In this document: positions 1 through 64,000 of the stretch, piece by piece
Layout of the letters: each line of letters starts with the position of its first letter
Position numbering within the stretch: the first letter of the stretch is position 1
Source of the DNA: Gemmobacter lutimaris
GTDB taxonomy: Bacteria; Pseudomonadota; Alphaproteobacteria; Rhodobacterales; Rhodobacteraceae
Direction: 5' to 3'
Assembly: GCF_003570715.1 (NCBI RefSeq)
Contig: NZ_QXXQ01000016.1
Coordinates: 1-64,000, forward strand
Length of the DNA stretch: 64,000 bases
The notes under the pieces: model-generated
Told to the model about the DNA's origin: nothing
Databases searched by the model: none
The model's input: the letters and a program-made list of their open reading frames with translations, nothing else
Position numbers and translations under genes: made by a program

Positions 1-302
1 GGTTCTGGCCGGATCGCCTTGACCCAGTCGGTGAAGCTCGGAATGAACCCCAGATCCTCGCGGACGTGCTGCTCGCCCACCCAGCGGGTCGGAATGATCC
101 TGCCGGTCGACAGCGTGATCGTCGGCCTGAAGACAGTCTCGGAAAGCCAGATTCCAGCCGCATGATGAAACATCGCGCGATGGCGGAAATCCGCAGAGTG
201 GGCCTTCGAGCTATCGTACCAGGCGTGGATGGGCTGGTAATCGTCGACCGTGCCGCCCCATTTTTTCACCGAAGACAGGGCGTGGTGGTAAGGATGTGCC
301 AT
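1..302 (-). CDS. DUF6915-like small plasmid protein (3' end outside window)
   Basis: The reading frame opens at an ATG at 302 and stays open to the window edge, giving about 100 residues without a stop. The protein begins MAHPYHHALSSVKKWGG and carries HRAMFHHAAGIW and PTRWVGEQHVREDLG, which I recognise as the DUF6915 family of small proteins found in alphaproteobacterial plasmids and phages. No function is known and no catalytic motif can be named. It is the last visible gene of a minus-strand run of plasmid accessory genes and starts 10 bp after the stop of its upstream neighbour, so it is probably co-transcribed. The family name is from memory of the motif; the reading frame is clear. Confidence 0.7.
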   Translation of the reverse strand, partial: MAHPYHHALSSVKKWGGTVDDYQPIHAWYDSSKAHSADFRHRAMFHHAAGIWLSETVFRPTITLSTGRIIPTRWVGEQHVREDLGFIPSFTDWVKAIRPE

Positions 303-312
303 CGCTGCCCCC

Positions 313-804
313 TCAAAATTCATGGGTGAAGAGTTCGGACGACGTGAACCGTTCGTTGAACTCGAGGTGGATGCAGCGGGCGCTGGCGTCGAAGCAGAAC
401 TCGCCATAAGCGCCGTCGTTGTTTTCCCAACCGCCATGGGTGTCGCTGAGGAAATCATAGGCGAGCTGCTCGACAACATCTTCGAGCGAAAGCTGCCGCA
501 TCTCGACCTCGGGGCTGTCCCAGGTGATCGCGGCATAGGGAATTTCCACGGCAGGGAAAGCGACAGCTGTCTCCCCCGCCCATGCCGCGATGCTTTCAAT
601 CTGGCCGCTGTCGCCCTCGCCATCGAAGGTGACCGTGACATGAGAAATGCCGGCGGCGGTCAGGGCATCGAACAGGCGATCCTTGTTGGCCGGACGCAGT
701 TCGGCCTCGCGGGCGGCTTGCTCGGCCTGCGCCGCGAACACTGCGGCGAAGTCGACCGTGGACGGCGGCATCGGCGCCGGGAGGGTGGGTTCAACGTGGG
801 TCAT
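313..804 (-). CDS. DUF6878-like protein
   Basis: A 163-residue acidic protein of the DUF6878 type, with unknown function. The open frame runs further upstream to a GTG at 870, but the ATG at 804 is preferred because a GGAGAC ribosome binding site lies just before it, the same arrangement used by the radC-like gene nearby. The middle (AAGISHVTVTFDGEGDSGQIE) and the C-terminal half (DTHGGWENNDGAYGEF) are the recognisable parts. It overlaps the end of the preceding gene by 14 bp, suggesting translational coupling. There is no signal peptide or membrane segment. Confidence 0.7.
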   Translation of the reverse strand: MTHVEPTLPAPMPPSTVDFAAVFAAQAEQAAREAELRPANKDRLFDALTAAGISHVTVTFDGEGDSGQIESIAAWAGETAVAFPAVEIPYAAITWDSPEVEMRQLSLEDVVEQLAYDFLSDTHGGWENNDGAYGEFCFDASARCIHLEFNERFTSSELFTHEF

Positions 805-1420
805 GGGGGTCTCCGAAGAAGGTGAAAGGGTCGGAGCCGCCGGGAACTCTCTTGCCCCGGCGAAGCTCACAAAAGCCCCCTGCCCTCCTCTGCCTCTCTG
901 GGGTCATGCCGCGATCTGCAGGGCGCGTGGCAAAGGCGCGCCAGAGTGGATCCACGAGGCGAGCCTCCAAGAGATCGGCACGCTGCCGCAGGCGGGTTGC
1001 GAGATCGCTCTCCAGCCAGTCCGCCGCACGGCTTGCCTGCGCCCGAAGCTGGCTTGCTTCCATAACCACGACCCGGGCCTCAGTCGCGGTCATGACCGGA
1101 GCGCACCAAGCGATAGCGCCATTCGCTGCGGCACCGGCAAGGACAAGACGCTCGTCGCGGTCAAGGATCGCCAGCATGCGCGGTGCAGCATCAGGCTCCA
1201 TTTCGTCCACCATTTTGATCGCGCCCCGCATGGCTTCGGCCAGCGTCGAAAAATGGCCGATGATCCGGGGACGCTCCTCTCCCGACATCGCAGCCGCGGG
1301 ATTGCGATCAGCCAGCGTCAGGGCAAAAGGCAGCGTGGGATCAAGAGTGCCGTGCAGCGTGTCCGGCACGAAGCCAGCCGGAAACGGCGCAGACAGTGCC
1401 GGAAAGGGAAGGTCGAACAT
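791..1420 (-). CDS. Hypothetical plasmid-borne protein
   Basis: About 209 residues from an ATG at 1420; the frame could extend upstream to 1465 but the inner ATG gives the compact N-terminus MFDLPFPALSAPFP. I do not recognise a domain. The protein is Ala/Arg rich, with a helical middle (AAAPRMLAILDRDERLVLAG) and an Arg-rich C-terminus. It sits between the radC-like and DUF6878-like genes on the same strand and overlaps the latter, so it belongs to the same accessory block. Long frames on the opposite strand at the same place look like high-GC shadows. Confidence 0.55.
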   Translation of the reverse strand: MFDLPFPALSAPFPAGFVPDTLHGTLDPTLPFALTLADRNPAAAMSGEERPRIIGHFSTLAEAMRGAIKMVDEMEPDAAPRMLAILDRDERLVLAGAAANGAIAWCAPVMTATEARVVVMEASQLRAQASRAADWLESDLATRLRQRADLLEARLVDPLWRAFATRPADRGMTPERQRRAGGFCELRRGKRVPGGSDPFTFFGDPHDPR

Positions 1421-1533
1421 GGGGAATATCTCCGACGGTGCGGGAAGCCTCTCTTCCCGCCTCAAGCGTCAAAGACCAAACCGCCGCCCTCTTCCTCGAA
1501 GGGGCGACGGAAGGTGTTGATCCGATGGACGGG

Positions 1534-1974
1534 TCACATCTTACCCAAACCCCGCAGCGAAAGTTCCTGGCCCCCACCCACGATGATGTGGTCATGCAAG
1601 GTCAGCCCAAGGTATTTGCAGCCCTTCTGGATTTCCTTCGTCATGGTGATATCCGCCTCCGATGGCGTTGGATCACCCGAGGGGTGGTTATGCACCACGA
1701 TGAGGGCGCTTGCGTTCAACATCAGCGCCCGCTTGATGATCTCGCGGGGATAGACCGGGACATGGTCCACGGTTCCGACCGAAAGCTGCTCGTCCGAGAT
1801 GACGCGATTGCGCCGGTCGAGGTAGAGGACGTGGAAACGCTCCACCTCACCGCGCACGGCCACCGCACAGTAATCGCGAACAGCCTGCCAATTGCCGAGG
1901 ACCGGGTTCTGGTTCAGATAGCGCCCGAGGATTTCGCGGGCCTCGAGGATGACGGTTTCTTCTTGCGGGGTCAC
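1534..1974 (-). CDS. radC: RadC-like JAB/JAMM domain protein
   Basis: A 146-residue protein of the RadC/YeeS type. The JAMM-type metal site HNHPSGDPTPSEAD is seen at about residues 95-108, and the fold is preceded by the usual LGRYLNQNPVLGNW and FHVLYLDRRNRVI segments. The HhH N-terminal part of chromosomal RadC is missing, as in most plasmid and phage copies. A GTG start at 1974 is chosen because GGAG stands eight bases before it; the frame continues open to 2040 without a better start. Despite the name, a DNA repair role is not established for the family; plasmid copies often sit next to DUF932 genes, as here. Confidence 0.85.
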   Translation of the reverse strand: MTPQEETVILEAREILGRYLNQNPVLGNWQAVRDYCAVAVRGEVERFHVLYLDRRNRVISDEQLSVGTVDHVPVYPREIIKRALMLNASALIVVHNHPSGDPTPSEADITMTKEIQKGCKYLGLTLHDHIIVGGGQELSLRGLGKM

Positions 1975-1999
1975 GGTGGGTCTCCGGAAAATGAAAACA

Positions 2000-2035
2000 C
2001 CGACGCCCCTGCCCTGTCGAAGGGCGGGCCGTCGG
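2000..2035 (-). terminator. Rho-independent terminator or attenuator between DUF932 gene and radC
   Basis: On the minus strand the arms CCGACG and CGTCGG enclose further GC pairing around a TTCG turn, followed by TGTTTTCATTTT. It lies after the DUF932 gene stop (2097) and just before the radC-like start, so it may end the DUF932 transcript or attenuate read-through. Confidence 0.55.
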
Positions 2036-2096
2036 CGCAATTATGAAAAGCTGACCGCCCAACGGACTTGGGCAGTCAAGCGGATGACGCGCTGCC

Positions 2097-3296
2097 TCAG
2101 CCGACCCGGTCGAGAAGCTTCTTGGCGCGCCCCTCCATGTCGAGGCGGGCATCCTGCTGGGTCTTGTCACGCGCAAGCCGCGTGATGCCCTGCACGAAGT
2201 CGAAGATGCTTTCAGGCGGGCGGCCCTCTTCCATCAGCACCTTCTCGATGATCTTGCCCGACTCCGCCTTCGAGAAACCACGCTTGCGCAGGAAGTCGTC
2301 CCGGTCCTCGTCCGTTCGCGCGACGATCTGCTGCCGCGCGGCCTTGATGCCGTTCACGAAGCCCTGCGGCGAGGAATTGGCAAACCGTGTCAGTGCAGGT
2401 GCCGCCTCTTGGGCGAAGCGGGAGGCGGCGTATTTCGAATGGCGGATGGTGATCTCCTGAAAATCCTCGACGCCCCAGAGGTTGCGGTTCTGGCACACCG
2501 CCCGCAGGTAGAAACTCGCCATGCCGAGGGTCTTGGCCCCCACCTCGGAATTCCAGCAGTAAAAGCCCCGGAAGTAGAGATCGGGGGAGCCATCAGGCAA
2601 CCGGCCCGCCTCGATCGGGTTGTGATCGTCGACGAGGAACAGGAAGACATCGCGGTCCGAGGCATAAAGCGTGGTCGTATCGCGGCTGATTTCGACATCG
2701 GGGTTGTAGACCCCGGTCGACCAGTCGAGCACGCCCGGCACCTTCCAGCGCGTGTCACCGGTGCCGTTACCCGCGATACGTTGCACCGCTTCAACCAGTT
2801 CGTGGTCATGGATGCGGCCATAGTCGGGGCCGGTCACCGCGCGCAGTTCGGTGCGGCCATCCTCGGTCTCGAAGGTCTTCACCTGCTCGGCGCGGTGGTT
2901 GGTCAGGCCGTACTGCAGGTTGATGCCCGCCAGTGGTGCGGGCAACTGGCGCAGGTAAGAGGCAGGCGCGCCGACGATGCTGGCAAGCTGGCCAAAGGCC
3001 CAATGCGTGGGCGCCACCGGTTCATGCGCCTTCGGCAGGATCAGGTGCAACCGCTCAGCGCTGTCGCGCGCAGCCTCGACTCGGATATCCGCCGTCTGCA
3101 CCACCCGGCTGCGGCTGCGCTCGGACCGGCCCTTCACATTCGCCCAGAGATCATCGAGCGACAGATACCGCTCATCATCGGGCCGGTTGAACCATTCGGA
3201 CGACACCCGCCCATTCCGTTCACCCCGGCTGACATCCACCTTCCAGCCACCAGCCCGCGCCGGTGCGACCGGATCCAGAACTTCCACAACGCCCAT
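2097..3296 (-). CDS. DUF932 domain protein (phage/plasmid-like TIGR03299 type)
   Basis: A 399-residue protein with the DUF932 fold (LRAVTGPDYGRIHDHELVEA, then DRDVFLFLVDDHNPIEAG and FYCWNSEVGAKTLG). The family is common on plasmids and phages and has no firm biochemical role. The ATG at 3296 is preceded by GGGAG at good distance. It is the first gene of the minus-strand accessory block (then radC-like, hypothetical, DUF6878, DUF6915). Its leader shares a 26-nt element with the leader of the large ParB-like gene at 19.5 kb, at exactly the same distance from the start codon, which implies common post-transcriptional control. Confidence 0.85.
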   Translation of the reverse strand: MGVVEVLDPVAPARAGGWKVDVSRGERNGRVSSEWFNRPDDERYLSLDDLWANVKGRSERSRSRVVQTADIRVEAARDSAERLHLILPKAHEPVAPTHWAFGQLASIVGAPASYLRQLPAPLAGINLQYGLTNHRAEQVKTFETEDGRTELRAVTGPDYGRIHDHELVEAVQRIAGNGTGDTRWKVPGVLDWSTGVYNPDVEISRDTTTLYASDRDVFLFLVDDHNPIEAGRLPDGSPDLYFRGFYCWNSEVGAKTLGMASFYLRAVCQNRNLWGVEDFQEITIRHSKYAASRFAQEAAPALTRFANSSPQGFVNGIKAARQQIVARTDEDRDDFLRKRGFSKAESGKIIEKVLMEEGRPPESIFDFVQGITRLARDKTQQDARLDMEGRAKKLLDRVG

Positions 3297-3309
3297 CGGC
3301 TATCTCCCG

Positions 3310-3375
3310 CGACGGGCGCCGGGAGCCACTCTCCCAACCTTCAACCCATCACCGGGAAACCGGCACTCCTCTCAC
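3310..3375 (-). promoter_or_regulatory. Shared structured leader, copy A (before DUF932 gene)
   Basis: Reading the minus strand toward the start at 3296: a box GTGAGAG (3369-3375), 33 nt, then a 26-nt element (3310-3335), then 13 nt containing the ribosome binding site GGGAG. The 26-nt element is identical to the one at 19490-19515. Inside it GGGAG-N5-CTCCC can form a hairpin, while the same CTCCC can instead pair with the GGGAG ribosome binding site. This is an observation of sequence; regulation is inferred. Confidence 0.6.
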
Positions 3376-3535
3376 TCTTTGGGGCGAAAACGGTCGGAGA
3401 GCGGTCCTTCGCACCTAGAATACGTAGGCGTTCAAAAGTATCTTCGCCCAGCGTCGGTGGGTCCAACTCGCTGTGGGCCCGAACCGCCGAACGGCTGTAG
3501 GGCGGCATAGCAGTGTCAACGACTTCGGCCGCGGG

Positions 3536-4366
3536 CTATGGATTGTCTGCGAGGGGATAGCCCCATGCGCCTTCCCATCCACAGGCTTTCGCTGCGCAGA
3601 ATGCAGCATATTGGAGAACCTGTTCTGGAGTATCTCCGCGAAATCTCGCCACAAGGTAGCCAGCGATGAAGGCATCGCCTGCGCCCATAGTGTCGACCAC
3701 CGTGGCGGGCACAATTGGCTGTTCGATGCGGGTCTGACCATTGGCCCAGATTGCCCCCTTGTCTCCGCGCGTCACGCAAACGGTGTCCGGTCCAAGGTCG
3801 AGGACCCGCGCGATCAGCTCTGACACTGCCACGTCGGCCAGCCCTGCTCCTGACAGAAAAGCCGTCGAGACATGCGGGCAAACCTGCGCCAGATAGGCCG
3901 GGTCGTGCAGAGTGGAGAAGTCGAACGACACCCCGCGCGCGGCGGCACGGATGCGGGGCAGTTCCGGTTCCAGATAGCTGAAGCAGCTGGAATGGACATG
4001 GCCCGTGGCGGCGATCAGCGCGAGGTCATCCTCGTCCATCCTGAGCATCAGCTTGCGCCGGATGCCGCCCCGGTTTGACGCGACGAAGACCCGGTCTCCG
4101 TCGGCAGCATGGGTGACCTGCGCCTTGCCATTAGGCCCTTCTACCCGGCGCAGATGGGCGATCGATAGGCCTTCGGCAGCCATGCAGGTGCGGACGTGAT
4201 CGCCTTCACGGTCATTCCCGACGATGCCCATATAGACCACATCGGCAAGCCCGAAACGGCGGGCCAGAACGGCCACGTTCAACGCGTTGCCGCCGGGGAA
4301 GAACACTCCCCGGTCAAGGTAAAGGTCAACGACATTGTCGCCGATGCAGAGAAGTCCGTTTGTCAT
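3536..4366 (-). CDS. frlD: PfkB-family sugar kinase, fructoselysine 6-kinase-like
   Basis: A 276-residue ribokinase/PfkB kinase. The substrate-binding glycine motif PGGNALNVAVLARRFG lies near residues 25-40 and the ATP/catalytic signature DTMGAGDAFIAGY near 225-237, with the catalytic Asp about residue 231. The C-terminal CGWEGAWGYP resembles FrlD of E. coli, which phosphorylates fructoselysine at C6. The ATG at 4366 is chosen over the longer frame (to 4435), which would overlap the upstream gene. It is the last gene of the operon, 50 bp after an frlB-like gene, so kinase and deglycase form a natural pair. Exact substrate (fructosyl- or glucosyl-amino acid) is inferred. Confidence 0.75.
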   Translation of the reverse strand: MTNGLLCIGDNVVDLYLDRGVFFPGGNALNVAVLARRFGLADVVYMGIVGNDREGDHVRTCMAAEGLSIAHLRRVEGPNGKAQVTHAADGDRVFVASNRGGIRRKLMLRMDEDDLALIAATGHVHSSCFSYLEPELPRIRAAARGVSFDFSTLHDPAYLAQVCPHVSTAFLSGAGLADVAVSELIARVLDLGPDTVCVTRGDKGAIWANGQTRIEQPIVPATVVDTMGAGDAFIAGYLVARFRGDTPEQVLQYAAFCAAKACGWEGAWGYPLADNP

Positions 4367-4416
4367 GCTGGCCTCGCCGGAATGGGGGGCAGGACTGGCC
4401 CGCCCCCGACCTTGGG

Positions 4417-5406
4417 TCAATACTCCATCTTCCACATGTAGCGCCGCACCGTCAGCGGGTGGCCGCGACTATCGGCCAGCTTGTCGCAATAGACCCGCAG
4501 CAGGGTGCCGAAAGCCATGTGTTCGACATGTTCCACCACTTCGGCGTCAAGAACCCCAAGGCCCAGTTCCTCGGCGCACAGGGTGGTGACGCGCTGGCTG
4601 TATTTCGTTACGAAGGCAAGGCCCCGGTCATCGATCTTGCGGCTTGCACCAAGGCCGCGCAGCACGATGAAGGGCACGTCGAAATCGGTGATCTCGAAGG
4701 GTCCGTGGAAGTATTCGCCCGCATGGATACCGGCGGAGTGTATCCACTGCATCTCTTGGAAGATGCAGATCGCGTAGGAATAGGCCGTGGCATAGTTGGC
4801 ACCGGCACCCATCGTGTAGATGACCGGCTCGCGTTTCATGGCTTCGGCGAAGGTGGCGATGCGGTCAGTATGGGCGGCGATGGCGGTGTCGATTAGAGCC
4901 GGAAGGGCGGTCAACGCCTTCTCTACCTTCTGCGCGAGAGGGTTGCCTTCGCGCACGCCCATGATGCCGAAGGTCAGCCGGGCCATGACGGCGGCGGAAT
5001 GGTCGAGCGCGAAAGTCTTGGGCGCGTGGGTGTAGTAGACCGGGAACTCCACCGCCTGATCCAGCGGACTGCCGGGCAGGTTGGTCAGCGCGATGGTCAG
5101 TGCGCCCTTCGAGCGGGCAAAGCGGGCGGCCTCGACCGTTTCCGGCGTGGTGCCGGAGTGCGAACACAGGATCACAGCCGAGCTGGGCCCCAACCGTGCC
5201 GGGTTGCGGGCCAGGAATTCGGCTGCGTTTAGCGCGTGGCCGGCGATGGTTTTCGCATGGCGGTCTACGGCATACTGGTTCGGCAGCATCAGCGCATAGG
5301 ATCCGCCACAGGCGACGAAGTAGATTTCGGTCAGCTCAGGCCGCGCCTTCGCGGCGGCAAGCGCGGCGGCGATCTGCGCCTCGGTCGGGAATGGTTTATC
5401 GGTCAT
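4417..5406 (-). CDS. frlB: SIS-domain protein, fructosamine-6-phosphate deglycase-like
   Basis: A 329-residue double SIS protein. The sugar-phosphate loop VACGGS (residues 31-36) and HSGTT (83-87) are intact, and HAGEYFHGPFEI at about 228-239 matches the region that holds the acid/base residues of FrlB and FraB. FrlB-type enzymes split the 6-phosphates of Amadori products into glucose 6-phosphate and a free amino acid. The C-terminus RRYMWKMEY is FrlB-like. It lies between two PfkB kinases in the operon. GlmS-type isomerase activity is unlikely because there is no glutaminase domain. Enzyme class is well supported; the exact substrate is inferred. Confidence 0.8.
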   Translation of the reverse strand: MTDKPFPTEAQIAAALAAAKARPELTEIYFVACGGSYALMLPNQYAVDRHAKTIAGHALNAAEFLARNPARLGPSSAVILCSHSGTTPETVEAARFARSKGALTIALTNLPGSPLDQAVEFPVYYTHAPKTFALDHSAAVMARLTFGIMGVREGNPLAQKVEKALTALPALIDTAIAAHTDRIATFAEAMKREPVIYTMGAGANYATAYSYAICIFQEMQWIHSAGIHAGEYFHGPFEITDFDVPFIVLRGLGASRKIDDRGLAFVTKYSQRVTTLCAEELGLGVLDAEVVEHVEHMAFGTLLRVYCDKLADSRGHPLTVRRYMWKMEY

Positions 5407-5486
5407 CTGGTCCTCTCGTCAGGCAAGGTTGGGCCGGTCCCGGAAACGGCGTTCCGGGAGGCGGCAGGTTGGCAATGGGTCAGGCA

Positions 5487-6293
5487 CTACTGGGGAAAGC
5501 CCCCCGGATGGCCGCAGCAGGCGGCAGCGCAGGTGTGGCCCGCTGCCATGGCCATGGGCACATCGGCCCCCTTCAGCCGCGCGGCCAGAAAGCCCGCGAT
5601 GTAGGCGTCGCCCGCGCCGGTGGTGTCGACTGGGGTAATCGCCGGGGCCATGGCGCGGAAGGTCTGACTGCCGATCAGGGCTAGACTGCCCTTCGCGCCC
5701 AGCGTGATGACGGCCCCCTTCGCGCCTTGTGCCACCAGATCTGCCGCGCGCGCTTCGGCCCGGTCGGCCTGCACTTCAGGCAGCGAGGCGAAGGCGATGG
5801 CCAGGCCTTCGACGCCCAGATCTTCGGGGGCCGCGTTCACGGACACATCCTGCGACAGGCTGACCCCGTCGCGCGCCAGAACACGGCGCGCATGGCCGCC
5901 ATCCTGCAACCAGCCGATATGGACATGCCGGGCCGCAGACAGCGCGCTGAGGCGAGAGCCGTCCGGCCCCCAGCTCGCACAGGCGCCGAAATCCTCGGTC
6001 AAGATGGTGCGATTGCCGTCAGGGGCCACGTTCAGATGCGTGACCGAGGTTGCGGGTCCCAGTCTTTCGATCAGCGAGACATCGACACCCTTTTCTGCCA
6101 GTGCCGCCAGAACCCGGTCGCCATCTGCCTCCCCGGCTGGCCCAACGGCCCCGCAATAGGCCGCGCTCAGGCCCAGCATCGCCACCTGCACCGCCACGTT
6201 GACCGCATTGCCGCCGACAAGGTCAGCCGTGACCGCGCCGGTCAGCCGGTCGATGCAGTTGTCGCCAAGGGCTATCAGGTCGAAAGCAATCAT
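5487..6293 (-). CDS. Second PfkB-family sugar kinase
   Basis: A 268-residue PfkB kinase with VGGNAVNVA (about 26-34) and the C-terminal VDTTGAGDAYIAGF, catalytic Asp about residue 229. It shares general design with the downstream kinase but has a different C-terminus (CGHPGGFPQ), so the two are diverged paralogues and not a recent duplication. Its ATG overlaps the stop of the FAD oxidoreductase (ATGA), showing tight coupling. In the operon it would phosphorylate either a second fructosamine or a product of the oxidase. No direct evidence for its substrate. Confidence 0.8.
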   Translation of the reverse strand: MIAFDLIALGDNCIDRLTGAVTADLVGGNAVNVAVQVAMLGLSAAYCGAVGPAGEADGDRVLAALAEKGVDVSLIERLGPATSVTHLNVAPDGNRTILTEDFGACASWGPDGSRLSALSAARHVHIGWLQDGGHARRVLARDGVSLSQDVSVNAAPEDLGVEGLAIAFASLPEVQADRAEARAADLVAQGAKGAVITLGAKGSLALIGSQTFRAMAPAITPVDTTGAGDAYIAGFLAARLKGADVPMAMAAGHTCAAACCGHPGGFPQ

Positions 6294-7585
6294 CCGATGG
6301 TTGCTCCGCGCGATGCCATGTTGTCCTTCAGATCATGCAAGGCAAGGACAGGACGGCGATACCATGTCTGGCCGTGGAAGAAGGGGCGCGTCTCCAGCTC
6401 CAGCCCGTCCAGTGCGGTCTCGCCGCCCCTACCCAGCATCTTTTGCGCCAGCTTCATCCCGAGGTAGGACGACATGGCGACGCCGGTGCCGTTGTAACCG
6501 ATGGCATAGCCCATGCGCCCATGCAGGCCCACATGCGGCAGATGGCTGAAGGTGGCCCCGACAAACCCGGTCCAGACATGGGCGATCTTCACGCCCTCCA
6601 GCTGTGGGAAGAGCCGCAGGATGTTGCGGCGCACGCGCGGCAGGCAGGCGGCAACGTTGGTCACGTTCACCGGAACCACGGTGCCGATCACCACCCGGTC
6701 GCCATCGGGCGAGGGCCGGTGATAGGTCACATTCATCCGCGTGTCATAGACCATCGAAGCGCGCGGATACATCGCCCGCACCGCGGCCGGGTCCATCGCT
6801 TCGGTCGCTGTCACCACCGAGGCCAGTGACACCACCCGCCGCCGCATCCACTTTGACGCGCCGTCGGTATAGCCGTCGGTCGCCATTACCAGATGTGCAG
6901 CGCGCACGGTGCGGTCGGCCGCAAGGCAGGTGATGTGATCGACCCTATCCTCGATCCGCGACACGCGGGTCAATGGCGCAAAGCGCACGCCCGCGGCAAG
7001 GCACAGCCGCACCAGCTCGGCCACCAGCCGCCCGGGGTGCAGGCTGGCCCAGTCGGCCAGATGCACTCCGCCGTGAAATTGCGGCGAGGCGACGAAGTCG
7101 GACACCCGGCCTTTCTGGACTTCCTCACCCTCGACCCCCAGCCTTGCATTCTGGCGCAGGAAGTGGCGCAGGCCCTCCATCCGGTCGGGCCGGTGCGCGC
7201 CGATGAAATGGCCGCAGACGCTGTAGTTGCAGGCGATGCCCTCTTCGGCGATGAAGGACCGCAAGTGGCGATGCGCTTCGATCCCAGTCGACAGGATGGC
7301 CCGCGCGCGATCCTCACCGTATTTCGCGATGAAATCATCCAGGTCGGGCTTCATCTCGGACGACACCTGCCCGCCGTTGCGCGTGGAGCAGCCCCAGCCG
7401 ATCTCGCCCGCGTCGCAGACTACGACCTGCCGCCCGCCCCGCGCCAGATGCAGCGCGGTGTAGAGGCCGGTGAACCCTGACCCCACCACCAGCACATCCT
7501 CGCGCGGCTCGACCGTCGCGGCGGGGACCTGTGGCAAGGCCATCTCGGCCCGCCACAAGGGGGTGTCGCTGAACCCGGCGAACAT
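6290..7585 (-). CDS. FAD-dependent oxidoreductase (DAO family), amine/Amadori oxidase-like
   Basis: A 431-residue DadA/PuuB-type flavoprotein. The FAD-binding GSGFTG lies at 35-40 after the first beta strand, followed by GWGCSTRNGGQVS at about 63-75, a motif typical of the gamma-glutamylputrescine oxidase and N-methyl amino acid oxidase branch. The C-terminal part has GYAIGYNGTGVAMSSYLG. Such enzymes oxidise secondary amines, and bacterial fructosyl-amino acid oxidases belong to the same superfamily, so in this operon oxidative opening of a glycated amine is plausible. It follows the upstream SIS gene by 1 bp and overlaps the next kinase. Confidence 0.8.
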   Translation of the reverse strand: MFAGFSDTPLWRAEMALPQVPAATVEPREDVLVVGSGFTGLYTALHLARGGRQVVVCDAGEIGWGCSTRNGGQVSSEMKPDLDDFIAKYGEDRARAILSTGIEAHRHLRSFIAEEGIACNYSVCGHFIGAHRPDRMEGLRHFLRQNARLGVEGEEVQKGRVSDFVASPQFHGGVHLADWASLHPGRLVAELVRLCLAAGVRFAPLTRVSRIEDRVDHITCLAADRTVRAAHLVMATDGYTDGASKWMRRRVVSLASVVTATEAMDPAAVRAMYPRASMVYDTRMNVTYHRPSPDGDRVVIGTVVPVNVTNVAACLPRVRRNILRLFPQLEGVKIAHVWTGFVGATFSHLPHVGLHGRMGYAIGYNGTGVAMSSYLGMKLAQKMLGRGGETALDGLELETRPFFHGQTWYRRPVLALHDLKDNMASRGATIG

Positions 7586-7586
7586 C

Positions 7587-8600
7587 TCAGTAGGCCACGC
7601 GCTTGTAGTAGCGCCGCGTCACAAGCGGGTGATTGCGCATCACCTCAAGATGCGCCGAAAGCCGCTCCAGCACGGTTGCCAGAAGCGCCGGGGCCAACAT
7701 CGCCCGCAGATCGGACGACAGGCCGGTGGTCGCAAGATCGCGGGTATCCAGCACGGTCAGCTTGTCGGTGTAGCCCTTGGCAAAGGCGATCACGCGGTCG
7801 GTCAGCGGGCGGGTTTCATCCTCGCCTGCAAAGACCACGACCGAGACGCCCTTCTCCACCAGTTCCAGCGTGCCGTGGAAGAAGTCCGAGGCATGGACCG
7901 GTCGGGTGCGGATCCACTGCATCTCTTCGAGGATGCACATGCCGTAGTAATAGGCCTCGGGCCAGGCCGCGCCGGACCCGGTCAGGATGTGCCAGCCATC
8001 ACCGGCAATCGCCTGCGCCAGCACATCGGCGCGCGGCTCGAACGCCTGTTTCACCGCCAGAAGCTGCTGCGGAAGACCCGCAAGCTCGGCGATGATCCGA
8101 TCGTAGTCAGACCGCTCGCCCCGCGCCCGCATCGCCGCGAGCGCCGCCACCAGCGACGTGACGTAAAACATCTCGCACGAGGTGTCATCCTCGGCAAAGT
8201 TGACAAAGCTGTGGTCGGCCCCCTTGGCCAGCGGCGTCTCGGCATGGCCGGTGATCGAGATCACGGTGGCCCCGCGCGCCTTCACATAGTCCATCGCCGC
8301 GATGCTTTCCTTCGTGGTGCCCGACAGCGACGGCATGATGACTACCGACTTCGGTCCCAGCGCCACATGCCCAGTCAGCACGATCTCGGCGCAAAGGACG
8401 TTGTGGCAGGGCAGGTTCGAGGCCCGGCGCATCAGATCGGTCGCGGGCTGCATCAGGATACCCGCCCCGCCCGACCCCATGAAGAAGAGGCTGTCGGCCC
8501 CCTCGACCACCAGACGCCCGACCAGCGTGCCAAGGTCACGGGCGATGGTCACGGTTCCGGTCTGGATGCGCAGGAAGCGGGCAGGATCGAAGTTCAGCAT
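7587..8600 (-). CDS. Second SIS-domain protein, FrlB-like paralogue
   Basis: A 337-residue SIS protein with MGSGGAG (41-47), SLSGTTKES (91-99) and HASDFFHGTLE (about 236-246). The last motif aligns with HAGEYFHGPFE of the other SIS protein but has Asp-Phe where the other has Glu-Tyr, a possible shift in the acid/base pair. The C-terminus RRYYKRVAY keeps the family pattern. It is the first catabolic gene after the transporter genes. Two SIS/PfkB pairs in one operon suggest two related substrates or two phosphorylated intermediates; this is inference. Confidence 0.75.
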   Translation of the reverse strand: MLNFDPARFLRIQTGTVTIARDLGTLVGRLVVEGADSLFFMGSGGAGILMQPATDLMRRASNLPCHNVLCAEIVLTGHVALGPKSVVIMPSLSGTTKESIAAMDYVKARGATVISITGHAETPLAKGADHSFVNFAEDDTSCEMFYVTSLVAALAAMRARGERSDYDRIIAELAGLPQQLLAVKQAFEPRADVLAQAIAGDGWHILTGSGAAWPEAYYYGMCILEEMQWIRTRPVHASDFFHGTLELVEKGVSVVVFAGEDETRPLTDRVIAFAKGYTDKLTVLDTRDLATTGLSSDLRAMLAPALLATVLERLSAHLEVMRNHPLVTRRYYKRVAY

Positions 8601-8631
8601 GGTCTTTCCTTTCGTAAACCAATGAGGCGGA

Positions 8632-9708
8632 TCAGAGCCGAAGGCCGCTGTCGCCGGAAAAGAGATGCGCGCGGCCCGGCTGGGGCTGTACGGTCAGGCC
8701 GCCGTCCGCGGCAAAGTCATGCTCGCCATCAAGCTGCACGGTTACGGGCTGGCCATCGGCAAGGCGGCCATAGGCGTAGGTCATGCCGCCCAGCCGCTCA
8801 CTGGCCTGCACCTCCACCGACGCACCGGGTCCGGCGACAAGGTGCTCGGGCCGGATGCCCAGCGTGACCTCGGCGCCGACGGCGGGCAAATGATCCACGG
8901 CCACGTCGCAGACTAGTCCGGCGGCATCGACGCGGGCCGTCCCGGACTCGGTCGCCGTGACCCGCGCCTTCAGGAGGTTCATTTTCGGGCTGCCGATAAA
9001 GCCCGCAACGAAGGTGTTGGCCGGGTGGCGGTAGATCTCCAGCGGCGCGCCGATCTGCTCCACCAGCCCGTCGCGCAGCACGACGATCTTGTCGGCCAAC
9101 GTCATCGCTTCGATCTGGTCATGGGTGACGTAGACCATGGTCGCCTGCAACTCGCGGTGGAGCTGCGCCAGTTCGATCCGCATTTGCAGGCGAAGCGAGG
9201 CATCGAGGTTCGACAATGGCTCGTCGAACAGAAAGACCTTTGGGTTGCGCACGATGGCCCGGCCAATGGCAACACGCTGGCGCTGGCCGCCGGACAGTTC
9301 CTTGGGCAGCCGCTTCATCAGGGGCCCCAGTTGCAGGATCTCCGCCGCCCGGGCGATCTTGCGCGCAGCCTCGTCTTTCGGCGTTTTGGCCACCTTCAAC
9401 GCGAAACCCATGTTCTGTTCCACGGTCTTGTGCGGGTAAAGCGCATAGGACTGGAACACCATCGCGATGCCCCGGTCGGCCGGGCGCACGTCGTTCATGC
9501 GCTGCCCGTCGATCAGCAGTTCGCCCCGGCTGATGCTTTCCAGCCCCGCGATCATCCGCAGCAAGGTGGACTTGCCGCAGCCCGACGGGCCGACGATCAC
9601 GACGAATTCGCGCTCGGCAATGTCGATGTCGATGCCGCGCACGGCCTCATAGGTTCCGTATTGCTTGGCGATCGCCTTGATCTGCATATAGGCCATGGGG
9701 GCACTCAT
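8632..9708 (-). CDS. Sugar ABC transporter ATPase (MalK/UgpC type)
   Basis: A 358-residue ABC ATPase. Walker [10 protein letters not shown] at 40-48, signature LSGGQ at 138-142 and Walker B VFLFDEP at 158-164 are intact. The C-terminal TOBE/MalK regulatory domain follows (TLGIRPEHL). The ATG at 9708 overlaps the upstream permease stop; alternative inner starts exist at MAYMQIK. It energises the importer formed by the next three genes upstream. UgpC/MalK ATPases are often shared between importers, but here the linkage is direct. Confidence 0.9.
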
Positions 9709-10544
9709 TTGACGGCGCCGCTGGTCAGGCCGCCAACGAACTGGCGCTGCATGATCAGGAAGGTCGCAAGGATGGGAAGGATCGACAGGGCCAGCCCGGC
9801 CATCAGCACGCCCCAGTCGGCGCGCAGGGCGACGGCAAAGCTCATCACGCCGATGGTCACGGTTTTGACGGTTTCGCTTTCCACGAAGGTCAGGGCAAAG
9901 ATGAACTCGTTCCAGACCCGCATCGCCGAGATCAGGCCGGCCGATGCCAGGATCGGGCGGCAGAGCGGCAGGTAGACCTCGCGGAAGATACGCGCCTCGC
10001 CCGCGCCGTCCATCAGGGCGGCCTCGCGCAGCTCGCCCGGAATGCCGGTCATGTAGGCGCGGATCAGGAAGGTGGTGAAGGGCAGCCCGAAAGCCACGTT
10101 CGGCAGTATCAGCGCGAAGTAAGTGTTGTAGAGACCGGTCTCGGCCATGACGCGGAACAGCGGGATCAGGCTGACCTCGGGTGGCAGGATCGCGCCGCCA
10201 AGGATCAGGGTATAGATCGCCGCCTTAGCGCGGAAGTTCAGCACCACTAGGGCATAGGCGGCCATGGTCGCCAGGGTAAGTTCGATCAGGACAGTGGCGG
10301 TCGTCACGATCAGCGAGTTCAGCAGGTAACGCGAGATGCCATAGTTCCAGGCGGTCGAGAAGTTTTCCCAATGCCAGACCTTTGGCAGGCCCCAGGTGGC
10401 GGCGAACATGTCGTTCGTGGTCTTGAAGGCGTTCAGGAACAGCCAGATCATCGGGTAGACGCAGATCACCGCCAGCGTCAGGAACACGGCCCACAACAGG
10501 ATGCGGTTTGCAACTGCAAGGGCGGTAAGGGAACGCGCGGTCAT
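9705..10544 (-). CDS. Carbohydrate ABC transporter permease (MalG type)
   Basis: A 279-residue inner-membrane permease with six predicted membrane segments and the EAA loop ([20 protein letters not shown]) that docks the ATPase. Family CUT1 permeases of this size pair with a MalF-type partner, found directly upstream with 1 bp between the genes. It imports the substrate delivered by the binding protein encoded at the head of the operon. Confidence 0.9.
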
Positions 10545-10545
10545 C

Positions 10546-11448
10546 CTAGCGATCCTTCTGCAGCTTGATCTGCATCAGACCGATGGTCAGCGCGATGAAG
10601 AAGATTACCGTGGCGATCGTGGACGAATATCCGATCATGTCGTCGCGGAACGCGGCGCGATACATCAGGGTGCCCAGCACCTCGGACGAATGGTTCGGTC
10701 CGCCCGCCGTCATCACCCAGACGATGTCGAACACCTTGAGCGAGCCGAGGATGGTGATGATGGTGACGATCAGGATCGTCTCGCGCACGCCGGGCACGGT
10801 GATATGCCAGAACTGCTGGATGCCCGAGGCGCCGTCGATTTCCATCGCCTCATACAGGTCGCGCGGCACGGCGCGGATGGCGACCATGAACAGCGCCATG
10901 ATGTATCCCGTCCACTGCCACTGGCTGACGAAGATCACCGCGAAAATGGCGGTATCCGGCTCTCCCAGCCAGGCTTTCGACCAGGACGACAGGCCGGTTT
11001 CCCACAGGAGCTGGTCGATCAGGCCGGTGGTCGGCGTCATGAGCAGTTGCCAGACCAGCCCCACAACAACCACCGGCAGGATCGACGGCAGGAACAGCGC
11101 GGTGCGGAAAAGGTTGGCCGAGAGGTCGGGAAAAACCCTCGCCTCTAGCACGGCCGCCAGCGTCAGCGCGACACCCACCTGACAGGCAACCGAAATGACC
11201 GCATAGATGGCGTTATTGGTCAGTGCTGTGGTGAACTTCGGATCGTTCCACAGCCGCAGATAGTTGTCGAAGCCGACGAAATCCCAGTCCAGTGACATGG
11301 CCGAGAACGAGAACAGGCTGAAGCGGATGTTCGTCAGCGCCGGCCCGTAGACGAAGACCACCAGGAACAGCAGCGCCGGGGCGACCCAGAGCCAGCCCTG
11401 CAAGCTTTGTCGCCACGTCGCGCGGGTATGATCGGACCTGTCGGTCAT
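10546..11448 (-). CDS. Carbohydrate ABC transporter permease (MalF/UgpA type)
   Basis: A 300-residue CUT1 permease with an N-terminal membrane segment (LQGWLWVAPALLFLVVFVYG) and the EAA loop DLYEAMEIDGASGIQQFWHI. It is separated from the binding-protein gene by 77 bp that contain a strong hairpin (11481-11506), a common way to give the binding protein higher expression than the membrane parts. Confidence 0.9.
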   Translation of the reverse strand: MTDRSDHTRATWRQSLQGWLWVAPALLFLVVFVYGPALTNIRFSLFSFSAMSLDWDFVGFDNYLRLWNDPKFTTALTNNAIYAVISVACQVGVALTLAAVLEARVFPDLSANLFRTALFLPSILPVVVVGLVWQLLMTPTTGLIDQLLWETGLSSWSKAWLGEPDTAIFAVIFVSQWQWTGYIMALFMVAIRAVPRDLYEAMEIDGASGIQQFWHITVPGVRETILIVTIITILGSLKVFDIVWVMTAGGPNHSSEVLGTLMYRAAFRDDMIGYSSTIATVIFFIALTIGLMQIKLQKDR

Positions 11449-11480
11449 CGGTCTGTCAGTCCTGTCCGGAGGGGGAAATG

Positions 11481-11506
11481 GCCGGGCGACCTTCAGGCCG
11501 CCCGGC
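11481..11506 (-). terminator. Intercistronic hairpin after the binding-protein gene
   Basis: Perfect 8-bp arms GCCGGGCG and CGCCCGGC around a 10-nt loop, with no T-run. It sits between the solute-binding protein and permease genes and probably acts as an attenuator or mRNA-stabilising element, not a full stop. Confidence 0.6.
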
Positions 11507-11525
11507 GTTGGTCCAGCGGGGGAGC

Positions 11526-12800
11526 TTACCGCTGGGCCAGTGTTTCCTTGGCGGCGGCACGGACCTTTTCCATGACCGCCTCGGGCGTCTCATCGCCCGA
11601 CAACAGGCCTTGCCCGGCGGCCAGGATCACGTTGGCCGAAGCCGTGTCCATGTCAGTATCCAGCCACAGCGCCATGCCTGCAGCATCTTCCAGCGCCTTC
11701 AGCCCGGCCAGCGTTTCGGGCGTGGTGGTCTCTTCGGTAACCGAACCGATCACCGCCGAGGTCATGCCGGTTGTCGAGACATACTTGGCCGCTTGTTCGG
11801 GTGACGTGATGAAGTTCAGGAACGCCAGCGCCTCTTGCGGGTGTTCCGTCTTGGCCGAGATCAGGAACCCGTCCGGCGCGCCCGTCAGCAGGTCGTTGCG
11901 GCCAGCGGCGCCTTCCATCGGCGGCAGCGGGAAGAAGCCCCAGCCCTGTTCGGCCACCGGCGTGTCGGCCAGCATGTAGAACTCGACCAGTTCCAGGTAG
12001 ACCATCGCCGACCGGCCGGCGATGAACGCGCCCCGCGCTTGCTGATGCGAGATCGCGTTGGCTCCGTTGTTGAAATAACCCTTGTCGCCGAAGGATTTGT
12101 ACAGCGCCAAAGCCTCGACATAGCCCGGGTGGGTATATAGCTGGTCGGCCGGAGCGAGCAGTTGATAGTCGGCCTGACGCACGTCATCAGGGACCATCTT
12201 GGCGAAAAGGTCGCCGATGTAGTGCGTCGCGGCCCAGGGTGACTGGTTGCCATAGGCGATCGGAACCTCACCCGCAGCCAAGAGTGCGTCGTTCAGCGCG
12301 ATGAAATCGGCGAAGGTCGTCGGCACAGCCAGCCCGTGCTTTTCGAAGATCGCCTTGTTGTAGATCATGTATTTGCTGTCGACGTTCACCGGAATGCCGA
12401 ACTGCTTGCCCTCGAACTGGAACGGTTCCAGCGAGGCGGCAGCGAACCGGCCTTGCCATTCCGGCCCGGCCAGTGCCTCGGTCAGGTCCAGCGTGCGGCC
12501 TTCGCGGGCGAACTTGCGGCCAAACTCGCCCGACCACGAGAAATAGATGTCCGGCACCTGGTCCGAGGCCATCAGGACGCGGATCTTGTCCTTGTAGGGC
12601 TCATCCGCAACCGACTCCATCACGATGTCGATGGCGGGGTTGGCGGCCTCGAACTCGGCCACGGCGGCGTCGAAGTAGGCCATGTTCTCGGGCTCGGGGA
12701 ACTTGTGCAGGAAACTGACCACGGTCTTGTCCTGCGCCAGCCCCGGCAGCGATGCCAGGATACCGGTCGCCAGAGCGGTCATGGCAAGAAGATGCTTCAT
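11526..12800 (-). CDS. Extracellular sugar-binding protein of the ABC importer
   Basis: A 424-residue family-1 solute-binding protein. A signal peptide is clear (MKHLLAMTALATGILASLPGLAQ, cleavage after about 22). The mature part shows the MalE-like pattern, including PDIYFSWSGEFGRKFAREG and GAPDGFLISAKTEHPQEALAF. It starts at an ATG at 12800 with AGGGAGAG before it and is the first gene of the nine-gene operon. Palindromic GntR-type sites lie directly upstream. The ligand is inferred from the catabolic genes to be a fructosyl-amino acid or related fructosamine; nothing in this gene proves it. Confidence 0.9.
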   Translation of the reverse strand: MKHLLAMTALATGILASLPGLAQDKTVVSFLHKFPEPENMAYFDAAVAEFEAANPAIDIVMESVADEPYKDKIRVLMASDQVPDIYFSWSGEFGRKFAREGRTLDLTEALAGPEWQGRFAAASLEPFQFEGKQFGIPVNVDSKYMIYNKAIFEKHGLAVPTTFADFIALNDALLAAGEVPIAYGNQSPWAATHYIGDLFAKMVPDDVRQADYQLLAPADQLYTHPGYVEALALYKSFGDKGYFNNGANAISHQQARGAFIAGRSAMVYLELVEFYMLADTPVAEQGWGFFPLPPMEGAAGRNDLLTGAPDGFLISAKTEHPQEALAFLNFITSPEQAAKYVSTTGMTSAVIGSVTEETTTPETLAGLKALEDAAGMALWLDTDMDTASANVILAAGQGLLSGDETPEAVMEKVRAAAKETLAQR

Positions 12801-12828
12801 CGAACTCTCCCTTGTTGGTTGGCCGAAC

Positions 12829-13071
12829 TATACCAATTTGCCCGGCTTGGTTAGCATTGGTATATTGGTATCCATACCAAGCGGACCAAAGCAACGGTTT
12901 TCTTTCTTGAATCTGCGATTTTTAATGCTGCACAGCGGCATAGCAGCGCTGCAATCGGCTTTTCAGTTGCTTCTTTCGTGTTGTTGGTATAGGCATTGGG
13001 ACTGATGGCCCCTGCTACTTCTGGAAAATCGGGGCGATTTCAACGCGTGTCCTGCTGTCGGTGTATACCAA
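12829..13071. promoter_or_regulatory. Operator array between ABC operon and GntR gene
   Basis: The 271-bp divergent region carries repeated half-sites TTGGTATA/TATACCAA at 12829-12836, 12857-12864, 12984-12991 and 13064-13071, plus a perfect 7-2-7 palindrome TTGGTATCCATACCAA at 12865-12880. The last half-site touches the ATG of the regulator gene. GntR/UTRA regulators usually bind short palindromes with T(A/G)TA centres, so this is a likely autoregulated divergent control region. Confidence 0.75.
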
Positions 13072-13872
13072 ATGCCCATCCCATCTTTCATCAGTCAGGA
13101 TCATCGCCCCGGGTCGGCCCTGGCCCGGGTGCATCTGCTCTTGCGCAATCTCATGCTGGAAACCGGCATGTCGCATGGCGACCGCATTCCGTCAGAACGT
13201 GAACTGGCAGAGCGATTCGGGATTTCGCGCATGACCGTGCGCAAGGCTCTGAACCAGCTTGTTGACGCGGGACATCTGGAACGACGGGGCACAGCGGGCA
13301 CGTTCCTGCCCGAACCCGCCGTCGTGAGGCCCTTGTCCAAGCGGGTATCGACCGCGATTTCGGAAGTGGTGGGACAGGCCGGTCACAAACCCGGCGCGCG
13401 CCTTCTGTTCTTTGAACAGGCGCAGGCCGATGCCAATATCGCGCGGCGGCTGCATCTGGAAGAAGGCGCCCCGGTCATCGTGATCAAACGTCTTCGCTTG
13501 TCGGACGCGGTGCCCTTCTGCGTCGAAACCAGCTACCTGCCGCACCACCGAGTTCCCGGACTGGTCGCCGCCGATGTATTCGCCGCGCCATCGCTTTACG
13601 CCCTTTTGCGCGAACGCTTCGGCATGACCTTCGCAACATCGGACTTCCATGTCAGCGTGGACATCGCCCCGGACACTGAAGCCGACCTGCTTGGCCTTGC
13701 CCCGGGGGCAGGTGCGCTGGCTATGCGCTCAACGGTCTATGATCGTGACGGAAGACCGGCCGAGTTCCTGATTTCGTGGAACCATCCTGACCGCGTCGCT
13801 TTCGAATCCCTGCGCGACGACACGGGCCCAGTGAAAAGCGTGTTCACCGACTGGGCAAGTCCAAGGCCATGA
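13072..13872 (+). CDS. GntR-family regulator with UTRA domain (FrlR-like)
   Basis: A 266-residue regulator. The N-terminal winged helix (IPSERELAERFGISRMTVRKALNQL, about residues 43-66) is followed by a UTRA ligand domain from about residue 95 (VIKRLRLSDAVPFCVETSYLP). UTRA domains bind sugar phosphates or amino-sugar-like effectors, and FrlR of E. coli belongs here. It is divergent from the fructosamine operon with a TTGGTATA operator array between them. No good ribosome binding site precedes the ATG, which lies directly after a TATACCAA half-site, so a leaderless or short-leader mRNA is possible. Confidence 0.9.
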   Translation: MPIPSFISQDHRPGSALARVHLLLRNLMLETGMSHGDRIPSERELAERFGISRMTVRKALNQLVDAGHLERRGTAGTFLPEPAVVRPLSKRVSTAISEVVGQAGHKPGARLLFFEQAQADANIARRLHLEEGAPVIVIKRLRLSDAVPFCVETSYLPHHRVPGLVAADVFAAPSLYALLRERFGMTFATSDFHVSVDIAPDTEADLLGLAPGAGALAMRSTVYDRDGRPAEFLISWNHPDRVAFESLRDDTGPVKSVFTDWASPRP

Positions 13873-13917
13873 AGGCGCAATCGGGGACGTCCGCTTCGGG
13901 CCGACATCGACGGAACC

Positions 13918-13935
13918 CGGCGGGTTTCCCCGCCG
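13918..13935 (-). terminator. Hairpin after ssb
   Basis: On the minus strand CGGCGGGG-AA-ACCCGCCG forms a strong stem downstream of the ssb stop (13963). There is no clear T-run. A hairpin of the same composition follows the large ParB-like gene (17252-17271). The gntR gene ends nearby from the other side. Confidence 0.5.
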
Positions 13936-13962
13936 AGCCCTTTCGGAGAGACCCAGTTCCTT

Positions 13963-14367
13963 TCAGAACGGGATCTCATCGTCGCGGTCGACCAACTCGG
14001 GGTTTTCATTCTCGGTCGCCTTCGGGCGGCTGAGGAAATCAACCTTCTCAGCGATGATCTCACAGCCGTAGCGGTCGGTGCCGGTTGCGTCGGTCCACTT
14101 GGTGTAGTGGATGCGGCCGTGGACCAGGACCTTCATGCCCTTTTCGCAGTGCTCTGCCACAGTCTTGCCGAGACCGTTGAAGCAGGTGATGCGGTGCCAT
14201 TCGGTGTCCATGACCCGGTAGCCGTTTTCGTCGCGGATCGCGCGACCTTCCGAAAGGCGGGGGCGCGAGGTGGCGAGGGTGAAGTTGGTGATCTTGGTGC
14301 CGCTCTGGGTGGCGCGGACTTCGGGCTTCTGACCGATGTTGCCGGCGAGGATGACGATGTTCTGCAT
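13963..14367 (-). CDS. ssb: Single-stranded DNA-binding protein
   Basis: A 134-residue plasmid SSB. The OB fold covers about residues 1-105 (MQNIVILAGNIGQKPEVRAT, then WHRITCFNGLGKTVAEHCEKG and VHGRIHYTKW), and the acidic tail ends DDEIPF, the tip that recruits partner proteins. The ATG at 14367 is preceded by AGGAG. The linker is short compared with chromosomal SSB. Plasmid SSBs support replication or conjugation. The longer upstream frame is not used because it lacks family similarity. Confidence 0.9.
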   Translation of the reverse strand: MQNIVILAGNIGQKPEVRATQSGTKITNFTLATSRPRLSEGRAIRDENGYRVMDTEWHRITCFNGLGKTVAEHCEKGMKVLVHGRIHYTKWTDATGTDRYGCEIIAEKVDFLSRPKATENENPELVDRDDEIPF

Positions 14368-14796
14368 GTTAAGCTCCTGTGTTTCCTGTCCTTGGGACCG
14401 TCCCTTCGACAAGACCCGAAAGAAGCCTGTCGGGTGAGGCGTGCACGGCTGGGCCATCAGAACAGACGGAAACCCCCAAAGGTCCGGGGTGGAGCGGGCA
14501 GGACGCAAACGGCGGCCAACACGGCTCGGACTGACGCGGGGTTGCACGATTGAACCCGAACAGGCTTAGGGGATTGTCAGTCGAAGGGATGGCGCCGAGG
14601 ACAGGAGAGATTGGGGGCTCTTGCAGAACATGTCTTTCCTCGCCCTGCTAAGACGGCAAACCCAAAGTCCTTACCCCCATAGCGGCTGATCACCTCTGAG
14701 CCCCTTTGCTTGCCATTCGCGCCCCAGCCTGATCGGAGTTGCGAGCCCGCGCCGTGACGGCTATCCCGAGGGCATCATTTTGGACACGAGGCACCC
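14368..14796. other. 429-bp divergent intergenic region
   Basis: It lies between ssb (minus) and the H-NS-like gene (plus) and should hold both promoters. I see no gene, RNA or strong palindrome in it; CACGAGGCACCC just before the ATG at 14797 provides a weak ribosome binding site. Confidence 0.5.
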
Positions 14797-15117
14797 ATGG
14801 CTGAATTCAACATCGAGGCAATGTCACTCAAGGAGCTCAAAAGCCTGCAGAAGGATCTGGCCAAGGCCATTTCCAACTTTGAAGACCGGAAGAAAAGCGA
14901 TGCCCGCAGCAAGCTCGAGATCATTGCCAAAGAGATGGGCTATTCCCTTGCCGACCTGATTGGCGCCGAGGTGAAACCCAGCCGTGCGCCCGCCGCCGCG
15001 AAATACCGCCACCCAGAAAACGCGGCTCTCACTTGGTCAGGCCGGGGGCGCAAACCGCTGTGGTTTGTCGCAGCCCTAGAAGCAGGCAAATCGCCCGAGG
15101 ACATGGCAGTCAACTGA
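14797..15117 (+). CDS. H-NS-like nucleoid-associated protein
   Basis: A 106-residue H-NS family protein. The N-terminal half is a coiled coil (LKELKSLQKDLAKAISNFED), and the C-terminal DNA-binding domain is recognised by YRHPENAALTWSGRGRKPLW at about residues 70-89, where SGRGRKP is the AT-hook-like loop that enters the minor groove. Plasmid H-NS homologues (HvrA/Spb-like in Rhodobacterales) silence transferred AT-rich DNA and reduce the fitness cost of the plasmid. It lies alone between ssb and the small exported-protein gene. Confidence 0.85.
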   Translation: MAEFNIEAMSLKELKSLQKDLAKAISNFEDRKKSDARSKLEIIAKEMGYSLADLIGAEVKPSRAPAAAKYRHPENAALTWSGRGRKPLWFVAALEAGKSPEDMAVN

Positions 15118-15335
15118 CCGCCTGTGCGTGACCGAGCAGTAGGACGTTCGCGTTATAGAAATCCACTTTTGTGAGCACGTCGCCTCGGTCATGTTTACAG
15201 AGCGTAGTTCTCCCAAAATGAGAAAGCCCCCTGCCCTATCTGCTTCAGTTTCTTGCCACCGCCTTCTTTGGATTTCGGAATGCCGACAAGACGTCGGCGC
15301 AATGGGCCTGTCAGGCTCTTGGGGGCAGACAGGCG

Positions 15336-15370
15336 AAAAGCCCGGAGGCGCGTTCGCGCCGTGCCCGGGC
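15336..15370 (-). terminator. Rho-independent terminator of the small gene at 15391
   Basis: On the minus strand GCCCGG and CCGGGC enclose an inner GGCGCG/CGCGCC stem and are followed by TTTT. It begins about 20 bp after the TAA of the 54-residue frame, which supports that frame being a real transcribed gene. Confidence 0.7.
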
Positions 15371-15390
15371 CTTCTTAACGACCGTGGGCT

Positions 15391-15555
15391 TTACGCCCAC
15401 GGGTCGATCTCAACAAGCACCTGAACCTCGTCGCCGTCGATTTCATCGGCGGGGACGGCACCAAAGGTTCCATCCCCTGCCTGAAAGACGACGATCGAAA
15501 CCATGAGCGTGGCGGCGAGGGAGGCGGCGAAGGCGTGTGCATCTTTGCGGGACAT
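15391..15555 (-). CDS. 54-residue small membrane or exported protein
   Basis: A short frame beginning MSRKDAHAFAASLAATLMV and ending VEIDPWA. Residues 8-24 form one hydrophobic helix that can act as signal anchor or signal peptide, and the rest is strongly acidic (DEIDGDEVQV). AGGAG stands ten bases before the ATG and a good terminator follows the stop. I do not recognise a family. The combination of ribosome binding site, hydrophobic segment and terminator makes it more than a random frame, though no homologue is known to me. Confidence 0.5.
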   Translation of the reverse strand: MSRKDAHAFAASLAATLMVSIVVFQAGDGTFGAVPADEIDGDEVQVLVEIDPWA

Positions 15556-16005
15556 CTGTTTTGGCTCCTGCTGGGAGGCGAGGGACCATCCCCCGCGCTG
15601 ACAGGAACCCGCAGGCCCAAAGACGGTCTGACATCACCGGGTGCGTTCGGGCTTGCCCCGAATCCGGCCGGCGGCACGGGCTCGCCCCGTAGTCCGAGCC
15701 CTTGTGGCTTGATCTCGAAGACTGGATTTGGGCCAAGGAAGGGACTGGCAAGCGGGGGATGGTACTTTGACACAAGGAGCCGAATTGTCCCGCTGATGCT
15801 CACCCCGCCAGCCTTGCAGACATGCATTTGGTTGACTGAGGCATTACTGGGGATGGAGCCTTTGGTGCCCCGCGCAAATGCGAGGGACAGGTTGATGCTG
15901 GATGAGAGGCCCGCGTGCGGCGGGCCCCCTTGGTCAATGAGAAGGCTCAGGCGGCGATGTCCGCCTTCTGTGCCCTCTACCGTGCGTTTTGAAATTGAGA
16001 GTTGG
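15556..16005. other. 450-bp gene-free stretch with tandem hairpins
   Basis: Between the small gene and parE there is no credible coding frame. It contains two neighbouring hairpins, TTCGGG/CCCGAA (15646-15662) and GGGCTCG/CGAGCCC (15678-15701), and a GC-rich inverted repeat GGCCCGC/GCGGGCC at about 15919-15938 that could end the parDE transcript. A small RNA is possible but not shown. Confidence 0.4.
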
Positions 16006-16344
16006 CTATTCGCCGCTGTCGCCTTCGCCCAAGGCGGCAAGCCGAGCAGGCAGGTCCATCCTGACATGCAGGAAGTCAACGACGATCATCCGGTCTGGCG
16101 CGGCAATAAAGACCACATAATGCTGTCCGGACCGGGCATAACGCAGGTTCTCGGGCAGCGCAGGATCAACCAGTCGACGGCAGTCTTTGGAAGGTGCAGC
16201 ACCGTCCGCCAGTGCCTGGCACTTTTCGATGAGGTCTTCAGCGTAAGCGTCTGCCTGCCGCCGGCCAAAAGTCTCAACTGTCCAAACCGCGATATCTTTC
16301 AGTGCGGCCTCTGCTTGCCGCGTCAACACCCATGGTTTTGGCAT
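16006..16344 (-). CDS. parE: ParE/RelE-family toxin
   Basis: A 112-residue ParE-type toxin: TRQAEAALKDIAVWTVETFG at the start and RYARSGQHYVVFIAAPDRMIVVDFLHVRMD at the end are the family's conserved helix and strand. ParE toxins inhibit gyrase; RelE toxins cut mRNA on the ribosome; the ParD partner here favours ParE. It shares a base with the end of the antitoxin gene (16344), the usual coupled arrangement. It serves plasmid stabilisation. Confidence 0.88.
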   Translation of the reverse strand: MPKPWVLTRQAEAALKDIAVWTVETFGRRQADAYAEDLIEKCQALADGAAPSKDCRRLVDPALPENLRYARSGQHYVVFIAAPDRMIVVDFLHVRMDLPARLAALGEGDSGE

Positions 16345-16604
16345 CAGGATGCGGACTTTTGCGCCGTTGCAAAGACCCGCCGGATTGCTTCTTCACCCGA
16401 TCCACGCGCGAAAGCCCCCTCCCGGACTTCAAGCACGCCACGTGTCAGCCGTGAGCGCAGGTCACGGAACTCGGCCTCTTCGCGCTCCAGCAAGCGCAAA
16501 CCGGCCCGCAGCGCCTCGGAGGCGTTCTGGTAGCGACCCGAGGCAACCAGATCGTCGATCAGCCTTGACTGGGGTTCGGTCAGAACAACGTTGCGGGTGG
16601 CCAT
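16344..16604 (-). CDS. parD: ParD-family antitoxin
   Basis: An 86-residue ribbon-helix-helix antitoxin: MATRNVVLTEPQSRLIDDLV then SGRYQNASEALRAGLRLLE is the CopG/ParD DNA-binding part; the tail wraps the toxin. The ATG at 16604 is chosen because the longer frame upstream lacks similarity and would run through the operator. A perfect palindrome lies 18 bp before the start, fitting autoregulation. Confidence 0.88.
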   Translation of the reverse strand: MATRNVVLTEPQSRLIDDLVASGRYQNASEALRAGLRLLEREEAEFRDLRSRLTRGVLEVREGAFARGSGEEAIRRVFATAQKSAS

Positions 16605-16621
16605 GCCGTGATCTCCATTTG

Positions 16622-16640
16622 ATTGGCAATATATGCCAAT
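16622..16640. promoter_or_regulatory. ParD operator palindrome
   Basis: ATTGGCAATATATGCCAAT has perfect 7-bp arms around ATATA and lies immediately upstream of parD. CopG/ParD proteins bind such sites; role inferred from position. Confidence 0.7.
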
Positions 16641-16710
16641 GGCGCCTATCTGTCGAGAGAGGCTCGACCAAACCGCAAGACGGCAGTGGCCGAGCCAGAA
16701 ATTAATCCCC

Positions 16711-17184
16711 TCAGGCGGCGATAGCCGCCTCCCCTGCCCCATCGTCGTTTTCAGCTCCGACGATCTCGAACCGCGCGCTGCGATAGCCCTCCTTGGCAAT
16801 CCAAAGCTCCGCCGCATTGACCGATACCGCCAGATGCAGCAGCTCAGTGTTGCCACCGAAGTCCAGTAGCACGCGGACCTGCCCCACCTTGGGCTCCTCG
16901 ATGACTTCGAAGACCAACCGGCTATCCGCCGAGTGGCTGCGCATGATGGTCACGAGGATCACCCCGTCTGAGGAGAAGTTCCCCTCATGCAGCGTGAAGG
17001 AGGCCGGAGCCGTCCAGGTCGGATAAGGCCGCTGCGGCTCTTTCTTCACCAGGCGACCAACACCGTTGGACCTTTCCCAAGATGCCAGCTTTTTGGTGAA
17101 GCGTGCGGGCGGTTTGGGACTGCCATCAGTGTAGCGAATGAGCGCGCCCAAGGGAGCTTTGTCGATGATTGTGTTTGCGGACAT
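16711..17184 (-). CDS. Conserved-looking plasmid protein of unknown function
   Basis: A 157-residue protein starting MSANTIIDKAPLGALIRYTD. The N-terminal third is basic (SPKPPARFTKKLASWERSNG) and the rest is beta-rich (FTLHEGNFSSDGVILVTIMR, then VRVLLDFGG). No known domain is recognised. It lies between parD and the ParB-like gene on the same strand. Its upstream region carries a palindrome GAATGCGAGCATTC at 17201-17214 and an AT-rich stretch to 17245, probably its promoter. Confidence 0.6.
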   Translation of the reverse strand: MSANTIIDKAPLGALIRYTDGSPKPPARFTKKLASWERSNGVGRLVKKEPQRPYPTWTAPASFTLHEGNFSSDGVILVTIMRSHSADSRLVFEVIEEPKVGQVRVLLDFGGNTELLHLAVSVNAAELWIAKEGYRSARFEIVGAENDDGAGEAAIAA

Positions 17185-17200
17185 GATTCCTCATCCTGAA

Positions 17201-17214
17201 TGCGAGCATTCGCA
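17201..17214. promoter_or_regulatory. Short palindrome before the 157-residue gene
   Basis: GAATGC-GA-GCATTC is a perfect 6-2-6 palindrome 17 bp upstream of the ATG at 17184, followed by AT-rich DNA. It may be an operator. Confidence 0.4.
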
Positions 17215-17251
17215 CTCATCATATTGATATTGTTGTAATTTGTGGTGATTA

Positions 17252-17271
17252 AGGGCGGGTTTCCCCGCCCT
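17252..17271 (-). terminator. Terminator-like hairpin after the ParB-like gene
   Basis: AGGGCGGG and CCCGCCCT form a perfect 8-bp stem with a 4-nt loop, 13 bp past the stop of the ParB-like gene on the minus strand. The tail TTAATC is only weakly U-rich. Confidence 0.5.
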
Positions 17272-17283
17272 CGGAGGCTCAGA

Positions 17284-19476
17284 TCACTCAGCAGCCATCA
17301 TCGCGGTGCTTTCCACGGGCAAATCGGCCATCAGGAACGCGGGCAAGTCGATTTCCTCGCCGTTGTCCTGATCGCCCAAGACTTCTTCGCTCAAAGCCCC
17401 CTGCCCTTCTGCAGCGACATCACCGTCCAGAGCGGCAAGATCACTGCGCCGCAGAACCTCTGGCAACCAGCCGCTACCCTTGAGCAAGCGCTCGGCTTCC
17501 GTCGCCATCTCGCCCTTCTTCAGATGGTCGAGCAACTGCGCAGTGCCCTCCCCTTTCGCCTCACGAACGGCGTCGAGAATGCGCGCCTTGGGAACCCGTT
17601 TCAGGTAATTGTCCGCCGTCGGCTCCCAGCCAACAGCGACCATGTCGAGATCGACTGCTTGGGCCACGATCTCGGACTGCGCCATGCGCCGGGTCAACCC
17701 GCTGGCCGAGATGCCCGCACCGTAAGGGTTGACCTTCTCATGCAGCGCGTTGATCCCGAAGCTCAGGCAATGCGCCAGCAGAGCTAGACGGCTGGCCTGA
17801 TCGAGGGCCGAGAGATAATCCCAGAGCACGGCATCGTCGCCAAGCGGCAGATCGGCCTCCCAGGCAGCATGACGATCGTCCACGGCCTTGGCCACCGGAC
17901 TGTCCTTCAGATCGGGGGCCTGTGCCGACATGTACACGGTGCGCACAGAAGCCTCCAAGCAACTGCCCGTAGCCCCGGAACTGCGGAAGGTGTCATTGAC
18001 CAGCTTCATCAGCAGCAGCGTCAAGGCCACGTCGGGCGAACGCCCAATCGCCTCGCGCAAGGCGAGGGTGCGATGTGCGGTCAGCTCCATGACCAGACGC
18101 TCCGGCAAAGGCTTCAACGCACCATCATCCTCATCGTCTGGCAGACCGGCACTGAACGGTTCACCCCCGGAAGTGATGACGGTGGCCGCAGAAGTGCCAG
18201 CCGGAAGCTGATAGGCGGAAACAATGCCATCAGCCCCCTGCCCTTCCGCATCCAGATCATCGCCAAAGTTGGCCACGGTCTCTTCGCGAGGCTCATCCTC
18301 CGGCCGGACATAGCCGCGATGGGCAGCCAGGTTGCCATCCCGATCCAACGTCACGAAGACGCCTGCGCGGACAACTTCGGTTACATCGAAGATCAGCGGG
18401 CGCTGCTCCAAGGCTTCCATCGCACCTTCCAGCTCGCCAAGCCGCGTGTCGATCTCTTCAGGGTATTCGTCCTGGCCAGAGTATTCCTCTTCAAGCGTGC
18501 GATACTCCGCAAGCAGCTTGGCATGCTCTGCAGCTTCATCCGCGCTGAGCGGCGATGGATCGCCAACCAGACGCCGCAGACCGTGGCTATAGCCATAGGG
18601 CAGATCAGTTGACACCTCGATCCACTTCCAACCTTCCGCGGCGATTGCCTGCGCCTCGACTCGCAGCTTGTCCGCGACCAAACGGTCAAGCAGGGCAGGG
18701 TCATCCAACCAGCCGCCATCATCGCCTTGGAAGAGGTCGCGCAGGACAACGCCACCCGCCGCCTCATAGACGTCAACACCGACAAACACCGCGCGCCGGT
18801 CCGAGGCCCGCACAGAGGTTTCCGTGAGCATGCGCCGGATCGAATAGGGCTCCTTGTTCCAGGAGTTCTTCACCGCATCCCAGATCTGCGCCTGACGCTC
18901 GTGATCGGGGTTCACTGTGAAGGCCATGAGCTGTTCCAGCGTCATGCCATCCTCAGCATAGACCTCGAGCAGGGCAGGGGCCACGGACGCGAGTTTCAAC
19001 CGCTGCTTCACGATCTGCGGGGTGACAAAGAAGGCCGCAGCGATCGCCTCCTCGCCCTGACCCTTCTCCCGCAAGGCAGCAAAGGCACGGAACTGATCGA
19101 GCGGATGCAAGGCAACGCGCTGCATGTTCTCAGCCAAGGAGTCGTCCTCGGCCAGAATATCTGATGTCACATCACGCAACACACAAGGCACAGGCGCGGT
19201 CTTCGCGAGCCGTTTCTGCTTCACCAGCAGCGACAGCGCCTGAAAGCGTCGACCGCCAGCCGGGATCTCGAATTTGCCGGTCTCGACGCCATCTGCATCC
19301 AGCACTGGCCGCACGCTCAGGCCTTGCAACAGGCCACGGCGGGCGATGTCCTCGGCCAACTCTTCAACTGACACACCGGCCTTGATGCGCCGGACGTTGG
19401 ACTGGCTCAGCACCAGCTTGTCAAAGGGGATGTCCCGCGAGGACGACAGGGTAATCTTCTGGGCAGCTTGGGCCAT
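17284..19476 (-). CDS. Large ParB N-terminal domain protein (plasmid ParB-like)
   Basis: A 730-residue protein. Residues 1-130 form a ParB/Srx nuclease-like domain (LSQSNVRRIKAGVSVEELAEDIARRGLLQ, then IPAGGRRFQALSLL and SLAENMQRVALHPLDQFRAF), followed by an HTH region (VTPQIVKQRLKLASVAPALL) and a long C-terminal part that is not ParB-like. This size class is common on alphaproteobacterial plasmids and is distinct from repB. The ATG at 19476 has GGAG before it; the longer frame (to 19548) runs through the leader element. It may act in DNA binding, silencing or as a CTP-dependent clamp; function is unproven. GGGCAGGG octamers occur inside it in both orientations. Confidence 0.85.
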   Translation of the reverse strand: MAQAAQKITLSSSRDIPFDKLVLSQSNVRRIKAGVSVEELAEDIARRGLLQGLSVRPVLDADGVETGKFEIPAGGRRFQALSLLVKQKRLAKTAPVPCVLRDVTSDILAEDDSLAENMQRVALHPLDQFRAFAALREKGQGEEAIAAAFFVTPQIVKQRLKLASVAPALLEVYAEDGMTLEQLMAFTVNPDHERQAQIWDAVKNSWNKEPYSIRRMLTETSVRASDRRAVFVGVDVYEAAGGVVLRDLFQGDDGGWLDDPALLDRLVADKLRVEAQAIAAEGWKWIEVSTDLPYGYSHGLRRLVGDPSPLSADEAAEHAKLLAEYRTLEEEYSGQDEYPEEIDTRLGELEGAMEALEQRPLIFDVTEVVRAGVFVTLDRDGNLAAHRGYVRPEDEPREETVANFGDDLDAEGQGADGIVSAYQLPAGTSAATVITSGGEPFSAGLPDDEDDGALKPLPERLVMELTAHRTLALREAIGRSPDVALTLLLMKLVNDTFRSSGATGSCLEASVRTVYMSAQAPDLKDSPVAKAVDDRHAAWEADLPLGDDAVLWDYLSALDQASRLALLAHCLSFGINALHEKVNPYGAGISASGLTRRMAQSEIVAQAVDLDMVAVGWEPTADNYLKRVPKARILDAVREAKGEGTAQLLDHLKKGEMATEAERLLKGSGWLPEVLRRSDLAALDGDVAAEGQGALSEEVLGDQDNGEEIDLPAFLMADLPVESTAMMAAE

Positions 19477-19489
19477 CAGGTCTTCTCCA

Positions 19490-19556
19490 CGACGGGCGCC
19501 GGGAGCCACTCTCCCGATCTCACTTCCCGCCACCCTCAAACCAACCATTCTCTCAC
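19490..19556 (-). promoter_or_regulatory. Shared structured leader, copy B (before ParB-like gene)
   Basis: The same layout as at 3310-3375: GTGAGAG (19550-19556), 34 nt, the 26-nt element (19490-19515), then exactly 13 nt with GGAG before the ATG at 19476. The 26 nt are identical in both copies while the flanking DNA differs, which argues for selected function. Confidence 0.6.
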
Positions 19557-19618
19557 TTTCGTACTGGACATGGGTGCGAACGAGAGCCCGGCAGGGCGGC
19601 GCGTTTCATTTGGATAAT

Positions 19619-20797
19619 CTACGTACCAACGCAAAGTTGGCCATGGCCAACTCTTGTCTTGGCGCAACCGGCTAAGATTCTCGTTAGGTAGTTGTCAGGG
19701 CTTTTGAGCTGGTCGATCTTGCAGGCCATTTGATCTGCCACTTGAATTGCTTCTGCTAGGCCAAGCACAGACACCGCCCTACCCAACAGAGCGCTGTCTA
19801 TTCTGAGCATCTTACCAAACTCAAATAACAGCTGTAGGAGGCCGTGTTCTGTGGTGGGGTAGTCTGGATAAAAGGCCGGGATTTCGGTCAAGCAAGCCCA
19901 CAGCTCGGTCATCGTGCGCGGGAAGGTTTTTTTTGTATATGATTTTTGAGTCTCTTTGTGCCGGACATTTTGTCCGTCTGAGGCGGTCGGTTTGCTCGAG
20001 TTAGAAGACGGTGCTTGTTCTTGGCGTTGTTCGTGTTCTGGATTGTTGGCCGCGGCCAACTCTTCGAGATGCCGTACGCTTGGAGTGACTACCTTACTTT
20101 GCAGGATGCGTTTAAGTCTGCTGATAACGCTGCTTGCTTGAAGTACAGTGACTCCGGTTCGACGCATAAAGTTGCGGGCGGCTTCGACGAACTCAAGGGC
20201 CTCGCCTTGCAGGCAGAGGGAGAGGCATTCACCACGCAGTTTTTGGATGTAGGCTTTCATGCCTCGAAGTTCGTCGGCTTCCTGACGATGTTTCTGAGAC
20301 AGTGCAAGGATTTCGTCAGACCGTGCGAGCAGGGGCGACAAGTCGATGCCGAACGCGCCGATGACTTTACCGTTGCGCATAATTGGGAATCGTTTGCCGT
20401 TGGCGCTGTCACGCCGTTGGATTAGATTCGCGGCTTCAAGTTTCTCAAGGTGTCGCCGAAGTTGCCTGTCCGTTATGCCTTTCGCGCGGAAACATAAAGT
20501 GTCGTTGCAAGCGAACACGGTCAGCAGGGTGAGTGGCGTGATTGGGCTGTCATTCCCTGTTTTCGGATCGTTGCAGGGAAGGCAGCTCAAGAGTGCGTCA
20601 AGCACAACGACTGAAGGCGGCCGCAGGCCCAGTGCGCGACTTGTGGTGTTGACCGCCGCCATAAGCGCGCGCCGCGTTACAGGTACGAAGTGTGGCTGGT
20701 GTTCGATCGTGCCAATACCGGCGAAAGAATCGAAGATTGAAGGCGCACAACTCAACTGTGCCTCGACCTCGATGGTCGTGACTGCTTCTTGTTCCAT
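19619..20797 (-). CDS. repC: RepC replication initiator of the repABC module
   Basis: A 392-residue RepC. The N-terminal part (FVPVTRRALMAAVNTTSRALGLRPPSVVVLDALLSCLP) and the winged-helix segment (ITDRQLRRHLEKLEAANLIQRRDS) are diagnostic, and the C-terminal half ends with the usual conserved region (LLQLLFEFGKMLRIDSALLG ... SPDNYLTRIL). RepC starts replication at an origin inside its own gene. Two parS-like palindromes lie within this gene (19636, 20045). The intergenic DNA upstream holds the ctRNA gene on the opposite strand. Local GC is clearly lower than in the neighbouring cargo. Confidence 0.93.
   Translation of the reverse strand: MEQEAVTTIEVEAQLSCAPSIFDSFAGIGTIEHQPHFVPVTRRALMAAVNTTSRALGLRPPSVVVLDALLSCLPCNDPKTGNDSPITPLTLLTVFACNDTLCFRAKGITDRQLRRHLEKLEAANLIQRRDSANGKRFPIMRNGKVIGAFGIDLSPLLARSDEILALSQKHRQEADELRGMKAYIQKLRGECLSLCLQGEALEFVEAARNFMRRTGVTVLQASSVISRLKRILQSKVVTPSVRHLEELAAANNPEHEQRQEQAPSSNSSKPTASDGQNVRHKETQKSYTKKTFPRTMTELWACLTEIPAFYPDYPTTEHGLLQLLFEFGKMLRIDSALLGRAVSVLGLAEAIQVADQMACKIDQLKSPDNYLTRILAGCAKTRVGHGQLCVGT
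19636..19651. repeat. parS-like centromere palindrome 1
   Basis: GTTGGCCATGGCCAAC is a perfect 16-bp palindrome and fits the repABC parS consensus GTTNNCNNNNGNNAAC. It lies within the 3' end of repC. Confidence 0.8.
20045..20060. repeat. parS-like centromere palindrome 2
   Basis: GTTGGCCGCGGCCAAC is a perfect palindrome with the same consensus as site 1, inside the repC reading frame, where it encodes Leu-Ala-Ala-Ala. Confidence 0.8.
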
Positions 20798-20871
20798 CTG
20801 TTTTCAGACAGCAAAAGGATACCCGTCACCGAAATCGGTGTTGCAGTGATTCGATTTTTTGGGTACCAATA

Positions 20872-20930
20872 GATTGCGAGTAAATCGGGACCCTCTGGAG
20901 TGCTTCACCGCCTTCGGGGGGTTTCTTTTT
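20872..20930 (+). ncRNA. Countertranscribed RNA of the repABC module (incompatibility RNA)
   Basis: Known repABC replicons carry a short RNA between repB and repC, transcribed against repC. Here the plus strand shows a TTGCAG (-35 like, 20841) and TACCAA (-10 like, 20864) pair, then a stem ACCGCC-TTCG-GGGGGT (20907-20922) followed by a T-rich run to 20930, a good intrinsic terminator. The 5' end is approximate. It should repress RepC synthesis and set copy number. Confidence 0.7.
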
Positions 20931-20978
20931 GCGCTACGTCTGCCTCCTTTTTGATTGTTTCTTGCCTGTTTGATCAGG

Positions 20979-20994
20979 GTTGACCATGGCCAAC
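20979..20994. repeat. parS-like centromere palindrome 3
   Basis: GTTGACCATGGCCAAC matches the consensus with one arm mismatch and lies between repB and repC, within a slightly longer dyad. Confidence 0.75.
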
Positions 20995-21027
20995 CCTATA
21001 AAGATCAATCACTTAACCGTTTCGGCG

Positions 21028-21984
21028 TCATGATTTTTCTTTCCACTCCTTGTAGAGGCGCTCAAGCTGCGTCTCCACGAAGTTGATGAACCCTCGCTCC
21101 TTTCTGTCGGAAACCTCGATCAAAAGACGCTGGCCTTTGGACCTGAAAGCCACCGAAGTTGCGGGCATTTGTTTGAGGGGGGCAGGAGAGGGGCCCTTGG
21201 CGGCGGACTCCGCTGCGTTCTGCTGTGCATCCGCGACCTTCTGCAGCGCATCGATGACAGCGCTGAGCTTCTCGGCCGCAGTGCCTTCTTCAGGAACAAG
21301 CAAGAGGACAGACCTGTCGGAAGGGGCGTTTTCCGTTTTGACCAGACGACGCAGTTCCAGCCATGGGCGACGGCCTGCTTCATGCGCGGCGCCAATTTTG
21401 TAGATCACTGCGTCGGGCACGTCTCGGGCAACGCCAATCAGCTTGCTTAGCGTTCCCTTGTCGACAGCTAGCACATCGCCGATCTCGGCCCGGGTGAAGC
21501 CCTGGTCCTCCAGCTTGGTGGCAAAAATGGCTTGTTCGATGAAGCTGCGCTCTAGGCGCGCAGAGTTTTCCAGGGCCTGCGAGACAAGAGCCTCGCGGTG
21601 GTCCATTTCCTTGACATAAGCCTTGACCTTGATTCCAAGCACTCGGCACGCGGCAATTCTGCGGCGTCCGTAAACCACCTCATAGCGAGGGCCAGGTCCG
21701 CGGCGATAGCGGAGTAGGGCAGGGAGCTGTTGTCCTGATGTCCTGATGGACTCGATCAGATCATCGAGCCCTTCTGATACGTCAAAACGATCCGCGATTT
21801 CAGAATCGCCGATCTCATTGACATCCACGTCCTGGGCCGCCTGTGCCGAGACCTGAGAAAGGACGTCTGACATGCTCTTCAGGGAACGAGGCGAGTTTTC
21901 GTCCACCTTCGACCCTGCCTCGGCAGCAATCAAAGGCTTTGAGCCCATTTGTGCTAGGCTCTTGGCAAGAAGATCACGCTTCAT
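21028..21984 (-). CDS. repB: RepB partition protein (ParB family)
   Basis: A 318-residue RepB. The ParB box YEVVYGRRRIAACRVLG lies at about residues 99-115 and the HTH (FTRAEIGDVLAVDKGTLSKLIGV) at about 163-185, with a C-terminal dimerisation part. RepB binds the parS sites nearby and with RepA segregates the replicon. Its ATG overlaps the end of repA by 11 bp, the standard coupled order repA-repB-repC. Confidence 0.93.
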   Translation of the reverse strand: MKRDLLAKSLAQMGSKPLIAAEAGSKVDENSPRSLKSMSDVLSQVSAQAAQDVDVNEIGDSEIADRFDVSEGLDDLIESIRTSGQQLPALLRYRRGPGPRYEVVYGRRRIAACRVLGIKVKAYVKEMDHREALVSQALENSARLERSFIEQAIFATKLEDQGFTRAEIGDVLAVDKGTLSKLIGVARDVPDAVIYKIGAAHEAGRRPWLELRRLVKTENAPSDRSVLLLVPEEGTAAEKLSAVIDALQKVADAQQNAAESAAKGPSPAPLKQMPATSVAFRSKGQRLLIEVSDRKERGFINFVETQLERLYKEWKEKS

Positions 21985-23200
21985 TTGTGCCCCCTCGACC
22001 CCATGCTGACTGGATCATCTTTTCAATGTCATTTGAAAAGCTCATCACCGACTCTAGGGCTCGCTCATAAGTCTTTCGGTTCTTGGTCGTAGCGAGGTCC
22101 ACTTCGAAGATTGTCTTCTGCGAAAGGCCGGCCTCGCTAACCGCCGAAGACTTCACGAAGGGCGTCTTGATCACACTGTCGCCTAGCAATTGTCTGAGCC
22201 ATTCAGACAAGTCCTGCTGCGTGCTGATAGCGGTGTCGAAGCGCGTCAGGAGGTAGGCGAAATTGTCATACGCGCCGATGCCACCGTTCGAGTACAGGAC
22301 TTCCAACACGCCCGACGCCATCGTCAGGAACTGGCTGGCCGAGGCAAGGTCGACACGCTCAGGGATGATGGTCATGAGAAGCGACGTCGATGCACAGACC
22401 GCCGCCATCGTCAGATAGCCAAGCTGAGGCGGGCAGTCGATTAAAACGATGTCATAATCGTCTTCAACCTGTCGTAGCGAGTCGCGGATCCGATTGAAGA
22501 AGACGGGTTGTTCGCCACGGCTCAGCGCGGTTGGAGTTTCGGTTTCGAATTCCGAGAGCATGATCCCACCGGGCACTAGATCCAGGTTCGGGAAGTAGGT
22601 CTTGCGCAAAACGTCCACGATTGGCACCCGGGACGTTTCGCCATCGTTGTAGCGAATTGCATCATACAGCGTACCGCCGTGGCGGAAGTCGATCTCTGGC
22701 TGGTATCCAAAGAAGGTCGTCAGTGAGGCCTGAGGGTCTGCATCCACCAAACACACACGGTATCCACGCAGGGCGAGCCGCATCCCGAGAGTCACGGTGG
22801 TCGTAGTTTTGCTGGATCCGCCCTTGAAGTTGACGGTTGACCAGATTTGAAGCTTGTCACCTTGTCGCCGACCGGGAAGGAACTGAAACGGATCCTTTGC
22901 ATTCTGAGCCAGAATATTGCGGATCTGGAGGATGTTCTCGGCGGAATAAAGGCGCTTGTTACCCGGTCCCTGTTCGACTTCTGGAATTCTGCCGTCGAAA
23001 TGCGCCTTGCGCAGATAGCCGTCGCTCACCCGCAACAACTCTCCGACTTCTGCACTTGTGAAGGCGCGGAGTGTCTTTTCTTCCTTCGGTGCCAGAAAAA
23101 GCTTCGACATATGTTCAAGGGCTTCAGAAAGCCGCTCTGCGTCTGCCTTGAGCTTGTCATGCAGCACTTGGTGCATCATCATTCGCCTGTCTCGAGACAT
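21974..23200 (-). CDS. repA: RepA partition ATPase (ParA family)
   Basis: A 408-residue RepA with an N-terminal HTH region (FTSAEVGELLRVSDGYLRK), the deviant Walker A KGGSSKTTTT at about residue 125-134, and the switch strand IVLIDCPPQLGYLT. It drives partition and autorepresses the repABC operon through the upstream DNA. It is the first gene of the operon; the upstream 425 bp hold its promoter and a consensus DnaA box. The length is usual for RepA of this group. Confidence 0.93.
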   Translation of the reverse strand: MSRDRRMMMHQVLHDKLKADAERLSEALEHMSKLFLAPKEEKTLRAFTSAEVGELLRVSDGYLRKAHFDGRIPEVEQGPGNKRLYSAENILQIRNILAQNAKDPFQFLPGRRQGDKLQIWSTVNFKGGSSKTTTTVTLGMRLALRGYRVCLVDADPQASLTTFFGYQPEIDFRHGGTLYDAIRYNDGETSRVPIVDVLRKTYFPNLDLVPGGIMLSEFETETPTALSRGEQPVFFNRIRDSLRQVEDDYDIVLIDCPPQLGYLTMAAVCASTSLLMTIIPERVDLASASQFLTMASGVLEVLYSNGGIGAYDNFAYLLTRFDTAISTQQDLSEWLRQLLGDSVIKTPFVKSSAVSEAGLSQKTIFEVDLATTKNRKTYERALESVMSFSNDIEKMIQSAWGRGGTNEA

Positions 23201-23625
23201 CTCTTAAGCGTTACCCGTGATCTGCAGTCTATCGGTGCCAGCAGGAACGCAGTGGACGTCGTTTTCTTAGTTTTCGCGTTACAGATATGACGCCCGTCGG
23301 GAAGAAACTCAAGGCAAATCTTGTGCAGCTATCTTGTGCTTTCTGCCGGCCATGGCACCATATGATGCGAAAAGGCTAAAGTGACCTGTTAAAGGTTGGG
23401 TGTAGGGTATTGTAAGGATTACAGAAAATGTTGCGAGACTTATCCACAGGACCCGACGCCCTTGAACCCACGCGTGATGCTTGGAAAATCTTTGACAAGG
23501 CTCAGTAACGCTGTAGCAGACCTGACCACGGCAATCGTGTTCGAGTGAGCATCGCAAGCGATTCTTCGTCTGAGCCTGTCAGTAGAATGCCTTTTGGCCT
23601 AATGGGCACCGAAAAGCGTTACCTA
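23201..23625. promoter_or_regulatory. repA upstream region with DnaA box and flanking 10-mers
   Basis: This 425-bp gene-free region contains a perfect DnaA box TTATCCACA at 23440-23448. The 10-mer AAGCGTTACC stands at both ends (23206-23215, six bases from the repA ATG, and 23614-23623, at the stop of the recombinase), and the core also occurs inverted at 23505-23512. It should hold the repA promoter and RepA operator. An 82-codon frame inside shows no family features and is left out. Confidence 0.55.
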
Positions 23626-24510
23626 CTACAACAGTCCCAACTTCTTCGCCCGCTCCAAGATCATCTTGACCGATGACGGCTCCCACTTGCTGCGGCCCCT
23701 AGGTGTCCGTTCGCGCATGGTCTCTAGCCGGTCGCAGATGCCTTGAAGAGTCATCTTGGGATCTGCGCCTTTGATGCCCGCGACGATGGCGGGCAGGCGA
23801 TCATCCTTGTCGGATGCGGTGGCACGGGAAAGGATAGTGACTGGCAGCAGGCCTTCGCGAACGAAGGTTTTGGCAGCACGGATCAGGCGGGGCAGGGACC
23901 AAGGCTGCGCCTCGCTCGGCAGACCTGAATTGACGATGCGCAGCACGTCTTCCCAAGGCAGGCCCGGCCTCAGACGGCGCACCTCCGGCACCCACTGGTC
24001 GGCATTGGCGTTCAGTTTATGGAAATGGCTTTCCACTCGCGCGGCCCTTGCCTTGCGGATTGCCACGGGGTCGCCAGCCTTTAGGCCTGGGTTGCCGCCA
24101 ACCCGCCCTTCTGCCTTGGCAGATCGCAACCCGGCCTTGGTGCGCTCGCGTATCAAGGCCCGTTCAAACTCGGCGGCTGCGCCCAGAACCTGCAAGGTGA
24201 ACTTGCCCTGAGGCGACGCCGTGTCGATTGGATCCTGCAAGGACCGGAAATGTGCGCCTTTCGCCTCCAGCCGCTCGATGATTTCCAAGAGGTGAGAAAG
24301 CGAGCGGGCAAGGCGGTCGATCCGAACCACGACGAGCGTATCGCCGATGCGCAGCTGATCCAGCACGCGCGCCAGAACTGGCCGCGTGCGACTGCCGCCA
24401 GATGCTTGTTCCTCCACGATTTCCACGCAGCCTGCGGAGCGCAGCTCCTGAACTTGGGGCAGGGCGGTTTGGTCTTCGGTGGAAACACGCGCGTATCCGA
24501 TGAGTGGCAC
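23626..24510 (-). CDS. Serine recombinase/resolvase with extended C-terminus
   Basis: The catalytic domain starts PLIGYARVSTEDQTALPQVQ with the nucleophile Ser in RVSTEDQ, followed by DTLVVVRIDRLARSLSHLLE and GAAAEFERALIRERTKAGL, all typical of Tn3/Gin-type serine recombinases. The C-terminal 120 residues extend past the normal HTH and hold a second DNA-binding-like part (WEPSSVKMILERAKKLGLL). A GTG at 24510 is chosen, giving the usual V/MPLIGYARV start; the frame stays open to a TTG at 24576. Next to repABC it most likely resolves plasmid dimers. Confidence 0.85.
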   Translation of the reverse strand: MPLIGYARVSTEDQTALPQVQELRSAGCVEIVEEQASGGSRTRPVLARVLDQLRIGDTLVVVRIDRLARSLSHLLEIIERLEAKGAHFRSLQDPIDTASPQGKFTLQVLGAAAEFERALIRERTKAGLRSAKAEGRVGGNPGLKAGDPVAIRKARAARVESHFHKLNANADQWVPEVRRLRPGLPWEDVLRIVNSGLPSEAQPWSLPRLIRAAKTFVREGLLPVTILSRATASDKDDRLPAIVAGIKGADPKMTLQGICDRLETMRERTPRGRSKWEPSSVKMILERAKKLGLL

Positions 24511-24548
24511 GGGGCAGGGGGCCTCTTTTGCAATTGCGGATGTCAGGA

Positions 24549-24570
24549 GTAAACGACCGTTTGTAAACGA
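24549..24570. repeat. Direct repeat GTAAACGA upstream of the recombinase
   Basis: GTAAACGA occurs at 24549-24556 and 24563-24570, 14 bp apart centre to centre, just upstream of the GTG start. It may be part of the resolution site or an operator of the recombinase gene. Confidence 0.4.
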
Positions 24571-24740
24571 ATGCAAGGGTGCTCTCTATGGCGGTGATCG
24601 CAAGAAACCCCTTGGTTCCCATGCACTGAGCGCAACCAGAGCGCTCTCCACGGACGCCGCGCGCGCGTACTATATAAGGAGCAAATGCAGCCCCGCAGAA
24701 AACCCTTGGGTAGTTTGCATAATAGGCGTATTTTGCGCAT

Positions 24741-25808
24741 ATGAAGCCCTACCACTCTGTTCTGACTGATTTTCCTGACGAAACCCTCGGCGATCCCGAG
24801 GCAAGAGAACAGGCGTCCGAAGACGACCTGTGGTTCCTGCCAGGACCGATGGATGAGGAACCTGATTATCTGCTTCCAGGCCCAAGATCTGAACCCAGCG
24901 AAACATCAGTCGTTGCGGATTGGGTCCGGGCGGAAGCGGGTTGTGCGGCCCGCCTCGCACGCGTAGCCGGTAGGCTGGGCGCGCTTGACGAGCGTCTGCG
25001 CCGCAGCCCATCAGGTTGGCGGCACCGATTGGCTTTGATCGAGGCTGCAGAGCTAAGCTGGTTCGCTGGAGACCGAGTCAGCCCTGACCGTCTTGCGCTT
25101 TGGATCGCTCTTCGTCTGTCTGGCGCGCAGGACGACTCTGGAGCACTAGCTCGCGTTGGATGGGCCGTTCGGCGTCTTATTGGGGGCCCGGACCCAGAAC
25201 TGGGGCTAGCCGATTTTCTCGACCGGCGGGACCCTGAAAACTTAGCCGATGACGCCGAGCATTTCACTGATCGCGCCGATGGCTGGCTCGCTTTGATAGG
25301 CGCCGCCAGACATTTGCACCCGATCACTCGGGCTTGTCTGGGCTTCCACCTTTGGGGCCTTGCAGGTCTCGGTCAGCATGGCGACCGGATGGAAGCTGCG
25401 GTCACGGCAGGCCGGATTGCTGCGGCCGAAGGGAAGGGTGCTATTTTCGCACCGGTAGCAATGGGTGGGGCAGGTGGGCTTCGTACCGGCGGACCTCCGG
25501 CAGAGCGGTTGACCCGATGGCTGGACGGGATGAACAACGCATGCCTCGCAGCGATGCGGCACCTCGACGATCTCGAAATATGGTCCACTCAAGCGGAAAC
25601 TGTAATGTCCGTATTGTCTGGCCGTACGCCGCCGGCTTTGCGCGCTGTATTGACCGAATGGCCCCTGGTCTCTGCGCCGATGGCCGAGACTTTGATCGGC
25701 GCCAGCCGTGCGGCTGTCCAGCGAAACCTGGCTTGGATGGAGGCGCGTGGGCTGATCTGCGAGGTGACTGGCCAAGGTCGCTTCAGGATGTGGCGTGCAG
25801 CGGTTTAG
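24741..25808 (+). CDS. DUF1403 family protein
   Basis: A 355-residue protein of the DUF1403 type, often found near repABC in Rhodobacterales. The body is helical (GWRHRLALIEAAELSWFAGD, ALARVGWAVRRLIGG) and the C-terminus has an HTH-like segment (SAPMAETLIGASRAAVQRNL) reminiscent of RHH/HTH regulators for fertility or replication. The ATG at 24741 follows the repeated element TTTGCATAATAGGC/TTTTGCGCAT, a possible operator. Function unknown. It reads away from repABC and is the last backbone-like gene before the metal cluster. Confidence 0.8.
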   Translation: MKPYHSVLTDFPDETLGDPEAREQASEDDLWFLPGPMDEEPDYLLPGPRSEPSETSVVADWVRAEAGCAARLARVAGRLGALDERLRRSPSGWRHRLALIEAAELSWFAGDRVSPDRLALWIALRLSGAQDDSGALARVGWAVRRLIGGPDPELGLADFLDRRDPENLADDAEHFTDRADGWLALIGAARHLHPITRACLGFHLWGLAGLGQHGDRMEAAVTAGRIAAAEGKGAIFAPVAMGGAGGLRTGGPPAERLTRWLDGMNNACLAAMRHLDDLEIWSTQAETVMSVLSGRTPPALRAVLTEWPLVSAPMAETLIGASRAAVQRNLAWMEARGLICEVTGQGRFRMWRAAV

Positions 25809-25886
25809 CGGCCAGATTGTACCAGAGCCTTTTCTGAGGGTAAGCTTCGATAGTCCAAGTATGCTGGACGCTCTTGTGAGGAGAGA

Positions 25887-26123
25887 TCACGCATCACCGA
25901 GCGGCAAACATACAACTGCTTCCAGGCCACCTGCCGCCACATTGCGGAGCACGACTGTACCACCGTGCGCCTGAATGATTGTGCGAGCGATTGCCAGCCT
26001 GAGGCCGACGCCGCCGGTATCTCGGCTGCGAGACCCTTCCAACCGCACAAACGGTTTAAAGACCGCTTCAAGCTGTTCTTCTGGCAGTCCCTGGCCTTTG
26101 TCCGCGATAGTGATGACGGCCAT
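25887..26123 (-). pseudogene. C-terminal remnant of a sensor histidine kinase
   Basis: Only the end of the ATPase domain remains: DKGQGLPEEQLEAVFKPFVR (G1 and F boxes) and DTGGVGLRLAIARTIIQAHGG (G2 box). The H box, N box, sensor and membrane parts are missing, and no matching frame continues upstream of 26123. The homologous DNA stops shortly before a 14-bp inverted repeat at 26161-26202. It is not functional as a kinase and marks an old rearrangement joint beside the copper genes. Confidence 0.75.
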
Positions 26124-26160
26124 GGGTCATGGGATGATGGACAACGACTGCCGAGCCTTT

Positions 26161-26202
26161 TTTCTCCCGCTAACTGGGCAAAGCTCCGGTTAGCGGGAGA
26201 AA
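26161..26202. repeat. Perfect 14-bp inverted repeat before the copper cluster
   Basis: Arms TTTCTCCCGCTAAC and GTTAGCGGGAGAAA enclose a 14-nt spacer. Neither side has the T-run expected of a terminator for this orientation. It could be an operator, an mRNA leader hairpin for the gene at 26225 or the scar of a mobile element. Confidence 0.6.
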
Positions 26203-26224
26203 TCCCAACACAGATCAGGAGGCC

Positions 26225-26344
26225 ATGAAGATGAACGGCTACGGTATGGGATTTGGAATGGGCTTCGGCTGGCTCTGGATGATCGTCACCCTTGTGCTGG
26301 TCGGCCTCGCGATCGCGGCGCTGGTCAAATACTTGCGCAAATAG
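26225..26344 (+). CDS. 39-residue single-span membrane protein
   Basis: A tiny gene with AGGAGG six bases before its ATG. It encodes a Gly/Met-rich N-terminus (MKMNGYGMGFGMGFGW) followed by one membrane helix and a basic end KYLRK. The methionines could bind Cu(I), but this is speculation. It is 15 bp upstream of the DUF302 gene and co-directional with the copper ATPase, so it is likely the first gene of that operon. Small SHOCT-like or short membrane peptides often occur in such clusters; no exact family is recognised. Confidence 0.65.
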   Translation: MKMNGYGMGFGMGFGWLWMIVTLVLVGLAIAALVKYLRK

Positions 26345-26359
26345 TCGAAAGGAAACCTG

Positions 26360-26746
26360 ATGGAATATACGATCAATCGGCTGATCACCGGCGCGGATTT
26401 TGACGTCGTCGATGCCCGGACCCGTGCCGCGCTGGCGGACAACGGATTTGGCGTGCTGACAGAGATCGACGTCAAGGCAACGATGAAGAAGAAGCTGAAC
26501 GTGGATATGCCATCCTACCGCATTCTGGGCGCCTGCAACCCGAAGATGGCACTGGAAGCCATCGGGATGGAGCCGCGCGTCGGTGCCATGCTGCCCTGCA
26601 ACGTTATCCTGCGCGAGGTCGACGGTGGGGTCGAAGTAAGTGCGATCAATCCGGTGGCGTCAATGCAGGCCATCGAAAACGCCGCGTTGGACAGCGTCGC
26701 GGGGCAGGTGCGCGATCTGTTGGCCAAGGCGGTCGCAGGGATCTGA
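26360..26746 (+). CDS. DUF302 domain protein
   Basis: A 128-residue DUF302 protein (GFGVLTEIDVKATMKKKLNVD, then YRILGACNPKMALEAIG and MLPCNVILREVDGG). The family is widespread, often next to copper or redox genes, and its role is unknown. No signal peptide is seen, so it is cytoplasmic. It lies between the small membrane protein and the copper ATPase with 114 bp before the latter, and belongs to the same transcription unit by orientation. Confidence 0.9.
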   Translation: MEYTINRLITGADFDVVDARTRAALADNGFGVLTEIDVKATMKKKLNVDMPSYRILGACNPKMALEAIGMEPRVGAMLPCNVILREVDGGVEVSAINPVASMQAIENAALDSVAGQVRDLLAKAVAGI

Positions 26747-26860
26747 TCCGGAGTCCGGCAGCAATCCGCACCGCGGCCTCAGGCACGGAAATCCAGCATT
26801 CTGAAACAGGGAGCCTCCTGCATTGGAAACCATGCGGCTGGTCCGCGAAAGGAAAACGGC

Positions 26861-29233
26861 ATGCCCACATCTGTAAACCACGACGGCCCAGCCCCGGCAG
26901 ACACTGACATGCCTGAAAGCCAAGGCGTTCCAGAAAGTGGCACCGGGCTAACGTCCATCGACCCAGTCTGCGGCATGACCGTCACGTTGAAACCCGACAC
27001 GCGGACCGAGGCGTTTGGCGGCGAGGACTTCCATTTTTGCTCCGGCAAGTGCCAGACGAAGTTTCAGGCCGATCCGTGGTTCTACGCCTCAGGCCGTGCG
27101 GCGGGTCGCAAGAAAGCTGCCCCAGCCAATGTCCAGTATACCTGCCCGATGCACCCCGAGATCATCCGTGATGCGCCCGGCTCGTGTCCGATCTGCGGCA
27201 TGGCGCTGGAGCCGATGCTACCCTCGGACGAGCCCAGCCATGAGTTAACCGATTTCACCCGCCGCATGTGGATTTCGGCGGCGGCAGCGGTACCGTTGAT
27301 TGTGTTGACGATGGGCGAGTTCGTGGCTCTGCCGGTGCGCGACTGGATCGGGCATCAGGTGGCCAGTTACCTGGAGTTCGCGCTGGCAACTCCGATCATC
27401 CTTTGGGCGGCCCTTCCCTTCTTCAAACGCGGCTGGGATTCGCTGGTGAACCGGTCGCCCAACATGTGGACGCTGATCAGCCTTGGGGTGGCGGCGGCCT
27501 ACCTCTATTCGCTCGTCGCGACGTTTCTGCCTGGCGTGTTCCCTGAAGTCTACCGGATGGGCCATGGCGTCGGCACATATTTCGAGGCGTCGGTGGTGAT
27601 AGTGGCACTGGTGTTTTTTGGTCAGGTGCTGGAACTGCAGGCGCATGAACGCACCGGGGATGCAATCCGGGCGCTGCTGGATCTTGCGCCCAAGACCGCG
27701 CGGCGCATTTTGCCGGATGGCACCGAATATGATGCGCCTTTGGAAAACATCATGGAGGGCGACCGTCTGCGTGTGCGCCCAGGTGACGCCGTGCCAGTCG
27801 ACGGCGTGGTGATCGAAGGTCATTCATCCTTGGACGAAAGCATGTTGACCGGCGAGTCGATGCCGGTCGAAAAAGGACCGGGCGATGTGGTGACTGGGGC
27901 CACCATCAACAAGAACGGAAGTCTTGTAATCGAGGCTCGCAAGGTTGGTGCAGACACCGTCTTGGCGCAGATCGTGGCCATGGTTTCGAACGCGCGTCGG
28001 TCGCGTGCACCAATCCAAGGGTTGGCCGATCGGGTGTCCGCGATCTTTGTACCGACCGTGGTCGGCATCGCAATTCTGGCCTTCTCAGGCTGGATGATCT
28101 TTGGCCCCGAGCCGGCCCTGGTCTTTGCCATCGCCTCGGCGGTGTCGGTGCTGATCATCGCCTGCCCTTGTGCATTGGGTCTTGCCACCCCGATCTCGAT
28201 TACGACGGCGGCTGGACGCGGCGCGCAGGCGGGCGTGCTGATCAAAGACGCTGAGGCGCTGGAGCGGATGGCAGGGGTTGATACGCTGATCGTCGACAAG
28301 ACTGGCACGCTTACCATGGGCAAGCCCAAGCTCACCGATACGGTAATGCTTGGGGACTTGGCAGTCACAGACCTTTTGTCACTAGCGGCGGCGCTGGAAC
28401 GTGGGTCCGAACACCCGCTGGCCGAAGCAATTGTCGAGGAGGCTGACGCGAAGGGCGCGTCCCGGCAAGAAGCAGCGGATTTCGAGGCGATCACCGGCAA
28501 GGGTGTTCGCGGCAAGGTCACAGGTCGCTCGGTTGCGCTTGGCAACGCGGCCATGATGCAGGAAATGGGCTTGGACATTGCGCGCGCGGAGACACAGGCG
28601 GACACTTTGCGCGCCGAAGGCAAGACCGCGATGTTCATCGCTGTCGACGGTATGCTCGCAGGCATCGTCGCTGTCGCAGATCCGATCAAAGAGTCGACCT
28701 CACAGGCGATCAAGGAACTGCATGCTCAGGGAATTCGCGTCATCATGGCGACCGGCGACAACGAACGCACGGCGCAAGCGGTAGCGGGCAAGCTCGGCAT
28801 AGATGAGGTGCGCGCCGGAGTGTTGCCCGAGGCCAAGAAAGACCTGATCGACCAGTTGCGCAGCGAAGGTCACAAGATTGCCATGGCCGGCGACGGCGTG
28901 AATGACGCGCCTGCGCTTGCGGCAGCTGATGTGGGCATCGCCATGGGTACAGGAGCTGACGTCGCTATGGAAAGCGCGGGCATCACTCTTCTGGGTGGCG
29001 ACTTGATGGGCATTGTCCGGGCGCGCAAGCTGGCACGCGCAACCTTACGCAACATCAAGCAGAACCTGTTCTTCGCCTTTGCCTATAACGCACTTGGCGT
29101 ACCGATCGCAGCCGGACTGCTTTATCCGATTACCGGACTTCTTTTGTCGCCGATGATCGCGGCAGCCGCGATGAGCCTGTCGTCGGTCTCCGTCATCAGC
29201 AACGCGCTGCGTCTACGGCGGGTCGATCTGTGA
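26861..29233 (+). CDS. copA: Copper-transporting P1B-type ATPase with YHS and HMBD metal domains
   Basis: A 790-residue heavy-metal ATPase. Instead of CxxC HMA domains, the N-terminus has a YHS domain ([19 protein letters not shown], about 34-68) and a heavy-metal-binding domain (YTCPMHPE ... [10 protein letters not shown], about 93-118). The transport motif CPC is near residue 435, the phosphorylation site DKTGT near 479, TGES in the actuator domain, and [10 protein letters not shown] in the hinge. CPC indicates Cu(I) (or Ag) export from the cytoplasm. It completes the small membrane protein/DUF302 cluster. Confidence 0.93.
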
Positions 29234-29439
29234 ACCACCAAGAATCACGGAAAAAACTAGCAGATCGAACAGGGTTGCCCAGCTCCACCGACCATACTAG
29301 CTTTTCGCTTGGACAAATCTGTTAGCGCTACTCTTCGTTCAGCTTCTCCTCATTCAACACGGTCTCTCGGAAACTCTGCGCTATCAGAGCCTGATCGATT
29401 CATTGTCGACCCGAGCCACCAGATGACGTGGCTGAACAC

Positions 29440-30483
29440 CTACTTTTCGGCCTCGTGCCGCGTCCAGAACTCCACCAGCAGCATCGTCATCGTCGCAGCC
29501 AAGGGACCTAGTATGAAACCCGGAGCTCCAAATAGAAGCAGGCCGCCGATGATCGAAATGAACGCGGGGATGGTATGCAGGCGCAGACGGTTTCCGACGA
29601 ACATCGGCCGCAAGACGTTGTCGATGCTGCCAACGACGATGCCGCCCCAAGCGGCAAGAATGAGCGCGCGTATCCAGCTTCCGTCCAAAAGAAGCAGGAT
29701 CGCTGCCGGTATCCAGACGATGAAGGCTCCAAGGACCGGCACGATCGACAAGAGCCCCATTACCAACCCCCAAAGCAGAGGCGTGGGAAGACCGAGCACC
29801 CAGAACATAAGACCGCCCAAGGTGCCTTGAACCGCAGCGACAGCAAGTGTGCCGTAAACCGTCGCGTGAACCGTTTCCGCGACCCGGCGGAACACTTGTT
29901 CGATCTCGGGTGGTGTCAGCGGCAGCCATGTCTTGATCACCGTCTTGGCAGCCAGCCTGTCGCGCAGAAAATAGAATAGGAGGTAGAAGGTGATGAACAC
30001 CTCGACCACTTGCAGGAACGACCCTTTGACGAAAACCGCCCCGAGATTGCTGAGCCAGGTCGCAATTGCCGACATCATCGACGGCAAATCGAACTGGCGG
30101 TCAATCCAGTCGCCAAAGGGTGCAAGGGCAGGATACCGGTCGAGCAGGGCCTGAAGCTCGCCGCCCTCGACGCGCGCCTGTAGTGACTGGATACCGGATG
30201 TGGCTTCCGTGATGAGGCGTTCGACCACGAAGGCCGCGGGAACGACCACGACGACGATAACAATTGCTGTCGACAGCAAAGCGGCGATGTTCGGATGCCT
30301 GACGTGCTTTTCGACCGCTCCGTGTAGGGGCGCGAATAGGATTGCCAGCGTCAGCGCCCAGGTGATGGCACCCAAGAAAGGCCAGGCGATAAGTGCGCAG
30401 AGGAGGATGCCGGCAACACTGGCGACTGCCAGAGCCAGGCGTCCGAAACGGCTACTGTGGGGTGATCTGGGGGCTGGTTTCAT
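29440..30483 (-). CDS. AI-2E family (PerM/TqsA) membrane protein
   Basis: A 347-residue membrane protein of the AI-2E exporter/DUF20 family. It has about seven to eight hydrophobic segments and the conserved C-terminal LLSIVPVLGAFIVWIPAAI and DNVLRPMFVGNRLRLHTIPAFISIIGG. Members have been linked to AI-2 export, Na+/H+ antiport or sorting; none can be chosen here. The ATG at 30483 is used, placing the start 5 bp after the stop of the APC gene upstream, so both are co-transcribed. Confidence 0.88.
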   Translation of the reverse strand: MKPAPRSPHSSRFGRLALAVASVAGILLCALIAWPFLGAITWALTLAILFAPLHGAVEKHVRHPNIAALLSTAIVIVVVVVPAAFVVERLITEATSGIQSLQARVEGGELQALLDRYPALAPFGDWIDRQFDLPSMMSAIATWLSNLGAVFVKGSFLQVVEVFITFYLLFYFLRDRLAAKTVIKTWLPLTPPEIEQVFRRVAETVHATVYGTLAVAAVQGTLGGLMFWVLGLPTPLLWGLVMGLLSIVPVLGAFIVWIPAAILLLLDGSWIRALILAAWGGIVVGSIDNVLRPMFVGNRLRLHTIPAFISIIGGLLLFGAPGFILGPLAATMTMLLVEFWTRHEAEK

Positions 30484-30487
30484 CGGT

Positions 30488-31717
30488 TCAACGCACAACC
30501 AGATCCAGCAAAAGCAACCCGATGCTGGAGACAAGGCCAGCAACGGGCACCCACGCCGGACAAACAAAGACTTGCACCGGCGGAGCGGTTTCCAGGGACT
30601 TGATCCGGATCAGGGTGATGTTGATGACCGCGAATATCACAAGAGTGAAACGGGCCGTCAGATCCGCCAACCCGGTCAGCGGGACTGCAAGCGCCAGTGC
30701 GAGGATCGCTGAAACGCCGATCGCGGTGGCCAGCAGCGGCGTGCCGGTTCTGGCGCTCAGATGCGTCAGAACCTGGGGAAGATTGCCTTGGTTTGCCAGC
30801 CCGTAAAGCACCCGAGAGATCATGATGACATGCACGATGATGCCGTTCAGTGTCGCTATGACGGCGATCAGGCTCATGGTTTTCAGCGACATCCCCGTCA
30901 GCCGTTCGAACACCAGTGCCAAGGGGGCGCTGGAGGTGGCAAGCTCAGCCGGTGGAACTGCGACGACAGCGACCCAGACCACCAGCGCATAGACGAGCGC
31001 TGTCAACCCAAGCGTCAGGAAAAGCGCCCATGGCAGGGTGCGCGAAGGGTTCTTCATCTCTTCGGCGACATTGACCAGATGCTCGAAGCCGATGAAAGCA
31101 AACACCGCGATCAGCGTCGTTCCTGAAAGCCCGACCCAAGCGGCGACGTCGCTGGGTGCCAGCAGGATTTCCGGCAGGCGGGTCACGACCCCGCTGCCTG
31201 TCCCAAACCCGGCAGCGATGATCAGCACAAGCCCGCCAAGCTCGATCAGCGTCATGATGCCTGCAAGGGTGACGGACTGGCGCGTGGAAAGACAGGCGAC
31301 CAGCCCCATCGACAGCACGACAAGCGTGATGATCCACGAAGGCGGCAGATCGACAAACACACCCAGATAGCCCGCGCTGCCAACGCTGATCGTGGCCGCC
31401 GAGATTGTCGCAGTCAGCACGACCAGCAAGCCCATCGTCAGGCTGAGCCAAGGCCGGTTGAACGCCTTCTCGACATAGGCAGCTTCGCTGGCGCTGACGG
31501 GCATGCGTGTTCCGAGTTCGGCAAAGGACGCCGCGCTGAAAGACATGACCAAGGCTGCAAAAATAAAAGCCAGCGGCGCATGCATGCCGCTTCGCCCCGC
31601 AGCAATTCCAACCAGCACATAGATGCCTGCACCGATCGTCACGCCGAGCCCATAGAGCACGGCGAGCAAAAGCGTCAGTGAGCGTTTTAGCCTTTGGGGT
31701 GGGGCAGACTCTGACAA
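30488..31717 (-). CDS. APC-superfamily amino acid permease
   Basis: A 409-residue permease with about 12 membrane segments. The first helix has VLYGLGVTIGAGIYVLVGIAAG, the classical APC substrate-binding GxGxG turn, and FIGFEHLVNVAEEMKNPSRTLPWAL is the other family mark. It starts at a TTG at 31717 with AGGA eight bases upstream. Its substrate cannot be told. It is followed by the AI-2E protein gene. Confidence 0.87.
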   Translation of the reverse strand: MSESAPPQRLKRSLTLLLAVLYGLGVTIGAGIYVLVGIAAGRSGMHAPLAFIFAALVMSFSAASFAELGTRMPVSASEAAYVEKAFNRPWLSLTMGLLVVLTATISAATISVGSAGYLGVFVDLPPSWIITLVVLSMGLVACLSTRQSVTLAGIMTLIELGGLVLIIAAGFGTGSGVVTRLPEILLAPSDVAAWVGLSGTTLIAVFAFIGFEHLVNVAEEMKNPSRTLPWALFLTLGLTALVYALVVWVAVVAVPPAELATSSAPLALVFERLTGMSLKTMSLIAVIATLNGIIVHVIMISRVLYGLANQGNLPQVLTHLSARTGTPLLATAIGVSAILALALAVPLTGLADLTARFTLVIFAVINITLIRIKSLETAPPVQVFVCPAWVPVAGLVSSIGLLLLDLVVR

Positions 31718-31884
31718 TATGTTTTCCTGTCAACGATTGGTCGATGATAGCCCCACACCGGACCGGTCGAGTTGATGCAGGTTGCGGTCTCTCACACGCC
31801 TGTCGCGCGCATCGAGCCAATTTTGCCGACGGTGATGGTTAGGTGATCCACGTCAATACGCTCACAACACGGGCGGTCTATGCA

Positions 31885-31898
31885 TTGATCCTGGACAA
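31885..31898. promoter_or_regulatory. Weak FNR/Crp-like box before the MgtC gene
   Basis: TTGATCCTGGACAA matches the FNR palindrome TTGAT-N4-ATCAA in eight of ten positions. It lies only 17 bp before the ATG at 31916, so as an activator site it would serve a different start; may be a repressor site or chance. Confidence 0.3.
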
Positions 31899-31915
31899 AG
31901 ACCCGTTCGATTTAG

Positions 31916-33178
31916 ATGGAGACCGCACTGTTTCTTGACCCCCCCATGCTGAACCTCGTTAGTGCCGTCGGACTCGGGGCTCTGATCGGCGCGGAAAGAG
32001 AGCGGCGCAAGGGGATTGGTCCGGCGCGGTCCCCGGCCGGCATCCGGACATTCACCATCACCTCGATTTCAGGGGCTGTCGCATTCGCCCTCGGGGGCGT
32101 AGGGCTGCTTGCCGTCGTGACCGGCAGTGTTGCGGTCATGGTCGCCGTATCCTATTGGCGCGCCCAGGATCAGGACCCGGGTCTGACCACGGAAATTGCT
32201 CTGGTCCTGACGGCCCTGCTGGGTGGCATGTGCATGGAAGCGCCCCAGACTGCTGCCGCAATCGCCGTGGCAGTGACGGTGCTTCTCTACGCGAAGTCCT
32301 GGCTGCACAACCTTGTCACCAGTGTCATCTCGAAAGACGAACTGGACGACGCGCTGATCTTTGCTGCGGCGACGCTTGTCGTTTTGCCTTTGGTACCGAA
32401 CCGCCAGATGGGGCCATACTTGTCGCTCAATCCACACTCGATCTGGATCGTGATCGTGTTGGTCATGGCCATCAGTGCGGCGGGCTATGTCGCGGTGCGC
32501 CTGTTCGGTGCCCGGTTTGGATTGCCGCTCGCGGGGGCCATTTCCGGCTTCATTTCCAGCACGGCAACGATCGGCGCGATGGGATCGCGGGCCAAGAAAT
32601 CCAAAGACCTTCTGGCGGCCTGTGTCGCTGGTGCCGTGTTGTCGACCGTCGCCACGATTGCACAGATGGCACTTGTCGTTGCGGCGACCAGCACGCCCAC
32701 CATGTTCAGCTTGTCCGGGCCGCTGCTTCTTGCCGGGGGGGCTGCGATGGCCTACGGAGCGGTCTTCTCGCTTATGGTCGCGCGCAATGCGGGAAGTTAT
32801 GCGACGCAGACCGGCGGCGTTTTCAGCCTGAAGACGGCGCTTGCCTTCGGCGTGATCCTTGCGGTCATCCTGGTGATCTCCGCCGGTCTGCAAGAGCGGT
32901 TCGGCGGCGCGGGCGTGCTGCTCGCAGCGGTGGTTGCGGGACTGGTCGACACTCATGCGGCGGCCATTTCGGTGGCAACACTTGTGGCATCAGGCAAGGT
33001 CGCGCCGCAGGATGCTGTCGTTCCGATCCTTGCGGCGCTCACGTCCAACACGCTGTCCAAGATCATCATGGCCGTGACCAGTGGCGGATGGGCATTTGCC
33101 CTTCGGGTCGTGCCCGGTCTGGTCTTTGTCGCGCTGGCGGCCTGGGTCGGCACGTTTGCAGCACTGCTCTGGAACTGA
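31916..33178 (+). CDS. MgtC/SapB-DUF4010 membrane protein
   Basis: A 420-residue membrane protein. The N-terminal 130 residues are MgtC/SapB-like (LVSAVGLGALIGAERERRKG, then AGIRTFTITSISGAVAFALGG), and the remainder is DUF4010 with many hydrophobic helices (GLPLAGAISGFISSTATIGA). Proteins of this layout have unknown transport or stress roles; MgtC itself concerns Mg2+ limitation. It is a single gene on the plus strand between divergent and convergent neighbours. Confidence 0.88.
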   Translation: METALFLDPPMLNLVSAVGLGALIGAERERRKGIGPARSPAGIRTFTITSISGAVAFALGGVGLLAVVTGSVAVMVAVSYWRAQDQDPGLTTEIALVLTALLGGMCMEAPQTAAAIAVAVTVLLYAKSWLHNLVTSVISKDELDDALIFAAATLVVLPLVPNRQMGPYLSLNPHSIWIVIVLVMAISAAGYVAVRLFGARFGLPLAGAISGFISSTATIGAMGSRAKKSKDLLAACVAGAVLSTVATIAQMALVVAATSTPTMFSLSGPLLLAGGAAMAYGAVFSLMVARNAGSYATQTGGVFSLKTALAFGVILAVILVISAGLQERFGGAGVLLAAVVAGLVDTHAAAISVATLVASGKVAPQDAVVPILAALTSNTLSKIIMAVTSGGWAFALRVVPGLVFVALAAWVGTFAALLWN

Positions 33179-33225
33179 TCCGAGAGGCAGGCTTCGCAAA
33201 TGCCAAATCCCGTTTTCCGGCCACG

Positions 33226-33738
33226 CTACTCAGGCTTCAGCATGCGCATCAGCAAACCGTCCTTGCGCCAGAACTGGTGATACAGCGAAGCGGCGACATG
33301 CAAGGCGATGAGTCCGATGAACACAGGCTTGGCATAAGTGTGCCATTCGCCATAGGGATCGCCGTAATAGTAGCCAAGCAGACCGGTAACAGGCACGACG
33401 ATGAGCAGCGCGTAAAACAACCAGTGCGAAACCTTTCCTGCCATTTCGATGGCACTACTTGTTTGTGGTGGCGGCGGTGGCGCACCATTCTTGAGGCGTA
33501 GGACCAGCCGGACTGCGACCAGCGCAAGGATTGCAATGCCGAAGTAGTAGTGCATGTCGGCAAGGTTGCCCGTCAGCGCGGAGATGGACTCCCCTTCCTC
33601 GGCCGCTTCAATGGCCTCGGTCATGCTTTCTCCGAAGATGAGCTGCGCGAAAACTAGCAACGCGATCACCCAGTGCAGGCCGATCTGATAGATTGTGTAG
33701 CCTCGGACGCTGCCGATCTGGTCTCTTGTCATGGTCAT
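33226..33738 (-). CDS. Cytochrome b561
   Basis: A 170-residue four-helix cytochrome b. Haem ligand histidines occur in YQIGLHWVIALLVF (helix 1), LADMHYYFGIAILAL (helix 2), GKVSHWLFYALLIV (helix 3) and LIALHVAASLYHQFW (helix 4). Prokaryotic b561 proteins oxidise quinol or scavenge superoxide at the inner membrane. The ATG at 33738 has AAGGA before it. A near-perfect FNR box lies 54 bp upstream, which fits induction at low oxygen. Confidence 0.9.
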   Translation of the reverse strand: MTMTRDQIGSVRGYTIYQIGLHWVIALLVFAQLIFGESMTEAIEAAEEGESISALTGNLADMHYYFGIAILALVAVRLVLRLKNGAPPPPPQTSSAIEMAGKVSHWLFYALLIVVPVTGLLGYYYGDPYGEWHTYAKPVFIGLIALHVAASLYHQFWRKDGLLMRMLKPE

Positions 33739-33791
33739 GGCATTTTCCTTTGCATCATCTTGGAGAGTTGCATGAAGCAAGAGGGATGGCA

Positions 33792-33805
33792 TTGATCGAC
33801 ATCAG
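33792..33805 (-). promoter_or_regulatory. FNR-type box before cytochrome b561
   Basis: TTGATCGACATCAG on the plus strand fits TTGAT-N4-ATCAA in nine of ten positions. Its centre is about 60 bp upstream of the b561 start codon, a usual distance for FnrL activation. Confidence 0.6.
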
Positions 33806-33855
33806 TCGCTGTTGGGATGGCACCAAAGAGCGTTCTGTAAGGGTTTGGGCCGCGC

Positions 33856-34310
33856 TCATGCCGCTACGCCAAAGACCCACCCGACTGCGGCCGCCGCGGC
33901 CATGGCAAGGGCACCCCAGAACGTCACATGGTCGGCTCCCCTACGAGGCCCGACCCTTCGGCCGTGGCGCCGAGCCTGCCAGGCACCATCAACCCGACCA
34001 GGCTCGTCGCCCGACAAAAGCCGATTTCTGCGCGGCAGCTGCCACCGACGCCACCAACAACGTGGCCGCAAAGGTCATCGCCGAGACCACTGTTGCATGG
34101 ATCGGCGGGGCGTTACCTTCGCCGTTATGCCAAGGACGTCCCGTGCAAGAGCCGCCAGCGAGTCTTTCCGCGTCAACTGGACCTTAACCTACCGGGTCAG
34201 ACGTTCATTCAGCCCGCGCCCGACATAAATGCGGGTCAGCTCGTCCAAATCCATATCAAGAGCATCTTTCAGCTCCGTCGTCTCGCGCGCAGGTTCGGCC
34301 CCCACTGTTA
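33856..34310 (-). pseudogene. Decayed VIT1/CCC1-family metal transporter
   Basis: Translation in pieces gives AEPARETTELKDALDMDLDE, LTRIYVGRGLNERLTR then an in-frame TAG, then KDSLAALARDVLGITAKV, a frameshift to IHATVVSAMTFAATLLVA, and another shift to VTFWGALAMAAAAAVGWVFG at the end. These are the successive conserved blocks of the VIT1/CCC1 (DUF125) Fe/Mn transporter family. One stop and at least two frameshifts inactivate it; the N-terminal part is missing or unrecognisable. Confidence 0.7.
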
Positions 34311-34471
34311 GACAGCGACACGGTCAAAAGGCATCTGGGCGTGAGTAGTTTCCGACCCTTCCGCCTGTTGAGGCTGATGTTAGAGTTAAGGTTGATGCAA
34401 CCTTGGGGTGCAGCCTCCAGTCAACCGGTCGAACGTCACGGCCCTACAAACAATGTCAGGGGTGTTCTGCC

Positions 34472-35620
34472 ATGAACAAGTCCGTCAGCTCGTCTTCGGT
34501 CAGCACGCTCTTTAACCCCTTGTCGGCAGGCGCGTTGACGCTTGCCAATCGCATCGTAATGGCACCACTGACCCGCAACCGGGCGGGGGCGGGCTTGGTT
34601 CCTGGCCCCTTTGCGGCAGAGTATTACTCCCAACGCGCCACGGCCGGGCTGATCATTGCAGAGGCGACGCAGATTTCTGCACAAGCCCAAGGCTATGCTG
34701 ACACACCGGGGTGTTACACGGATGAACAGGTCGCTGGATGGAAGAAAGTGACCGACGCCGTTCACGGCAAGGGCGGCACAATAGTCGTGCAGCTTTGGCA
34801 CACGGGCCGCGTCTCGCATACCAGTTTCCAGCAAGATGGCGCGGCACCTGTCGCGCCGTCTGCCATTCGCGCCAATACCAAGACATTTGTTGCCGGGCAG
34901 GGGTTTGTGGATGTCTCGACGCCGAGAGCACTCGATCTGGCTGAGATCCCGGGCATCATCGCGGATTTTCGCTATGCCTCCAAACGTGCCATTGAGGCTG
35001 GGTTTGATGGCGTGGAGTTGCATGGTGCACACGGATATTTGCTGGATGCGTTCCTGCGAGATGGTACGAACCACCGGACAGACCGCTACGGCGGATCGGT
35101 CGAAAACCGCGCGCGGCTTTTGACCGAGGTGACAGCGGCCTGTGCTGCCGAAATCGGAGCGGATCGTCTTGGCGTTCGCATTTCGCCCGTATCGACAGCC
35201 GGAGATTCCAAAGACAGTCAGCCACAGGCGCTGTTCAATCGTGTGGTGGACGATCTTAATCCCATCGGCCTAGCCTACCTGCATGTCGTTGAAGGTGACA
35301 CAGGCGGCGCGCGGGACAATATTGCCTTTGATTACGAAGCCTTGCACGCCCGGTTTGACGGCGTGTGGATGGTGAACAATGGTTACACTCGTCAGATGTC
35401 GATGGATGCTGTGTCACATGGCCGTGCCGATCTGGTGTCGTTCGGGCGGTTGTTCATGGCCAACCCCGATCTCGTCCGCCGACTGACCGAAAGCGCCCCG
35501 CTGAACGCACTGATGGCTCCGGATACGTTCTATGGCGGCGGCGCGCATGGCTATACGGACTACCCCTTTCTGGATCTCCTACGCGCCGATGCTTTGACGG
35601 TCGCGCCGATCGGGGTCTGA
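34472..35620 (+). CDS. Alkene reductase, Old Yellow Enzyme family (NemA-like)
   Basis: A 382-residue FMN-dependent ene-reductase. The start LFNPLSAGALTLANRIVMAPLTRNRA, the active-site pair HGAHGYLLDAFLRDGTNHRTD, and FGRLFMANPDLVRRL are typical. OYE enzymes reduce activated alkenes, maleimides or nitro esters with NADPH. The ATG at 34472 is used; the frame extends upstream without similarity. It is co-directional with cbpA, 62 bp downstream. Confidence 0.92.
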   Translation: MNKSVSSSSVSTLFNPLSAGALTLANRIVMAPLTRNRAGAGLVPGPFAAEYYSQRATAGLIIAEATQISAQAQGYADTPGCYTDEQVAGWKKVTDAVHGKGGTIVVQLWHTGRVSHTSFQQDGAAPVAPSAIRANTKTFVAGQGFVDVSTPRALDLAEIPGIIADFRYASKRAIEAGFDGVELHGAHGYLLDAFLRDGTNHRTDRYGGSVENRARLLTEVTAACAAEIGADRLGVRISPVSTAGDSKDSQPQALFNRVVDDLNPIGLAYLHVVEGDTGGARDNIAFDYEALHARFDGVWMVNNGYTRQMSMDAVSHGRADLVSFGRLFMANPDLVRRLTESAPLNALMAPDTFYGGGAHGYTDYPFLDLLRADALTVAPIGV

Positions 35621-35682
35621 CTACCATTCGCGCACCCTCGTTCGGTCCTGCCGAAAGGGATTCCGCAGCAAGGAAATTGGCT

Positions 35683-36615
35683 TTGGCGAATTTGGACGAC
35701 CCTTACCAGACACTTGGCGTCGCGCGCTCTGCCACGCCTGATGACATCCGCCGCGCTTATCGCAAGCTGGCCAAGCAGCACCACCCGGATCTCAACCCAG
35801 GCAACTTGAAGTCCGAGGAGGCTTTCAAGAAGGTCTCCGCGGCCAACGAATTGTTGTCAGATCCTGACAAGCGCGCCCGCTTTGATCGCGGCGAAATCGA
35901 CGCTGGTGGGCAAGAGCAGGCGCAGGGGCCATCTTACCGCAACTATGCCGATAACGCGGCGGGCCGACGCTACAGTCGTGGCGGGCCAGAGGCGACCGAA
36001 TGGAGTGCCGAGGATCTTGAGGGCATGTTCGGCTCGATGTTCGGGACGGGACGTCCGCGTGGTGATGGCCGCATTCGCGGGCAGGACGAGCATTACAGCC
36101 TGACGACGGATTTTCTGGATGCAATCAACGGCGCTGTCCGGCGGCTAACATTGCCGGATGGTCGGACCCTTGATGTCAAAATCCCTGTGGGCACGACGGA
36201 GCGCCAAGTGCTGCGCCTGCGCGGCCAAGGGGGCGCGGGGCAGGGCGGGGGACCATCCGGCGACGCGCTGATCACGGTTCAGGTCAACCCGCACACTCAT
36301 TTTGAACGCAGCGGCAACGACATCCGCTTGATCCTACCGATCACCATTTCTGAGGCCGTGCTCGGAGGGCCGGTGCAGGTGCCGACGCCGCAAGGGCCGG
36401 TCAAGATGCAGATCCCACCCCATTCTGACAGCGGGACTGAACTGCGGTTGCGAGGGCGCGGGGTTGCCGCGCATGGTGGGCACGCTGCGGGCAACCTCTA
36501 CGCCAAGCTCAGCGTTGTGATCGGCACTCCGGATGCCGCGTTGGAGGAGTTCCTCACGCAATGGAAGCCGCAGGTGCCGGCAAATCCCAGAAAATCCATG
36601 GAGGAAAGGCAATGA
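35683..36615 (+). CDS. cbpA: DnaJ-type co-chaperone CbpA
   Basis: A 310-residue J-protein: J domain at about 6-70 with the HPD motif (KQHHPDLNPGN), a Gly-rich linker without zinc fingers, then two C-terminal substrate domains (LRLRGQGGAGQ ... LRLRGRGVAAHGG). A TTG at 35683 is the likely start, with AGGA eight bases before, giving MANLDDPYQTLGV; no ATG fits. It stimulates DnaK and acts in stress survival. Its stop overlaps the cbpM start (ATGA). Confidence 0.9.
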   Translation: MANLDDPYQTLGVARSATPDDIRRAYRKLAKQHHPDLNPGNLKSEEAFKKVSAANELLSDPDKRARFDRGEIDAGGQEQAQGPSYRNYADNAAGRRYSRGGPEATEWSAEDLEGMFGSMFGTGRPRGDGRIRGQDEHYSLTTDFLDAINGAVRRLTLPDGRTLDVKIPVGTTERQVLRLRGQGGAGQGGGPSGDALITVQVNPHTHFERSGNDIRLILPITISEAVLGGPVQVPTPQGPVKMQIPPHSDSGTELRLRGRGVAAHGGHAAGNLYAKLSVVIGTPDAALEEFLTQWKPQVPANPRKSMEERQ

Positions 36616-36953
36616 TCAGCATTGAAATTCTGATCGCGCAAAACTCTGGTCTGGACCGGCGGGATCTAGAGCGCTGGATTTTGAATGACTGGGTCAGGCC
36701 TGGGCGACAATCAGGGGTGTTCGTATTTCAGGAGATTGATGTTGCGCGGGTGAAGTTGATCCGGGAACTTCGCCAAGATATGGACATCGACGAGGAGGCG
36801 CTGCCGGTCATTCTGTCTTTGGTTGATCAGCTTTACGAAATGCGGCGCCGTTATCATGCGCTTGGCGATGCGATCGCGGAGACAGCGCCGGATGATCTTC
36901 AGCGCAAACTCGCGGCGCACCTGGTGATGCGCGCACGCGGCGGATTGCACTGA
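36612..36953 (+). CDS. cbpM: CbpM-type chaperone modulator
   Basis: A 113-residue MerR-like protein (LDRRDLERWILNDWVRPGRQ ... FQEIDVARVKLIRELRQDMDID) that in E. coli binds the J domain of CbpA and inhibits it. Overlap with cbpA by 4 bp makes the assignment firm. No terminator of good quality is seen before the insertion sequence that begins at 37147. Confidence 0.85.
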   Translation: MISIEILIAQNSGLDRRDLERWILNDWVRPGRQSGVFVFQEIDVARVKLIRELRQDMDIDEEALPVILSLVDQLYEMRRRYHALGDAIAETAPDDLQRKLAAHLVMRARGGLH

Positions 36954-37146
36954 AACCCCGGCAAAATTGGCCGGTGGCATTCCTGTGTGAGTAGATTCCG
37001 TCCCTACCTGTCATGCACCCACCTCAATAAGCTGCGGGTGAAGGTGGACTGCGAGAGCAATCACTGGTTTGCAACTTCGTCAGCCGACTGCCGGGCGCGC
37101 ACAGCCATCCCAAAGGACTGCCCAATCCCATGACCAGCAAATCCCA

Positions 37147-38607
37147 GGGAGTGGACAGAACATGGGGGTCATGCGGGGCGTTTTCTGTTTGCGACGGTCA
37201 GCCGACCATCGAGAACTGCGGCCCTTGTGACGGCTACTCGGTGAGCCCCTTTGGGCGACCAACGCATCCTTCTGCGCTTTCCCATGCGGGCATTGGCAAT
37301 GTCATCAACTGATCCTTCGGCACGAGAAGACGAGATGGGCAGCCCGTTACGGTACCGTCGGCCATAGTCGACAAGGGCTTCCATGTTGTTCGCGAGATAG
37401 GTGTACAGTGTCTCGCAGCGGGCCTGCACACGAGCGGCAGCGGTGCGGACAGCCAGAGGTTCTTCCCCGAGGCCGACGCAATCATGCATCAGCGCCTTCA
37501 GATATGTTTCCGCCACCCGTGCTCTGCCATGCCAAAGCCGCCAACGGAGGCTTTTCGCGGGGCGCTGGAACAGCACTGGAACTCCAGTGAACCCCGGTGT
37601 CTGGACCAGACCCTGAACGGCGGCCTCGATATGTTGAATGCGCATCGAGATGTGCCACCAGTCGAGGATATGTTTCACCTGACCGTCGCCACCCACGGCA
37701 TTCCGTATGAGGTTCGGGAGAGCAAGCTCGCCATCAGAGATTACCGTCAACAGACGGCCTGGCTTCCATCCATAGTCGGACAGCTCTTCTCGCATGCGGC
37801 TGCTTGGCGATGCCGTCGCATTGGCGACCAAGCCAAATCGTCGGCACATATTGCGACTTTCAATCTTGCCGACCACAAGATCCAGGTGTCGCTGCTGATA
37901 CTCCGGTCGACAGCGGATATGCGCACCGTCCAGAAAAACCGTCAAACCACCTTTGGGCGGGGCTTCAACGGGATCGCCTGATGCCCTTCGACTTTTCTCG
38001 AGCCCAGTGGCTACTCTTCCCAACCGGTCACGCACCGTGGTGTGATGGGGCGGATGGCAGGGGAGGAAGCTTTTCATCAGCCGCGCCGCTTCGCGAAAGG
38101 TATGCCGGGAACCAAGGTCCGCATGTAGCCGTTGCAGCTCCGGGGTAGCCCGGTCTGGAAAGAAATAGGCCAGCGGAGAAATAGGTCCACCGGGCATCGC
38201 CGCTGACCTGGCATCACACGAACAGCGGCGCATGCGCGCGGCTTTGACCCGAACCCGCCCAAAGAGCGTGTCGAGATCGCGCGTGCGATAGTCATGAATG
38301 GCACGAACCGAGGCGCAATCCGGGCATACGCGGCTTTCTCGAATGATCTCATCGACCTGATCGTAAAGGATTACCCTCTGGATCTGTTCGAGGATCCTTT
38401 TCCCATCCTCGAGGCGCAGCCCGATCCCGTCTGGGCAGGTCACCCGGTATGGTCGAGAAATGCCGTCAAGCTGATGAGTGCGCTTCTCCCCGTTGTCGAA
38501 GGTCGTTTCGATTGTAATCCGTACGTCCATGGCAGCCCCCCATACAAAGAGCTTACCTTAGCACAGGCCAGATCACCGACGACGACCCCCATGTTCTGTC
38601 CACTCCC
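37147..38607 (-). mobile_element. ISKra4-like insertion sequence, copy 1
   Basis: A 1461-bp element bounded by inverted repeats GGGAGTGGACAGAACATGG at both ends (about 24 bp nearly identical), with the transposase on the minus strand. A second copy with the same ends and length lies at 60350-61810. The right end has cut an IS110 transposase gene. No target duplication is visible, which suggests later recombination or deletion at one side. Confidence 0.85.
37169..38530 (-). CDS. ISKra4-family transposase, copy 1
   Basis: A 453-residue transposase. Features that I associate with ISKra4 are FLDGAHIRCRPEYQQRHLDL (first catalytic Asp region), LLTVISDGELALPNLIRNA (second Asp), HILDWWHISMRIQHIEAAVQ, LRWRLWHGRA, and the C-terminal SRAEGSVDDIANARMGKRRR, with a Cys-rich stretch CPDCASVRAIHDYRT near residue 70. 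The frame is full length. It differs from copy 2 only near both ends. ISL3 is the alternative family. Confidence 0.85.
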   Translation of the reverse strand: MDVRITIETTFDNGEKRTHQLDGISRPYRVTCPDGIGLRLEDGKRILEQIQRVILYDQVDEIIRESRVCPDCASVRAIHDYRTRDLDTLFGRVRVKAARMRRCSCDARSAAMPGGPISPLAYFFPDRATPELQRLHADLGSRHTFREAARLMKSFLPCHPPHHTTVRDRLGRVATGLEKSRRASGDPVEAPPKGGLTVFLDGAHIRCRPEYQQRHLDLVVGKIESRNMCRRFGLVANATASPSSRMREELSDYGWKPGRLLTVISDGELALPNLIRNAVGGDGQVKHILDWWHISMRIQHIEAAVQGLVQTPGFTGVPVLFQRPAKSLRWRLWHGRARVAETYLKALMHDCVGLGEEPLAVRTAAARVQARCETLYTYLANNMEALVDYGRRYRNGLPISSSRAEGSVDDIANARMGKRRRMRWSPKGAHRVAVTRAAVLDGRLTVANRKRPA

Positions 38608-38950
38608 GCTGGTCCCGCGATTTCACCGGCACGAAACGCATGTCAGGGCGCCCAACCGCTTCGCAGATCGCCGCAGCATCAGCAGCATCGTTCTTCTGCC
38701 GCTTCAGATAGGCCTTCACATATTTTGGTGGCATCAGCCGGACTTCATGGCCAAGCGCAGCTATTTCTCGGGCCCAGTAGTGCGCAGTGGCGCATGCTTC
38801 CATGCCGACAAGGCAAGGTTCAAGCTTTCCAAAGAAGGCCAAAACCTGGGACCTGCGCAGCTTGCGCGATATGAGCTGCCTTTCGGCGGGGCAGACGCCA
38901 TGGACGTGGAACACGTTTTTTGCGATGTCGATTCCGATCCTCGCGATCAT
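38608..38950 (-). pseudogene. N-terminal fragment of an IS110-family transposase
   Basis: Residues IARIGIDIAKNVFHVHGVCP to RPDMRFVPVKSRDQ match the DEDD N-terminal domain of IS110 transposases, then the frame is cut by the ISKra4 end at 38607. The missing C-terminal half, with the catalytic serine region, is not found on the far side of either IS copy, so a deletion followed. It is related to, but clearly different from, the intact IS110 at 52303. Confidence 0.85.
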
Positions 38951-39636
38951 TCTCTCAGCCTCCTGGTTGGACAGGCCTGCTGCAATTTTTACGATTTCGC
39001 GCCGTCTGCGGCGCGCGCCCACTTCCCTGAAGCAGCCCCCGTCAGCGCGGCAGCGCAGGGACGGAGATGGTCAGCACCATCACCGGCCGCGCCACGAACC
39101 CCACCATCTGCGGCGCCGGACCCACCGCTTATAGGGTGGGTACTCGTTTCGATCGAGCAGGACCGCGAGGCATTCTCGCACGGTGCTCGCCTCCTCCGGT
39201 TCGAGGACAGGAGCGAGCCTTAGGTCGCAATAGCTTGCAACCCTGTGCGGGATCAGGGACGAACGAGTTGATTTCATTGCCTGTCTTCCGATAGTCGCGG
39301 GGCGGCTGAGCTAGCGGAAGTATCGGCGCAACGGAAGAGCGTCGCTGCATCTTCTGATTGCGGGTTCAGTGAGAGCAATCAGGCTCTAGCGTAGTGCTGC
39401 GTCGTTGCAGATCGTACTCTGTCGTAGAATATCGTGCAAAATCGTAGAAATGGTTGCGGGGGCGCGCAACCTACGAGACCGACACTCGATCCAAGCGGCC
39501 ATCTGACCGACCGTATATAGCCGCCTGAAAGCACCTGAGGCGTCCGATCAATCGTGTTGAAATCTCCGCACGAAACGCGGAAATCCCAACATAACTTATA
39601 CAGGATCGCAGTTGGCAAGCTGACTTGGATAGTGGT
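38951..39636. other. 686-bp non-coding stretch with a 10-bp-phased TCGT array
   Basis: No convincing gene is seen; short frames on both strands lack family features. At 39402-39445 five TCGT motifs stand exactly 10 bp apart (starts 39402, 39412, 39422, 39432, 39442). The left part is probably the non-coding end of the broken IS110 element. Confidence 0.5.
39402..39445. repeat. Five helically phased TCGT motifs
   Basis: TCGT recurs at an exact 10-bp step five times, so all copies face the same side of the helix. Flanking bases vary. This is the layout of a cooperative protein-binding array such as iterons or integrase arm sites, but no partner gene is recognised next to it. Confidence 0.55.
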
Positions 39637-40263
39637 CTAGATGGGACGCCAGCCGAATACCCCATCTGAACAACCAGGCAGCATTGCGTTCATCAGGGCG
39701 GATTGCAGCATCTGTCGCTGATCCGCCTCGGGGATAGCCAGCAAATCCGCAGGCCCGAAAATCGCACGATGGGTCACGAAACCGCTGAGAAGGCTAAGCG
39801 CGAAATGCGCCCGTCCCGGATCCGCATGGCCAAACGCCCTGCTTAGAGGCAGGGCTAGTGACGTGCCAAAGAATTGCGCAATGATCGCCCGCGCCTCGCT
39901 GCAGAGGCTGGACTGTGTCAGTAAATGAAGCGGCCTGACATCTTCTACCTTGCGCGGATCACGCAGGAAGGCCAGATCGCAGATCCGGTTGATCATGGTC
40001 GCGCCATCGGGGTCCCCTGCGGCGATGTCATCGAGGGGCGCAAGCGCCAGCAAGGCCTGACGGAATATCTCGGCCTTCGACCCGAAGGCGCGATGGACAT
40101 AGGCCACATCGACCCCAGCCGCGGCGGCGATGTCGCGCAGGCTGGTGTCGGAATAGGGCATCCGCGCGAAAAGCAGCATCGCCGATGCAAGAATGCGTTC
40201 TTTCCCGGTTGCCTGCCCCGGCATGCGGTCGGTCGAGTTGGCTGAGTTGAGCGTCCTTGGCAT
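39637..40263 (-). CDS. TetR/AcrR-family regulator (CecR-like)
   Basis: A 208-residue TetR regulator. The N-terminal HTH is SDTSLRDIAAAAGVDVAYVH followed by RAFGSKAEIFRQAL; the C-terminal ligand part is helical (LLSGFVTHRAIFGPADLLAI). The ATG at 40263 is used because the longer frame runs into the divergent promoter region. It is divergent from the HlyD/RbbA/YhhJ-like export operon, as CecR is for ybhGFSR in E. coli, and likely represses it. Confidence 0.85.
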   Translation of the reverse strand: MPRTLNSANSTDRMPGQATGKERILASAMLLFARMPYSDTSLRDIAAAAGVDVAYVHRAFGSKAEIFRQALLALAPLDDIAAGDPDGATMINRICDLAFLRDPRKVEDVRPLHLLTQSSLCSEARAIIAQFFGTSLALPLSRAFGHADPGRAHFALSLLSGFVTHRAIFGPADLLAIPEADQRQMLQSALMNAMLPGCSDGVFGWRPI

Positions 40264-40415
40264 GGGTGGCTTGTGTTCGTCCGGTGGCTTCGACGCGAAG
40301 AAACTGAAAATGCTGCCCCGGAGCAGAGGTGCGGCAAGGTGCAGCCCAGACCTGGTCGTGTTGTTTAGCTGGTTTTTCAACAGCAAACAACCAGCAGCCG
40401 CTTTTGCGCGACAAT

Positions 40416-40432
40416 ACAGGTTTTTACCCTGT
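40416..40432. promoter_or_regulatory. Candidate TetR operator
   Basis: ACAGG-N7-CCTGT in the 259-bp divergent region between the TetR gene and the efflux operon; position suits a repressor site. The rest of the region shows nothing clear. Confidence 0.35.
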
Positions 40433-40522
40433 CATCGAGCGTTGACAACAGGGGAGCGTAGGGCGAAAACCGCATCGGGACATGCGCGAAGCATCCATCA
40501 GCACAGCAATCAGAGGCAGATC

Positions 40523-41590
40523 ATGGCAAAGCCCGGCAGAAACACCATTATTCTGGGCGGCCTGGCCGTTGTCGCCGTGCTTGGCTGGCTGGCCTGGGAC
40601 CGGCTGCAACCCGCCGGTCTGCCGGCGGGTTTTGCCAGCGCCAATGGCCGGATCGAGGCGACCGAGGTGGATATCGCGGCGCTCACCGGCGGCCGAATCG
40701 CCGAAATCACCGCTGCCGAAGGTGACATGGTCAGCGCAGGCGATGTGCTGGTGCAGATGGACGTGGTGCAGCTGAACGCACAAAAACGTCAGGCCGAAGC
40801 GCAGCTTGCCCGCGCCGAAATCGGCGTCGAGACAGCAAGGGCGCTGGTCGCTCAGGCCGAGGCACAAGAGCGCGCGGCCCGGGCCGCGGTTGATCAGGCA
40901 GGCTCGGTTGCCGATGCCGCGTCGCGCAGGCTTGAACGCTCTGAGCAGCTTGCAAAGACCAGTGCGATCTCACAGCAGGTGCTGGATGATGACCGCGCCC
41001 GGGACGCCCAGGCCCGCGCCGGTGTGGCCTCGGCCGAAGCCAGCCATGCGGCAGCGCTGGCGGGGGTCAGCAGCGCGCAGGCGCAGGTGGTCGATGCAAG
41101 TGCGGCCGTCGAGGCGGCAAAGGCGTCGATTGATGCGATCCAGGCCTCTCTGGACGACGCCACGCTGAAAGCGCCGCGCACGGGCCGGATCCAGTATCGC
41201 ATCGCACAAGAGGGCGAGATTGTCGGCTCTGGCGGGCGGATCCTCAGCCTTGTCGATCTGGGCGATGTCTATATGACGGTTTTTCTGCCGACATCGCAGG
41301 TCGGCCGGGTGCAGGTCGGATCAGAGGTGCGCCTTGTCATGGATGCGGCGCGGGAATTCGTGATCCCGGCCACGGTTTCCTATGTTGCCGATGTGGCGCA
41401 GTTCACGCCAAAGACGGTCGAGACCGCCGATGAGCGCGAAAAGCTGATGTTCCGCGTCCGTGCCCGCATCGACCCCGAGCTGCTGTCGCGGCATATCGAA
41501 TATGTCAAAACCGGCCTGCCGGGCATGGCCTATCTGCGGCTTGATCCGGATGCCGCCTGGCCTGACTTTCTTTCCAATGTCGTGAAATGA
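40523..41590 (+). CDS. HlyD-type periplasmic adaptor
   Basis: A 355-residue membrane-fusion protein. One N-terminal anchor ([20 protein letters not shown]), a lipoyl/barrel-sandwich start ([20 protein letters not shown]), a long Ala/Gln coiled-coil hairpin (about 85-210), then the second lipoyl half ([20 protein letters not shown]). It resembles YbhG/YhiI and links the inner-membrane ABC exporter encoded next to an outer-membrane channel. The stop overlaps the start of the next gene. The ATG at 40523 follows GAGGCAG. Confidence 0.88.
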
Positions 41591-44325
41591 CCGGCTCAGT
41601 TGCCGGGGTCTCCGGCCTGACGCTGCGCTATGGCAAGGTCACGGCGCTTGACAATGTGACGCTGGAGATCCCTGAGGGGCGCATGGTCGGGCTGATCGGG
41701 CCAGACGGGGTCGGAAAGTCCAGCCTTCTGTCGCTGCTGGCCGGGGCACGTGTGATCCAGCAGGGCAAGGTCGAGGTTCTGGGCGGCGATATGCGCGATG
41801 TGGCGCATCGCAACCGCGTCTGCCCCCGCACCGCCTATATGCCGCAGGGTCTGGGCAAGAACCTCTACCCGACGCTTTCGGTCGAAGAGAACCTTGATTT
41901 CTTCGGCTCGCTTTTCGGTCATGACAAGGCCGAACGCGAGCGGCGGATCACCGATCTGCTGGCTGCGACCGGCATGACGCCGTTCCGGTCGCGCCCGGCG
42001 TCAAAGCTGTCGGGCGGCATGAAGCAAAAGCTGGGTCTGTGCTGCGCGCTGATCCATGATCCCGATTTCCTGATTCTTGACGAGCCGACCACCGGCGTCG
42101 ATCCGCTGTCGCGCCGCCAGTTCTGGGATCTGATCGACCGCATCCGCGCGACACGGCCGGGGATGAGCGTGATCACCGCCACCGCCTATATGGAAGAGGC
42201 CGCGCGCTTCGACTGGCTGGTTGCGATGAATGCGGGCCGGGTGCTGGCCACCGGCACCACCAACGATCTGCTGTCGCGGACCGGGGCCGACACGCTTGAT
42301 GCAGCCTTCATCGCGCTTTTGCCCGAAGAAGACCGGGGCGAAGACAGTGCCGTGGTGATCCCGCCGCGGACCACCGATGACAGCGATATCGCCATCGAGG
42401 CCGAGGGGCTGACGCAGCGCTTTGGCGATTTCGTGGCGGTCGACAATGTTTCCTTCCGCATCCCCAGGGGTGAGATTTTCGGCTTTCTGGGTTCGAACGG
42501 CTGCGGCAAGACGACGACGATGAAGATGCTCACCGGGCTTCTGGAGCCGAGTGAGGGCCGGGCAAAGCTTTTCGGCCATGAGGTCGATGCAAGCGATCTG
42601 TCGGTGCGCCGCCGGGTCGGGTTCATGTCGCAGGCCTTCTCGCTCTATTCCGAGCTGACGGTGCGTCAGAACCTTGATCTGCACGCGCGGCTTTTCGATA
42701 TGGCGGCCGAGAAGATCCCCGCCAGGGTTGACGAGATGATCGCCCGGTTCGATCTGGGCGACGTGACCGACAGCCTGCCCGAGGCGTTGCCGCTGGGTAT
42801 CCGCCAGCGGCTTTCGCTGGCGGTGGCGATGATCCATGCGCCCGAGATCCTGATCCTTGACGAGCCGACCTCGGGGGTGGACCCGGTGGCGCGCAACGGC
42901 TTCTGGCGTATTCTGGCGGAACTTTCGCGCAAGGATGGCGTGACGATCTTTGTCTCGACCCATTTCATGAACGAGGCGGAATGGTGCGACCGCATCAGCC
43001 TGATGCATGCGGGCAAGGTGCTGGTCTCGGACACCGCCGAGGGGATCACGAAAGCCAAAGGTTGCGCCACGCTGGAAGACGCGTTCATCGCCTATCTTGA
43101 AGAGGCGATTGGCGAGACGGCACCCGCCCCCGCCGCTGCGCCCGAGGCCGCGCCCGAGGCCCCCGCAGCCGGGGTGACCCATCACGCGCAGCAATCCGGC
43201 TTCAGCCTGCGGCGACTGCTTAGCTATTCGCAGCTGGAAAGCCTGCAATTGCAGCGCGATCCGATCCGGCTGACCATGGCGTTGGTCGGCAGCCTTCTTC
43301 TGATGATCGTGGTGGGGCTGGGCATCAACATGGATGTCGAGGATCTGACCTTCGCCGCCCTTGACCGCGACCAGACCACCACCAGCCGCAATTATATCGC
43401 CGATATTGCGGGATCGCGCTATTTCATCGAACAGCCGGCCCTGACAAGTTACGACGAGATCGACGCAAGAATGCGCTCGGGCGAGCTGGCGCTGGCGATC
43501 GAGATCCCGCCCGGCTTTGCCGCCGATATCGCGGCAGGCAGGGATGTGCAGGTCGGGGCCTGGTTCGACGGCGCCAACCCCAGCCGCGCCAATACGGTGC
43601 AGGGCTATGTGCAGGGCATGCATGCCGACTGGATCACACGTCAGGCGCGTCAGCTTTACGGTGACAAGGCGAGCGGCGGCAGTTTCGAACTGGTGACCCG
43701 ATACCGCTACAACCCCGACGTGCGCAGCCTGAATGCGATGGTCCCGGCGATCATCCCGCTGCTTTTGCTGATGATCCCGGCGATCCTGACCACGCTTTCG
43801 GTCGCGCGTGAACGCGAACTGGGCTCGATCATCAATTTCTACGTCACGCCGGTGACGCGGCTGGAATTTCTGCTTGGCAAACAGCTGCCCTATATCGCGC
43901 TGGCCATGCTGAATTTCTTCCTGATGATGGCCATGGCGGTCACATTCTTCGCAGTGCCCTTCAACGGCAGTTTTCTGGGCTTTACCCTTTCGGCGCTGAT
44001 CTATGTCACCGCGACCACGGCGCTTGGTTTTCTGGTGTCGGTCTTCATCGCAAGTCAGGTCGCGGCGCTGTTCGCGACCGCCATGCTGACGATGATCCCG
44101 GCGGTCAGCTATTCGGGTTTGATCTACCCGGTCTCTTCGCTGTCGGGTTTTGGCCGGGTTCTGGGCGAGATCTACCCCTCGACCTGGTTTATCACCGCCG
44201 CGCGGGGGGCTTTCTCCAAGGCCTTCGGAATGGCGGAACTGGCCGGGCCGATGCTGGCCATGGGCATCGCCATTCCGGTGATTATCGGGCTGGCGGCGGC
44301 CTTCCTGGAAAAACAGGCGAAGTGA
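41587..44325 (+). CDS. RbbA-like fused ABC exporter (two ATPase domains plus permease)
   Basis: A 912-residue fusion. ABC domain 1 has Walker [10 protein letters not shown] (about 38-46), signature LSGGMKQK and Walker [11 protein letters not shown]. Domain 2 has Walker [10 protein letters not shown] near 302, but its signature is degenerate (LPLGIRQRL instead of LSGGQ) before [10 protein letters not shown]. An Ala/Pro-rich linker at about 515-530 leads to an ABC-2 membrane domain with six helices. E. coli RbbA/YhiH has this layout. It probably exports cationic or lipophilic drugs with its HlyD and YhhJ-like partners. Confidence 0.9.
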
Positions 44326-44332
44326 GGGGCGG

Positions 44333-45445
44333 ATGAACCTGCGCAACACCTTCAATCTGGGCGTCAAGGAATTGCGCGGGCTCTGGCGCGATCCGGTGAT
44401 GCTGGTGCTGATCGTCTATTCCTTTTCGCTCTCGATCTGGACCTCTGCGAACGTCTCGCCCGAGGCGCTGACGAATGCCGCGATCTCGATCGTGGATGAG
44501 GATCAGTCGCATCTCTCCGCCCGCATCACCTCGGCCTTTTATCCGCCCTATTTTGTCGAGCCGCAGATGACCACGACGGCCGAGATGGATCGGCGGATGG
44601 ATCAGGGGCTGGATACTTTTGCGCTGAACATCCCACCGGATTTCGCGCGCGATGTGCTGGCCGGAAAAAACCCGGCGATCCAGCTGAATATCGACGCGAC
44701 AAGGATGAGCCAGGCCTTCACCGGCGGCGGCTATATCCAGCAGATCGTGTCCTCCGAGGTTTCGGAATATGTGGCGGGCTACCGGGCCGAGACCGCGCTG
44801 CCGGTCGATCTGGCGCTCCGCGCGCGGTATAATCCCTCGCTGGATCCGAAGTGGTTCGGCGCGATTTCCGCCGTGATCCGGTCGATCACCATGCTGTCGC
44901 TGGTGCTGACCGGCGCGGCGCTGATCCGCGAAAAGGAACATGGCACGGTCGAGCACCTGCTGGTCATGCCCGTCACCCCGACCGAGATCATGTTTTCCAA
45001 GATCTGGTCGATGGGGCTGGTGGTGCTGCTGGGGTCGATCTTTTCGCTAAGTGTTGTGGTGCAGGCGCTGATGGCGGTTCCGGTGCAGGGCTCGGTCGTG
45101 CTGTTTCTTGCGGGCGCGGTGCTGATGGTTTTCGCCATGACGGGGCTTGGAATTTTCCTTGCCACCATCGCCGGGTCGATGCCGCAATTCGCGCTTTTGC
45201 TGATGATGGCGCTTTTGCCGCTGCAGGTGCTGTCAGGCGCGATGACGCCGCGGGAATCCATGCCAGAGATCATCCAGACCATCATGCTTGCAGCCCCCAA
45301 CACGCATTTCATCATCCTCTCGCAGGGCATCTTGTTCCGAGGTGCGGGGCTTGACGTGGTCTGGCCCCAGTTCGCGGCGCTGGCGGCGATCGGGGTGGCG
45401 CTGTTCTGGCTGGCACTGATACGATTCAAGAAATTCCTGCGGTAA
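44333..45445 (+). CDS. ABC-2 type permease (YhhJ/YbhR-like)
   Basis: A 370-residue ABC-2 permease: one N-terminal membrane segment (VMLVLIVYSFSLSIW), a large periplasmic part (about 35-170), and five C-terminal segments with the motif REKEHGTVEHLLVMPVTPTE between the second and third. It starts 7 bp after the fused ABC gene with AGGGGCGG as ribosome binding site. It would form the membrane channel together with the permease half of that protein. Confidence 0.88.
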   Translation: MNLRNTFNLGVKELRGLWRDPVMLVLIVYSFSLSIWTSANVSPEALTNAAISIVDEDQSHLSARITSAFYPPYFVEPQMTTTAEMDRRMDQGLDTFALNIPPDFARDVLAGKNPAIQLNIDATRMSQAFTGGGYIQQIVSSEVSEYVAGYRAETALPVDLALRARYNPSLDPKWFGAISAVIRSITMLSLVLTGAALIREKEHGTVEHLLVMPVTPTEIMFSKIWSMGLVVLLGSIFSLSVVVQALMAVPVQGSVVLFLAGAVLMVFAMTGLGIFLATIAGSMPQFALLLMMALLPLQVLSGAMTPRESMPEIIQTIMLAAPNTHFIILSQGILFRGAGLDVVWPQFAALAAIGVALFWLALIRFKKFLR

Positions 45446-45450
45446 GGCAT

Positions 45451-46530
45451 ATGTTGGGCCGCCTGCTTCTGATCCTGACGCTTGCGCTTGCAGGCTGCGC
45501 TGCGCGTCCGGGGCCGGAAGTTCTGGCCCCCGATGCCGGTGCCCTGCCCGAGGGCGCCCGCCTTGTCCGGGTGCTGACCATGACCACCCGCGCGCCCGAG
45601 GCAAATCTGCCGGGGGCCTTTGGCGACTCTCGCTCCATCCGGCCAAGCTGGCTGGAATACGAGGTCTCGGTGCCGCCTGGCCATCGGCCGGGAAAGATTG
45701 AATGGCCGGATCGCAATGGCAGCAGCGCCGACCGGAATTTCGTGATGCGCAGCCGGCAGACGCTTAGCCGTGACGCCTTTGCAAAGCGTCTCTCGCGCGA
45801 GGGGGTCGGGCTTTATGTCCACGGCTTCAACACCCGCTTTCATGAGGCCTTGTTCCGTACCGCGCAGCTTTCGGTCGATGCGCATATCGAGGAAAAGCCC
45901 GTCCTTTTTACATGGCCCTCGGCAGGCTATCCGGGCGCCTATCTGGCTGATCGTGACGCGTCTGACTTTTCCCGCGCGGCGCTTGCCGATCTGCTGCGGC
46001 TTTTGACAAAGGGTCGGTCCGCTTCCGACGCGGTGCCGGTGCTGGCTCACAGCATGGGCGCGCGGCTGACGATGGAGACGCTGGTGCAACTGCGTCTTGC
46101 CGGGCGGGACGATGTGCTGGACCGGATCGAGGTCATCCTTGCCGCCCCGGATATTGATATCGATCTTTTCCGCGCCCAGATGGTCAGCCTTGGGCCGATG
46201 AAGCATCCCATCACGGTGCTCGTCTCCTCGGACGATCTGGCGCTGAAACTGTCGTCGCAGCTTTCGGTACGTCGGATACGGCTTGGGCTTGTCGATGTGC
46301 GTGATCCGGCGGTCCAGCGCCTGGCGGTCGCGACCGGAATACGGATCGTGGATATTACCGATATTCCGACCGATGATCCCGCCCACAGCCGCTATGTCGG
46401 CCTGCTTTCCGGCGAGGCCGGGGCTGTGGTTGAAAACACCCTTTTCGGTGAGGTACGCTTGGCTGGGGCCTTTGTCTTCAATCAGGTCGGTGGTGTCTTC
46501 ACTGGCATCGGTGATGTGCTGGCGGATTGA
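45451..46530 (+). CDS. Alpha/beta hydrolase lipoprotein, DUF900 family
   Basis: A 359-residue DUF900 esterase-like protein. A lipobox is seen (LTLALAGC, Cys16), so it should be a membrane-anchored lipoprotein. The nucleophile elbow HSMGAR places Ser near residue 201, and LYVHGFNTRFHEALFRTAQL is the oxyanion region. It follows the efflux permease by 5 bp, the last gene of the operon. Substrate unknown. Confidence 0.82.
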   Translation: MLGRLLLILTLALAGCAARPGPEVLAPDAGALPEGARLVRVLTMTTRAPEANLPGAFGDSRSIRPSWLEYEVSVPPGHRPGKIEWPDRNGSSADRNFVMRSRQTLSRDAFAKRLSREGVGLYVHGFNTRFHEALFRTAQLSVDAHIEEKPVLFTWPSAGYPGAYLADRDASDFSRAALADLLRLLTKGRSASDAVPVLAHSMGARLTMETLVQLRLAGRDDVLDRIEVILAAPDIDIDLFRAQMVSLGPMKHPITVLVSSDDLALKLSSQLSVRRIRLGLVDVRDPAVQRLAVATGIRIVDITDIPTDDPAHSRYVGLLSGEAGAVVENTLFGEVRLAGAFVFNQVGGVFTGIGDVLAD

Positions 46531-46848
46531 GGCCGCGGCCTTGGCCCGGCGTTGGTGCCAGCGGCATTGGCCGGGTCATGGCCTCGACGTCGCGCCGTTT
46601 TGCCGGTAATCGTCCATGATGATCAGGGCAGGGACAGGGGATTCCGTGTCCGCCGCCGGACGCCGATGCTTTGCCTGTTCAGTCCGGGGGCGGCTGTTTC
46701 GGCGGTTTGACGGCGCTTTACGACATGTCGTCGGCATCGGGCCTTGGGCGCAATGCCTATGTTCAAGAAAAATCTTGAACTCTTTGATTTCGATCAACAC
46801 TCGTTGATAGTTCTGTGCTAACTTCCGCCGGTAAATTGGAGACGCGAC
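46531..46848 (+). promoter_or_regulatory. phaC promoter region with FNR box and second palindrome
   Basis: The 318-bp gap holds no gene. TTGATTTCGATCAA at 46784-46797 is a perfect FNR/Dnr palindrome. Just before it, GTTCAAGA-AAAA-TCTTGAAC at 46761-46780 is another perfect palindrome (8-4-8). TGTGCTAAC (46814-46822) is a possible extended -10, which would place the FNR box near -40, a class II activator position. GGAG precedes the phaC ATG. Confidence 0.75.
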
Positions 46849-48606
46849 ATGGCCCTTACTCCCAAATCAGATGGCTCGGGTGCAACCGGCGATGAAAGCC
46901 TTGGCATCGAGGCTTTTCAGGCCGTTGACCGCATACGAGAGGCGCTCTCGGGACAGCTCAGCGGCGGGGTCTCGCCCGGCTCGCTGATGATGGCCTATGT
47001 CGACTGGGCCTTTCATCTGGCGCAGGCACCGGGCAAGCAGATGGAACTGGGCGTCAAGGCGGGCCGCAAATGGCAGCGTCTCATGGCGCATCTGATGGCC
47101 TCGGCGATGGATCCGCAGGCCGCGCCGGTCATCACGCCCTTGCCGGGCGACCGCCGTTTCGCCGGTGAAGCCTGGGCGAAACCGCCCTTCAGCTGGATGT
47201 CGCAGGCTTTCCTGCTGCAGCAGCAATGGCTGCATAACGTCACCCATGAGGTTCCGGGCGTGACGAAGCACCACGAGGATGTGGTGTCTTTTGCCGCGAA
47301 ACAGATCCTTGATGTCTGTGCGCCTTCGAACAACCCTTTTACCAATCCCGAGGTTGTGGCACGGACCTGGGCTACCGGAGGCATGAACCTTGTGAAGGGC
47401 TGGCAGAACTGGCTGCAGGACGTCGTCCGCCAGATCCGGCAGGAGCCGCCAGAGGGTGTCGAGGCCTTTACACCGGGTCGCGATGTGGCGGTGACGCCGG
47501 GCAAGGTAATCTTCCGCAACCACCTGATCGAACTGATCCAGTATACGCCCACGACAGAAACCGTGCACCCCGAGCCGGTGCTGATCGTTCCGGCCTGGAT
47601 CATGAAATACTATATCCTCGACCTCAGCCCGGAGAATTCCCTGATCCGCTGGCTGGTGGCGCAGGGCCACACGGTTTTCGCCATTTCCTGGCGCAATCCG
47701 GGTGCAGAGGATCGTGATCTGACGCTGGAGGATTATCGCCGGCTGGGCGTGATGGCCGCGTTGGATGAGATCACCCGTCTAATGCCCGATCAGAAAATCC
47801 ACGCCACCGGCTATTGTCTGGGTGGCACTTTGCTGTCGATCGCGGCGGCTGCCATGGCGGGGAAGGGGGACGCGCGTCTCGCCTCGCTGACGCTGCTTGC
47901 CGCGCAGGTCGATTTCGCCGAACCGGGCGAGCTTGCGTTGTTCATCGACCCAAGCCAGCTGCATCTTCTTGAAAGCATGATGTGGAACCGCGGCTATCTC
48001 TCTGCCGATCAGATGGCGGGGGCGTTTCAGCTTTTGCGCTCGAATGACCTCATCTGGTCCCGGATGGTGCGCGATTACATGATGGGCGAGCGGACGGCGA
48101 TGAATGATCTCATGGCCTGGAATGCCGACAGCACCCGGATGCCCTATCGGATGCATGCCGAATATCTGCGCAGGCTTTATCTGAATAATGAGCTTTCTTC
48201 GGGACGCTTCACCGCCGGGGGCAAGACAGTTCTGTTGCAGAACATCCGGGTGCCGATCTTTGCCGTCGGGACCGAGCGCGATCATGTCGCACCCTGGAAG
48301 TCGGTCTACAAAATCCACCAGTTCACCGATTGCGAGGTGACTTTCGCGCTGACGTCGGGCGGGCATAATGCGGGGATCGTCTCTCCTCCCGGTCACCCGC
48401 GCCGCCGCTACCGGCTGGCGACCCGCGCCCATGACGACGCGCTTTTGCCGCCCGAGACCTGGGTCGAGGCCAATCCTGCAACCGAGGGTTCGTGGTGGAC
48501 GCCCTGGCAGGCCTGGCTTGCCGCGCGTTCGGGTGCCCCCGCCGCGCCGCCCGCAATGGGCAACGCGCTGGCAGATGCGCCCGGCACATATGTTTTCCAG
48601 AGGTGA
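46849..48606 (+). CDS. phaC: Poly(3-hydroxyalkanoate) synthase, class I
   Basis: A 585-residue PHA polymerase. The lipase-box-like GYCLGG places the catalytic Cys near residue 323; ILDLSPENSLIRWLVAQGHTVFAISWRNP and the C-terminal VPIFAVGTERDHVAPW and SGGHNAGIV supply the Asp and His of the triad. Class I enzymes of about 590 residues polymerise short-chain 3-hydroxyacyl-CoA to storage granules. It leads an operon with maoC-pta, ackA and fabI-like genes, so polymer synthesis is linked to acyl-phosphate and ATP formation. Confidence 0.93.
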   Translation: MALTPKSDGSGATGDESLGIEAFQAVDRIREALSGQLSGGVSPGSLMMAYVDWAFHLAQAPGKQMELGVKAGRKWQRLMAHLMASAMDPQAAPVITPLPGDRRFAGEAWAKPPFSWMSQAFLLQQQWLHNVTHEVPGVTKHHEDVVSFAAKQILDVCAPSNNPFTNPEVVARTWATGGMNLVKGWQNWLQDVVRQIRQEPPEGVEAFTPGRDVAVTPGKVIFRNHLIELIQYTPTTETVHPEPVLIVPAWIMKYYILDLSPENSLIRWLVAQGHTVFAISWRNPGAEDRDLTLEDYRRLGVMAALDEITRLMPDQKIHATGYCLGGTLLSIAAAAMAGKGDARLASLTLLAAQVDFAEPGELALFIDPSQLHLLESMMWNRGYLSADQMAGAFQLLRSNDLIWSRMVRDYMMGERTAMNDLMAWNADSTRMPYRMHAEYLRRLYLNNELSSGRFTAGGKTVLLQNIRVPIFAVGTERDHVAPWKSVYKIHQFTDCEVTFALTSGGHNAGIVSPPGHPRRRYRLATRAHDDALLPPETWVEANPATEGSWWTPWQAWLAARSGAPAAPPAMGNALADAPGTYVFQR

Positions 48607-48610
48607 CAAG

Positions 48611-50005
48611 ATGACCGGCACTCTGACCAACTATCTGTTTCACCAGATGAAAATCGGCGACCGCGCCAGTCTTGTCCGCCACGTCGGTCCCAAGGATATT
48701 GAATTGTTCGCCGCTGTTTCCGGCGACGCCAACCCCGCGCATCTGGATGCCGGTTTCGCCGCCCATGGGCCGTTTGGCCATGTCGTGGTGCACGGCATGT
48801 GGACTGCGGCGCTGATTTCGGCGGTGCTGGGCACCCGCCTGCCGGGGCCGGGGACGATCTATCTCGACCAGCAGATCCGCTTTAACAAGCCGGTTTCGCC
48901 AGGCGATACCATCACCGCCGAAGTTGAAGTGGCCGAGCTGATCGAGGGCAAGAACCGTGTCCGCCTGACGACCACCGCCCGCAATCAGCGGGGCGAGGTG
49001 GTGCTTTCGGGCGAGGCGCTGGTGCTGGCCCCGGTCGAGCAGGTGACCTGGGTGCCGGGTGACCTTCCCGAGGCGGTGGTCTTGCCGAAGGGGCGCTGGC
49101 AGGGCTTTGTCGAAGAGGCCCGCGCATTGCCCCCGGTGCGGGCGGCGGTGGTGCATCCCTGTTCGAAATCCGCGATCCTTGGCGCGATCGAGGTGCGCGA
49201 CGAAGGCCTGCTTGACCCGATCCTGATCGGTCCCGGCGCAAAGATTCGCGCGGCGGCCGCCGAGGCCGGGGTCTCGCTTGACGGCTTCCGGATCGAGGAG
49301 ACAGAGCACAGCCATGCAGCGGCGGCGCGGGCGGTGGAACTGGCGGCCTGTGGCAAGGTCCAGGTGCTGGTCAAGGGCAGCCTGCATTCCGATGAACTGC
49401 TTGCGGCGGTGGTTTCGAAAAGCGGCGGCCTGCGCACCGAACGCCGGATCAGCCATGTCTATGCGATGGATGTGCCCGCCTATCGCAAGCCGGTGATCGT
49501 CACCGATGCCGCGATCAATATCGCACCGACATTAGAGCATAAGCGCGACATCTGCCAGAATGCCGTCGATCTGATGCGGCTTCTGGGGCGCGATCAGCCG
49601 AAGGTCGCGGTGCTGGCGGCGGTCGAGACGGTGAACGCGACGATGCCCGCCACGCTGGATGCCGCCGCGCTGACGGTGATGGCGGCTCGAGGCCAGATCA
49701 CGGGCGCGCTGGTTGACGGGCCGCTGGCCTTCGACAATGCGATCAGCCCCGAGGCGGTGGCGACGAAGGGCATCGTCTCGCAGGTGGCGGGCGAGGCCGA
49801 TATTCTTCTGGTGCCGGATCTCGAGGCCGGGAACATGCTTGCCAAACAGCTGATCTATTTCGCGGGCGCCACGGCCGCGGGGCTGGTTCTGGGCGCACGG
49901 GTGCCAATCGTTCTGACAAGCCGGGCGGATCCTTTATCGGCCCGCATCGCCTCGGCTGCGCTGGCCAAGCTGGTCGCGGTCCGCAAAGCGGAGGGGAAGG
50001 CGTGA
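48611..50005 (+). CDS. Bifunctional MaoC-type hydratase / phosphate acyltransferase
   Basis: A 464-residue fusion. Residues 1-145 form a MaoC/R-specific enoyl-CoA hydratase hot-dog domain (DIELFAAVSGDANPAHLD, HGMWTAALIS), and 165-464 a phosphate acetyl/butyryltransferase (SDELLAAVVSKSGGLRTERR, ISHVYAMDVP, ETVNATMPATLDAAALTVMA). It can supply (R)-3-hydroxyacyl-CoA for PhaC and convert acyl-CoA to acyl phosphate for AckA. It starts 4 bp after phaC; the longer open frame inside phaC is a shadow. Confidence 0.9.
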   Translation: MTGTLTNYLFHQMKIGDRASLVRHVGPKDIELFAAVSGDANPAHLDAGFAAHGPFGHVVVHGMWTAALISAVLGTRLPGPGTIYLDQQIRFNKPVSPGDTITAEVEVAELIEGKNRVRLTTTARNQRGEVVLSGEALVLAPVEQVTWVPGDLPEAVVLPKGRWQGFVEEARALPPVRAAVVHPCSKSAILGAIEVRDEGLLDPILIGPGAKIRAAAAEAGVSLDGFRIEETEHSHAAAARAVELAACGKVQVLVKGSLHSDELLAAVVSKSGGLRTERRISHVYAMDVPAYRKPVIVTDAAINIAPTLEHKRDICQNAVDLMRLLGRDQPKVAVLAAVETVNATMPATLDAAALTVMAARGQITGALVDGPLAFDNAISPEAVATKGIVSQVAGEADILLVPDLEAGNMLAKQLIYFAGATAAGLVLGARVPIVLTSRADPLSARIASAALAKLVAVRKAEGKA

Positions 50006-51171
50006 CCCGCGATCTGATCCTGACATTCAACACCGGATCCTCGACTATCAAGCTGGGGTTTTACGCACTGGAGGCCGCCGCGCCGCGCCCGCTGGCCTCG
50101 GGCGTGATCGATTTCCGCGATGAGCCTTTCGAAGTGCGCCTGACGCGCGAGGGCAAGACCTTTTCAGGCCCGATCACAGCGGATCCCGGCGATCTGACAG
50201 CCGTGCTGAACCAGGCTTTTGCCTGGCTGGCCGGGCATTTCAATCTTTCGCGCCTTGCGGTGATCGGCCATCGGGTTGTGCATGGCGGCGATGTCTTCAC
50301 AGGACCAGCCCGGATCACCGATCAGGTGATCGCGCAGATCGACGCGCTGGCGCGGCTTGCGCCGCTGCATCAGCCGCAAAGCCTTGCGCTGATCCGGGCG
50401 ATGCGGGGGCTTTACCCCGATGTGCCACAGACAGCCTCTTTCGACACGGCGTTTCATGCCACCAACCCGCCCCTGATCCGCCGCTTTGCCCTGCCGCGCG
50501 CGCTTTATGATCAGGGGATCAAGCGCTATGGCTTTCATGGTCTCTCCTACCGCTATATCGCCGGGCAACTGGGCGATCTGGCCACCGATGCAAAGGTGGT
50601 CGCCGCACATCTGGGCAGCGGCGCAAGCCTTTGTGCGATCCGGGGCGGCAAGAGCATCGACAGCTCGATGGGGTTTTCGACGCTGGACGGCATCCCGATG
50701 GCGACGCGTTCGGGTGCGCTGGACCCCGGCGTGATCCTGCATCTGATGGGCGAAATGGGGCAAAGCCTGAAACAGGTCGAGACCATGCTCTATCGTGAAA
50801 GCGGCCTTCTGGGCGTGTCGGGTTTCGAGGCTGACAGCCGCGAGCTGATGGCCAGCACGCGCCCAGAGGCTGCCGAGGCGCTCGACCTCTTTTGCCTGCG
50901 CATCGCGGGCGAGGTGGCACGGTTGGCGACCAGCATGGGCGGGATCGATGCGCTGGTCTTCACGGCAGGAATCGGCGAGCATCAGCCCGGTATCCGCGCC
51001 CGTGTCGCCGCGCGGCTGGCCTGGCTTGGGGCAGAGCTTGACCCCGATGCCAATGAAGCAGGGTCGCGCAGGATCAGCACCGCCGCCAGCCGGGTGCAGC
51101 TTCTTGTCATTCCGACCGATGAGGAAAGCATCATCGCCCAGGAGGCCGTCAGCGAAGAGGCAGCGACATGA
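50002..51171 (+). CDS. ackA: Acetate/propionate kinase
   Basis: A 389-residue ASKHA acyl kinase. Conserved parts are LTFNTGSSTIKLGFY (phosphate 1), VIGHRVVHGGDVF, QTASFDTAFHATNPP, YGFHGLSYRYIA, AHLGSGASLCAI and FTAGIGEHQPGIRARV. It makes ATP from acyl phosphate formed by the preceding enzyme. Start is GTG at 50002, overlapping the previous stop. Butyrate kinase is less likely because the length and motifs are AckA-like. Confidence 0.93.
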   Translation: MTRDLILTFNTGSSTIKLGFYALEAAAPRPLASGVIDFRDEPFEVRLTREGKTFSGPITADPGDLTAVLNQAFAWLAGHFNLSRLAVIGHRVVHGGDVFTGPARITDQVIAQIDALARLAPLHQPQSLALIRAMRGLYPDVPQTASFDTAFHATNPPLIRRFALPRALYDQGIKRYGFHGLSYRYIAGQLGDLATDAKVVAAHLGSGASLCAIRGGKSIDSSMGFSTLDGIPMATRSGALDPGVILHLMGEMGQSLKQVETMLYRESGLLGVSGFEADSRELMASTRPEAAEALDLFCLRIAGEVARLATSMGGIDALVFTAGIGEHQPGIRARVAARLAWLGAELDPDANEAGSRRISTAASRVQLLVIPTDEESIIAQEAVSEEAAT

Positions 51172-51932
51172 TTGATCTGAAAGGCAAACGCGGCCTCGTG
51201 GTTGGCGTGGCGAATGAGGCCAGCATCGCCGCCGGTTGCGCCAGGGCCTTTCGCGCGGCGGGGGCAGAGCTGGCGCTGACCTTTCTTAATGAAAAGGCCC
51301 GGCCATGGGTCGAACCCGTGGCGCAGGAAGTGGGTGCGCCGCTGTTCCTTCCTTGCGATGTGCGTGAACCCGGCCAGTTGGAAGCCGTGTTTGACCGCAT
51401 TACCGCTGAATGGGGGCGGCTTGATTTTCTGCTTCATGCCATCGCCTTCGCCCCGCGCGAGGATCTGCACACCAGCGTTGTCAACGCTTCGGCCGAAGGT
51501 TTTGCGACGGCGATGGATATCTCTTGCCACTCCTTCCTGCGCATGGCGCGGCTGGCGCGGCCTTTGATGCAGGCGGGTGGTTCGCTGATCACGGTCAGCT
51601 TTTACGGCGCGGATCGGGTGGTCGAGAATTACAACCTCATGGGTCCGGTAAAGGCCGCGCTGGAGGCTTCGGTCCGCTATGCGGCGGCCGATCTGGCGGG
51701 CGAAGGGATTCGTGCCTTTTCGCTTTCAACCGGTCCGGTCAAGACCCGCGCCGCCTCGGGGATCGACCGGTTCGATGCGCTGATGGATAAGATTCGCGCC
51801 CGTACGCCTGCGGGAAAACTGGTAAGCATCGAAGAGATCGGTACGCTGGCGGCCTTTCTGGCAACCGAGGCCGCAAGTCCCATGAGCGGATCGGTGGTCT
51901 ATGCCGATAACGGATTTCACACCACCGCCTGA
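51168..51932 (+). CDS. fabI: Enoyl-ACP reductase-like SDR (FabI type)
   Basis: A 254-residue FabI-type dehydrogenase: GVANEASIAAGCARAF at 13-28 replaces the classical NAD-binding GxxxGxG, and the catalytic Tyr-x6-Lys is YNLMGPVK with an upstream Tyr in SFYGADRVVENY. Normal FabI reduces enoyl-ACP with NADH. Its place as last gene of the phaC operon, overlapping ackA, suggests that it acts on enoyl-CoA/ACP as an electron sink at low oxygen, which is inference. It is presumably not the only fabI of the cell. Confidence 0.88.
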   Translation: MIDLKGKRGLVVGVANEASIAAGCARAFRAAGAELALTFLNEKARPWVEPVAQEVGAPLFLPCDVREPGQLEAVFDRITAEWGRLDFLLHAIAFAPREDLHTSVVNASAEGFATAMDISCHSFLRMARLARPLMQAGGSLITVSFYGADRVVENYNLMGPVKAALEASVRYAAADLAGEGIRAFSLSTGPVKTRAASGIDRFDALMDKIRARTPAGKLVSIEEIGTLAAFLATEAASPMSGSVVYADNGFHTTA

Positions 51933-52302
51933 GGCAGGCGCGGGGCCCCGCCCTTGACCGGAAGGCGGATCCGGGGCAAAGCGGAATCAACATCAGTTGA
52001 CAGCATTCTGACAGGCGCCGCCGCGTGACCTTCTTTACGGTTCATCCCTTCCATTCCTTCAATCTTGCCGTGGTCTTGCTGATCGCGGGCAAGATCGGCG
52101 TTGTTGCAGAACTCCCGCTTCGGGAGTGAGGAGTAACGCGCGAAAGTTGGTGATGCCCTGAGGGGCGGCATATCATGGCGGTGTTCAGACGCCGTCAATT
52201 CTCAGCCGAGAAAGGGATATGATGGTGTGGATGCCGCCGCCCGGCGTCATCGCAACATATCGTCATGCTGATGGCAGCGTGGCAAAGGAATGAGGCACCC
52301 AC

Positions 52303-53328
52303 ATGACTACAGCAACCATCATCGGCCTTGATCTGGCAAAGAACGTTTTCCACGCGCATGGTGCCTCCGAAGCCGGTGCCGTCGTGTTTCGCAAAAAGCT
52401 TTCTCGAAGCCAGGTTCTGCCGTTTCTCTCGGAGCAACCCAAATGCATCGTCGCCATGGAAGCCTGTGCGACCGCCCACGGTTGGGCGCGGGAGATTGAA
52501 CGCCTCGGCCACAGTCCACGCTTGATCCCACCGCAATATGTGAAGCCATATGTCAAACGCCAGAAAAATGATATGGCAGACGCGGAAGCCATTGCCGAGG
52601 CGGGCTCACGTCCGACCATGAGGTTTGTCGAGCCCAAACCCGAGGATCAGCAGATCAGCGCGATGGCCTATCGGACGCGGCAGATGTTCATTGGCCAACG
52701 CACCCAAACGATCAACGCCTTGCGTTCGCATCTGGCGGAACACGGTGTGATTGCCGCGACCAATATGTGTGGCCTGAAGAAACTGTCTGCGATGATTGAA
52801 GACGAAACGGTGTCCATGCCATGCAAAGTCCGCGAATTGGCGCATGTCTATGTCGACCATATCGCGCAGCTGACAGCGCAGATCGCAGAGATGACGGGTG
52901 AGATGCGGGAAATGGCCAAGAAATCCGCGGTGGTGAAGCGCTTGCAGACTGTCCCCGGGGTTGGACTGCAAACCGCAATGGCAGTCGAAACATTCGCGCC
53001 GGATCCGGGATGTTTTTCCCGCGGGCGGGATTTCTCGGCTTGGCTGGGACTGGTGCCCAGACAGAATTCCACAGGCGGGAAAAGCCGCTTGGGGAAGGTC
53101 TCGGAGATGGGGCAGGTAGACATTCGCAGCCATCTCATCAGAGGCGCCATGTCGGTTATTTCAGCAGCGACCCGTTTTGGCATCAAGAAGGGCTCGTGGC
53201 TTGAACGGCTTCTGGCTCGGAAACCAAAACTCGTGGCGGCGGTCACCCTGGCAAATAGAATGGCCCGTGCGATCTGGGCGATGCTGACGAAGAACGAGGA
53301 TTACAAGAACCCCGAGGCGGTCGCGTAA
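52303..53328 (+). CDS. IS110-family transposase
   Basis: A 341-residue DEDD transposase. The N-terminal RuvC-like domain has IIGLDLAKNVFHAHG, MEACATAHGWAREI and VKRQKNDMADAEAIAEA; the C-terminal domain has TVPGVGLQTAMAVETF and FSAWLGLVPRQNSTGGKSR with the conserved serine. It is complete. IS110 elements use a structured bridge RNA from their non-coding end; the long stretches 52172-52302 and 53329-53560 are where such an RNA would be encoded. Confidence 0.92.
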   Translation: MTTATIIGLDLAKNVFHAHGASEAGAVVFRKKLSRSQVLPFLSEQPKCIVAMEACATAHGWAREIERLGHSPRLIPPQYVKPYVKRQKNDMADAEAIAEAGSRPTMRFVEPKPEDQQISAMAYRTRQMFIGQRTQTINALRSHLAEHGVIAATNMCGLKKLSAMIEDETVSMPCKVRELAHVYVDHIAQLTAQIAEMTGEMREMAKKSAVVKRLQTVPGVGLQTAMAVETFAPDPGCFSRGRDFSAWLGLVPRQNSTGGKSRLGKVSEMGQVDIRSHLIRGAMSVISAATRFGIKKGSWLERLLARKPKLVAAVTLANRMARAIWAMLTKNEDYKNPEAVA

Positions 53329-53607
53329 CAGCGAGACGCGCCAATCTCTGCCTCGGTCGATGTGTGAGGAGGTCACCGAAGCTTTTATGGGAAACTGATC
53401 GGCCAGATCCGGACCGGGAAAACCATCTATGTGGCATTGGGCGTCCAAGCCCTCGGATATGATTTGGACCCGGTACGCGCATCACCATATCGGCCCGCGG
53501 CCATGAACAGTGCCGCAACGACAAGGCCTAATACATGACCGCACCCGATCGCACCCAAAGAGGTTCAAAATACCCCTTGCACCAAAGGCGGCATCCATAC
53601 ATGCCAC

Positions 53608-54858
53608 ATGTCGGAGACTACCATCAGCACGCTGCCCGATCCATCGGGGTTTTCGCCGGATCCGCTGACGGACCTCATCCGGGAGGGTGCGCGCAAGCTT
53701 ATCGAACAAGCGGTTGAGGCCGAGCTGGCAACGCTCCTCGCCGCGTTCGCTGAGGAAAGGCTCGATGACGGCCGGGCCAGGCTGGTGCGGCACGGACATT
53801 TGCCGGAGCGCGAAATCCTGACCGGGATCGGTCCGGTCGCCGTGAAGGTGCCGCGGGTGCGGGATCGCAAGCCGGGAGCGGAGAGGATCTCCTTCACGCC
53901 CAGCATCCTGCCGCGCTACCTGCGCAAGGCCAAATCGGTCGAGGAACTGCTGCCCTGGCTCTACCTCAAGGGGGTCTCCACCGGCGATTTCGGCGAGGCG
54001 CTGGCCGCCCTTCTGGGGCCGGACGCCAAGGGCCTGTCGGCCAAGACCGTCACCCGCCTGAAAGCCAACTGGTGGTCCGAATACGAGGCTTGGGAGAAGC
54101 GCGACCTCGGAACCCGGCGGTTCCTCTACATCTGGGCCGACGGTGTCTACTTCAAGCCGCGCATGGCCGAGGAAAAGCAATGCGTTCTGGTCATCGTCGG
54201 GGCGGATGAATACGGCCGGAAGGAACTGCTGGCCATGACCGACGGCTTCCGCGAGAGCACCCAGAGCTGGCGCGAGGTGCTGCTCGATCTCAAGCGGCGC
54301 GGCCTCACGCAGGATCCCAAGCTCGCGATCGGCGACGGTGCCCTCGGCTTCTGGACGGCCCTGCGCGAAGTCTTCCCCACGACGCAGGAGCAGCGGTGCT
54401 GGCTGCACAAGACCATGAACGTGCTGAACGCGCTGCCGAAATCGGCGCAGGCCAGGGCCAAAGGACACCTGCACGACATCTGGCAGGCCGGGACAAAGGC
54501 CGAAGCCAACGTCGCCTTCAACTTCTTCGTCGAAACCTACGGCGTGAAATGGGACAAGGCGGTGGCCAAGCTGGTCAAGGACCGGGACGCGCTGCTGACC
54601 CTCTACGACTATCCGGCCGAGCACTGGAAACATATCCGGACGTCAAATCCGATCGAGAGCACCTTCGCCACCGTCCGGCACCGCACCCGGCGAACCAAGG
54701 GCTGCCTGAGCCGAAAGACCGGGCTCGCCATGGCCTTCCGGCTGATGATGTCGGCGCAGAAGAAATGGCGGAGGCTCGACGGCCGGAACCGCCTGCCAGA
54801 GGTCATCAGCGGGGTTGAGTTCCGCGACGGCGTCCGCCACATTCAAGCTGCCGCCTGA
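53608..54858 (+). CDS. IS256-family transposase
   Basis: A 416-residue mutator-type transposase. The catalytic residues fit YIWADGVYFK (Asp), AIGDGALGFW (Asp) and NPIESTFATVRHRTRRTKGC (Glu), with the typical EQRCWLHKTMNVLNALPK between them. The frame is intact from ATG to stop. Its upstream leader is separated from its left inverted repeat by the inserted IS110, which may change its expression. Confidence 0.93.
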   Translation: MSETTISTLPDPSGFSPDPLTDLIREGARKLIEQAVEAELATLLAAFAEERLDDGRARLVRHGHLPEREILTGIGPVAVKVPRVRDRKPGAERISFTPSILPRYLRKAKSVEELLPWLYLKGVSTGDFGEALAALLGPDAKGLSAKTVTRLKANWWSEYEAWEKRDLGTRRFLYIWADGVYFKPRMAEEKQCVLVIVGADEYGRKELLAMTDGFRESTQSWREVLLDLKRRGLTQDPKLAIGDGALGFWTALREVFPTTQEQRCWLHKTMNVLNALPKSAQARAKGHLHDIWQAGTKAEANVAFNFFVETYGVKWDKAVAKLVKDRDALLTLYDYPAEHWKHIRTSNPIESTFATVRHRTRRTKGCLSRKTGLAMAFRLMMSAQKKWRRLDGRNRLPEVISGVEFRDGVRHIQAAA

Positions 54859-54881
54859 TCAAGCGTCACCAACTTTCGAGC

Positions 54882-55193
54882 ATATCTCGCGCCGCGGCAT
54901 GACACACGCCTTTCAGCAAGGCTAACTCAAATTGATGGGAATCCTGATCAGTCTGAGCGAACGGCGACACATGGAGCAAGCGCTGTGATCACCCCTCTTG
55001 CATTGCTACTGCTGATGATATTCGCGGCCCGGACCAAAGCTCAGACGCTTGTCTACGTTCCCCTGAGGAGCATGAGTCTATTCCGCAGCACTGGTAGACT
55101 GCATATGATGGAACATCTTGCTAGCCGACGTCCCGCATAAGCGCACGAATGGGAGTTGGAGCGGGTCGCACGGCGAGAGCATTAAGGCCACGA
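54882..55193. other. 312-bp stretch with two overlapping short frames
   Basis: From 54935 a short frame ends LSERRHMEQAL with TGA, and a GTG in that stop (54986) opens a 51-codon frame beginning with a hydrophobic MITPLALLLLMIFAARTKAQ-like segment that could be a signal peptide. Neither has a recognised family; they may be the ends of genes cut by the IS256 insertion. Confidence 0.3.
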
Positions 55194-55688
55194 TTACGTG
55201 GTTTTAGATGAGTTCCTCACGGCAACGTTGCTTTGCTTCCGGCTGAATTGGCAGAAGACCAGCAAGATAGCCCCGGCCGTGATCCATACATCTGCAAGGT
55301 TGAACACAAAAGGGTGCCATGCCCCGAAGTGCAGATCGAGATAGTCGGTCACTGTTCCATACACCGCACGGTCAATGACATTGGCGAGCGCCCCTGCCAC
55401 GATGGAAGAGGCGGCGATACGTTCCAAGCCTTGCGATCTAAAAGCCCAGAGCGCGAAACTTGCTGTTAATGCGGCCGTAGCAAGCAGCAGCGTGAGCCGT
55501 GCAATCTCACCCTCGAATGAAAGCAGGCTGAACGAAACCCCATGATTGAAGGTCAGACGCAGCGCGACAAAGGGCAGAAATTCGGTTGCTGCGCCATAGG
55601 GTTCGAGGGAGGCGCGCGCCCATAGCTTTGCTGCAAGATCGAGCGCAGCTCCAAAGGCGATGATGAGTATAGGCCAAGCCATTTTCAT
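55194..55688 (-). CDS. lspA: Signal peptidase II (plasmid metal-cluster type)
   Basis: A 164-residue prolipoprotein signal peptidase with four membrane helices. The catalytic Asp pair is seen in ANVIDRAVYG and FNLADVWITAG, and LTFNHGVSFSLLSF is the conserved Asn region (usually NxGxAF). The ATG at 55688 overlaps the stop of the cation transporter. Such lspA copies (PbrC-like) accompany mobile lead/cadmium/zinc resistance genes. It would process lipoproteins of that system in addition to the housekeeping enzyme. Confidence 0.88.
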   Translation of the reverse strand: MKMAWPILIIAFGAALDLAAKLWARASLEPYGAATEFLPFVALRLTFNHGVSFSLLSFEGEIARLTLLLATAALTASFALWAFRSQGLERIAASSIVAGALANVIDRAVYGTVTDYLDLHFGAWHPFVFNLADVWITAGAILLVFCQFSRKQSNVAVRNSSKTT

Positions 55689-56554
55689 GCACGGCCCGCC
55701 TGTTTGAGGTCGGAACGCGCATCTCGGATGATCGACCACGCCGATTGCAGGAACAGGCCCGCCACGGCGAACGCCACCAGAAGATCAGGCCAGGGCGAGC
55801 CGAGCGCCCAGACGAGGACGGCCGCGACGACCACAGCAAGATTGCCAATCGCATCGTTGCGCGAGAACAGCCAGACAGCGCGCATATTGGCATCCCCTTT
55901 GCGGTGCGGCAGCAGCACCAGGGCGGCAGCCACATTGACGATGAAGGCCACGACCGCGAAGCTGCCCATGAGGAAGGTTTCCGGCTGATGCTCGACAAAG
56001 ACGCGGTAGAGCGTCGAGCCAATCACGCCAAGCCCGAGGAGGCCCAGGAACACACCTTGCAGCAGCGCCGCCTTGGCGCGAGCTGCGAGACCCCATCCCA
56101 CTGCGATAAGGCCGAGGAAGGAAATCAGGCCGTCGCCTACAAAATCGAGCGCATCCGCCTGTAGGGCCTGCGAACCCGACAGAAAGCTGCCGATAATCTC
56201 GATCACGCCATAGCCGACATTAAGCAGGACGACGATCCAGAGTGCGCGCTTGTAGGCGGAGGTAACGTGCGACAGGTCAGGGATCTTGTCGTCATCCTCA
56301 TCAGCCTCCACCCCGTCCACCTTGGGCTGGCCAATGCGGTCAAGCTGATAACCCAGGCTTGTTACCACTTGCTCAACAACAGGAAGCCGTGCCTGTGGAT
56401 CATCGACATTGAGCGTCATGATCTGCGAGGCAATCGACACCTTCACATCGCCCACCCCTTCAACCTTGCGGGCCGCGCCCTCGATCTTGGCGGCGCAGGA
56501 CGCGCAGTCCATGCCCGTGACGTGATAGCGGATTGTGTCGGTTGCAGCGGCCAT
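55685..56554 (-). CDS. CDF-family cation transporter with N-terminal HMA domain
   Basis: A 289-residue protein. Residues 1-70 are an HMA metal-binding domain (VTGMDCASCAAKIEGAARKV), and 100-289 a CDF transporter with membrane helices and the metal-site pairs ALQADALDFVGDGLIS and WLFSRNDAIGNLAVVV, where HxxxD is replaced by N/D variants. It exports divalent metals (Cd, Zn, Pb or Co) by proton antiport. It is divergent from the CadR-like regulator with the MerR-type operator between. Confidence 0.9.
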   Translation of the reverse strand: MAAATDTIRYHVTGMDCASCAAKIEGAARKVEGVGDVKVSIASQIMTLNVDDPQARLPVVEQVVTSLGYQLDRIGQPKVDGVEADEDDDKIPDLSHVTSAYKRALWIVVLLNVGYGVIEIIGSFLSGSQALQADALDFVGDGLISFLGLIAVGWGLAARAKAALLQGVFLGLLGLGVIGSTLYRVFVEHQPETFLMGSFAVVAFIVNVAAALVLLPHRKGDANMRAVWLFSRNDAIGNLAVVVAAVLVWALGSPWPDLLVAFAVAGLFLQSAWSIIRDARSDLKQAGRA

Positions 56555-56592
56555 TCGTTGGTCCTCGAAACTCTAGCCTTGCCCTGCTACAA

Positions 56593-56609
56593 CCTGTAGC
56601 GACTACAGG
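56593..56609 (-). promoter_or_regulatory. MerR/CadR-type operator
   Basis: CCTGTAGCGACTACAGG is a perfect 7-3-7 palindrome in the short divergent region between the regulator and the CDF gene. Its core resembles the CadR/PbrR operator CTATAG..CTACAG type, and longer outer arms CCTTGC/GCAAGG surround it. Confidence 0.75.
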
Positions 56610-56623
56610 AGCAAGGCAAAAAG

Positions 56624-57010
56624 ATGCAGATCGGAGATTTATCCCGGCAGGCGGGCGTGAACATCGAGACGATCCGCTATTATGAGCGCATTGGGGTTTT
56701 GCCCAAGCCTGCCCGCCAGCTGAACGGACGACGCACCTACAGCCCCGTCGATGCTGAACGCTTGGGCTTCATCCGCCATGCGCGCGAGCTTGGCTTTGAT
56801 CTGCCAAGCATCCGCATCCTGCTGGCCTTGCAAGAGAGGCCGGAAGCATCATGTGAGGATGCGAGCCGTATTGCCCAAGAGCAGCTTGAGGCAGTCGAAA
56901 GCCGTATTGCCCGTCTACTTCTTCTACAGGATGAACTGGCCCGCATGGTTAGAGAATGCAAACGAGGCAAGGTATCTGAATGCCGGGTAATCGAGGCTCT
57001 AGCTACCTGA
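56624..57010 (+). CDS. MerR-family metal regulator, CadR-like
   Basis: A 128-residue MerR regulator: HTH (IGDLSRQAGVNIETIRYYER), long dimer helix, and cysteines at 77, 112 and 120, almost the spacing of the Cd-binding Cys77/112/119 of CadR. PbrR and ZntR are the alternatives. The ATG lies 14 bp from the operator. It activates the divergent CDF-lspA genes in response to Cd/Zn/Pb. Confidence 0.88.
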   Translation: MQIGDLSRQAGVNIETIRYYERIGVLPKPARQLNGRRTYSPVDAERLGFIRHARELGFDLPSIRILLALQERPEASCEDASRIAQEQLEAVESRIARLLLLQDELARMVRECKRGKVSECRVIEALAT

Positions 57011-57071
57011 GAATGATAGTCAATCAAGCATACACCTCTCAGACTTCTCCGTGATGTGCATGCAGGCAGTT

Positions 57072-57345
57072 CTAGTGGTTGCTCAGGACCTCGATGACCT
57101 TGCAGTCCGAGACTGTGCCCTGGGCGCATTGCGTCAGCATGCGTTCCAGTTCCTGCTGCAGGGCCTGACGGCGCGTAATACGGTCCTCGACCGCGACAAG
57201 CTGGCGCGTGGCGATGACATCAGCAGCAGCGCAAGTCATGTCGGGCTGGTCCGAAAGACTGAGCAGTTCCCGGATGTCGTCCAGCGGAAAGCCGAGTTCA
57301 CGGGAGTGGTGGATAAAGGCGAGCCGCTCCTGCTCCGGCGCAGCA
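57072..57345 (-). pseudogene. C-terminal remnant of a second MerR-family regulator
   Basis: From RLAFIHHSRELGFPLDDIRE to CAQGTVSDCKVIEVLSNH the frame matches the C-terminal half of CadR/ZntR-type regulators, with the cysteines in MTCAAADV, TQCAQ and SDCKV. The HTH region is lost; residues before about 57345 are unrelated. It is fused head to head with a helicase fragment, so the joint near 57390 is a rearrangement border. Confidence 0.75.
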
Positions 57346-57396
57346 CGATCATGGTCACGCGCAAGCCGCCCCTGTCGAGCGGGAGAAATCCTGGCA

Positions 57397-57882
57397 TCAG
57401 AGAAGATGGGCAAGATCGTTCGCGACAAGTACCCCGAGCTGGACGAGGCCGATCAGGAGGCCGTGCGCCAGCACGCCATTGCCGCGATGAATTTCACGCA
57501 GCAGGCCAAGAAGACGCTGTTGGGGGATGGCACCGATGCTCCGTCCAACACCGCCTTTGTCGATGGCGTTCGCCAGTTCGCCATGAGCGTCAAGGAGCTG
57601 GATATCGACCTGATTGACCGGATTAACCCGTTCAGCGAAGCCTATGCGATCCTCGCCAAGACCATGAGCGAGGAGAGCCTGAAAGAGGTGGCCGCGGTGA
57701 TCGAGGCCAAGAAGATCAAGCTGTCCCCGGAGGAAGCCCGAGACCTCGCCAAGCGTGCTGTGAAGTTCAAACAGGAGCGCGGGCGGCTGCCGTCATTGAC
57801 CTCCACAGATGCCTGGGAGAAACGCATGGCCGAAGGCGTGGCCTTCCTCACGCGCATGAAGCAGGAGGCGATGAATGGCTAA
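57397..57882 (+). pseudogene. C-terminal fragment of a DEAD/DEAH-type helicase
   Basis: The frame from ILASEKMGKIVRDKYPELDE to FLTRMKQEAMNG (about 160 residues) looks like the helical C-terminal end of the large helicases that precede GIY-YIG genes. The helicase motifs I-VI are absent because the DNA upstream belongs to the MerR remnant. Although a frame continues upstream through the MerR remnant in antisense, this is not expected to be a helicase. Its stop overlaps the GIY-YIG start by 8 bp, showing their original operon. Confidence 0.6.
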
Positions 57883-59056
57883 CATGTTCACCGAAGATGA
57901 CGATGCCCTGCTGTCCGAGCTGGGCATCGAAGTCGAGAAGAAGAAGCAGGTCACGCGGACGCCCCGCGAAGAACGGATTATCGCGGGCTTCGAGGACATC
58001 CAGAAATTCGTCGCCGAGCATGGACGGCTGCCTCGGCATTCCGAGGCAGGCGATATTTTCGAACGGCTTTATGCCGTGCGCCTTCAACGGCTGCGGGAGT
58101 TGCCGGAAGCCGCTGACCTTCTTGCCGACCTCGATGCTGGGGGCCTGCTGTCCGGAGTAGAGGTGACGCCAGTTGCCGATGATCTGGATGACGATGCGTT
58201 GCTTGCCGCGCTTGGCGTCGAGGTCGAAGCCTCCCCTATCACCGAGCTGAAGCATGTCCGTTCTAACGCCGAACGCAAGGAGGCGGAGGACATCGCGAAC
58301 CGTCAGCGGTGTGAGGATTTCGAGACGTTCCAACCGCTGTTCGAGAAGGTACAGCGTGAACTGGATGCCGGGCAGCGTGAAACCCGCCCCTTCGAGCTGA
58401 AGGCCGAGATCCAGAAGGGCCGTTTCTTCATCGTTGAGGGGCAAAAGGCCTATGTCGCGGAGATGGGCGAGGAGACCCTTACCGATCAAGGTCGGACGGA
58501 TGCCCGTCTGCGCGTGATTTTCGACAACGGTACGGAAAGCAGAATGCTGATGCGTTCGCTTCAGCGGGCTTTGAACAAGGACGAGTCCGGTCGGAGGATC
58601 ACCGAGTCCGTCGCGGGGCCGTTGTTCGCGGACGCACCCGAAGAGGGCGATAGCACCACCGGCACGATCTATGTCCTGCGCAGCAAGTCGGATCATCCAA
58701 TGGTGTCTGAGAACAGGGACCTCGTGCACAAGATTGGCGTGACCACATTGGGTGTCGAGAAGAGGATTGCCGGCGCGCATCTTCAACCGACCTTCCTGAT
58801 GGCGCCGGTCGAGGTCGTGGCGACCTATGAGCTCTACAACATCAACCAGACTCGGCTTGAAAACCTGATCCACCGGATTTTCGGGACTGCACAGCTCGAC
58901 ATCGAAATTCCGGATCGGTTCGGTCGTCCCGTGACGCCCAGAGAGTGGTTTCTGGTGCCGCTGTTCGTCATTGACGAGGCGGTTCAGAAGATCAAGGACG
59001 GCACGATTACCAAGTTTCGCTATGACCCGGAGAAGGCCAGCCTCGTCTCCAGCTGA
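57875..59056 (+). CDS. GIY-YIG-like (T5orf172) nuclease family protein
   Basis: A 393-residue protein. The N-terminal two thirds are acidic and helical (MFTEDDDALLSELGIEVEKK, repeated as DDDALLAALGVEVEASP, an internal duplication). The C-terminal part from about 275 has GTIYVLRSKSDHP ... HKIGVTTLGVEKRIAGAHLQ, YELYNINQTRLENLIHRIFG, the T5orf172/GIY-YIG pattern. Such proteins occur next to large helicases and may form a defence or DNA-processing pair. Here the helicase is truncated, so the pair is broken. Confidence 0.78.
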   Translation: MANMFTEDDDALLSELGIEVEKKKQVTRTPREERIIAGFEDIQKFVAEHGRLPRHSEAGDIFERLYAVRLQRLRELPEAADLLADLDAGGLLSGVEVTPVADDLDDDALLAALGVEVEASPITELKHVRSNAERKEAEDIANRQRCEDFETFQPLFEKVQRELDAGQRETRPFELKAEIQKGRFFIVEGQKAYVAEMGEETLTDQGRTDARLRVIFDNGTESRMLMRSLQRALNKDESGRRITESVAGPLFADAPEEGDSTTGTIYVLRSKSDHPMVSENRDLVHKIGVTTLGVEKRIAGAHLQPTFLMAPVEVVATYELYNINQTRLENLIHRIFGTAQLDIEIPDRFGRPVTPREWFLVPLFVIDEAVQKIKDGTITKFRYDPEKASLVSS

Positions 59057-59129
59057 AGAGTGGGTTGCTGTAACTCTGGAAGAAATTTGACGTTCGCCCT
59101 TTTGGGGCAGGCGTTTGGGTTGTGGCCGT

Positions 59130-60053
59130 TTATGGGTTCCAGACCGGTCGTGTACGCCAGTCGGTTGGGAAACCCATTTTCGATCGGTCGGAATCAGATT
59201 GTGCTTCGATCAGACTCCGCAGCCGATCTCGCCAAGTGCTGTCCGTCGCTTGCTTGTCCATCATGTGAAGCAGAACGACCAATATGTTATAGAGCCGATT
59301 GTCGTTCTCTTCTTGCTTGCCTTCGGTCACCAGCACCAAGTCATCTTTGAAGCGCTTTATCTTGGGCAGTCGTTTGACCGTCCTGCGGTTCCAAAGCCGT
59401 CCGTGATGTGCGCAGATGTTTCTGGTCAACGCCAACACCTGTAGAGTGCCCTCTACGATCTCTTTGGTTGGCAAGCCCAGATCACGTCCCACCTGTGATT
59501 TGATTTTATTGTCTTTTGTCGCCTGGAACCACTTCGAGAGTTCGCCAAGCGTCATCAGTTCGGTTGCCGACCACAGGGGCGGGGAATAGGGGTCCGTGTA
59601 CTTGCCTTTGTAGTACAAAATGAAGGTTTCTTCGGATTTATCCACGGTCCGAGCGAGACGGACGAGCTGTTCTGCATGGTTCAAAAAGCCAGAGAACAGG
59701 CGGTGATCCAAATGAGCATGGGCACCGTGGGCATGTGCCATATGATAGGTCCAGCGCGATCTCACATGCACTTCAACACGTTCGATTGCCTCCAGTACCA
59801 GAACGCGCAGCCTTCGGTCGAAGACATACAGATCGGTTACCGCACTGAGGGTTGCGCCGTTTTCGAAGACCTTGCTGCGCGCGTTGCCGTTTTCGGGAGG
59901 TTTTTCGAAGGGGAGCCAGTAGGCGCTCAGCCTATAGTATCCAACTGTCTCAAGCCACTTCTTTGCAGTGTCATGGTCGCCGACATCCATGCCACGCTGG
60001 ATGAGGAGCTGTAGTTGTTGCTCGATGCTTGAAGGCGTCTTCGTGAACTTCAA
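59130..60053 (-). CDS. Abi family protein (AbiD/AbiF-like, HEPN-type RNase motif)
   Basis: A 307-residue protein starting (TTG at 60053) LKFTKTPSSIEQQLQLLIQR, the typical Abi_2 N-terminus, then GYYRLSAYWLPFE and RRLRVLVLEAIERVEVHVRS. Near 211-217 stands RNICAHHGRLWNR, an R-x4-H HEPN-type active site. Abi proteins of this family abort phage infection, probably by cleaving RNA. The frame is open further upstream to 60242 but lacks similarity there. It is a single gene at the inner edge of the composite transposon. Confidence 0.83.
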   Translation of the reverse strand: MKFTKTPSSIEQQLQLLIQRGMDVGDHDTAKKWLETVGYYRLSAYWLPFEKPPENGNARSKVFENGATLSAVTDLYVFDRRLRVLVLEAIERVEVHVRSRWTYHMAHAHGAHAHLDHRLFSGFLNHAEQLVRLARTVDKSEETFILYYKGKYTDPYSPPLWSATELMTLGELSKWFQATKDNKIKSQVGRDLGLPTKEIVEGTLQVLALTRNICAHHGRLWNRRTVKRLPKIKRFKDDLVLVTEGKQEENDNRLYNILVVLLHMMDKQATDSTWRDRLRSLIEAQSDSDRSKMGFPTDWRTRPVWNP

Positions 60054-60349
60054 AGTACTGAGCAGACCCCTAAAAACAAGTAACCCCCCTGTATTGAGCT
60101 CGGCCTCTCGACCGGTCGCCTGGGGGGTGTTGTTGATAGAACTATATGTTCGGTCCGGCTGAATGTCAACGCATGTGTACCCGAGGGTTCCTGCACGATC
60201 ACGTGGCAGGGGGATTGTGACTGACAGCAAAAGTCCCTGCATGCTTGAGCTGCGCCAAGTCGCGCCCGTCTAGGGAACCGCCGGTTCCCCCACGCAAGGC
60301 CGCTCGCTTAACGGATCGAAGGGGTTTCCCCAACCACGGTCTCGGGCAG
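60054..60349. other. 296-bp region between Abi gene and ISKra4 copy 2
   Basis: No gene is seen. It should hold the Abi promoter. A C6/G6 inverted repeat is present (AACACCCCCC at about 60126-60135 and GGGGGGTT at about 60083-60090 on the minus strand), enclosing the palindrome CGACCGGTCG. Confidence 0.4.
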
Positions 60350-61810
60350 GGGAGTGGACAGAACATGGTGGTCATGCGGCGCGTTTTCTGTTTGCGACGG
60401 TCAGCCGACCATCGAGAACAGCGGCCCTTGTGACGGCTACTCGGTGAGCCCCTTTGGGCGACCACCGCATCCTTCTGCGCTTTCCCATACGGGCATTGGC
60501 AATGTCTTCGACTGATCCTTCGGCACGAGATGACGAGATGGGCAGCCCGTTACGGTACCGTCGGCCATAATCGACGAGGGATTCCATGTTGTTCGCGAGA
60601 TAGGTGTACAGTGTCTCGCAGCGGGCCTGCACACGAGCGGCAGCGGTGCGGACAGCCAGAGGTTCTTCCCCGAGGCCGACGCAATCATGCATCAGCGCCT
60701 TCAGATATGTTTCCGCCACCCGTGCTCTGCCATGCCAAAGCCGCCAACGGAGGCTTTTCGCGGGGCGCTGGAACAGCACTGGAACTCCAGTGAACCCCGG
60801 TGTCTGGACCAGACCCTGAACGGCGGCCTCGATATGTTGAATGCGCATCGAGATGTGCCACCAGTCGAGGATATGTTTCACCTGACCGTCGCCACCCACG
60901 GCATTCCGTATGAGGTTCGGGAGAGCAAGCTCGCCATCAGAGATTACCGTCAACAGACGGCCTGGCTTCCATCCATAGTCGGACAGCTCTTCTCGCATGC
61001 GGCTGCTTGGCGATGCCGTCGCATTGGCGACCAAGCCAAATCGTCGGCACATATTGCGACTTTCAATCTTGCCGACCACAAGATCCAGGTGTCGCTGCTG
61101 ATACTCCGGTCGACAGCGGATATGCGCACCGTCCAGAAAAACCGTCAAACCACCTTTGGGCGGGGCTTCAACGGGATCGCCTGATGCCCTTCGACTTTTC
61201 TCGAGCCCAGTGGCTACTCTTCCCAACCGGTCACGCACCGTGGTGTGATGGGGCGGATGGCAGGGGAGGAAGCTTTTCATCAGCCGCGCCGCTTCGCGAA
61301 AGGTATGCCGGGAACCAAGGTCCGCATGTAGCCGCTGCAACTCCGGGGTAGCCCGGTCTGGAAAGAAACAGGCCAGCGGAGAAATAGCTCCGCCGGGCAT
61401 CGCTGCTGACCTGGCATCACAAGAACATCGGCGCAAGCGCGCGGCTTTGACCCGAACCCGCCCAAAGAGCGTGTCGAGAACGCGCGTGCGGTAGTCATGA
61501 ATGGCACGAACCGAGGCGCAATCCGGGCATGCGCGGCTTTCTCGAATGATCTCATCGACCTGGTCGTAAAGGATTACCCTTTGGATCTGTTCGACGATCC
61601 TCTTCCCATCCTCGAGGCACAGCCCGATCCCATCTGGACAGGTCACCCGGTAGGGTCGAGAAATGCCTTCAAGCTGATGAGTGCGCTTCTCCCCGTTGTC
61701 GAAGGTAGTTTCGATCGTAATCCGTACGTCCATGGCAGCCCCCCATACAAAGAGCTTACCTTAGCACAGGCCAGATCACCGACGACGACCCCCATGTTCT
61801 GTCCACTCCC
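60350..61810 (-). mobile_element. ISKra4-like insertion sequence, copy 2
   Basis: It has the same 1461-bp length, orientation and inverted ends as copy 1. The right end cuts a HupE/UreJ gene at 61810/61811. About 745 bp in the middle appear identical to copy 1, while both flanks carry many substitutions. Together with copy 1 it bounds a 24.7-kb segment. Confidence 0.87.
60372..61733 (-). CDS. ISKra4-family transposase, copy 2
   Basis: Full-length, 453 residues, the same motifs as copy 1 (FLDGAHIRCRPEYQQRHLDL, HILDWWHISMRIQHIEAAVQ, LRWRLWHGRA). It differs from copy 1 at about nine positions, six in the first 120 residues (for example GLCLEDGKRIVEQ for GLRLEDGKRILEQ) and three in the last 60. 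Both copies appear active by frame integrity. Confidence 0.85.
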   Translation of the reverse strand: MDVRITIETTFDNGEKRTHQLEGISRPYRVTCPDGIGLCLEDGKRIVEQIQRVILYDQVDEIIRESRACPDCASVRAIHDYRTRVLDTLFGRVRVKAARLRRCSCDARSAAMPGGAISPLACFFPDRATPELQRLHADLGSRHTFREAARLMKSFLPCHPPHHTTVRDRLGRVATGLEKSRRASGDPVEAPPKGGLTVFLDGAHIRCRPEYQQRHLDLVVGKIESRNMCRRFGLVANATASPSSRMREELSDYGWKPGRLLTVISDGELALPNLIRNAVGGDGQVKHILDWWHISMRIQHIEAAVQGLVQTPGFTGVPVLFQRPAKSLRWRLWHGRARVAETYLKALMHDCVGLGEEPLAVRTAAARVQARCETLYTYLANNMESLVDYGRRYRNGLPISSSRAEGSVEDIANARMGKRRRMRWSPKGAHRVAVTRAAVLDGRLTVANRKRAA

Positions 61811-62395
61811 ACGCGACAACTGGCCAAGCTCGACACCGACGTTGAACGCAATGAGGTTACCCAGAAGGCCATCGGGCGAGATTTCATAGCTCTGGATTTT
61901 GGTCGCCAGACCAAAGCCATGCAGCAGTCCGAAGATCAGAGTCGCGGCCTTGGTATCCGGCTGCACCCCGAACCACAGCCGGAACGCGCCGAGGTTGTCG
62001 AGCGTCTTGTAAACCACCGAAAACGCGATGATCGCATCGATGATGTAGGCGTTGATCGAAATGGACCACCAGACTCCCGCGATCATCGTGACCGAATGGC
62101 CGATGGCAAAGATGCTGACGTAGGTAGCGATGTCCTTCGAGCGGTAAAGAAAGAACACCACCCCCGCGAGGAACAGGAGGTGATCGTAACCCGTCACCAT
62201 ATGCTTGGCGCCGAGGTAGATGAAGGCGATGGGGCGAAAGCCCGTCACCTCTTGCACATAGCCTGCGTCGCCTTCGGTGACGTTATGGGCAAGGGCCGCG
62301 CCTGCCAGAAGCAGGGAGGCAAGAAGGGTGCAGAGCGCAGCAAGGGCTGGCCACGGCACAGGGGGACGCAGAAGCGCCCGGGAATTGGGTGTCAT
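61811..62395 (-). pseudogene. HupE/UreJ-family protein truncated by ISKra4
   Basis: Residues 1-195 are normal: signal peptide ending AGAALAHNVTEGD, then HMVTGYDHLLFLAGVVFFL (the HxxxGxDH metal motif), IGHSVTMIAGVWW, LIFGLLHGFGLATKIQS and FNVGVELGQL. After this the IS begins, and the last one or two membrane helices are lost. HupE/UreJ proteins move Ni or Co. The rest of the gene is not found next to the other end of either IS copy. Confidence 0.85.
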
Positions 62396-62450
62396 ATCGT
62401 AGATCCTGATTGATGAATCGGTCGGACCGCCCGCTGACGCAGGCGGCGGC

Positions 62451-62801
62451 TCAGATGATCATCAGGCGCGGCGGCCGTCGCGGGCCCTCCCGGATCGTAC
62501 CATCTGCGACCATGCCTTCCGGTCGAAGGGCGCGCGTCGGTGGGGCATGGAACGCGGCGCCTGGCGGGGCAAGAACGGCCGCGCTGACATGATCATGATC
62601 GCCAGAATCGTGGTGGCCGCTTGGCATGTCATGGGAATGGCCGTGCTCGGAATGATAGGCGCGGTGATCGGCCTCGGCCACCATTGCGCCGGGGCCATGC
62701 TTTACGGCCTCGATGGCGGGCGCTGCGGCAAGGGATAGCGCCATTACAATGGCCGCAAATAGCGTCCAAAGCCTGCCCCATCCTGCCAAGCGCCTTTTCA
62801 T
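62451..62801 (-). CDS. His-rich exported protein of a metal cluster
   Basis: A 116-residue protein with a signal sequence (LWTLFAAIVMALSLAAAPA) and a histidine/aspartate-rich centre (HRAYHSEHGHSHDMPSGHHD, then GDHDH) suited to binding Ni, Co, Zn or Cu in the periplasm. I know no exact family; small CzcI/NcrY-like or DUF2946-like proteins are possible. It is upstream of and co-directional with the hupE-like gene, and divergent from the RcnR/CsoR-like gene across its operator. Confidence 0.7.
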   Translation of the reverse strand: MKRRLAGWGRLWTLFAAIVMALSLAAAPAIEAVKHGPGAMVAEADHRAYHSEHGHSHDMPSGHHDSGDHDHVSAAVLAPPGAAFHAPPTRALRPEGMVADGTIREGPRRPPRLMII

Positions 62802-62846
62802 TGCCTTATCCTTCGGGGATGCACTCCCCTGTTCCTTGCTTGCCTC

Positions 62847-62863
62847 ATCCCCCTAGGGGGGAT
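62847..62863. promoter_or_regulatory. RcnR/CsoR-type operator
   Basis: ATCCCCCTAGGGGGGAT is a near-perfect palindrome with a C-tract/G-tract and TA centre, as described for RcnR, DmeR and InrS sites. It lies in the divergent region 11 bp before the regulator ATG. Confidence 0.75.
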
Positions 62864-62874
62864 AGGCTCGATAT

Positions 62875-63132
62875 ATGTCAGAACCTCATGTCCATGCAAG
62901 TCACACCGCCATCGCCACCCGGCTGAAGCGCGCCGAGGGGCATCTGCGCCGCGTCATCGGCATGATCGAGGAGGGGCGGCCTTGCGTCGATCTGGCCACC
63001 CAGCTGCACGCCGTTGAACGCGCGGTGGCCGAGGCGAAGCGGGCATTGATCCACGACCACATTGACCACTGCGTCACGGCCGGGGGCGATCACGATCTGG
63101 CCGAGATCAAAGCCCTGACCAAGCTGCTGTAA
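62875..63132 (+). CDS. RcnR/CsoR-family metal-sensing repressor
   Basis: An 85-residue all-helical DUF156 protein. The probable metal ligands are N-terminal His5/His7, Cys37 and His62/His65, closer to the Ni/Co sensor RcnR/DmeR (His3, Cys35, His60, His64) than to the copper sensor CsoR. It should repress the MFS gene that starts 1 bp after its stop and the divergent His-rich gene. Confidence 0.88.
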   Translation: MSEPHVHASHTAIATRLKRAEGHLRRVIGMIEEGRPCVDLATQLHAVERAVAEAKRALIHDHIDHCVTAGGDHDLAEIKALTKLL

Positions 63133-63133
63133 G

Positions 63134-64000
63134 ATGCTGAACACGCTGCGCAACCGCACTTTCCGACACCTGTTCGCAGCACAGCTTGTGGCGCTGGTCG
63201 GCACGGGACTTGCCACTGTGGCGCTTGGCCTTCTGGCCTGGCAACTCGCTGGGGCGGATGCCGGGCTGGTGCTCGGCACGGCGCTGGCGATCAAGATGAT
63301 TGCCTATGTCACTCTGGCCCCTGTCGCCGCCGCATTGGCCGAACGGCTGCCGCGCCGGGCGTTTCTGGTGGCTCTGGACCTGATCCGTGCAGGCGTCGTG
63401 CTGTTCCTGCCGTTTGTCACCGAGGTCTGGCAGGTCTACGTCCTGATCTTTATGCTGCAAGCGGCTTCGGCCGGGTTCACTCCGGCGTTTCAGGCCACCA
63501 TCCCCGACGTGCTGCCAGACGAGCGCGACTATACCAACGCTCTGTCCCTGATGCGATTGACCGAGGATCTGGAGCAGTTGCTTTCGCCAATTCTGGCCGC
63601 TGCCCTGCTGACGGTGGTCAGCTTTCCGGTGCTGTTCGGGGGCACAGTCGCGGGATTTGTGCTGTCCGCGCTGCTGGTAGTCACGGTTGCCTTGCCGATG
63701 CGCGCACCTGCAGAGGCGGGGCAGTTCTGGGCCAGCACCACCAAGGGCATCCGCATCTATCTGGCCACGCCGCGCCTGCGGGGGCTGATGGTCATGGAAC
63801 TGGCGGTCGCGGCGGCAGGCGCAATGATCTACGTGAACACGGTTGTTCTGGTGCAGGCCCGGTTTGGTCTCGGCGGATCGCAGGTGGCGCTGGCCTTTGC
63901 CGCCTTTGGCGCGGGGTCGATGGTGGCGGCCTTCCTGCTGCCGAGTCTGCTGGACCGTCTGGCGGACCGCCCGGTGATGCTGGGCGGGGCTGGGCTGATG
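63134..64000 (+). CDS. MFS transporter, probable Ni/Co exporter (3' end outside window)
   Basis: The frame starts MLNTLRNRTFRHLFAAQLVA directly after the regulator and stays open to the window end (289 residues, about eight membrane helices). It carries the MFS loop LAPVAAALAERLPRRAFLVA (motif A region). MFS proteins of this N-terminal type coupled to RcnR/DmeR-like sensors export Ni or Co (NreB-like). Assignment of the metal is by context. Confidence 0.8.
   Translation, partial: MLNTLRNRTFRHLFAAQLVALVGTGLATVALGLLAWQLAGADAGLVLGTALAIKMIAYVTLAPVAAALAERLPRRAFLVALDLIRAGVVLFLPFVTEVWQVYVLIFMLQAASAGFTPAFQATIPDVLPDERDYTNALSLMRLTEDLEQLLSPILAAALLTVVSFPVLFGGTVAGFVLSALLVVTVALPMRAPAEAGQFWASTTKGIRIYLATPRLRGLMVMELAVAAAGAMIYVNTVVLVQARFGLGGSQVALAFAAFGAGSMVAAFLLPSLLDRLADRPVMLGGAGLM

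Follow-up and report, generated by a model that had tools for sequence, protein, structure and literature searches.

Why should a DUF932-like gene and a large ParB-like gene of Gemmobacter lutimaris carry the same 26 nucleotides just ahead of their start codons? In the window (the whole 64,000-nt stretch analysed here), sequence comparison finds the 26-mer GGGAGAGTGGCTCCCGGCGCCCGTCG, letter for letter, at 3310-3335 and 19490-19515 of the minus strand; it is still confined to these two sites, over the whole window, when up to three mismatches are allowed, and none of 100 shuffles reached two matches. Its first base lies 39 nt from the ATG in both copies, with 13 nt between its end and the ATG. 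The identity and the 13-nt gap described in the earlier note are real, and the GTGAGAG box that it placed 33 and 34 nt upstream is found there. The 26-mer is the 3' half of a leader of about 90 nt. Whether the replicon holds further copies had been raised as a first check, and there is a third in the window. This copy was itself overlooked at the time, as were seven copies beyond the window and the helix called P1 below. The features concerned are as follows (SD, Shine-Dalgarno; the basis of an assignment is in brackets).

791-1420, minus strand: gene behind leader copy 3, 209 aa, one of a 15-protein cluster (114-209 aa)
1418-1505, minus strand: leader copy 3 (R1 match, 52.8 bits; SD predicted paired, 0.99)
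2097-3296, minus strand: DUF932-like gene, 399 aa (PF06067 at 19.8 bits, below the cut-off of 23)
3294-3378, minus strand: leader copy 1, from box AGAGTGAGAG to the ATG, before the DUF932-like gene (R1 match 3294-3385, 91.1 bits)
3304-3308, minus strand: copy 1 SD, GGGAG (sequence)
3311-3316, minus strand: copy 1 P1 3' strand, CCCGTC (sequence, covariation)
3321-3335, minus strand: copy 1 P2 hairpin, GGGAG-AGTGG-CTCCC (sequence, covariation)
3345-3350, minus strand: copy 1 P1 5' strand, GATGGG
3353-3359, minus strand: copy 1 TTTCCCG strand, predicted partner of the SD region 3303-3309 (sequence; fold of 3297-3372; leader-only fold 0.88)
3369-3378, minus strand: copy 1 box AGAGTGAGAG (sequence)
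17284-19476, minus strand: ParB-like gene counted from the ATG after the leader, 730 aa (PF02195 at 29.3 bits, cut-off 26.3, on the longer ORF 17284-19548)
19474-19559, minus strand: leader copy 2, from box AAAGTGAGAG to the ATG, before the large ParB-like gene (R1 match 19474-19566, 76.5 bits)
19485-19488, minus strand: copy 2 SD, GGAG (sequence)
19491-19496, minus strand: copy 2 P1 3' strand, CCCGTC
19501-19515, minus strand: copy 2 P2 sequence (by homology; the minimum-energy fold pairs it otherwise)
19526-19531, minus strand: copy 2 P1 5' strand, GGCGGG; SD-pairing stretch not kept (sequence, fold)

Recent duplication of copies 1 and 2 is ruled out by the low identity of their flanks: ungapped, 30% over 100 nt upstream and 35% over 100 nt from the ATG on. 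Gapped alignments score above shuffles both upstream (-5.0 vs -14.2, sd 4.9) and over 300 nt downstream (0.0 vs -15.6, sd 6.5), which we read as the common box together with the similar make-up of coding DNA.

The leader is also far from private to this contig. A covariance model matches in 44 of 198 genomes of the family, 28 of 385 of the class and 34 of 398 of the phylum, the phylum-wide matches all falling within the class (alphaproteobacteria). As the earlier note had hoped of such a search, many matches stand before DUF932-like and ParB-like genes, with covariation. The source genome holds ten copies, three in the window and seven on contigs C7, C13 and C14. By BLAST, copy 2 also matches a plasmid record of Dinoroseobacter shibae DFL 12, NC_009958.1, at 88.6% over 80%. 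The leader recurs on plasmids of alphaproteobacteria as well as on large, possibly chromosomal contigs. It precedes at least five unrelated gene families: 172 downstream genes comprise 78 ParB-like, 40 DUF932-like and 32 ArdC genes, small clusters of 15 and 4, and 3 singletons, each family being named from one representative. Pfam gave no family for a 172-aa relative, on C7, of the gene behind copy 3. The leader is carried by 20 of the 23 DUF932-like loci in which the match extends to the start of the gene; of 30 ArdC loci from a class draw only 7 have it, and it is therefore not obligatory for ArdC.

What kind of element is this? Its order is the box AGAGNNAGAG, helix P1 enclosing hairpin P2, and the start codon; P1 is GACGGG/CCCGTC, with an outer part, UUUCC/GGAGA, predicted to pair with the SD. 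Comparing the copies shows that the sense strand folds with P2 nested in P1, that the AGAGNNAGAG box is highly conserved and that the apical loop is AGAGG; almost all of the 150 copies retain the purine-rich box and the loop. P1 and the start codon are 13-15 nt apart in 140 of the 186 contexts; 14 contexts have other values, and 32 were not measurable by the rule used. Upstream of the box, almost no column is conserved in leaders of ParB (70) or DUF932 (30) genes, and some bases are kept in those of ArdC and the small clusters. A third hairpin, P0, which would present the box, stands above shuffles in ParB leaders (0/500) and in those of the 172-aa cluster (3/500). It does not do so in DUF932 (310/500) or ArdC (190/500) leaders, and was omitted from the core model because these lend it no support. 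Two other candidates were rejected by eye: a leader peptide, since short frames such as GTG ACG GGT TGA occur in some leaders and are absent from others, and an intrinsic terminator or attenuator, since no T-run follows P1 or P2.

In an alignment fitted to the covariance model, all 20 modelled pairs show changes on both sides, each of the outer six P1 pairs included, with 184 cells vs 46.2 in shuffles and none of 500 shuffles as high. Such an alignment is biased towards structure, and MAFFT alignments built without structure served as a check: with 19 sequences, 10 of the 20 pairs covary (0 of 500 shuffles as high), and with 150 the four strongest column pairs all lie on P1 or P2, which account for 10 of the 45 column pairs listed, including 62-111 in the SD helix. 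Compensatory changes exceed the controls, in the manner of a cis-acting structured RNA leader, and extend to the GGGAG/CTCCC pairing that the earlier note had singled out: CTCCC of P2 varies to CTCGC or CTTCC in step with its own partner. G-U combinations in the modelled pairs far outnumber A-C (461 vs 63, a ratio of 7.3, against 0.89-2.58 in eight slid registers), and the sense strand is therefore the one that folds. What that note had named as fatal to its view (two copies only, no covariation, similarity running evenly into the flanks) was found in no instance. On this comparison we take the element for a structured 5' leader of the mRNA, some 85-90 nt long.

How might such a leader act? 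Thermodynamic prediction at 37 C on whole sequences (n=150) pairs the SD with the outer P1 strand, a pyrimidine stretch 5' of P1, at a mean probability of 0.77 when coding sequence is included (above 0.5 in 128 of 150) and 0.80 for the leader alone (130 of 150); mean SD pairing exceeds 0.5 in 132 of 150 leaders. The folded leader should, by prediction only, hold translation down in most copies. The window copies vary: the ParB copy is without the SD-pairing stretch, has a minimum-energy fold different from the consensus and is predicted to fold poorly, and its sister on C7 gives 0.19-0.25 for P1 and at most 0.01 for SD-P1. For the DUF932 copy, P1 and P2 reach 0.99 and 1.00 in the leader alone and only 0.08 each with 12 nt of coding sequence.

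The reading that we lean towards is translational control by a structured leader that occludes the SD, probably with a trans-acting factor behind it. Outer P1 would cover the SD and keep translation low in the folded state; a factor reading the purine box and loop would set the balance of folded and open forms, so that the establishment proteins, anti-restriction ones among them, could be made together, for example when a plasmid has just arrived in a naive cell that lacks a plasmid-borne repressor. The switch proposed in the earlier note, an alternative fold that pairs CTCCC of P2 with the SD, is now scarcely credible: the stretches are complementary in copies 1 and 2, but the predicted probability averages below 0.001 and peaks at 0.01 with coding sequence (0.14 for the leader alone), passes 0.5 in none of 150 leaders, and P2 changes jointly with its own partner. 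What survives of that interpretation is a structured leader common to several plasmid genes. A leader that acts constitutively, stabilising the mRNA or offering a ribosome standby site in its AGAG stretches without any switch, would suit the near-universal box and loop and the 22 of 150 copies in which SD-outer P1 pairing is 0.5 or less; a helix covering the SD, with both-side changes in all outer six pairs, would however be counter-productive for plain enhancement, and we consider this unlikely. SD-occluding RNA leaders are known, ROSE thermometers among them, with a helix over the SD. The present leader shares that helix, predicted to be rich in G-U pairs, and might as a thermometer or metabolite riboswitch sense the signal itself with no trans-acting factor. 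We find this very doubtful: unlike ROSE-type leaders it has two conserved purine elements and serves several unrelated plasmid genes, which have no evident metabolite in common; what is conserved outside its pairs is a short purine repeat; and Rfam 15 has no family at gathering cut-off anywhere in the window, in keeping with the earlier remark that no named RNA family fits. The sole match in 3250-3500 at E up to 5, on the plus strand, is chance-like (Pab91, 14.3 bits vs a cut-off of 71, E 4.5).

A further alternative places the hairpin in DNA, as a promoter or priming site in the transferred single strand, like Frpo/ssi elements. Some leader genes, ArdC among them, are of establishment type, and Frpo elements, or hairpins of this kind, stand before plasmid leading-region and anti-defence genes elsewhere (PMC11541004). 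Leading-region genes are read from the transferred strand. No promoter was seen at a fixed distance upstream of the present leader, where the mean best sigma-70-like score over 110 nt is 6.71 vs 6.72 shuffled (n=150), for a consensus that may not fit these bacteria. Frpo/ssi hairpins carry promoter hexamers in ssDNA (PMC11541004), whereas here no -35/-10 was noticed in the hairpin by eye, and pairing is of RNA type, on the sense strand, and includes the SD; the leader stops at a nearly constant spacing from the start codon. The sense strand tolerates G-U and not A-C, so the complementary (template) strand would hold A-C mismatches, although G-T wobble could occur in sense-strand ssDNA. On this balance a DNA element seems quite improbable.

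The leader has a close parallel in layout in EGeRS1 of the Bacillus plasmid pLS20, where a structured and conserved sequence immediately precedes the ribosome-binding site of ardC and those of four other operons on the one plasmid (PMC8708921). EGeRS1 is 420-751 bp long and the present leader about 90 nt; no constitutive promoter was found in its ardC copy, and in the portions consulted the authors have no evidence for involvement of ssDNA or RNA (PMC8708921). The same arrangement, as layout only, recurs on Mesorhizobium (L015) and Novosphingobium (L017) plasmids, where leaders precede both ArdC and ParB-like genes. HRC-8-4 and uORFC-8-2 are likewise structured RNA candidates from Rhodobacterales but, in the extracts of PMC8632094, lie at cco operons and cysS, not at plasmid establishment genes. 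A literature search, which took in partial texts and covered RNA-motif surveys by term and without supplements, recognised no published description of the leader.

As an RNA family the leader would be new to Rfam 15, and it provides a sequence handle on a plasmid gene set in alphaproteobacteria: any gene behind it can be treated as a candidate for establishment or counter-defence, members of small families that Pfam does not name included, and donor-off/recipient-on control of such genes becomes testable. The establishment role is argued from relatives: at E 1e-10 no ArdC match turns up in the source genome, and of its contigs C14 and C19 hold the type IV coupling-protein matches, with none on the window contig. 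A wider proposal, tentative and on balance doubtful, is that mobile plasmids of alphaproteobacteria share an RNA-level establishment regulon, in which a single RNA-binding factor, encoded by plasmid or host, recognises GAGAG motifs of the box and apical loop in two related leader types, P1/P2 and strawberry-notch, and frees translation of anti-restriction and other proteins only in a new host; if true, this would be a post-transcriptional form of zygotic induction. In the strawberry-notch set (29 sequences, poorly aligned) covariation was not established; these helicase genes are preceded by a longer hairpin type of leader.

Leaders of about 90 nt, all on the minus strand, precede genes in the window, which is part of an 87-kb contig; the features referred to here are:

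3310-3335, minus strand: 26-nt element in the leader before the DUF932-like gene (copy 1)
19490-19515, minus strand: 26-nt element in the leader before the large ParB-like gene (copy 2)
1418-1505, minus strand: a further leader (copy 3)
19619-23200: encodes RepC, RepB and ParA-type proteins

The identity of the two 26-nt elements, claimed in an earlier note, is borne out: the sequence is the same and its first base lies 39 nt from the ATG in both. Around the element the two loci differ, with only 30% and 35% identity in ungapped comparison, so the pair is not a recent duplication. A 23-nt core, allowing up to two mismatches, has five matches in the genome, all 39 nt from the ATG, before three DUF932-like genes, one ParB-like gene and one unrelated 187-aa gene. 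The ParB-like gene and its leader come after repC.

In 19 copies aligned without structure (A1; seven from this genome, one from one relative, 11 from six named plasmids), the order from 5' to 3' is a AGAGNNAGAG box, 17-20 nt, (UUUCC)GUGACGGG, a short linker, the P2 hairpin, GCCCGTC, the Shine-Dalgarno (SD) sequence, with consensus GCGGAG, and the ATG. P2 is a GGGAG-AGAGG-CTCCC hairpin with two further pairs. RNAalifold drew P2 and the inner part of helix P1 unaided; outer P1 (columns 32-36 with 84-88), predicted to engage the SD, was added by hand from single folds and counted afterwards.

Covariation, which the earlier note had proposed as a check on this leader, was found: in A1 (MAFFT), 90.3% of cells are paired, against 43-51% in slid registers, and 10 of 20 pairs show both-sided changes (0 of 500 shuffles as high), while in A2, 124 distinct rows fitted to a covariance model and thus biased towards the structure, 20 of 20 do. 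A larger set came from matches of the covariance model R1 at E <= 0.001 (125 and 82, in 87 and 60 sources): removal of identical contexts left 186, of which 15 were dropped because the start could not be read or fewer than 60 nt preceded it, and thinning reduced the remaining 171 to 150. In a structure-free alignment of these 150 rows (columns filled in at least half of rows, column pairs at least 4 apart), the four strongest column pairs (80-98, 83-95, 85-93, 72-101) all lie on P2 or P1, as do 62-111, 65-108, 68-105, 71-102, 81-97 and 84-94, making 10 of the 45 pairs listed; the remaining 35 fall outside both. The helices hold 461 G-U and 63 A-C oppositions (slid-register ratios 0.89-2.58). 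Column shuffling gives 508 and 144, so that A-C is depleted more than twofold and G-U hardly at all; on this sequence comparison, the asymmetry points to the mRNA-sense strand as the one that folds, most simply as RNA.

How the SD might be sequestered was examined by folding the 150 whole leaders, from the box through 12 nt of coding sequence, and again for the leader alone. The earlier note had the CTCCC of P2 pairing alternatively with the ribosome-binding site, and the predictions do not bear this out: mean probability is below 0.001 with coding sequence, and none of the 150 exceeds 0.5 without it. The predicted partner is the outer P1 strand (mean 0.77; >0.5 in 128/150 with coding sequence, 130/150 for the leader alone), within an overall SD pairing of mean 0.81 (>0.5 in 132/150 and 133/150, respectively). 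The P1 core exceeds 0.5 in 135 and 140 leaders, and P2 in 124 and 129. In copy 1, predicted P1 and P2 are at 0.08 with coding sequence and at 0.99 and 1.00 without; on the minus strand at 3288-3320, the CGATGGGCG stretch at the DUF932 start codon is a possible alternative partner for P1's CGCCCGTCG, giving a fold that rivals P1 when coding sequence is included. Copy 3 is predicted to fold as expected (SD 0.99). The ParB-type leaders of this genome lack the SD-pairing stretch, and copy 2 folds poorly (by minimum-energy fold, having been thinned out of the 150), as does its sister on C7, another contig of the genome (predicted P1 0.19-0.25). By these predictions, one of the two copies first noted is therefore a poor example of its family.

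Wide recurrence, also named as a check by the earlier note, is evident: R1 at E <= 0.001 matches 44 of 198 family, 28 of 385 class and 34 of 398 phylum genomes (some in more than one draw), every matched genome being within Alphaproteobacteria; the 364 unmatched phylum-draw genomes may include further members of that class. Scanning 84,980 species genomes for a sequence pattern gave at least 120 stretches; those listed are, by name, from alphaproteobacteria of several orders, with a few whose label goes no further than Proteobacteria or bacterium. Also among those listed is a contig (L271) of a MAG labelled Gammaproteobacteria, with two leaders (74.0 and 58.6 bits), which may be mis-binned. 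R1 on the 120 listed plus four viral-contig stretches, some of whose contigs recur from earlier draws, gave 198 rows at E <= 0.05, 196 of them below 0.001. Among 72,556 plasmid records, BLAST found 163 matching copy 1 at E <= 0.01 and 193 matching copy 2 at E <= 1; 84 of the former and 89 of the latter are classed as conjugative, and Pseudosulfitobacter accounts for 72 in each case.

The 172 downstream proteins comprise 78 ParB-like, 40 DUF932-like and 32 ArdC, with 15 in a 114-209-aa cluster, four in a 52-128-aa cluster and three single; family names rest on one representative per cluster, and that for DUF932 scores under its cut-off. For the proteins searched from the two small clusters, no Pfam family scored above cut-off. 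Among the DUF932-like loci of Rhodobacteraceae that reach the gene start, 20 of 23 have the leader, a strong association; the three without it, L325, L337 and L341, come from a single genome. With ArdC the association is partial, at 7 of 30 loci in a class draw. Several smaller observations belong here. The protein behind copy 3 (791-1420, minus strand) differs at its C-terminal end from its C7 relative (209 vs 172 aa), as if the reading frame had shifted. A weak R1 match (L100:2684-2767, 22.9 bits) before a 163-aa ORF is possibly a further divergent leader. In L036, a stretch 5' of the DUF932 leader resembles by eye a tRNA gene's 3' end and may be where a mobile element integrated. A hairpin, CTGCGGGGAGA-CCCCGCA-ACGCCCC, recurs before the box of many ArdC and some DUF932 leaders (e.g., L017, L019, L055).

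The leader matches no Rfam family, and literature searches yielded no description recognised as this one; the RNA family is new, the kind of device known, and its use across unrelated plasmid genes unusual. ArdC is reported to act in the recipient: R388 required its expression there and not in the donor (PMC7213743). In pLS20, the proposed establishment regulon is marked by a conserved leader that precedes ardC and further operons (PMC8708921). By analogy, the present leader most likely coordinates establishment-type genes; the SD helix and the start-codon spacing point to translation as the level of control. The conservation of unpaired purines suggests a bound factor that would read them. 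SD-occluding translational control of plasmid establishment genes is, as a whole, the explanation we lean towards at a little better than even confidence, tempered by the poor predicted fold of the window ParB copy and by a search of the window's genome for ArdC, which found no match.

Weak R1 matches also led to genes for strawberry-notch-type helicases (named from annotated relatives). A box-and-start rule finds a leader of about 100 nt in 31 of 36 such loci, which is no frequency measure, since most were picked for holding leaders of the first type. This second type shares the AGAGNNAGAG box and also carries a GCCGGGACGGG strand and a GAGAGAG stretch, with GCTCTCC preceding the SD in most cases; covariation among these leaders was not established. 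Of the five loci missed by the rule, L160, L197 and L245 show the leader by eye, L279 its 3' part only and L178 none. A rule-based search found none in the window; this genome has one on another contig (C13:4659-4750, L007), and another lies at L014:29092-29177.

Elsewhere in the window, 37167-38607 and 60370-61810 are copies, 97.6% identical in DNA, of a 453-aa ORF with no Pfam match; with their matching outer ends, ACAGAACATG / CATGTTCTGT, they look like an insertion sequence.
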